Source: Pavlovales sp. CCMP2436
Lineage: Eukaryota; Haptophyta; Pavlovophyceae; Pavlovales
Assembly: GCA_026770615.1 (NCBI GenBank)
Contig: MU631369.1
Span: forward strand, 115,390-141,023
Length of the DNA stretch: 25,634 bases
Direction: 5' to 3'
The notes beneath the pieces are model-generated. The model had not been told where the DNA came from. It did not search any database and was given only the letters and a program-made list of their open reading frames with translations. This document shows, one piece after another, positions 1 to 25,634 of the stretch. Numbering within the stretch: position 1 is the first letter of the stretch; the number at the start of each line of letters is the position of its first letter. Both the position numbers and the translations under genes were made by a program.

Positions 1-28
1 ACAGGAGGCTGGCGTCGGTGCTGGAGCG

Positions 29-885
29 ATGATCAACGCAGACCTGCCAACCCGTGTGCTACACCTCCCCCCAGAGGAGGCAAGATGCGGATCAACGCGC
101 TCCCGCGGGGCGATCGCGTCGTGCACTTGGTTAGGAGCATCGACCGCAACAGCTCTGCCTGGGTGGCCGCGCTTCCGATTGGCTACGGCGCCTGCACCAT
201 CGGCGAGTGGGTGGAGATCACAGCACTCTTCTTCGGCGTCCCGAGTCCCATCTGCATCGGCCTAGCCGCGCGCGGCGCGCGGTTGTTCAACCGCGACATC
301 GACGTACACGGAGACAACATTGTCGCGGCCACCGGGCAGAGCGTCACCGGCGACCACATCTCCAAGCTCAGGCACGATCCTGGGCGTGCTGTGGGCAGGT
401 GAGCTGACTCGCTTCCGGTAGAACGCATGGCGGAGCTCATTAAGATTGATCGCGACTTCTTCCACACGACCCCCGGACAGACTGGCCCGATGCAAGCCCG
501 TGCACAGACCTTCTGCACTGCAGGCGGCCCCGCGTTCGCCGCCCTCGTGATTGGAGCCTTCGGCGAGTGGTCTGACGACCTGGAATCCTTCGTCGGGGAC
601 CTCGCCAGCATGGGCGCAAGAGCGCTCCAAGCTCGCATGGGGCCCCCCTCCGCTGCGCAAGCGCGCAGCACTCTCCTGTGGAAGATGCGACAGGAGATCG
701 GCATGTGCGCACTTCGAGGGCACGCCAAGGTCATCATTGCGCGCGCGCGATTGGAGCGCACCGGCACCGGCACCGGCAACGGCGGCGGCACACGCATTGA
801 CAGCGACGACGACGGCAACCCCGACGAGTGGGCTGAGGGCGCGTACCACCTCCGGAGGGAGACACGGTTTGGGATCGGCGCCTAA
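29..885 (+). pseudogene. LINE-like retrotransposon ORF2, C-terminal part (copy 1, truncated by window start)
   Basis: This is a decayed 3' part of a non-LTR retrotransposon polyprotein. It aligns by eye with the copy at 21.5-22.9 kb: RVLHLPPEE (about 53-79) matches RVLRVPPEE there, and the block around EWVEITALFFGVPSPIC matches EWTEISARALGLPSPAC. The reading frame shifts near 85, then stays in one frame from 85 to the TAA at 883-885 with a single TGA at 400-402. The part after 427 carries the terminal module: FGEWSDDLESFVGDLA, then LRGHAKVIIARARLE. Compared with copy 2, a stretch between HDP and the nuclease region seems deleted. The C-terminal end is acidic and Gly/Thr-rich. I infer the family from the repeated C-terminal module and the RT-C-like region; no RT catalytic motif lies in the window. 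Confidence 0.6.
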
Positions 886-1502
886 GTATGCCGCCTGGGT
901 GACTACATGCCACCTGGGTGACTGAATGTCGTCGTGCCTACACGCTCGGAATCGACCACTTCTGATACAGAATGACTGCAACCCACTGCCTGCTGCCCTT
1001 TTCTATAGTAAGTAAGTCGTAGTTAAAAAAAAAAGGGGGGGGTATAATGGGCTGGAATCTGCGGGCGGACCGCGGGCGGGCCGCTGGCGGCCCGGTGAAG
1101 GCCGCACTCGGGTCGGCTGGGTTCTCTGTAGTATAGCGCATCTTCCTGCTGACTTGGCGCCCCGAGAAGACACGCGGGTCGGGCACACTTTCCCTCTGAA
1201 AATGACGCCCGGACCATGTTTTGGGGGTATTTTGACACTTTCGTAAGTGGGCGCCCACAACTGGGGGTAAATTCGCGCCAATCGGGTCGGGATGGCGGGT
1301 GAGCAACTAGTATGATAGTGCCAGCCCTCAACTGGACACGCGCGCGTCTTATGCGCTGATTTAGTCCGCGTCTAGGGGTGCTACTACTGGAGGCCGCTTT
1401 TCGTGCAAAAAAGGGCAATTTACTGTACTGTAGGGCGCTTCAGTCAGTCTTGGTGCTGCGTGTGATCAGGCGTGTGCAAAGTCCTTGGAGTGCCGTGTTT
1501 GC
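886..1502 (+). repeat. LINE copy 1 3' tail, then non-coding DNA
   Basis: After the TAA of LINE copy 1 there is a two-copy short repeat (CCTGGGTGACT, about 888-924), a probable 3' UTR and a run of ten A (1025-1034) followed by eight G. The next bases are TATAATGGGCTGG (1043-1055), the same motif that borders other LINE insertions here. From 1056 to 1502 I see no gene. Confidence 0.4.
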
Positions 1503-2190
1503 TCAGCGCGAAAGGCGCGACGGGTCGAAGTACGGCTGCGTCTCGTTGGCGTTCAACACCGCGACCTTGGACAGCTTGGCGATCTTGCCGCCCAACCGGT
1601 TGACAGCGGTGGGGCGCGCAAGGAGCGACATGATCACCACCTTGATCTCCTTGCGGGTGACGGCCTGAGCGTCCAGCCCCTTGAGGCGGATTACATCTCC
1701 TCCTCTTGCACGGTCAGGACCGAGCGCGTTTCGTTCGTCTTGCGGCCATCACGAGCATTTGCCGCGAGCCGCTAAATTGTCGTGCGCTTCACGAGCGGAA
1801 AGCGCTTCGAGCCGTCCGCTGTCTGCAGCTTGAGCACGCAATCGAGCGCGCCAAAGTGCCTCTCGTCGGTCTGGATGAGCGCGAGCGCCACGCCGTACTA
1901 CGCATCCGCTTCGCGCTTGTTGGCCTTGTTGAGCTCCATCTTCGCCTTGCTCTTCGGCTTGGCGATGCGGCTCGCGATGCCGCGCTGGACGCGCATGCTC
2001 GTGACCTTGCGCACGCCCGCGCTCGTGCCCGCGGGCACGCCCAGGCGCGCTCCCAGGTGCGCCCCCGCGCCCGCAGGCGGCTCGCTAAGAGCAGTAGCGT
2101 CGGACCCATCGGCGACGACCTAGCGGGCTAGGACGGGGTTTGCGGTGTATTTGATTGGGAGACCTTTGACCAGGAATGTTACTCTGGTGT
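1503..2190 (-). pseudogene. Broken coding region, possibly N-terminal HTH part of a pogo-like transposase
   Basis: One minus-strand frame runs from about 2190 to about 1695 with three TAG codons (plus positions 2120-2122, 1898-1900, 1772-1774) and no TAA or TGA. It then shifts frame near 1690-1696 and continues to a TGA at 1503-1505. Recognisable pieces are KSKAKMELNKANKREADA, GSKRFPLVKRTTI, then RSVLTVQEEEM, and after the shift VTRKEIKVVIMSLLARPT, ending FDPSRLSR. The order TTI-x-RLA, SVLT-x-EEEM, VTRKEIK resembles the psq/CENP-B type helix-turn-helix region of pogo-like transposases. This family call is an inference. The protein ends early, with no DDE catalytic part. Confidence 0.35.
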
Positions 2191-2214
2191 ATTAAGAATC
2201 CAGCCCATTATACC

Positions 2215-2228
2215 CCCAGCCCATTATA
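2215..2228. repeat. Left 14-bp target-site duplication of LINE copy A
   Basis: CCCAGCCCATTATA occurs here and again at 2676-2689, exactly bracketing the insertion 2229-2675. A third occurrence of the core (CCAGCCCATTATACCCCC) lies just left at 2200-2217, and its reverse complement is at 1038-1055. Confidence 0.75.
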
Positions 2229-2675
2229 TATATATATATATAGCGGCTCAGCATGGTTCAACAGGTGTTGTTCACTCACTGACTTGGTTGACGTCAAGAC
2301 GTTAGTCTTGGCAGCAGTAATGGTGGTGGTAGAGGTGAGGTTGGTGGTGAACTCGTAGCAATTGCCACAGGTTCCCCCCCTCCCTCCCGCCCCCCACACA
2401 CAACGCTCACGTCCATTTAGGTGCGTGTGCCCTGTCCGCCGTGGCCGCCGCGGCCACCGCGGCCGAGGCGTGCGCCCCGGTCGGCATTGTGGCTGCGCCA
2501 GTTGTCGTCACGGTACGCGCCGTACGCGTGCGCAGGGGCGTCCTCGGGCCCGTTTGCCGAGCGGCCGGTGCGCTGGAACCAAGGTGCACCCCGGGCACCA
2601 GCTGCTGCGCGCGTAGTCTGCGTGTGCAGCGAGCGCGCGCGGACAAGGATGAGCCTGGCGTGGCCGCGCGCCACG
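2229..2675 (-). mobile_element. 5'-truncated LINE, family Q copy A, with 14-bp TSD
   Basis: A 447-bp insertion in minus orientation between perfect 14-bp direct repeats. Read in element orientation it begins inside the ORF with VARGHARLILVRARSL, the terminal LINE module also present at 0.7 kb and 4.3 kb. It continues through APWFQRTGRSANGPED to a Gly/Arg-rich tail (RGGRGGHGG) and a TAA at about 2417. A roughly 180-bp 3' UTR follows, ending GAACCATGCTGAGCCGCTA and a (TA)n tail. 5' truncation, an AT tail and a long TSD are hallmarks of target-primed reverse transcription. Copies B (3.6 kb) and C (5.6 kb) are shorter members of the same family. Confidence 0.7.
2417..2675 (-). pseudogene. C-terminal end of LINE family Q ORF (RGG-rich)
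   Basis: About 86 codons of the LINE ORF end. The RGHARLILVRARS motif comes first, then a linker rich in Ala/Arg, then YRDDNWRSHNADRG and an RGG-type tail. Such tails often bind nucleic acid; that role is inferred. The start is lost to 5' truncation, so no initiation codon is expected. Confidence 0.5.
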
Positions 2676-2697
2676 CCCAGCCCATTATACCCCCCCA

Positions 2698-3173
2698 TAC
2701 TGTACGTCGATTCGGACTGGGCTGCAGACCTCGAGCGCCGCCGCTCGACAACTGGGTATGTCTTCTACTTCGCAGGTGTGTCTGTCAGCTGGCGCTCAAG
2801 CAAGCAAGCAATCACCACGCTCTCGTCGACAGAGACAGAGTATCTCGCTCTCGCAGACGCCGGCAAGGAGTCCATCTACTCCAAGGACATAGTGAAAGAT
2901 CTGGGCATCATCAACATCGAGGGCCCGCTTCCGTTCTTCGAAGATAACAAGGGCGCCATCGACTTGGCGCAGAATCCCAAGTTTCACTCGCGGACCAAGC
3001 ACATCGACATTCGGCACCACTTCATCCATGACTGCGTCGAGCATAAGGTTATCAACATCCTGAAGGTGGACACCAAAACCAACGTGGCCGATGGCTTCAC
3101 CAAGCCGCTCGGCGGCGCCCAGTTCTCGGACTTCGCGTCGCTCGTCACCGACCAGATTGCCCAGCCGTTCTAG
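2698..3173 (+). pseudogene. Ty1/copia RNase H domain and C-terminus (5'-truncated)
   Basis: The translation YVDSDWAADLERRRSTTGYV, SWRSSKQ, LSSTETEYLAL, EDNKGAIDLAQNP, RTKHIDIRHHFI and VADGFTKPL is the classic RNase H end of a Ty1/copia Pol polyprotein. The catalytic acidic residues can be seen (D in YVDSDW, E in STETEY, D in EDNKGA). The frame is open for about 158 codons and ends with TAG at 3171-3173. The same frame then stays open to a TGA inside the LTR. Upstream it is cut exactly at the right TSD of LINE copy A (2689), so integrase and reverse transcriptase are missing. Confidence 0.9.
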
Positions 3174-3250
3174 ACCTGTTCAAAGTCTACGTCATCACCT
3201 GATGCTCAACAAAATGCTTTTGTTATCAACAGCATCGCACTTACTGCTCA

Positions 3251-3528
3251 ATCGAGGGGGTGTGTCAAGGATATCTGACTCATCAGATAATCAGGACTCG
3301 ACTATCGCTGGTCACCGGACTTTCACTGGACCTGACTAAGTCGGTTCCCTGTTGGTTCCATTTGCAGGAGCGGAACCGACTTTATGGTTATTGTAATTAA
3401 AACAATACCATTGTCAGTTTCGTTGTCTTAAGTCATCTCCATCAATTTCTAGCCCTAGGCCCGCTCGCGCGCATCCCTAGACTCGCTCACGGCACCCTCG
3501 CGTCACCGCCGGGACCTGCACTAACAAC
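3251..3528 (+). repeat. Polypurine tract and 3' LTR of the copia element
   Basis: ATCGAGGGGG (3251-3260) is a polypurine tract about 80 bp after the RNase H stop, and TGTGTCAAGG starts directly after it, as expected for the 5' end of a 3' LTR. The LTR contains an AT-rich segment near 3385-3415. The right end is uncertain; a CA in the CACTAACA stretch near 3525 is one candidate. With the left LTR gone, neither its length nor the TSD can be verified. Confidence 0.55.
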
Positions 3529-3593
3529 CTTCCGTATGTTGTCGACCCCAGAGGCCCCTGAGAGGCACACAAGGTGGGCTGCAACCGTCGAGG

Positions 3594-3695
3594 AGGGCTC
3601 TATTATATTCATGAATATATATATATTAGCAGCTCAGCATGGTTCAACAGGTGTTGTTCAGTCACTGGCTTGGTCGACGCCAGGGCTCTATTATA
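3594..3695 (-). mobile_element. 5'-truncated LINE family Q copy B with 14-bp TSD
   Basis: AGGGCTCTATTATA at 3594-3607 is repeated perfectly at 3682-3695 and brackets a 74-bp insert. The insert is the family Q 3' end in minus orientation: an AT-rich tail, then the TTAGCAGCTCAGCATGG and GTTCAACAGGTGTTGTTCAG blocks. It matches copy A (about 2240-2297) and copy C (about 5581-5640) with few changes. Confidence 0.7.
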
Positions 3696-4060
3696 CACCA
3701 GCTAACGACTCTTAGCGCACAGGGGCACACGATGTCTACTTCTTCGTCCAGGCCACCACTTTTCCCCCTCCCCCGTGTGGAATAGCGCCACTAATTCGGA
3801 TTTTGACCCGCGGGAACGCGGCCGAGCGAAGCTAAGACGAGGACGGGTCGCAGCGGATAGACGACGCGGGGAGTAAGATAGCACATGGGACGGCCGATGC
3901 GCTGACCCTCCCTGGTCATGCCCGTGCGCCTTCGGGCTGCAAATTGGGGGACAAATTAAAAAAGAACTATTATTTAAAAAGTTACTCCGACCCCTCCCAT
4001 CGACGGCCGCACACTGGGGCCGGCTGAGGGGGTACACTGTGGGCTTTTCTATGTGACAAG
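3696..4060. other. Non-coding stretch without recognised content
   Basis: No convincing gene, repeat or RNA is visible. The open frames here lack coding character. Confidence 0.4.
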
Positions 4061-4550
4061 TTAGTTATATACATCTAGGGATTCAAGCTGTCGACTGATC
4101 CCAAGAAGTACTGCTGATCAGAGCGCTGCGACGTCCATTGCCTGCTGCAAGCCTTAGTAGGCTGCGCTGGCTTGGGCGCTAGTGCGCGTGCCGATGAAGC
4201 TCCGGTAGTGTGCCCGGGCAAGGGCGGATAAGGAGATGATCTGCTGGTTGTTGTGCATCGTGTACCCACGCTGGGCGGCGATCGGAGCCAGCGAACTCAG
4301 GCGCGCGAGCAGCAGCTGCGCGTGGCCGCGTGCTGCAATCGTGCCGATCGTGCCGATGAGCTACGCCCTGATGCGCACGATCGCCTGCTGCGGGTCCACA
4401 CCCATCACGTCGTGCATCTTGCGGCCACCCTGCGCCGCGATGTCGTTGACGAGCACGCGCGTGTCGACGCTGACCTCGCTGAAAGCGCCGAAGACTATTC
4501 TGCGTATCGGTTTGACGGTGTTGAGCTTGATATATATTAGTTATGTATAT
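4061..4550 (-). mobile_element. 5'-truncated LINE family P copy X1 with probable TSD
   Basis: TTAGTTAT followed by a similar AT hexamer (12 of 14 identical) occurs at 4061-4074 and 4537-4550 and brackets a minus-strand LINE fragment. The element carries the terminal ORF module, a stop and a 3' UTR ending with AGCTTGAATCCCTAGATG. The same 3' end recurs at 4.8, 20.9 and 25.0 kb, always with a different 5' truncation point. In element orientation the sequence after the tail is TATAACTAA. Confidence 0.65.
4154..4524 (-). pseudogene. LINE family P ORF2 C-terminus
   Basis: The minus-strand frame reads IVFGAFSEVSVDTRVLVNDI, then AAQGGRKMHDVMGVDPQQA, LIGTIGTIAARGHAQLLLAR, HNNQQIISLSALARAHYRS and ends AQASAAY with TAA (plus 4154-4156). 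The AAQGGRKM...MGV.P...A..RI....LI.TIGTIAA block is nearly identical to the + strand fragment at 25521-25634. One in-frame TAG (plus 4361-4363) stands where the 25.5-kb copy has Gln. The FG-F/W-S...RGHA pattern also matches copy 1 at 0.7 kb, so this is a shared C-terminal domain of the element family. Its function is unknown to me. Confidence 0.65.
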
Positions 4551-4655
4551 TAATGTAGGGGGGTTCGGGCTGGCGGTACGTTTCAAGTTCAAGTCAGGCT
4601 GATCTTAGCGCTCCGACGCAGGCTCCTACGCGCTACGCCGAAGTGGGGAGCTGGT
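4548..4655. repeat. Repeat Y copy 1
   Basis: A block that starts TATTAATGTAGGGGGGTTCG and ends near GGGGAGCTGG. It is nearly identical to 4674-4798 and 5034-5158. TGTATATT lies at both ends (4544-4551, 4658-4665). All three copies share the left end next to AT-rich DNA and differ at the right end, which fits 5'-truncated insertions in minus orientation. Confidence 0.6.
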
Positions 4656-4673
4656 TGTGTATATTTACACATA

Positions 4674-4798
4674 TATTAATGTAGGGGGGTTCGGGCGGGC
4701 GGTACGTTTCAAGTTCAAATCAGGCTGATCTTAGCGCTCCGACGCAGGCTCCTACGCGCTACGCCGAAGTGCGGAGCTGGTAGAAGTGGTGGATGATG
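4674..4798. repeat. Repeat Y copy 2, interrupted by LINE copy X2
   Basis: Same block as copy 1 with very few differences, extending further right through TAGAAGTGGTGGATGATG. It is interrupted at its right end by the LINE family P insertion at 4806-4974. Confidence 0.6.
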
Positions 4799-4989
4799 TA
4801 TATATTTATGATAGGGATTCAAGCCGGCGTCTGACTGTTCTGAATGTTGTGCTGGTCTGAGCGCTGCGTCGCCCATTGCCTGCTGCGTGCCTTAGTCGGC
4901 TGCGCTGGCTTGGGCGCCACCGCGCGTGCCGATGGATCTCCGGTAATGCGCAACCGCGCGTGCCGATGGACTCCGGATGATGTATATAT
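4791..4989 (-). mobile_element. 5'-truncated LINE family P copy X2 with 15-bp TSD
   Basis: GGATGATGTATATAT occurs at 4791-4805 and 4975-4989, a perfect 15-bp TSD bracketing 169 bp. The insert is the family P 3' end in minus orientation (AGCC-type 3' UTR end, then the GCGCGTGCCGATGGA segment). That segment is partly duplicated in tandem near the 5' end of the element. Because it sits inside repeat Y copy 2, it is younger than that copy. Confidence 0.7.
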
Positions 4990-5033
4990 ATAGCGGCCCA
5001 TGCTGAGCCGCTATATATATATATATATATATA
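4986..5033. repeat. AT palindrome built from family Q 3' ends
   Basis: TATATATAGCGGC and GCCGCTATATATA form 13-bp complementary arms around CCATGCTGA. The right arm with the loop is the reverse complement of the family Q end (GCGGCTCAGCATGG). A (TA)n run follows. Confidence 0.55.
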
Positions 5034-5158
5034 TATTAATGTAGGGGGGTTCGGGCTAGCGGTACGTTTCAAGTTCAAGTCAGGCTGATCTTAGCGCTCC
5101 GACGCAGGCTCCTATGCGCTACGCCGAAGTGGGGAGCTAGTAGAAGTGGTGGATGATG
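5034..5158. repeat. Repeat Y copy 3
   Basis: Same block as the copies at 4548 and 4674. This copy continues to the right without a visible break, into the coding-like stretch described next. Confidence 0.6.
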
Positions 5159-5250
5159 AGGAAGCCGAAAACAAAGCGCTGGAGTCGCTGCGCAACGCGA
5201 AGCCGCCCGACAGTGCGCATAGCGGCTCAGCAATATACACTGACACAATC
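5095..5250 (+). pseudogene. Possible exon fragment inside repeat Y
   Basis: After a plausible splice acceptor (TGATCTTAG, ending 5094) the plus frame reads RSDAGSYALRRSGELVEVVD, then DEEAENKALESLRNAKPPD. Its acidic and Lys/Leu-rich character looks coding, and the first part is conserved in frame in the other two Y copies. I do not recognise the protein. If repeat Y is instead a minus-strand retroelement tail, this frame is a chance reading. Confidence 0.25.
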
Positions 5251-5464
5251 GTTCTCGCCCAACCCCTACATATTACTCCCCGACGCAAAACGTTGGTTCC
5301 ATTGGGTGCACACTACGCTCTATGGGCAGCTTGCCCTCTGCGGGGGACGTGCGAAAACCATAACTATCACTATCTATTCGCTCGAATAATAACCAGCAAT
5401 CCCCACCATCTCTACTTAATAAATTACAATTAAAAAAAAACAGGCGTTGTGTGCACCCCCCACC

Positions 5465-5530
5465 CCCCTCCTGTCCGGCGTGACGTTCTGGTGGTAGTCC
5501 GCAAGAAGGCGTGACGCCGGGCAGGAGGGG
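5465..5530. repeat. Small inverted repeat (17-bp arms)
   Basis: CCCCTCCTGTCCGGCGT (5465-5481) pairs with ACGCCGGGCAGGAGGGG (5514-5530), 16 of 17 positions, around a 32-bp loop. A related GAAGGCGTGACGCC-GGCAG segment occurs near 7015-7040. The nature is unknown; it may be a tiny MITE or a hairpin. Confidence 0.45.
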
Positions 5531-5574
5531 ATGGCGGGGGTTGTAATCTGTACACTCATCTCATTGCCTGTTTA

Positions 5575-5640
5575 AAACATATTAGCGGCTCAGCATGGTT
5601 CAACAGGTGTTGTTCAGTCAATAGCTTGGTCGACGTCAAG
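5575..5640 (-). mobile_element. LINE family Q copy C (short)
   Basis: ATTAGCGGCTCAGCATGG, CAACAGGTGTTGTTCAGTCA and GCTTGGTCGACGTCAAG repeat the 3' end of copies A and B. No TSD could be found, and the 5' limit is unclear. Confidence 0.5.
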
Positions 5641-5689
5641 CTGAGGTCGAGCGATCGACCCAAACCCTCATGCACCAGCACTCACACCA

Positions 5690-6475
5690 ACGGGTGTGAG
5701 TGTGTGCGCCCCGGCCCCCACGCCCCGCCTCGGCCGCGCCTCGGCCGCCGCAGCCCTGCCGTGGCGGCCGCAGGGAGCAGCATCGTCTTCGTAGCCTTGG
5801 TAGCCTTGAGCGGCGTCTCCGTGTGCGGCCCGCCGCCGCGCGCAGCAGCGCTCACCGCAGCGCGCGACGTACATCCACTTGAGGACCCGAGCGAGACGGC
5901 AGGTCGAAAGGTGCCAGCGAGTACCTCGAGTGGACAGCATCGCGACGCTATGAGCGCGCACGCTGCGGCGGCCGCAGGGAGCAGCATCGTCGTCGTAGCC
6001 TTGGTAGCCTTGAGCGGCGTCTCTGCGTGCGGCACGCCGCCGCGCGCAGCAGCGCTCACCGCAAGCGCGCGACGCACATCCACTTGAGGACCCGAGCGAG
6101 ACGGCAGGTCGAAAGGTGCCAGCGAGTACCTCGAGTGGACAGCATCGCGACGCTACGAGCGCGCACGCTGCGGCGGCCGCAGGGAGCAGCATCGTCGTCG
6201 TAGCCTTGGTAGCCTCGAGTGGCGTCTCTGCGTGCGGCCCGCCGCCGCGCGCAGCAGCGCTCACCGCAAGCGCGCGACGCACATCCACTTGAGGACCCGA
6301 GCGAGACGGCAGGTCGAGAGGTGCCAGCGAGTACCTCGAGTGGACAGCATCGCGCCACTGCGAGCGCGCACACTGCGGTGGCCGCAGGAAGCAGCATCGT
6401 CGTCGTAGCTTTGGTAGCCTTGCGCGGCGTCTCCGTGTGCTGCTCGCCACCGCGCGAAACAGCGCCCGTCACAGC
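5690..6475. repeat. Tandem array, about 205-bp unit, 3.6 copies
   Basis: The anchor GGCGGCCGCAGGGAGCAGCA starts at 5763, 5967, 6172 and (diverged) 6377, giving a period of 204-205 bp. A unit carries the GTAGCCTTGGTAGCCTTGAG and ACTTGAGGACCCGAGCGAGA segments. Because 205 is not a multiple of three, a given reading frame rotates between units, so the long overlapping frames on both strands are probably by-products of GC-rich repetition. Confidence 0.7.
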
Positions 6476-6491
6476 ACGTGACAGAAGCGTT

Positions 6492-6581
6492 TGTAAATTT
6501 CTAGTTATACGTCCGCCCCCGAATGGTTCTGAAACCCGAACCAGAGCGTTGAAAAACACTCGGATCCGGGGAACTTTCCAG
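6492..6581. repeat. Dispersed repeat Z, copy 1
   Basis: Aligns with 7403-7492: shared blocks are TGTAAAT-x-TCTAG-x-TTA, GTCCG and a strongly conserved AGCGTTG plus AAAAACACTCGGATC core. It follows directly after the 205-bp array. Nature unknown. Confidence 0.45.
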
Positions 6582-6730
6582 TACACCGCAATAGCATGGT
6601 GGCGAAGAGCAACATCATTGTGGCGAGCCAGGCAGCGCCCCCCTCGGGGGGCGCAGTCGCAGCTGCACGCTCGCGCAGCACAGGGAGCAGCGGGGCTACG
6701 ATGGCGGTGGGCCGCTTCCATTCGTTCGCA

Positions 6731-6933
6731 TACTGAGAGGCCTACTGCGGACCCCTCATTTTGGTGGGGGATGAAGGATTTTTCTCTAAAAAGTTTTGAG
6801 ATTTTTTCTTCAATCTGTTAGTCACAACTGTGACCTCAAATCAAGCGGGACGGGATCGCCCGCGAAATACTTTTTGGGGTGAAAATCTTTCATCCCTCAC
6901 CAAAATGAGGGGTCCGCAGTAGGCCTCTCAGTA
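6731..6933. mobile_element. 199-bp MITE with about 40-bp terminal inverted repeats and TA TSD
   Basis: The ends (6733-6772 and 6892-6931) are inverted copies, starting CTGAGAGGCCTACTGCGGAC and continuing through CCCCTCATTTTGGTG with one or two mismatches. TA lies on both sides (6731-6732, 6932-6933). The interior is AT-rich with no ORF. TA duplication suggests mobilisation by a Tc1/mariner-type transposase; that assignment is inferred. Confidence 0.8.
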
Positions 6934-7164
6934 CGCGAAAAAATGGTGTGGGTTGCCTTTCAACCCCCTCCAACCCCCACCAACCCCCACCATCCTCGAA
7001 GGCGGTGGGCCGGAAGAAGGCGTGACGCCTGGCAGAAGGAGGAGGGAGGGCGGCACTCGCAAGCTGACCTCGAAGCCGAACTCCAGCATGATGAAGGTGA
7101 TCAGCCCGTATATACACGTCCTTGCGCAAAGCTGAACGGAAATGCAAATTTTCTCTGGACAATC

Positions 7165-7340
7165 ATGAAATCAGCCTTAGAGCACTCATGAAGACAGCCT
7201 GAGGAAAGTTATGGAGACAGTCTGAAGACAGACACAGGACGTTCAGGAGAAGACAGAATTAAGACAGTTTCAAGACATGGTTCAAGACAGAGTCAAGACA
7301 GAGTTCAAGACAGAGTCAAGACAGAGACAGGGCAGCGTAA
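7165..7340 (+). repeat. Degenerate GACAG / TCAAGACAGAG array
   Basis: The motif AAGACAG recurs more than ten times with variable spacing. The densest part is the near-perfect TCAAGACAGAG series at about 7279-7330. Not coding. Confidence 0.6.
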
Positions 7341-7402
7341 GGGCAGGCCCGGGGATCGGGAGAAGGACGGGGAGCTGTCGCGCGCCTCAAATGTGAGCTG
7401 TG

Positions 7403-7492
7403 TGTAAATATCTAGATTAATGTCCGTCACCTGACAGGTCTCCACAGGACCCAAGCGTTGTGAAAAACACTCGGATCAAGGGACCTTAGCAG
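7403..7492. repeat. Dispersed repeat Z, copy 2
   Basis: Partner of 6492-6581. It keeps the AGCGTTGTGAAAAACACTCG core and the TCTAG block, and contains an extra small inverted repeat (ACCTGACAGGT). Confidence 0.45.
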
Positions 7493-7556
7493 ATCACACG
7501 GATACCGTCCCCACCGCTAAGGTTGATCAGACACACGACAATCGACGACTCTCTGG

Positions 7557-7964
7557 ATGGCGCGCGCTGACCGGCCGCCGCTGCCTCTCGCTCGTCTCAA
7601 AATGCAGCTCGCCTGCGCACATGCCGCACCTGTAGCACATAATAAACAGACTAATAATCTCCGGCAGCCTGTATCTTACAGTGTGATGCTTGTCCACGAG
7701 GGGCAAGAATCACACGGTGGAGGCTCATTGTGGGTCCCGGTCTACTCCACCCTCTCAGGGGAGTGGGCCTCGGGCTCAATATGTTGGGGTGTGTTTTCGG
7801 GGCATTGTTCTTCCCTCTTGCGCTTGTGGCGCGCCTCTACCGGTGTGGCTTCGGGGCATTGTTCACCTCTCTTCTTGCGCTGTTGTCGCGCCTCTGCTGG
7901 CTACTGGGGTGTGTGGGTATGTGTCGCTGCGTTGGACCGCACGGATGAGCGCAGGACATTTTGA
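7557..7964 (+). other. 135-codon open frame of doubtful coding value
   Basis: An ATG-started frame exists, but it contains an internal direct repeat (TTCGGGGCATTGTTC at about 7797 and 7851) and overlapping frames are equally open. No domain is recognised. Probably not a gene. Confidence 0.15.
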
Positions 7965-8038
7965 GATGCTTTGCGGATGAGCGCTAACATACAGACGATG
8001 CCGTCTGGCAGAGCAGATTTTTTTTAAAAAATATATAT

Positions 8039-8178
8039 ATTCCGCTCGAGACCCGTCATCGTCGGTTCATAACGACGTCACTCTCGCGAGTGAATCCGCC
8101 GTGCCCACAGGTACCTCCAGCTGCGCTTGTGCGCTGAAGGCCCATCACTGACAAAAAATTATAATGTTGAGTTGCCGA
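8039..8178. repeat. Three-hairpin dispersed repeat, copy 1 (candidate structured RNA or element end)
   Basis: Matches 17603-17736. Hairpin 1: CGTCG-GTTCATAA-CGACG (about 8060-8077). Hairpin 2: CACTC-TCGC-GAGTG (about 8079-8092). Hairpin 3: CCTCCAGC/GCTGAAGG arms (about 8114-8140). The shared sequence ends CACTGACAAAAA and then TTGCCGA. The right end runs into the 3' end of a minus-strand coding fragment, so in minus orientation it could be the 3' UTR of an element. Confidence 0.55.
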
Positions 8179-8422
8179 AGGTGCAGGTTTGTTCGCCTAC
8201 TGTAATTTCACGCAACCGAATAATTTCGCGGTTCGCCTCTGCGAATAACTTATTCGGCGCTGCCTTGGAGCTGTACGCGTAGCCGCAGGCGTCGACTAAC
8301 CGCTGAATCACGCTAAAGTTCGCGGAGAAACTCCAACAGGCGCTCTTGCTGCAACAAGGCAGTGCAGACAGCAGTGCCGCCATGCAAAATGAGGGGTCCA
8401 CCGGCGGAGCGCGCCCCACCAA
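8159..8422 (-). pseudogene. Unidentified coding fragment (minus)
   Basis: The minus frame reads NFSVIQRLVDACGYAYSSKA, then NKLFAEANREIIRLREITVG, and ends FGNSTL with TAA. The piece just upstream in a neighbouring frame (LLQQERLLEFLREL) joins it naturally, suggesting a one-base frameshift near 8320. It is helix-rich and looks like a real protein end, but I do not recognise a family. Confidence 0.35.
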
Positions 8423-8446
8423 GGTGCGAGACCGGCCTCCGCACGC

Positions 8447-8752
8447 GTGGCAGGCGACGGCGCAACATCGCCGGCCACGGGCGATGAGGCTCCCGCCGAG
8501 GCTCCTCCGCTGGCCGCGGGCGGTGAGGCTCCCCCCTCAGCCGCCATCGTCGGAGCAGCAGCGGATGACGCACCTGGGTCGCCCACTCGCGCTGAGCGCC
8601 CTGCTCCGGAGCCTGCGCCGGGCGTCGCGATAGTCTGGCCCACGCTGCACGGGGTGAGCATGTGCGAGGCCGTACGGAAACCGCCGCTCATGGTGGCCTT
8701 CTACGCGCTCGTCGTCATCGACCAGGTCCTCATGACGGCATTTTCCAGGCAG

Positions 8753-8754
<2 letters not shown>
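8447..8754 (+). pseudogene. Ala/Pro-rich open frame with a hydrophobic end
   Basis: A frame without an ATG starts Ala/Pro/Glu-rich (repeats of EAP and APP) and ends CEAVRKPPLMVAFYALVVID, QVLMTAFSRQ, a possible membrane helix, before running into the (TG)n tract. It may be part of an exon; low-complexity GC-rich composition makes chance possible. Confidence 0.2.

Positions 8755-8788
<34 letters not shown>
8754..8788 (+). repeat. (TG)n microsatellite
   Basis: About sixteen TG units in a row. Confidence 0.95.
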
Positions 8789-8789
<1 letters not shown>

Positions 8790-8977
8790 TTATGTAGATG
8801 GTCTAGAATTGTGACCAAGTTCCCCTAGGCTAAGCACTGTGCTGTAAGCCGGATATACAGAATTGCACTAATCAAAAAGAGCCACATTTACTCCATACCT
8901 TTAGTTAGTTACATTAAAGAGCAAATACTGAACGGGCAAGCTTCCGGCTTGTGCGCGCGCTTCGCCCACGATGACAT

Positions 8978-9424
8978 TCAGCCTGTCACGAAGATGGCCT
9001 CGACATTTTTTTCCTGAACGAAGGCGAAGAGCTGATCGCGAAGCACCGGATTCGGAAAATCCGGCTCCTGCGCGGCCGCGAGCGCAACCCACAACGCGCT
9101 CGCCCGATTGGTGGCCAGGTCGGGCCTGCGCGGCGCAGCGGCGACGTGCGGCTTGCCACCGCCAAAGCCATCAACGCCGGCCGCCACGGATCACGGACCC
9201 AGTGCTGCCAACTGACAGCGCTCGATCCGCCAAATTCGGACTTGTCTAATGAAAACCGATGTATGGCACGCTGCTACAGCGCGTCGTCCAGCCTGCTCGC
9301 GGGACTTGGGGATCGCATTCAAGTGCATCAAACGGGGGTCTTGCATCTCTTCCATATCATTCACTGATAGGCGTCGCATCGTAGGCTGCGTCGTCATGCG
9401 GCTACCAGTCTCGAGCACACACAC
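8978..9424 (-). pseudogene. Unidentified degraded coding fragments (minus)
   Basis: Two minus-strand pieces look coding. One, upstream, contains TMRRLSVNDMEEMQDPRLMH (about 9424-9300). The other contains ALWVALAAAQEPDFPNP, then RDQLFAFVQEKNVEAIFVTG, ending in TGA at 8978. They are in different frames with no clear intron between them. No family is recognised. Confidence 0.25.
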
Positions 9425-9812
9425 CGCAGTGTAGCCATCTTCGTCAAGGCTGATTGCTGCTCAGTGGGGCTGAGCGCCCCCTCCCACTGCAGATATCATG
9501 AAAGCCACCTTTCTCAACGCCTAGGGCGTTTGCGGGTGTGTTGAAGGGTCATACTAACAAAGTTAACTACTAGTTATTATCCATATGATCAACTTAAATA
9601 AATGCACAAATGCTGCTCGTCGGCATCCCGGTGCTCGTCACGTCATACCGCTCCGGGGAGAGCCCAATGCCATGCTCGAGGCCTACAAGCATGACGGGTT
9701 GACGAACATGCCGCAAGTCCGAGCCCGCACATTCGATGCTCAAAACCGCCAACACAGTCGGGCCCGCATGTCGTTCTCGGACCGCGAGAAGTACTGGCCG
9801 GGTTGCCAACGC
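9425..9812. other. Stretch without a recognised gene
   Basis: Overlapping frames on both strands are open, but none shows a known motif or continuity with neighbours. This is probably the 3' flank of the minus-strand gene that ends at 9813. Confidence 0.3.
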
Positions 9813-10511
9813 TCACGGCTGCCGGTACGCATCATTGGAATAAACGTTGTATTTGATTCCCACGGCAGTGGCGGGGTAGATGAATTGCGAGTACCCGAAC
9901 GCCGAGCAAAGACCATGAACCACGCCCCCCCTTTTCTCCGCGATGCCCCACAGACCCATCGGAAGACAAATTTGTGAGCACGTGCCAGGCCCAACGTGCT
10001 CAATCTCGCCGTCGATCTTCATCGCGTCCTGCGCCACCTTGGCGTCGCACAAGACCTCGCCCTTGGCCGGCGGGGGGCAGTAGATGTAGGAAGAGGCGTT
10101 GACCGCCGCTACTGCGCGTTTGAGTGTAGGAAGTGCGCGTTGCCCTTCGCTCCACGCGCACTCCGTCCCACGCATCCCGCAGCACCAGCCGACAGGACCC
10201 AGCTTCTCCAACTTCTCCGCGTCCTTTGCAGTCTTGGGCGGCTTGTGCCGCTTCTCGCAAAACGCGACACACTCCTCCTCCGACGGCGGGTCGCCGTGCT
10301 TGGTCGGCGGCATCACATCCTGCTCGCCCTCGCACGTGCTGTGCGCGTCCCACTGGCCGCACTGTGGCGCAATCACGAGCATAGCGGCCCCCTCCCGTTT
10401 GCTGTCCGTGTGATGCTGGTGCATCATAGAGTCGGTGAGCAAGATGATGCCCGCGGCGAGGAGGAAGGCTGCGCCCACTACGGACAGGGCGCTCCTATTC
10501 ACGGCGTTCAT
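9813..10511 (-). CDS. Cysteine-rich type II membrane protein, function unknown
   Basis: An uninterrupted 232-codon frame ends with TGA. Residues 7-26 (ALSVVGAAFLLAAGIILL) form one hydrophobic segment after a short basic N-terminus, a signal anchor or signal peptide. The rest has twelve Cys (51, 60, 81, 85, 110, 111, 118, 145, 155, 178, 182, 202) and one N-glycosylation motif (NAS, 138-140). This suggests a lumenal or extracellular disulphide-bonded domain. The SEEECVAFCEKR ... GWCCGMRGTECAW pattern is faintly like PAN/apple-type domains, but I would not assign it. I chose the ATG at 10509-10511. An in-frame ATG at 10542-10544 would add 11 residues, but these lie in a 24-bp duplication. The gene is divergent from the sulfotransferase at 11336. 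Confidence 0.6.
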   Translation of the reverse strand: MNAVNRSALSVVGAAFLLAAGIILLTDSMMHQHHTDSKREGAAMLVIAPQCGQWDAHSTCEGEQDVMPPTKHGDPPSEEECVAFCEKRHKPPKTAKDAEKLEKLGPVGWCCGMRGTECAWSEGQRALPTLKRAVAAVNASSYIYCPPPAKGEVLCDAKVAQDAMKIDGEIEHVGPGTCSQICLPMGLWGIAEKRGGVVHGLCSAFGYSQFIYPATAVGIKYNVYSNDAYRQP

Positions 10512-10585
10512 CCTCGCTCGGGAAGCGCCAAGCAGGCCAAGCATGTTGGAGCAAGTGTTCGTCCTCGCTCGGGAAGCGCCAAGCA
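10511..10585. repeat. 24-bp direct repeat at the 5' end of the minus-strand gene
   Basis: TCCTCGCTCGGGAAGCGCCA plus AGCA occurs at 10511-10534 and 10562-10585. The duplication ends at the chosen start codon and lengthens the frame upstream, so it affects start-site calls. Confidence 0.7.
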
Positions 10586-11335
10586 AGGGAGTGCCGGGAG
10601 TGCCGACTCCCTTGCTGCAGCGGCGGAACTCGCAGCCCCTCGCCCCCGATTGAGCGCGATCCGGCGTTCACGGTGCTGTTTCAAAGTGGGCGCGTAACAT
10701 GCGAATTTTAAAAATCGCACGACGTCGCACCTCGCGGCTCCGGCCTCGGCCGCGGTGCTTGGCCCGGCCGCGGCGCTCGGTTCGGCCATGATGCGTCGGT
10801 CCGGCCACGTTGCTCGCCCCGGAGCCTTTTTCAATCTTGCGGACGCGCTCAACTTCAGTTGCAGCGATTTTAAAACAGCTGCGCCTGAATTCATTGAACC
10901 TTTAATTTTAAAAATTTGCAATCTCAACATTTTGCAGACCGCGTGGTCGAGGTGTCAAGCCCGTCCCACGAGATGGAGAAGGGCAGACAATAAAATAGAG
11001 GGGAGGGTGGCTCAGCAGAAGCCTATATTCGTGTCCTTACAAATAATAGCCAGCAGACAAGGGGAAGAGAGCGATACAATAGACTGGCCCCAAGCAAAGC
11101 CGCTGCACCATGGGCCCGGATGAGAGTATCGCGAGTCGCACGCATACCTTGCCCGCCGGCCTGAGACCACGGCGTTTAAAAACATCGGCGAAAAAAAGCG
11201 CAAGGGAGTGCTCGACGCTCGTGTTGGGTTGGCTCGGGGAGTACTTCTGGCTCTGCCAAGTGCAGTCCCTGAACCACCCTCGAGAACGTACAGCTGCGGC
11301 TGGAGGAGGGGAAGCTTGTCTCGACGCTGTCTCTC
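10586..11335. promoter_or_regulatory. Divergent intergenic region
   Basis: This spacer between two divergent genes must hold both promoters if they are functional. AATTTTAAAAAT occurs at about 10703-10714 and 10905-10916, with a related GATTTTAAAAC near 10868. No firm TATA or initiator can be assigned. A short open frame here (10755 on) looks non-coding. Confidence 0.25.
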
Positions 11336-12283
11336 ATGCGCAGGGTTGGTCGGCGCGGCGTGGGGTGGGCCACGTGGGCCTCATGCCTCTGCGCCTGCCT
11401 CTGCCGACCGCTGCGAGCTGCTCCTGCTCTCACGGCCACTGCGGCCAATGTGCGCAACGAAACCAGGGTGTGTCGGTGGCAAGGCACGCCGCTCTGGTGG
11501 ATGAAGGCGCCCAAAACCTCGTCGACGTTTGGCAACATCCTCGCCAGGGCAGCATGCCCCGGTATCCAGCTCAGAAAGGCGCAGCGCGAGTTCGGCCCCA
11601 CGCTGCTCCAAGGGTGCAAGTCGCACGGCAAGGTGGGCCGATTGAAGCCGGGCCACCTGCCACTGCCTCACAGCTTCAAAACGCCGATGACTATCGTCTC
11701 CATCTTCCGCGAGCCGAAGTCGCGCACCGTCTCCGGCTACCACCACAACTTGCACGACTGCAGGGCGTTGCAGCACGAGTATGGAATCGACGAGTGGAGG
11801 GATGTTGGTCTGCTCAAAGACGAGGCCAAGCGTCGCCTCGTGTACGGCCGGGAGGGCGTGAATCCCTACGTTCTGCGCAGATACGCGGCGTGCGTGGGAG
11901 CATGCCAGACGCGCATGCTTCTCGGCAGCGGGTGCGGCGACGACCGGTATCTCGGCGTGAAGCTCAACGCCTCATTGCTCAAGCTCGACCCGCCCGTCAT
12001 CCCGCGCGACGTGCAGCGCGCCGTATCGCTCGTGCAAAATAGCTTTGCGTTCGTGGGCACCACCGACCTGTTCAGAGAGTCCGTGCGCGCGTTCGGGGTG
12101 TTCGCAGGCGTGCCGGTGCAGCCCGAATTCGACTATGTCAACACGCGGCCGTCCTGGGCCGGCCCCAGAGCCAAGGCGCTGGGAATGGCTGCGCTAGCAG
12201 ATACGGTCCTCCTTGACAGCTTTGTCTACCGAGCAGCGCAGCAGCGACTCGCAGCCTTCTCGCGCGACTGCCAGCCCGATTGA
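11336..12283 (+). CDS. Sulfotransferase family protein (secretory pathway)
   Basis: A 315-codon intronless frame from ATG to TGA. The hallmark PAPS-binding motifs are visible: WWMKAPKTSSTFGNIL (54-69) fits the 5'-phosphosulfate loop, and IFREPKSRTVSGYHH (123-137) fits the 3'-phosphate motif with its Arg and Ser. This arrangement is typical of Golgi carbohydrate sulfotransferases, which transfer sulfate from PAPS to glycans. Residues 11-35 are moderately hydrophobic with several Cys and could be a signal anchor. Possible N-glycosylation sites include NET (41-43) and a later NAS. The length suits the family. The acceptor cannot be told. It lies 180 bp left of the MULE border and is divergent from the Cys-rich membrane protein, so both may act in the secretory pathway (inference). 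Confidence 0.8.
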   Translation: MRRVGRRGVGWATWASCLCACLCRPLRAAPALTATAANVRNETRVCRWQGTPLWWMKAPKTSSTFGNILARAACPGIQLRKAQREFGPTLLQGCKSHGKVGRLKPGHLPLPHSFKTPMTIVSIFREPKSRTVSGYHHNLHDCRALQHEYGIDEWRDVGLLKDEAKRRLVYGREGVNPYVLRRYAACVGACQTRMLLGSGCGDDRYLGVKLNASLLKLDPPVIPRDVQRAVSLVQNSFAFVGTTDLFRESVRAFGVFAGVPVQPEFDYVNTRPSWAGPRAKALGMAALADTVLLDSFVYRAAQQRLAAFSRDCQPD

Positions 12284-12455
12284 CAGCCATCCTCGGGTAA
12301 ATTAGCGAGCGCGCGCTCGGGGTGCTGGCAGCCAGTTATGGGCAAGGGTGGAATCGACTCTTGGGAATAGCGGCGGAGGGTGGTGAAGCACTTGAATATA
12401 ATCAAGCCGAATATAATCAAGCCGGAGGCGCCGCCGGAAGGCCCCCTCGCCGACA

Positions 12456-12464
12456 GGCGAAGAA
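12456..12464. repeat. Candidate left 9-bp TSD of the MULE
   Basis: GGCGAAGAA here versus GGCGAATTA at 19662-19670, 7 of 9 identical, each directly outside the inverted repeats. MULEs usually make 9-bp duplications. Confidence 0.45.
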
Positions 12465-12514
12465 AAATTGTAGGGGCTATTTTACGGGTAATTTATTCTC
12501 CGACAGTCGGAGAA
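12465..12514 (+). repeat. MULE left terminal inverted repeat
   Basis: Contains GGGGCTATTTTACGGGTAAT then TTATTCTCCGACAGTCGG. It matches the inverse of 19612-19661. Two more partial TTCTCCGACA-like boxes lie just inside, near 12525-12540 and 12582-12592. Confidence 0.75.
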
Positions 12515-12688
12515 ATAACAAATCTCCCCGACCTGGAGAATAAGCCTTATCGGAGAGGAAACGCGGCCACACTATTATTCTCCGACATCCCTGCCGGACT
12601 TAGCGCTGGTCGCGCGACCGCGACGTTGCCCCTTCTCCAGTCCCTTCTCCGCCTTCTCCGCGCTCGCGCTGCTGCGACAGACACGGAC

Positions 12689-13369
12689 ATGATGGGCGAC
12701 GAGGCGCCGCGCGACCAGGCGCCGCGCAACGACGCGCCGCGCACCCCGCCGCCGCCGCCGCGGGCTGGCGAGCCGTCCACGCCACGGACGCCGCTCGAGT
12801 GCCCCTACGGGTTCACGCTCGACGGCGAAGGCGGCGGCGAGCCCGCCGGGCTCGGCGGCGGCGGGCTCGGCGGCGCGGCGGCGCCCGTGGACACGCGCCG
12901 TACGGCGGAGGTGATCGTAGCAGCGCCGCGCGGCAATGACCAGGCAGACCGGGGCGGCCTCGCATTCCAGGCGCTGCCCCAAGGGCCTTGGGCGACGCGC
13001 AAGCTGGCGAGCGATGTGTTCGCGACGCTCTAGAAGGGCGAGGGGCACGTGCTCAACGCGTCGAGCACTCGGGGCGCGAGCAAGTTGCGTGGGGCGGAGT
13101 TTACGCTCATCTGCTCCTTCGGCGTCAAGGCGCGGGAGTCCAAGGCCAAGGCGAAGGAGGACGGCGGGCGACAGTCCTCCAACTTCAACCACTGCAACGA
13201 CTCGGACAACTTGTGCAAGTGGAAGATCGTCTTCGAGGAGTCGACTACGGGCTGGGTCATCAAGTCCGCCGTCCTGGTGCACTGCGAGCACCCCACGCGC
13301 TCAACGCCGCGCGAGCTGTCGGCTGCGGAGCGCGAAGCGACGTACAGTCGCGGGCAAAAGATTCCCGAC
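12689..13369 (+). pseudogene. MULE transposase, N-terminal exon with zinc finger
   Basis: Starts at MMGDEAPRDQ with a Pro/Gly-rich N-terminus, then LAFQALPQGPWATRKLASDV. A TAG at 13031-13033 interrupts the frame (FATL-stop-KGEGHVLNAS). After it comes a C-x(n)-C ... H-x2-H module: ICSFGVK, NHCNDSDNLCKWKIVFEEST and TGWVIKSAVLVHCEHP. The CKW...H-C-E-H spacing is that of the WRKY/GCM1-FAR1 type finger found at the N-terminus of MULE transposases, which binds the element ends. The exon runs into the assembly gap. The Pro-rich start may be untranslated or spurious. Confidence 0.65.
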
Positions 13370-13764
13370 NNNNNNNNNNNNNNNNNNNNNNNNNNNNNNN
13401 NNNNNNNNNNNNNNNNNNNNNNNNNNNNNNNNNNNNNNNNNNNNNNNNNNNNNNNNNNNNNNNNNNNNNNNNNNNNNNNNNNNNNNNNNNNNNNNNNNNN
13501 NNNNNNNNNNNNNNNNNNNNNNNNNNNNNNNNNNNNNNNNNNNNNNNNNNNNNNNNNNNNNNNNNNNNNNNNNNNNNNNNNNNNNNNNNNNNNNNNNNNN
13601 NNNNNNNNNNNNNNNNNNNNNNNNNNNNNNNNNNNNNNNNNNNNNNNNNNNNNNNNNNNNNNNNNNNNNNNNNNNNNNNNNNNNNNNNNNNNNNNNNNNN
13701 NNNNNNNNNNNNNNNNNNNNNNNNNNNNNNNNNNNNNNNNNNNNNNNNNNNNNNNNNNNNNNNN
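13370..13764. other. Assembly gap (395 N)
   Basis: Unknown bases. The true gap length is not known; the gap lies between the transposase zinc finger and the pre-catalytic region. Confidence 1.
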
Positions 13765-13860
13765 CTCGAATACCTCGCCGAGCGCAAAGAGCTCACCGGG
13801 CTGGCCTATGAGGCCTCACTCGACGAGACGGGCCGGCTCCAGGCCATCTTCTTCGAGATT
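13765..13860 (+). pseudogene. MULE transposase, pre-catalytic segment
   Basis: The 32 codons read LEYLAERKELTGLAYEASLD, then ETGRLQAIFFEI, and end at a good donor (GTACGT at 13861). This matches the conserved D-E-x-G-R-L-x-x-[IL]-F-[WF] stretch just before the first catalytic Asp of MULE transposases. The region that should follow, with the first two catalytic acidic residues, is absent. Confidence 0.6.
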
Positions 13861-13941
13861 GTACGTGTCTTGCTCGTCACACTAACCTGGCTAACCCTTC
13901 TGCTCCCTAGACCAACCCTTCTGCTCCCTACACTAACCCTT
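13861..13941 (+). repeat. 21-bp repeats at the site of the missing MULE catalytic core
   Basis: CTAACCCTTCTGCTCCCTAGA is present about three times in tandem with small changes (about 13891-13950). It stands where roughly 100 residues of the DDE domain are expected. The repeats may mark the deletion that removed the core. Confidence 0.5.
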
Positions 13942-14172
13942 CTGCATCTTTCACCTGAGCCTCAACTTCGCAACGCACGTGGCCAAGTGCCTGGCGGCCC
14001 CAAGTCCAACGAATACAAGACCGCGCGCGACGCGTTCTGGCAGCTCGCGCTCGAGACGGACGAGTTCAAGCAGAGCGACTTCGAGTCCGAGTTCAACAAG
14101 CTCGTCGCCTTTGTCAAGAGCGCCGAGACGGAGAGCAACACGGATGCCATCGAAGATTTTTTGAAAAAATAA
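13942..14172 (+). pseudogene. MULE transposase, C-x-x-H region and helical segment
   Basis: CIFHLSLNFATHVAKCLAA corresponds to the C-x2-H motif of the MULE catalytic domain. A frameshift near 13995 leads to GPKSNEYKTARDAFWQLALE, then TDEFKQSDFESEFNKLVAFV and DAIEDFL, the helix-rich insert with the usual F-E-x-x-[FW]-x-x-L pattern. The frame stops at TAA 14170-14172, in an AT-rich stretch that may be intronic. Confidence 0.55.
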
Positions 14173-14307
14173 TTAATTATGAATCTTGGTACTACAATTA
14201 TTATTATTTCTCCCGACTTGTAGCTCAATGGCGCTCGCGATGGCGCGGGTATTGATTAATTATAAGCGTACCGCATCGGCCGGCTCACACGCTTATCTTA
14301 ATCTCAG

Positions 14308-14403
14308 GTGCTCTCGCGTGGCTGAGAAAAATTTACGAGCGCAGGGAGAAGTGAGCTTCGGTACACGTGGAGCTACTTCACCGCCGGCGCTAACTCGTCT
14401 CAG
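14308..14403 (+). pseudogene. MULE transposase, W...YFTAG exon
   Basis: After an acceptor (ATCTCAG) the frame reads ALAWLRKIYERREK, TGA (14352-14354, where the family has Trp), ASVHV. After a one-base shift it reads WSYFTAGANSSQ and reaches a donor at 14404. The F-T-A-G-x-x-[ST]-[ST]-Q string is a MULE signature around the last catalytic Glu region. Confidence 0.6.
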
Positions 14404-14513
14404 GTACGCCCGCGCCCCCGCGTCCTCGCGCCCACCCGCGCTCCGCGCCCCCGCGCCCTCGAGCTCCTCCCCCCCGTCTGCACTGATCCCTCCCGCCTCC
14501 CCGCCCTTCGCAG

Positions 14514-14774
14514 CGCGCCGAGGCTGTGCAATCCGCCCTCAAGGTTGGCGTGGACTAGACGCTCCTGCTCGTGGACCTCATCAAGTACGTGGAGAAGTAC
14601 GAGGAGATTAAGGAGATCCGCAACGAGCTTAAGGCGATGCGCATCGCGGTGAAGCACTACTGCAACACCACGTCGGAGCTGCCCATCGTCCAGAAGCTGA
14701 TCCAAGACGGGACGATCACGCCGTACGCCGTCGAGCGCGTCAAGGCGCAGGCCGTGCTCAGCCTGACCTACCAG
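14514..14774 (+). pseudogene. MULE transposase, RAEAVQSALK exon
   Basis: Acceptor TTCGCAG, then 87 codons in phase 0: RAEAVQSALKVGVD, TAG (14556-14558), TLLLVDLIKYVEKYEEIKEI and later SELPIVQKLIQDGTITPYAV, LSLTYQ. QRAEAVQSALK is the Q-R-x-E-[AS]-x-N/Q motif of MULEs (catalytic Glu), and the rest is the helical stretch before the SWIM finger. The donor is GTATTC at 14775. The intron that follows holds the LTR retrotransposon. Confidence 0.7.
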
Positions 14775-14825
14775 GTATTCCTTGCCTCTAACCCTAACTA
14801 ATTTAACTAGCTTCGAATTAATAGG

Positions 14826-15074
14826 TGTCAGGCTACGGATCCAGCGTGGTGCTGGTCTGGCCGCAGACACTGACTGGACTATCAATTGCTGATAACCAGT
14901 CCGGGCGCAGAGCCGGATTCAGACTGTTACGTCGGGATTTCGGGGCTCGTGCCGTCAGTTACCTTCTTGTAAATGTAAGATGTTAGACCTACTTCGACCT
15001 GCTTCCCGAGGCTCGAGATCCGACTAGCGCTGCAAGGACTAGTCGAGAGAAGGACCAGATCGGCGAACCCAACA
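14826..15074 (+). repeat. 5' LTR (249 bp)
   Basis: Starts TGTCAGGCTACGGATCCAGC and ends GGCGAACCCAACA. It matches 17070-17282 apart from about a dozen substitutions and a 36-bp segment (about 14950-14985) that the 3' LTR lacks. The divergence shows the insertion is not recent. Confidence 0.85.
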
Positions 15075-16366
15075 TGACGTCATCGAGGATACCTCGTGCT
15101 GATTGCACACGTCCCTCTCGGTCGAAGACACTCAAGGAGAACAGCTCTGTCGCTTCAACGACAACGACAGAGACGAAAGAGCCCGACGACTCGTGGCTGG
15201 ATTGGGGCGCGGAGGAGGTGGCGGCGATCGCCAACCCCCCCCTTGTCGCTTCAACGACAGAGCCCGACGACTCGTGGCTGGAGTGGGGCTCGGAGGAGGT
15301 GACGGTGATCGCCAACCCGCTCGGCCAAGAGCGACGACCGTCGCCGGCCGACCCCCGCTCGGCATCAAGGACAAGGATCAAGGGCGACGACATCGCCGGC
15401 CGACTCGACTCGGTCAAGGGCGACGACATCGCCGGCCGCCTCGACTCGGTCAAGGGCGAGAACTTCGCCGGCCGACTCGACTCGGTCAAGGGCGACGACA
15501 TCGCCGGCCGACTCGATACTCGGTCAAGGGCGAGGACATCGCCGGCCGACTCGACTCGGTCAAGGGCCAGAAATCGCCGGCCGACTCCACTCGGCCACTC
15601 CGGCGCGTTGCAACGCGCGCCCCCTCCTGCGCGCAAGCCGCGCGCAGCGAGGTCCCGGGCAAGCTCGACGCTGCCCGGATGTGCTGCCGCCGATGTACTG
15701 GCGCGCAAGCAAGGTCTCGGCCGGGCATCATTCCCGGAGACCTGGGTATGCGGTACGCTGCCTCCGGCGCGCTGCAACGCGCGCCCCCTCCTGCGCGCAA
15801 GCCGCGCGCAGCGAGGTCCCAGGCAAGCTCGACGCTGTCCGGATGTGCTGCCGCCGATGGACTGGCGCGCAAGCAAGGTCACGGCCGGGCATCATCCCCG
15901 GAGACCTGGGTATGCGGTACTCTGCCCCCGGCGCGCTGCAACGCGCGCCCCCCGCTGCGCCGGGCACGCTGCGCCGGGCACGCTGCGCCGGGCACGCTGC
16001 GCCGGGCAAGCTGCGCCGGGCACGCTGCGCCGGGCACGCTGCCCCACGGCACGCTGCCCCGCGGCACGCTGCCCCGGACACGCTGCCCCGCCGGGCACGC
16101 TGCCCCGCCAACCCTTGCACGCATGTCCCCGCCGGGCACGCTGCCCCGTGGCATGCTGCCCCGGGCACGCTGCCCGCGGCGCGCCGCAACGCGCGCCCCC
16201 TCCTGCGCCCCTGCGCGCAAGCCGCGCGCAGCGAGGCTCCGGGCAAGCTCGACGCTTCCCGGATGTGCTGCCGCCGGCTGGACCCGCGCGCAGCAAGGTC
16301 GTCTCGGGCAGCATCCCGGGACCTGGGTATGCGATGTGGTGGACGCATGCACGCGGCGCGCTGTAA
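15074..16366 (+). CDS. Repeat-rich ORF of the non-autonomous LTR element
   Basis: A 430-codon frame starts at the ATG that overlaps the last base of the 5' LTR. Residues 36-90 hold two copies of EPDDSWL-[DE]-WG-[AS]-EEV-x-x-IANP. Next come about five copies of the 12-residue GDDIAGRLDSVK (15386-15585), then a long Arg/Ala/Pro-rich part translated from GC-rich tandem repeats, where all frames are open. The first about 170 codons look like real protein because the repeats keep phase (36-bp unit). No Gag zinc knuckle, protease or polymerase is seen. Function unknown. Confidence 0.4.
   Translation: MTSSRIPRADCTRPSRSKTLKENSSVASTTTTETKEPDDSWLDWGAEEVAAIANPPLVASTTEPDDSWLEWGSEEVTVIANPLGQERRPSPADPRSASRTRIKGDDIAGRLDSVKGDDIAGRLDSVKGENFAGRLDSVKGDDIAGRLDTRSRARTSPADSTRSRARNRRPTPLGHSGALQRAPPPARKPRAARSRASSTLPGCAAADVLARKQGLGRASFPETWVCGTLPPARCNARPLLRASRAQRGPRQARRCPDVLPPMDWRASKVTAGHHPRRPGYAVLCPRRAATRAPRCAGHAAPGTLRRARCAGQAAPGTLRRARCPTARCPAARCPGHAAPPGTLPRQPLHACPRRARCPVACCPGHAARGAPQRAPPPAPLRASRAQRGSGQARRFPDVLPPAGPARSKVVSGSIPGPGYAMWWTHARGAL
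15386..15585 (+). repeat. 36-bp in-phase tandem repeat
   Basis: Unit GGCGACGACATCGCCGGCCG followed by ACTCGACTCGGTCAAG, about five and a half copies with small changes. It encodes GDDIAGRLDSVK in the ORF frame. One short insertion shifts phase near 15516. Confidence 0.8.
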
Positions 16367-16993
16367 CGCGCGCCCCCTCCTGCGCGCGAGCCGCGCGCAG
16401 CGAGATCCCGGGCAAGCTCGTCGCTTCCCGGAGGTGCTGCAGCCGGGCATTGGTCCCGCGCGCAGCCAGACCCGGTACAAGCTCGACGCTTCCCGGATGT
16501 GCTGCCGACGCGCCAGCAGCGCGCAGCAAGGTCTCGGCTGGACATCATTCCCGGAGACCTGGGCATGCGGTGGACGCATGCCCGTGGCGCGCTGCTACGC
16601 GCGCCCCCTCCTGCGCGCGAGCCGCGCGCAGCGAGGTCCCGGGCAAGCTTGACGCTGCCCGAATGTGCTGCCGCCGACGGACTGGCGAGCAGCAAGGTCT
16701 CGGCCGGGTATCATTCCCGGAGACCTGGCTGGGTATGCGGTATGCTGCCCGAGGCGCGCTGCAACGCGTGCCCCCTCCTGTGCGCGAGCCGCGCGCAGCG
16801 AGGCCCCGGGCAAGCTCGCCGCTTTCTGGATGTGTTTTGCTACCGGCTGGTCCCGCGCGCATCAAGGTCCCGGGTAAGCTCGCCGCTTCCCGGAGACCCG
16901 AGGCGTGCGGGGAACGCGCGCCCCTACCTGCGTGCGAGCCGCGCGCAGGAAGGTCCCGGACAAGCTCGTCGCTTACCGGAGACATGGCCACGA
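15604..16993 (+). repeat. Degenerate tandem array, about 165-bp unit, about 8 copies
   Basis: Each unit starts near GCGCTGCAACGCGCGCCCCC and carries AAGCCGCGCGCAGCGAGGTC, a CCGGATGTGCTGCCGCC box and CCCGGAGACCTGGGTATG. Unit starts fall near 15604, 15767, 15930, 16177, 16356, 16586, 16754 and 16911. Copy 3 is split by a 15-bp array (about 15957-16170, unit CGGGCACGCTGCGCC and variants). Confidence 0.75.
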
Positions 16994-17069
16994 CCCTCGC
17001 CGTCTTCCGTCGCCTGTAAGCGCCATCATGCACGGCCTCAGCTCGACGCGCGCTGATGGCGTGAGGAGG

Positions 17070-17282
17070 TGTCAGGCTACGGATCCAGCGTGGTGCTGGT
17101 CTGGCTGCAGACACTGACTGGACTATTAGTGGTTGATAACCAGTCCGGGCGCAGAGCCGGATTCAGACTGTTACGTCGAGATTTCGGATGTTAGACCTAC
17201 TTCGACCTGCTTCCCGAGGCTCGGGATCTGACTAGCGCTGCAAGGACTAGTCCAGAGAAGGACCAGATCGGCGAATCCAAGA
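17070..17282 (+). repeat. 3' LTR (213 bp)
   Basis: Same sequence as the 5' LTR, lacking 36 bp in the middle and with the terminal CA changed to GA. Preceded by a polypurine tract. Confidence 0.85.
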
Positions 17283-17385
17283 TTAGGCTCACGTAACCCT
17301 TATCCTAGGTACCTGGCCCAAGCTCATTACCAACCCAACCCAGCCCCAACCGTGACGACCTTCACTACCTATTTAAACTTATCAG

Positions 17386-17457
17386 GCGCACCTCACCGTC
17401 AAGTGTGGCAACGCAAGCGATTGGCGCTACATCGTGATTTATCCGGACCACAAACAG
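17386..17457 (+). pseudogene. MULE transposase, exon after the LTR-bearing intron
   Basis: Acceptor CTTATCAG, then 24 codons in phase 0 (AHLTVKCGNASDWRYIVIYP, DHKQ) and a GT donor. It joins the exon ending LSLTYQ in the same phase, giving the TYQ-A-H-x-V segment that precedes the SWIM finger in MULEs. The phase match across 2.6 kb is the main support. Confidence 0.5.
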
Positions 17458-17602
17458 GTTTTTTAAAATAAATAAATAAATTATTAATTTCGCAATTTAT
17501 TATCCTAACTATAATAATAATATTCATCCGCATAATAACGCCAAAAACACTATATTACTATATAATCCTTTTCTATCATAATACTGTAATACTATATTAT
17601 TG
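17458..17602. other. AT-rich intron-like segment
   Basis: A very AT-rich stretch with (AATA)n and (TATAA)n character, in contrast to the GC-rich exons on either side. Confidence 0.5.
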
Positions 17603-17736
17603 ATTCCGCCCGCGTCTCTCAACGCCGTCGGTTCATAACGAAGTCACTCTCGCGAGTGAATCCGCCGTGCCAGCAGTTACCTTCAGCTAGGCGCTGAAGG
17701 CCCACCACTGACAAAAAGAAACCCTTGAATTGCCGA
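17603..17736. repeat. Three-hairpin dispersed repeat, copy 2
   Basis: Partner of 8039-8178. Hairpin 3 is here a perfect 8-bp stem (CCTTCAGC / GCTGAAGG, about 17680-17700). Hairpin 2 (CACTC-TCGC-GAGTG) is identical to copy 1. Hairpin 1 has one mismatch. It ends CACTGACAAAAA plus TTGCCGA, as in copy 1. Confidence 0.55.
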
Positions 17737-17754
17737 CCGCGCCCACTTTCTCAT

Positions 17755-17930
17755 CTAAAGCCACACTTCATCTCTGTCGCCGTCGCCTCCGCAGCCTCTA
17801 TTGCCGCCGCCGCCACCGCCGCCGCCGCCGTCGCCGCCGCCGCCGCCTCGGCCTCCTTACCTGCCGAGACTGCCACGCCGTTGCCGCTGCCGCCGCCGCC
17901 GCCGCCGCCGCCGCACCCCCCCCCCGCCTC
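17755..17930 (+). repeat. (GCC)n/(CCG)n low-complexity stretch
   Basis: Trinucleotide-rich DNA giving Ala, Pro or Arg runs in the three frames. The open frames here are probably not genes. Confidence 0.7.
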
Positions 17931-18032
17931 ACACCCACATCTCTTGCCTTACAAATTTTTCAATTGTACTCCCTGCTTATTATGTCCCTTGGACTGGTAT
18001 TTCGCATGTCGCTTCAAAGTGGGTCTTGCTTG

Positions 18033-18073
18033 CATGAAATATATTTCATGATCATCATGAAATATATTTCATG
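18033..18073. repeat. Two tandem perfect 18-bp palindromes
   Basis: CATGAAATATATTTCATG occurs at 18033-18050 and 18056-18073, separated by ATCAT. Each copy is fully self-complementary. Confidence 0.85.
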
Positions 18074-18123
18074 ATCATCATTATTACTATAAATATTATA
18101 AGGCGCCAGAGAACGGGGTCGAA

Positions 18124-18290
18124 ATGGCCGATGCGTATGGGCGCGCCTTCACCGCGGTCGTGAGCGACGTCGAGGAGAGCGACGCTGGCCTGCTCCGCCA
18201 GGGGCACGCTGCCGGCTTAGCCGCGGCCCGTGCGATCGCCAAGCTGCGTTCGGCTGGGGGAGGCTCGTCATCTGCGGCTGGCTCTATTAT
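18124..18290 (+). pseudogene. Possible MULE-internal exon, uncertain
   Basis: MADAYGRAFTAVVSDVEESD, then AGLLRQGHAAGLAAARAIAK, is open and preceded by a plausible acceptor (GCGCCAG). It reads like protein but does not match a known MULE segment. It ends in a GGCTCTATTATA motif and AT repeats. Confidence 0.25.
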
Positions 18291-18299
18291 AGTAAATGG

Positions 18300-18423
18300 T
18301 AATTATATTCATAGTATTATTATTATTATTATTATTGCTGCGCTCGCACACGCAGCAGGCAGAGCTGCGGGCAGAGGAATAATCATCATAATCATCATAA
18401 TCATCATAATCATAATCATAGTA

Positions 18424-18456
<33 letters not shown>

Positions 18457-18515
18457 ATGATGATGATGATGATGATATTGATAATAATAATAATAATGAT
18501 AATGATGATAATACA
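18300..18515 (+). repeat. (ATT)n, (ATC)n and (ATA)n microsatellites
   Basis: Runs of ATT, ATCATA, AAT and GAT triplets with one short GC-rich break (about 18336-18378). Ile/Met-rich translations are artefacts. Confidence 0.9.
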
Positions 18516-18554
18516 GGAATCGACAGGCTCAGAGCAGCACCAGCGTGCAGCAGA

Positions 18555-18638
18555 CTACGGCCTCGGCCCAGAACGTGGCAGCGGGTGGCTGGTCACCTCG
18601 CTGAAGCGCTGCTCATGCCAGGGACGCAAGCACTCGGG
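18555..18638 (+). pseudogene. MULE transposase, first half of the SWIM zinc finger
   Basis: YGLGPERGSGWLVTSLKRCS then CQGRKHSG, ending at a GTGAGC donor (18639). The C-S-C pair is the first half of a SWIM finger (CxCx(n)CxH). The left limit of the exon is uncertain. Confidence 0.5.
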
Positions 18639-18654
18639 GTGAGCGATAAATGCT

Positions 18655-18840
18655 GCCTCAGTGTCCGTCCGCTGCCCCAGTGTCCACTGCCCCAGTGTCC
18701 GCTGCCCCCAGTGTCCGTCCGCTGCCCCAGTGTCGTCCACTACCCCAGTGTCCGCTGGCCCCCGTGTCCGCTGCCCCTAGTGTCCGTCCACTGCCCCAGT
18801 GCCCGCTGCTTCAGTGCCCGCTGACCCACTGTCCGCTGAG
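18655..18840 (+). repeat. Tandem GCTGCCCCAGTGTCC array in the SWIM intron
   Basis: About 12 degenerate units of 15-19 bp. It lies in the intron that splits the SWIM finger. Confidence 0.8.
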
Positions 18841-18935
18841 ACGGACGGCAGACACTTTTCCTGACCCCCCCCTCCCACCCCCACCCCACCAACGCCGCAG
18901 CCGTCGCCGCCGCCGCCCCGCGTTCTCCTACGCAG

Positions 18936-19567
18936 CATACCATGCAGGGACAGCCTCGCGGTCGGCCAGGCCCTCTACTCCCAGGGCAAACCCCTCGAAA
19001 CCCTCGTCAAAGAGGAGCTATTTGCCTGGCTCTGGCTGACCTCGTCCTTTGATGCGGGCCGGCTTCACCAAGCTCGCTCGCGCCTCTTCGCGCACGTCCG
19101 CCCTGCGGTGCCTAGTACCTCTGCCGCAGCGCCTGCCTCGACGCTGACGCTGACCGAGCGCGTGCAGATGCTCGTCAACGAGACTGGACACCTCGCGCTG
19201 CTCGCCGCCAAGGTATTCTTAGCATTAGCATTCACATTCGTATTATTATTATTATTATTATTATTAGGTTCCCGCGCTCATGGCGGAGATGCGGCATGCT
19301 ATCTCCGTTCTCTACCGCAAGGCGGCTGGCCTTCCGGAGTTGGAGACGCTGCAGTTTGTCACCGTATCGGGGAGCGCGCGCGCGACCGCCGCTGCTGCCA
19401 GTTGGGCAGCCTCTTTCGCCGCGGGACAGGCGGGAGCGCAGCCAACGAGTGCGCTGCCGCCGCTCAGCGCGCACGGGGCTGGCCGCAAGCGAGGCAGCCG
19501 CATTCAAAACGAGGGGGAGGCGCCGAAGAAGGCGCGCGGGCGCGGCGGCGGGTCGCGGGTGACCTGA
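18936..19567 (+). pseudogene. MULE transposase, second half of SWIM and C-terminus
   Basis: IPCRDSLAVGQALYSQGKPL supplies the second half of the SWIM finger; the final His of C-x-H is Asp here, which would harm zinc binding. Then follow VKEELFAWLWLTSSFDAGRL and LTERVQMLVNETGHLALLAA, a 55-bp intron (19213-19267, GTATTC...TTATTAG, filled with ATT repeats), and an exon starting VPALMAEMRHAISVLYRKAA that ends in a basic tail (KKARGRGGGSRVT) with TGA at 19565-19567. A one-base phase mismatch with the preceding exon suggests an indel. Confidence 0.6.
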
Positions 19568-19611
19568 AGACAAATTTGCCATCGAGCGACTCGTGCGGTC
19601 TAAAGAGTGTA

Positions 19612-19661
19612 TTCTCCGACTGTCGGAGAATCAATTACCCGGCTATTTTAGCCCATTTTAA
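19612..19661 (-). repeat. MULE right terminal inverted repeat
   Basis: TTCTCCGACTGTCGGAGAA then TCAATTACCCGGCTATTTTA, the inverse of the left end. The candidate TSD (GGCGAATTA, 19662-19670) follows. Confidence 0.75.
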
Positions 19662-19684
19662 GGCGAATTATTAGACTGCGAGCG

Positions 19685-20519
19685 ATGGGATACGGCGGGA
19701 ATCCGCGCGATGGTGCAGGACGACACAAGAGCACTCCTAAGCCCGCGCCCGACGGCCCGCACGTGAACCCCCTTCTGGGCTGGCTCAAGCGCATGCGCGA
19801 CACTGACGATGGTGGGGAGTCCAGCGACGATGAGGGCGAGCTGGCAGCGAGGGAGCGCGCGACAGCGCGCTCAACGAGGGCGCGGCTGGCAGCGAGGGAG
19901 CGCGCGACAGCGCGTTCAACGAGGGCACGGCTGGCAGCGTGGGAGCGCGCGACAGCGCGCTCAACGAGGGCGCGGCTGGCAGCATGGGCAAGCGCGCGGC
20001 CGGCAGCTCCGAACCGAGCGCAGCTGCTGGCGAGCAGAGTGTGCTGGACATGATCGCACCGCACCTGCCCGCCGAGCTCGTGAACCAGCTCAGATCGCAG
20101 CTTTTGACAGAAGCGGTGCTGCAGCAGCACCTCGGTCCGGCGATCGCCAAATCGCAGGCTACACACCTGAGGAATGCGATCGAGGAGGCTGGAGCGGTGC
20201 AGCGCCGACTCTTTGCGCAGCAGGTGAAGCAGCTCGAGCAACAGGCACAGGAGCTCCACGCCCGCCACGTCAAGACGTTGGATAAGGTGGTGCGCACGAT
20301 CCGCGAGGCGAAGACGCTGGCCTCTGAAAAGCCCTGGCTCGCGATGCTATGTTCGGGCAAGTACATCTGCACAGACTGCACCTCGCTCTTCCACCTCGTT
20401 AAGTCAAAGGGGCAGTGGCGGAGCTCAATGCCCTGGCTCCACTGGAATCAAGATCGAATGGGCGCTACGCCGCGCGCGCGAACGGTCGGCCGTAGGCCGA
20501 CCGCACAAAAATCAAGTAT
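19685..20519 (+). pseudogene. Coiled-coil protein with CxxC motif, one frameshift
   Basis: An ATG frame starts MGYGGNPRDGAGRHKSTPKP, runs through KRMRDTDDGGESSDDEGE, and then enters a 45-bp tandem repeat. A shift at the repeat start moves the sensible frame to one reading AGSEGARDSALNEGA three times. It continues with VLDMIAPHLPAELVNQLRSQ, a Gln/Leu-rich probable coiled coil (RRLFAQQVKQLEQQAQELHA) and WLAMLCSGKYICTDCTSLFH, where C-x2-C may be half of a zinc site. It ends with TGA just before or inside the twin palindromes, so the natural C-terminus may be lost. The family is not recognised. It abuts the MULE right end. Confidence 0.4.
19840..19974 (+). repeat. 45-bp tandem repeat, three copies
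   Basis: Unit CTGGCAGCGAGGGAGCGCGC followed by GACAGCGCGCTCAACGAGGG and CGCGG. It encodes a 15-residue unit in phase. Confidence 0.85.
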
Positions 20520-20569
20520 ATGAACTACGTAGTACGTGCGCTACGCGCGGTCGGCCTACGGCCGACCGC
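20483..20569. repeat. Pair of strong palindromes
   Basis: CGGTCGGCC-GTA-GGCCGACCG (20483-20503) and GCGGTCGGCC-TAC-GGCCGACCGC (20547-20569) have nearly the same stem with complementary loops. Each is followed by a CAAAA-x-ATCAAGTA segment and preceded by GCGCTACGC, so the whole unit is duplicated. Confidence 0.8.
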
Positions 20570-20890
20570 CAAAAGAATCAAGTAATCAAGTTTTTCATAG
20601 CGACCACTTTTGCCCTATAGAGCAAGTCGATTCCATCCTTGGTTATAAGCATGGCGCGCGGGCCACACACTCTTGGAGGAGACCTCCGGGATAGCTTTAA
20701 TAGATCCATACATGTGCATATGGGGGCTCTGCTCACTCTTGCAGGTGGTTCTGTAAATTAAAGTACTAATTTTATTTTAATATAATAGTAGTTAATAAAA
20801 AGAATATATAAATATTATTAGGGGAGGGAGGAGGGGGGTCTATGGCATCTGCTGCTACGAGTACGACTTCCGCTTCGCCCTCACTGCGCT
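20570..20890. other. Non-coding, with an AT-rich and a G-rich patch
   Basis: No gene seen. AT-rich at about 20755-20818, then a G-rich run (GGGGAGGGAGGAGGGGGG, about 20820-20838). Confidence 0.4.
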
Positions 20891-20996
20891 TTAGTTATAT
20901 TACTGATTGGGATTTAAGCTGGCGTCTAACTGTTCTGAATGCTGTGCTGGTCTGAGCGCTGCGTCGCCCATTGCCTGCTGCGTGCCTTAGTTATAT
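20891..20996 (-). mobile_element. 5'-truncated LINE family P copy X3 with 10-bp TSD
   Basis: TTAGTTATAT at 20891-20900 and 20987-20996 brackets 86 bp of the family P 3' UTR in minus orientation. In element orientation the flank is TATAACTAA, the same as for copy X1. Confidence 0.7.
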
Positions 20997-21089
20997 AAGT
21001 CTGAGGTTTGAAATCCCAATGAATAAATGATTAGTCGCGCGTCTGCCGAGACTCGGAATAATATATGGCCAAATGATATATATGTGTAG

Positions 21090-21117
21090 ACCGCCAGCTT
21101 GAATTCCTATCAGAAAT
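21090..21117 (+). repeat. LINE family P 3' tip in plus orientation
   Basis: GACCGCCAGCTTGAATTCCT then ATCAGAAATA matches the terminal 28 bp of family P, inverted relative to copies X1-X4. Confidence 0.5.
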
Positions 21118-21287
21118 ACAGACTGACCGCTGGCATAAGTGAGATCGGACGCCAAGAGCGAGAAACTCGGGCTTTCCGAGAGTGCTGTCAGATTCAGAAT
21201 AATCAAAAAGTGCCTTAAAGCTTGCAGCGCAGATTCGACAATGAAATGGGGCCGGCGCCCCACATTCACGCATTTCACTATTCAGTC

Positions 21288-21461
21288 TACAGGGGGTCAC
21301 GGGTTATAAGAAGGGCGAATTTTGAGCTTGAGGCTGAGCTGCTTAGCTGCAAATTACATACAAACAAGGCTTAAATTTGCTTAAATTACATACAAACAAT
21401 GCAAAAAAACGAGGCTCGGCTTCTTAACACTACGGCTTCTTATTGCCCGCGACACCCTGTA
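21288..21461. mobile_element. 170-bp mariner-type MITE with TA TSD
   Basis: Inverted ends CAGGGGGTCACGGGTTATAA (from 21290) and, read inward from the right, CAGGGTGTCGCGGGCAATAA (from 21459), then GAAG in both. TA lies on each side (21288-21289, 21460-21461). CAGGGTGTC-like termini and TA duplications are typical of mariner-type elements. The interior has a direct repeat, AAATTACATACAAACAA (about 21350 and 21383). Confidence 0.75.
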
Positions 21462-21481
21462 GTTAAGTATCCTCCAAGTGC

Positions 21482-22880
21482 AATCAGATCACCGGCACCT
21501 CTCAGAAACTCAACTCTCTGCTTGGTCTGAAGCACAAACAGGCGCTGTGGGCGATCACAGTCAACTCGACGGCGCACAAGGGTGGCTACTGGGTTCAGCA
21601 CTGCTCCCCGACGAGAACATCGACTTCTGCCTCGGCGTGGACAACGCCATCCTCAAGCAGGCGTCTGTGGCGCTTGGCTGCGACCCGACCACCGACTGGC
21701 TGGCGCACAAGCGCCTCTACCTACCGACGCACCTGGCCGGCCTCGGCTTACCCTCGCTCTCCGAGACGCGCTCGGCCGCCTTCGTCGCGTCGGCGGCACC
21801 CGCAGCGACCTCCTTCCTCGATCAGCACGACGCGACGGGCACAGTGACGGTGCACGGCGTCCTCGAGCGGCCGTCAATCGCGGAGCGAATCGGGCGTAAC
21901 TCCTTCGCCGCACCCGGGTCGCAGGGCTGGCGGAAGTTCGGCGACTCCGGCTCACGCCTCGGCGCGGCAATCATCGCGACCGGCACCGCCCTGCGCGCTC
22001 GCGTGCCACCCGGGTACACGGGCGAGCTCCGCGTGCTACGTGTGCCCCCAGAGGAGATGGACCTGCGCGGCAAGGGGCTGCACGGTGCCGGCCTACAGGT
22101 GGCCATCACGTCGGACCTTCAGCAGATTGAGCACGAGACGCTGACTGAGCAGCTCGCGCACCGGCCGCGTGGAGACCGCCAGATGCAGCTATTCCGCAAC
22201 ATCTCGCGCGAGAGCATGATCGTCTTCACGATGCTCCCTGCCGGTCTCGCCAAGTTGCCCAACGACGAGTGGACCGAGATATCCGCACGCGCCCTCGGCC
22301 TCCCGAGCCCCGCGTGCGCTCACCTCGTCGGGTGCCCACTCCCCCAGGTCTCCGGCCGCAGCACCACACACGTCAACCCCTACGACGACACGCTCGCTGC
22401 AGCCACCAATTTCCAGGGCGGCCACTTCGCCAAGCTCCAGCACGACCCCGTCGTCAGGGCGGTCGCGCGCTTCGCGACCGTGTATGGTTGAACCCAAGCC
22501 CAGGCGGAGAACTCAGAGATTCTCGGCTCCGTTCTGCGGCAGAACCCCGGTACGATGCGGACCGAGGAGGCGCTTCTCCGCGCGCGCGCGGCTACAGTCG
22601 ACGCCTATGTGGAGCTCGACCAGCCTGATGGACAGGCCGCCGTTGGTCACATCGTCGAGATGAAGACGGTCCACTACGGCCTGACGCACTACAACGCGGT
22701 CGCGCCGACGCGTGGCCACGCGGTAGAGAACGGCTCGGGCAAGCTCGACGCTGAGCGCATGAGGCAGCTCCAGCAGACCGACTGCGAGGTTTTCGGCACG
22801 CGAGAGGGCCAGGTGGGACTGATGGAGCAGCGCCTCAACGGTTTCCCCCCCGTCATCGGCATAGCGACCGGCGGCTTCGT
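21482..22880 (+). pseudogene. LINE-like ORF2: RT C-terminal region plus PD-(D/E)xK-like nuclease (copy 2)
   Basis: The start reads KLNSLLGLKHKQALWAITVN and KGGYWVQHC in one frame (21482-21606), then shifts near 21606-21615 into DENIDFCLGVDNAILKQASV, LPTHLAGLGLPSLSETRSAA, the thumb-like region behind many LINE reverse transcriptases. Next comes a block homologous to copy 1 (EWTEISARALGLPSPACAHL), a TGA at 22489-22491, and in the same frame TVDAYVELDQPDGQ, GHIVEMKTVHYG. The D and E-x-K spacing fits a restriction-like endonuclease core, which would nick the target. The fragment stops at VIGIATGGF, where copy 1 continues GEWSDD, because the pyrimidine tract begins. No RT catalytic motif is left. 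Confidence 0.65.
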
Positions 22881-23050
22881 TTTTCCTTTCCTTATCTTTC
22901 CTTTCCTTTCCTTTCCCTTCCTTTTTTTCTTTCTTTTCTTTCTTTTCTTCCTTTCCTTTTCTTTCCTTTGCTTTCCTTTCTTTTCTTTTCCTTTTCTTTC
23001 CTTTCCTTTCCTTTCCTTTCCTTTCCTTTTCTTTTTTTTTCTTTCTTTTT
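22880..23050 (+). repeat. Polypyrimidine tract (TTTCC/TTTCTT)n
   Basis: About 170 bases of almost pure C/T on this strand, with single A and G interruptions. It ends the LINE copy 2 frame. Long mirror-like pyrimidine tracts can form triplex DNA. Confidence 0.95.
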
Positions 23051-23111
23051 CAAAGGGCGTTCCCTGTCTATAAGTAAAAATGATACATATCACTAACTAC
23101 ACGCTCACGCT

Positions 23112-23207
23112 TCATGATAACTAGCAATGCTGAACTCCATCAAATCCCCCCATCCCCCCACCCCCACCAAAAGCTCTTCGCTGGCTTGGACGTCGGCTCT
23201 AGCGTTA
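23112..23207 (+). repeat. Partial duplication of a host intron-exon junction
   Basis: CATGATAACT-x-GC-x-ATG through the C-rich run to AGCTCTTCGCTGGCTTGGAC matches 23240-23330, which includes the acceptor and start of the exon at 23296. The copy breaks off after about 30 bases of exon. Confidence 0.6.
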
Positions 23208-23295
23208 AAAAAGGATACCTATTACTACACTTTTGCGTTCCATGATAACTTGCGATGTTGAACCCATTCAACCCCCCTCCCCCCATCCCAAAAAG

Positions 23296-24960
23296 CTCTT
23301 CGCTAGCTTGGACGTCGATTCGAGCGGGCTGCCCCACTACCAGCCAGTACACAGGGAGGCGGGGGTGCTGGGGTGGGTGGAGTGCGTCACGACTGGGTGG
23401 ATGGCGGCCGGCAACCACTTGGTGCGTTCATTTTTATTATAATAAAATAGTAACAGCTCGGCCTATTATACCAGTTATAATGGCGGCCAGCAACCACTGG
23501 GTGCGTACATATTTGTACTTCTACTTGTTTCTACCTGTTTGTATCTGTAGAAATACATTTTTATTTTATTTTAATGTATTCTAAGGTGCTCGCTATTCTA
23601 CTAATAAAATAGTAAGAATCATGATCATGATAGTAACCATCGTAATCATAGCAACCATAATAACTAACTAACAGGTGCTCACTGCGCATGTGCTGCGTGC
23701 CGTCAGCGCCCCGGGCACAACCTTGGCCTCTGCCCCGATCATTGTTCCGACCTCTGCCCCGGCCTCTGCTCCGACGCTTGGCGAGGCGGCGATGACGGTG
23801 GGGCTGCTGCAGGAGCAGGAGCAGCCGCAGCAGCAGCCTTCTACTTCGGGCGCGCTGTCGCTGCCGTCGCCGCTGCCACTGCTGTACTACGGGGGCGAGT
23901 ACCGCACACTGCGCGCGAGAGATGAGGCGCCCCAGACCGCCGCCGCCGCTGCAGCCGCCGCTGCTGCTGCTGCTGCTGCTACTGCTGCTAACGCTCCTAC
24001 TGCTGCCGCTGCTGCCGCCGCCGAGGGAATTCCTCTGGGGGAGGGAACGAGGGAGAGAACCCCGCTGTCAGGAGAGGGGAGGGAGGGAACCCCCTTGCCC
24101 CCCGCCGCACACGCACACCTCGCGGCGGCCCACATGCACAGCAGCAGCGGCAACCTGCCCAGCGTGGGCATGCACGACATGCCTGCCGCTCAGTCCGCGA
24201 CCCAGTACGCGACGGGAGAGGCGCCGCGGACGGGGGGTACGCCACGGGACAGGCGTGTGTTGCGACAGTACTCGCCGAGGGAGGGCTGCGGCTCAACAAA
24301 TTCCTCCGCAAATTTGTTCGCCTCGTTCTCCGCAGGCGGAAGCGGGCACAGCCTCCACGGCAACAGCCCTAGCCTCCACAACCCCAGCCACAACAACAAC
24401 TTCTACAACCCCAGCACAACAACCCCATCCACAACCCCCACAGCAGCCCCAGCCCGGCCTTCAAGCCAAGGTTCGCCCCCTCCAGCGGCGAGCCTGCCTC
24501 GCTCTCCGCCCCCCTCTCCGTCGCCTTCCCCTCCCCTTACTCCGCCGTGCGCGGCGGAGGTGCGGCCGGCGCGCCGTTCCCACCAAATTCGCAGTTCCCG
24601 CCAAATTCGCACCGGCCGCCGCTGGGCAGGACGGCGGGGGGAAGCACCGGTCTGTACGCCGACTCCGCGTAGCAGCTGCAGCAGTTCGCGCGCTCACTCG
24701 GGCCGGGCGGCGCGGCGGCCCTGCGCGCGGGCGGGTCGCGCTCCGTGTCACTCTCGGTCGTGTCGCTCGGAGCGGGCGTGGTGCCGGTGCGGCACGGCCC
24801 CGAGCAGCTGCTCGCGCACTCCATGCCGCACGGGGGCTACAGCGGCGGCTACCCGCCTGCGGCCTACGCGCACACCGGGGGAATGCACGCGGGCGCGGCG
24901 CTGCTCGGCAGCTCCCAGGGCGCCTACCGCACGCAATTTCGCGCGCGCGTGATCGCAGAC
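23296..24960 (+). pseudogene. Host-like two-exon gene with low-complexity C-terminus (one frameshift, one TAG)
   Basis: Exon 23296-23421 (42 codons) reads LFASLDVDSSGLPHYQPVHR, EAGVLGWVECVTTGWMAAGN, HL and ends at a GTGCGT donor. The next exon starts 23675 after TAACTAACAG in matching phase: VLTAHVLRAVSAPG. Then come Pro/Ala/Thr, Gln-rich and poly-Ala (about 23935-24020) stretches and Asn/His/Pro-rich segments. Near 24415 a one-base deletion moves the sensible frame (FYNP then QHNNPIHNPHSSPSPAFKPR). TAG at 24670-24672 sits in a Gln run (YADSA-stop-QLQQF). After it the frame is good to RVIADC, where LINE copy X4 lies just downstream. It could be a regulator, since such composition is common in eukaryotic transcription factors, but no DNA-binding domain is seen. 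The 5' part is missing. Confidence 0.4.
23480..23517 (+). repeat. Duplicate of the exon 3' end and donor
   Basis: ATGGCGGCCAGCAACCACTG then GGTGCGTACATATTTG repeats 23401-23437, which spans the exon end and 5' splice site. Confidence 0.6.
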
Positions 24961-24989
24961 TGTGCCCTGTTAGTTACTAAGTTAACTTC

Positions 24990-25165
24990 TATTATATTTA
25001 TGATAGGGATTTAAGCTGGCGTCTGACTGTTCTGAATGTTGTGCTGGTCTAAGCGCTGCGTCGCCCATTGCCTGCTGTGTGCCTTAGTCGGTTGCTGTGG
25101 CTTGGGCGCCACCGCGCGTGCCGATGGATCTCCGGTAGTGTGCCCGGGCAAGGGCGTATATTATA
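24990..25165 (-). mobile_element. 5'-truncated LINE family P copy X4
   Basis: Minus-strand 3' end: the last about 25 codons (ALARAHYRRSIGTRGGAQAT), TAA (plus 25084-25086), the 3' UTR and the tip AGCTTAAATCCCTATCATAA. TATTATA at 24990-24996 and 25159-25165 may be a short TSD. In element orientation the flank is TATAATAGAAG. Confidence 0.6.
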
Positions 25166-25351
25166 GAACTGGTTTTTATTTAACTTTGATCGTTTATAAA
25201 GTTCTAGGATTATAAGTTCTCTAGAAGATAGGTAATGATGTGCTTGCCTGTGAGTTATTGAGTGAACTAACTTCGACAGCACATGTGAATGAGCAGTAGA
25301 TACGGCCGACAGCGCAGTCATATATTACGATACTGATGGTGCAGACTGACG

Positions 25352-25400
25352 TATCGGCTGCGCTGGGTTGGGCGCCACCGCGCGTGCCGATGGATTCATG
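25352..25400 (-). repeat. Internal fragment of LINE family P
   Basis: TCGGCTGCGCTGGGTTGGGC then GCCACCGCGCGTGCCGATGG matches the ORF end of X2 and X4 but lacks both the 3' tip and upstream parts. Confidence 0.5.
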
Positions 25401-25535
25401 ACTATGTTACATACAAATATTAGAACGACGTGCGCTGTGCGCAGCTCGCCGAGCCTGCCCTTTTTTGACGAGGGCGGCTGTTATCTCCTTCCCCCGGCCA
25501 CGACTATGTTACATATATTAGAAATCGCGGCGCAG
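25398..25535. repeat. Direct repeat with GACTATGTTACATA
   Basis: ATGACTATGTTACATA-CAA-ATATTAGAA (about 25397-25425) and ACGACTATGTTACATATATT (from 25500) then AGAA lie about 100 bp apart. They may be a TSD or a small tandem duplication next to the LINE fragment. Confidence 0.4.
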
Positions 25536-25634
25536 GGAGGCCGCAAGATGTACGCGCTGATGGGCGTGAGTCCGATGGAGGCGGCCGCGCGCATCAAGAA
25601 GCAACTCATCGACACGATCGGTACGATCGCGGCA
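25521..25634 (+). pseudogene. LINE family P ORF2 C-terminal module, cut by window end (copy 3)
   Basis: The 38 codons read EIAAQGGRKMYALMGVSPME, AAARIKKQLIDTIGTIAA, open to the edge. They are nearly the same as the minus-strand copy at 4.3 kb, with Gln (CAA) where that copy has TAG. The next residues outside the window should be RGHAQ if the family holds. Confidence 0.6.

What the first reader, a model, noticed from the sequence alone, without database searches (positions are those of the whole stretch)
2215..25165. LINE 3' ends insert next to TATAAT/TATAAC: a shared target signature
Five short insertions have TSDs I can read: copy A (14 bp, perfect), copy B (14 bp, perfect), X2 (15 bp, perfect), X3 (10 bp, perfect) and X1 (12 of 14). 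In element orientation the base string at the tail junction is TATAATGGG (A), TATAATAGA (B), TATAACTAA (X1 and X3) and TATATACAT (X2). X4 shows TATAATAGA, and the tail of LINE copy 1 at 1035 abuts TATAATGGG. Because in A and B the TSD itself contains the motif, it belongs to the target. A LINE choosing TATA-like sites would be an unusual, possibly promoter-seeking, specificity. The elements also carry AT-rich or (TA)n tails, so part of the signal could be composition.
Basis: partly seen in the sequence, partly recalled or inferred. Interest (0 to 1): 0.75.

Follow-up and report, generated by a model that had tools for sequence, protein, structure and literature searches.

The report
LINE tails and target sites: ATATA
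Jumping elements (LINEs) in this algal genome do favour short TA-rich landing sites, but the promoter-like TATAAT/TATAAC motif that was noticed is not the rule: one family mainly ends in its own TA repeat, and two others favour ATATA-like sites, which LINE tails themselves create anew.

Summary
The genome is that of Pavlovales sp. CCMP2436, a haptophyte, or a close relative. The target-site duplications (TSDs) of copies A, B, X1, X2 and X3 are real. Copy 1 does not abut TATAATGGG: 10 A and 8 G lie between, and the string belongs to the inverted end of a DNA element. X4 has no convincing TSD.

I collected 96 P, 106 Q and 22 R (a third family) 3' ends and examined the 20 bp before each 5' end, which is pure target (77, 87 and 20 usable). 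With the window's own copies and tail-selected copies left out, TATAAY is not clearly above AT-matched DNA (P 1/32, Q 4/33, R 2/17). TATA is, for Q (20/33 against 8.9) and R (9/17 against 3.9), not for P (5/32 against 5.3). P's junction TATA is mostly its own (TA)n tail.

Best reading: target-primed reverse transcription at sites that pair with the RNA's TA-rich end, as in L1 and microsatellite-targeting LINEs. New copies often lie next to older copies' tails. Promoter seeking is unsupported, though not directly testable here.

The parts
2229..2675 (-). copy A: 5'-truncated 3' end of LINE family P, (TA)n tail at the left
   Evidence: 93.6% identical to the 3' part of the longer P copy in L106; TSD positions
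2215..2228 (.). TSD copy of A at the tail side; second copy 2676-2689; lies in the end repeat of a DNA element
   Evidence: paralogous empty site in L020 spans the junction
3608..3681 (-). copy B: 74-bp 3' end of family P between TSDs 3594-3607 and 3682-3695
   Evidence: 14 held paralog matches of the target read TCGA (12) or TCAA (2) where B's TSDs read TATA
4075..4536 (-). X1: family Q copy, TSD 12 of 14 (4061-4074 / 4537-4550)
4806..4974 (-). X2: family Q copy, 15-bp TSD (4791-4805 / 4975-4989); the target runs on as TATATATAGCGGC, the complement of a P tail (by eye), next to a tiny P fragment (4998-5013)
20901..20986 (-). X3: family Q copy, 10-bp TSD (20891-20900 / 20987-20996)
25001..25160 (-). 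X4: family Q copy without a convincing TSD
1..1024 (+). LINE copy 1 (called family K here): 3' part; same family as the 917-codon open frame in L127
1036..2704 (.). DNA element with inverted end repeats (GGGGGTATAATGGGCTGG; outer end TACAGTATGGGGGG), interrupted by copy A; source of the TATAATGGG string
   Evidence: inverted repeat 1038-1060/2195-2217, 96%; 23 genome copies of the motif; outer end by eye (letters)
21565..22893 (+). LINE copy 2: longer piece of the family P ORF (TGA at 22489-22491) with a C-terminal E-x-K motif
   Evidence: 94.5% to L106 3779-5114, next to the copy A type 3' end there (5260-5709)

Best explanation
P, Q and R are 3' ends of LINE families (P and Q encode related proteins; R was not assigned to a protein) that insert by target-primed reverse transcription and leave 5'-truncated copies with TSDs of roughly 8-16 bp. 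Shown: Q and R insert preferentially where the target zone holds (A)TATA; in the Q copies with a clear TSD the motif usually opens the TSD. P ends in its own (TA)n tail, and its targets show only a short ATA/TAT preference. Inferred: the nicked target strand ends in ...TATAT-3' and pairs with the TA-rich RNA 3' end (Q RNA probably ends CAUAAAUAUA), so tail and target look alike at the junction; endonuclease preference may add to this and may explain why Q and R are choosier than P. Because each insertion leaves a new TA tract, older tails become landing sites, giving tail-to-tail and same-strand nests. TATAAT/TATAAC is what such sites look like in a small sample.
For: ATATA in the 20 bp before the 5' end: Q 45/87, R 10/20, P 15/77; other 20-bp bins upstream 4-16% for Q, 0-17% for R, 1-8% for P. 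AT-matched draws: Q mean 15.0, 0 of 5000 reach it; R 1 of 5000; P 52 of 5000. Copies not selected on tail: Q 14/36 against 12/180 flank windows, p 2.7e-6; R 10/20 against 8/108; P 3/35 against 14/196, p 0.73. Targets without another LINE tip: Q 21/52 against 20/241, p 8e-8. Position: 33 of 89 Q copies have an ATATA start 12 to 5 bp before the 5' end, against 2 to 7 in the 8-bp bins further up. In 19 Q copies with a TSD score of at least 9 the TSD starts ATATA in 8, TATA in 3, other ATA in 2. The 3' junction holds ATATA in P 85/96 and Q 89/106 while the 5' zone holds it less often, so the tail supplies part. Nesting: 22 neighbour tip pairs within about 130 bp among 185 listed tips against 0.66 at random; within 45 bp 5 convergent, 3 same-strand, 0 divergent. 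Empty sites: copy A and P_L001 have the motif in a paralog; B, P_L032 and Q_L018 carry ATA/TATA in both TSDs where paralogs lack it.
Against: P has long (TA)n tails but the weakest target bias, which simple tail pairing would not predict. Only 42 of 91 Q copies are ATATA-positive at both the 3' junction and the 5' zone; 37 have it at the 3' junction alone, so it is a preference, not a requirement. Q copies fetched with a query ending in the tail score higher (31/51) than the others (14/36), and in the others the positional peak is blunt (7 of 37 copies at -12 to -5, 5 of 37 at -36 to -29). Dinucleotide content alone gives ATATA in 29.6 of 87 Q zones. Outside older LINE tips, R targets gave 0/6. 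The RNA 3' end was not observed, and no biochemistry exists.
Confidence: 0.6

Rival explanations
1. The specificity lies in the encoded endonuclease, a C-terminal PD-(D/E)xK-like domain that recognises TA steps; tail pairing is incidental and differs between families because their endonucleases differ.
For: K, P, Q and homologs share a C-terminal region with 17 invariant columns, among them H, D, E and K (8 sequences); E/D-x-K is present in all 7 rows of alignment A1 that cover it. Q and R differ from P in target choice although all have TA-rich tails. The EhLINE1 endonuclease nicks at a 5-base consensus (PMC3118788, passages).
Against: No structure could be obtained. No match to Pfam endonucleases and none to PDB chains but one chance-level hit of E 1.1. 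The one Q copy read has K in place of the acidic residue.
Confidence: 0.25
2. No target choice at all: the elements end in TA-rich tails and land in AT-rich DNA, so TATA at the junction is composition plus tail.
For: True for TATA in family P (5/32 against 5.3 AT-matched); the 5' zone is more AT-rich than the flank in all three families; dinucleotide shuffles of the Q zones give 29.6 of the 45.
Against: Q and R exceed AT-matched draws; Q exceeds every dinucleotide shuffle (45 against a maximum of 35 in 60); A5/T5 runs are rarer than in AT-matched DNA in Q (3 against 11.3).
Confidence: 0.1
3. Promoter seeking: the LINEs select TATA boxes of genes.
For: The likeness of TATAAT/TATAAC to a TATA box; TATAA is enriched in Q and R targets. 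LINEs that target RNA polymerase III genes are known (TRE5-A, PMC5391098, seen only in the listing).
Against: TATAAY is not clearly enriched; the base after the ATATA run is not restricted; many targets lie beside older LINE tips or in a DNA element end.
Confidence: 0.04

Closest known systems
Mammalian L1 priming at T-tracts (PMC3649969, abstract read)
   Same: Target strand 3' end pairs with the RNA tail; a few matched bases suffice; 5' truncation (recalled).
   Different: Poly(A) and TTTT/A there, TA-rich tail and ATATA here; no N-terminal AP-type endonuclease found by Pfam in the five homologs scanned here.
Microsatellite-targeting LINEs with restriction-like endonuclease: Dong on (TAA)n (PMC7998251, passage), Togen on (TG)n and some HERO families (PMC4640811, passages)
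   Same: LINE target preference for a short simple repeat, possibly with a C-terminal restriction-like endonuclease.
   Different: Here a preference for ATATA-like sites, not an absolute microsatellite target; clade not placed.
EhLINE1 of Entamoeba (PMC3118788, passages)
   Same: Protist LINE with a loose short nick consensus; its endonuclease has CCHC and PD(X)10-14D motifs.
   Different: Consensus GTATT and T-enriched sites there; homology not tested.

Membership tests
LINE (non-LTR retrotransposon) | 5'-truncated copies with a common 3' end and TSDs | tested here: met
   Variable truncation points; TSD score of at least 9 in P 20/79, Q 22/90, R 4/19 against 4.3%, 8.0%, 10.5% in mismatched pairs; for R alone the difference is small
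LINE (non-LTR retrotransposon) | reverse transcriptase domain in the encoded protein | tested here: inconclusive
   RVT_1 only below its cut-off: P0011 E 0.0046, P0013 E 7.7e-4; none for P0006, P0007, P0009 or the L127 ORF. RT-like motifs by eye in L127 (motif recalled)
Restriction-like-endonuclease LINEs (R2/R4/NeSL/HERO/CRE/Utopia) | C-terminal CCHC and PD-(D/E)xK endonuclease | tested here: inconclusive
   Conserved HD and E/D-x-K in the C-terminal region; CCHC not clear; structure prediction not available
Restriction-like-endonuclease LINEs (R2/R4/NeSL/HERO/CRE/Utopia) | no N-terminal AP-type endonuclease (feature recalled) | tested here: inconclusive
   No such Pfam hit up to E 1 in P0006 (1148 aa), P0011 (1124 aa), P0013 (1480 aa); weak evidence, since the RT itself is barely found there
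Microsatellite-specific LINEs (Dong, Togen) | all or nearly all copies in one microsatellite (recalled) | tested here: not met
   Q zones: ATATA in 45/87; the 19 listed Q sites show short TA runs or none, not long arrays
Promoter-targeting element | insertions at a fixed distance from transcription starts | not testable with these tools

The most novel reading that the evidence does not exclude
Families Q and R are haptophyte LINEs (Q related to elements that may carry a C-terminal restriction-like endonuclease) whose target choice is set by pairing between the RNA's AUAUA end and a nicked ATATA site. They and P pick rare TA-bearing copies out of repeat families that lack the motif, and because each insertion deposits a new TA tract they build their own landing pads, shared between LINE families.
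Probability: 0.35. Interest if true: 0.55.

Novelty: new member of a known kind. Interest (0 to 1): 0.4.

Why it matters
It separates tail from target in a case where the two look the same, and shows that two of three high-copy LINE families in an algal genome (508 to 2094 exact 3' tips each) have a measurable short-motif target preference. It also suggests how LINE tails can seed further insertions, which would help to explain nested LINE clusters, and warns against reading promoter meaning into TATA-like junctions.

Tried and rejected
TATAAY as consensus: rejected and the dinucleotide shuffles, against the less strict comparisons that favour it. Copy 1 as a further case: rejected, although one other K tip (L023) is followed directly by TATAATTTG. 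P as carrier of the signature: the first P loci were fetched with a query that held the TA tail and gave 12/42; copies not so selected gave 3/35, so the P signal was largely a selection effect. Q loci were fetched with a query ending in CATAAATATA and are also biased (31/51 against 14/36); both figures are given. Automatic TSD finding gave some false matches; I dropped seven rows by name before the logo (Q_L075_-2102, Q_L119_-456, Q_L061_+1462, P_L077_+2202, P_L036_-1553, P_L045_+1619, P_L034_+1490) and set the TSD of copy A by eye; several of the dropped rows also began with TATA or TAAATA. Pfam and PDB searches for the endonuclease led nowhere. The C309 copy (L106) proved 5'-truncated and had no RT part. 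A genome search for RVT_1 gave 151 matches, none of which I tied to P or Q.
Full report
What was checked. The window is G000:C63:115390-141023 of a 119.35-Mb genome in 703 contigs. A LINE protein of the window is 92% identical over 67% of its length to one from Pavlovales sp. CCMP2436, so this is that haptophyte or a close relative. Of its genome paper (PMC9756366) I saw twelve passages; the terms retrotransposon and reverse transcriptase have no hit in its main text.

Two items fall away. The tip of LINE copy 1 ends at 1024 and is followed by 10 A and 8 G before TATAATGGG. That string is part of the inverted end repeats of a DNA element: TATAATGGGCTGG occurs 23 times in the genome, in five places as + and - copies about 1.15-1.8 kb apart, and 1038-1060 pairs with 2195-2217 at 96%. 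Of six other K-type tips held, two (L014, L010) lie at such ends too, one (L023) is followed directly by TATAATTTG, three by other DNA. X4 has only a 7-bp match.

What the elements are. The tip strings are abundant: P 1409, Q 2094, R 508 exact copies. BLAST of the upstream DNA of copies against each other shows shared 3' ends and variable 5' truncation. In L106 the window's LINE copy 2 (94.5%) and copy A (93.6%) match neighbouring parts of one element, so P is a LINE with a coding region. Copy 1's family has an open frame of 917 codons in L127. The Q reading frame in L066 aligns with both. R was not tied to a protein. Pfam's RT matches only weakly, in two homologs (P0011 E 0.0046, P0013 E 7.7e-4), and not at all in the L127 ORF, P0006, P0007 and P0009. 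The C-terminal region has 17 invariant columns in 8 sequences, H, D, E and K among them, and E/D-x-K in the 7 rows of A1 that cover it: a hint of a restriction-like endonuclease. The one Q copy read has K in place of the acidic residue.

The test. The 3' junction cannot separate tail from target. The 5' copy of the TSD can: it lies before the element's 5' end, found here from where homology to other copies stops, without using the tail. Of 96 P, 106 Q and 22 R tips, 87, 95 and 21 gave a truncation point and 77, 87 and 20 a usable 20-bp zone. ATATA is present in Q 45/87, R 10/20, P 15/77, against 4-16%, 0-17% and 1-8% in the bins further up. AT-matched flank DNA gives Q 15.0, R 3.3, P 8.2, with 0, 1 and 52 of 5000 draws reaching the observed number. 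Dinucleotide shuffles of the Q zones give 29.6 on average and at most 35 in 60, so much but not all lies in dinucleotide content. By copy, 33 of 89 Q copies have an ATATA start 12 to 5 bp before the 5' end, against 2 to 7 in the bins further up and 13 at -4 to +3. A5/T5 runs are fewer than in AT-matched DNA (3 against 11.3), so it is not mere AT-richness. Among Q copies with a TSD score of at least 9 and not dropped, 8 of 19 TSDs start ATATA, 3 TATA, 2 other ATA, and 3 have TATAAY near the start; for P 1, 3 and 3 of 16, and 2 with TATAAY, namely copies A and B.

Bias and its effect. P loci and Q loci were fetched with queries containing tail bases. Copies not so selected give Q 14/36 against 12/180 flank windows (p 2.7e-6), R 10/20 against 8/108, P 3/35 against 14/196 (p 0.73). 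In these Q copies the positional peak is blunt: 7 of 37 at -12 to -5, but also 5 of 37 at -36 to -29. With the window's own copies, which raised the hypothesis, also left out: TATA Q 20/33 (AT-matched 8.9, 0 of 5000 draws), R 9/17 (3.9, 23), P 5/32 (5.3, 3279); ATATA Q 12/33 (6.3, 51), R 8/17 (2.8, 9), P 3/32 (3.6, 3595); TATAA Q 8/33 (2.8, 16), R 4/17 (1.1, 85), P 2/32 (1.4, 2192); TATAAY Q 4/33 (1.6, 319), R 2/17 (0.65, 633), P 1/32 (0.74, 2710). P shows a 3-base preference only (ATA or TAT 23/32 against 15.1, 5 of 5000). The base after the ATATA(TA)n run in 45 Q zones is A 12, G 12, C 8, T 2, with 11 runs ending in T, so nothing singles out TATAAY. For the other side: without AT matching and with the window copies in, TATAAY differs from flank windows in all three families, and all 87 Q copies give 12 against 3.7 AT-matched.

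Empty sites. Eleven of 46 insertions with a TSD score of at least 9 and usable flanks have a held, gap-poor paralog of the joined site; about six of them lie in other LINE copies, and P_L034 has a TSD starting GATTT, without a TA start. Copy A was compared apart: L020 spans the junction and holds TATAATGGGCTGG. P_L001: the paralog has ATAT. Copy B: 14 paralog matches have TCGA (12) or TCAA (2) where both of B's TSDs have TATA; a genome search found 40 places that match across the joined site, of which eight were read, all TCGA. P_L032: ATAAT against TTAAT or TTCAA-like paralogs. Q_L018: AGATATTAG against AGACATT, AGACATC or AGAGATC, and one different alignment. In these three the occupied copy carries the TA-ward bases in both TSDs. 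The plain reading is that the insertion picked a copy that already had them; later conversion between the two TSDs is not excluded.

Self-seeding. Another P, Q or R tip lies within 40 bp before or 75 bp after the insertion in P 22/78, Q 35/90, R 12/18, against 34/262, 35/290 and 13/60 windows of 115 bp further upstream; this counts nearness, not proof that the tail was the target. Among 185 tips listed for contigs C1-C8, 22 neighbour pairs lie within about 130 bp (random placement mean 0.66, maximum 4 in 500 runs): 6 convergent, 15 same-strand, 1 divergent; within 45 bp 5, 3 and 0. The tool lists only the first 100 places per family; the P and R lists were cut at C8 to match the Q list. Same-strand pairs could also come from local duplication; convergent ones less easily. 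A genome-wide count was asked for but not answered.

Mechanism. I hold target-primed reverse transcription with pairing between a nicked ...TATAT-3' strand and a TA-rich RNA end as most likely for Q and R (inferred). In L1 priming, as few as 4 matching bases at the primer 3' end suffice (PMC3649969, abstract). P's long tails with weak target bias show that tail pairing alone does not fix the choice; endonuclease preference is the main rival. Known LINEs use TAA (PMC7998251, passage) or TG repeats (PMC4640811, passages). A search for papers holding non-LTR retrotransposon, TA repeats and insertion gave none, and the listings show no title on TA-preferring LINEs; that is no proof that none is in print.

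Verdict. The TSD observation is largely right, the motif reading mostly wrong. A weaker but real target preference exists in two of the three families.

Noticed in passing
L127:1344-4094: Open 917-codon reading frame of the window's LINE copy 1 family; no Pfam family matches it up to E 1.
   Followed up: partly
window 1036-2704: DNA element with doubled TATAATGGGCTGG end repeats and outer end TACAGTATGGGGGG, apparently inserted in a copia-like RNase H frame (2705-3173; type named by eye, no Pfam hit).
   Followed up: partly
window 3500-3800: Target of copy B is a repeat with 799 first-look candidates in the genome; Q_L018 sits in the same repeat family.
   Followed up: partly
window 6718-6946: Two 65-base arms, 92% complementary, 99 bases apart: a hairpin-like element.
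   Followed up: no
window 5655-6473: Four copies of about 205 bp in tandem, one only 60% alike; no match to the P copy in L106.
   Followed up: partly
P0013: A 1480-aa homolog of these LINE proteins with a weak RING-finger match ahead of the RT.
   Followed up: no
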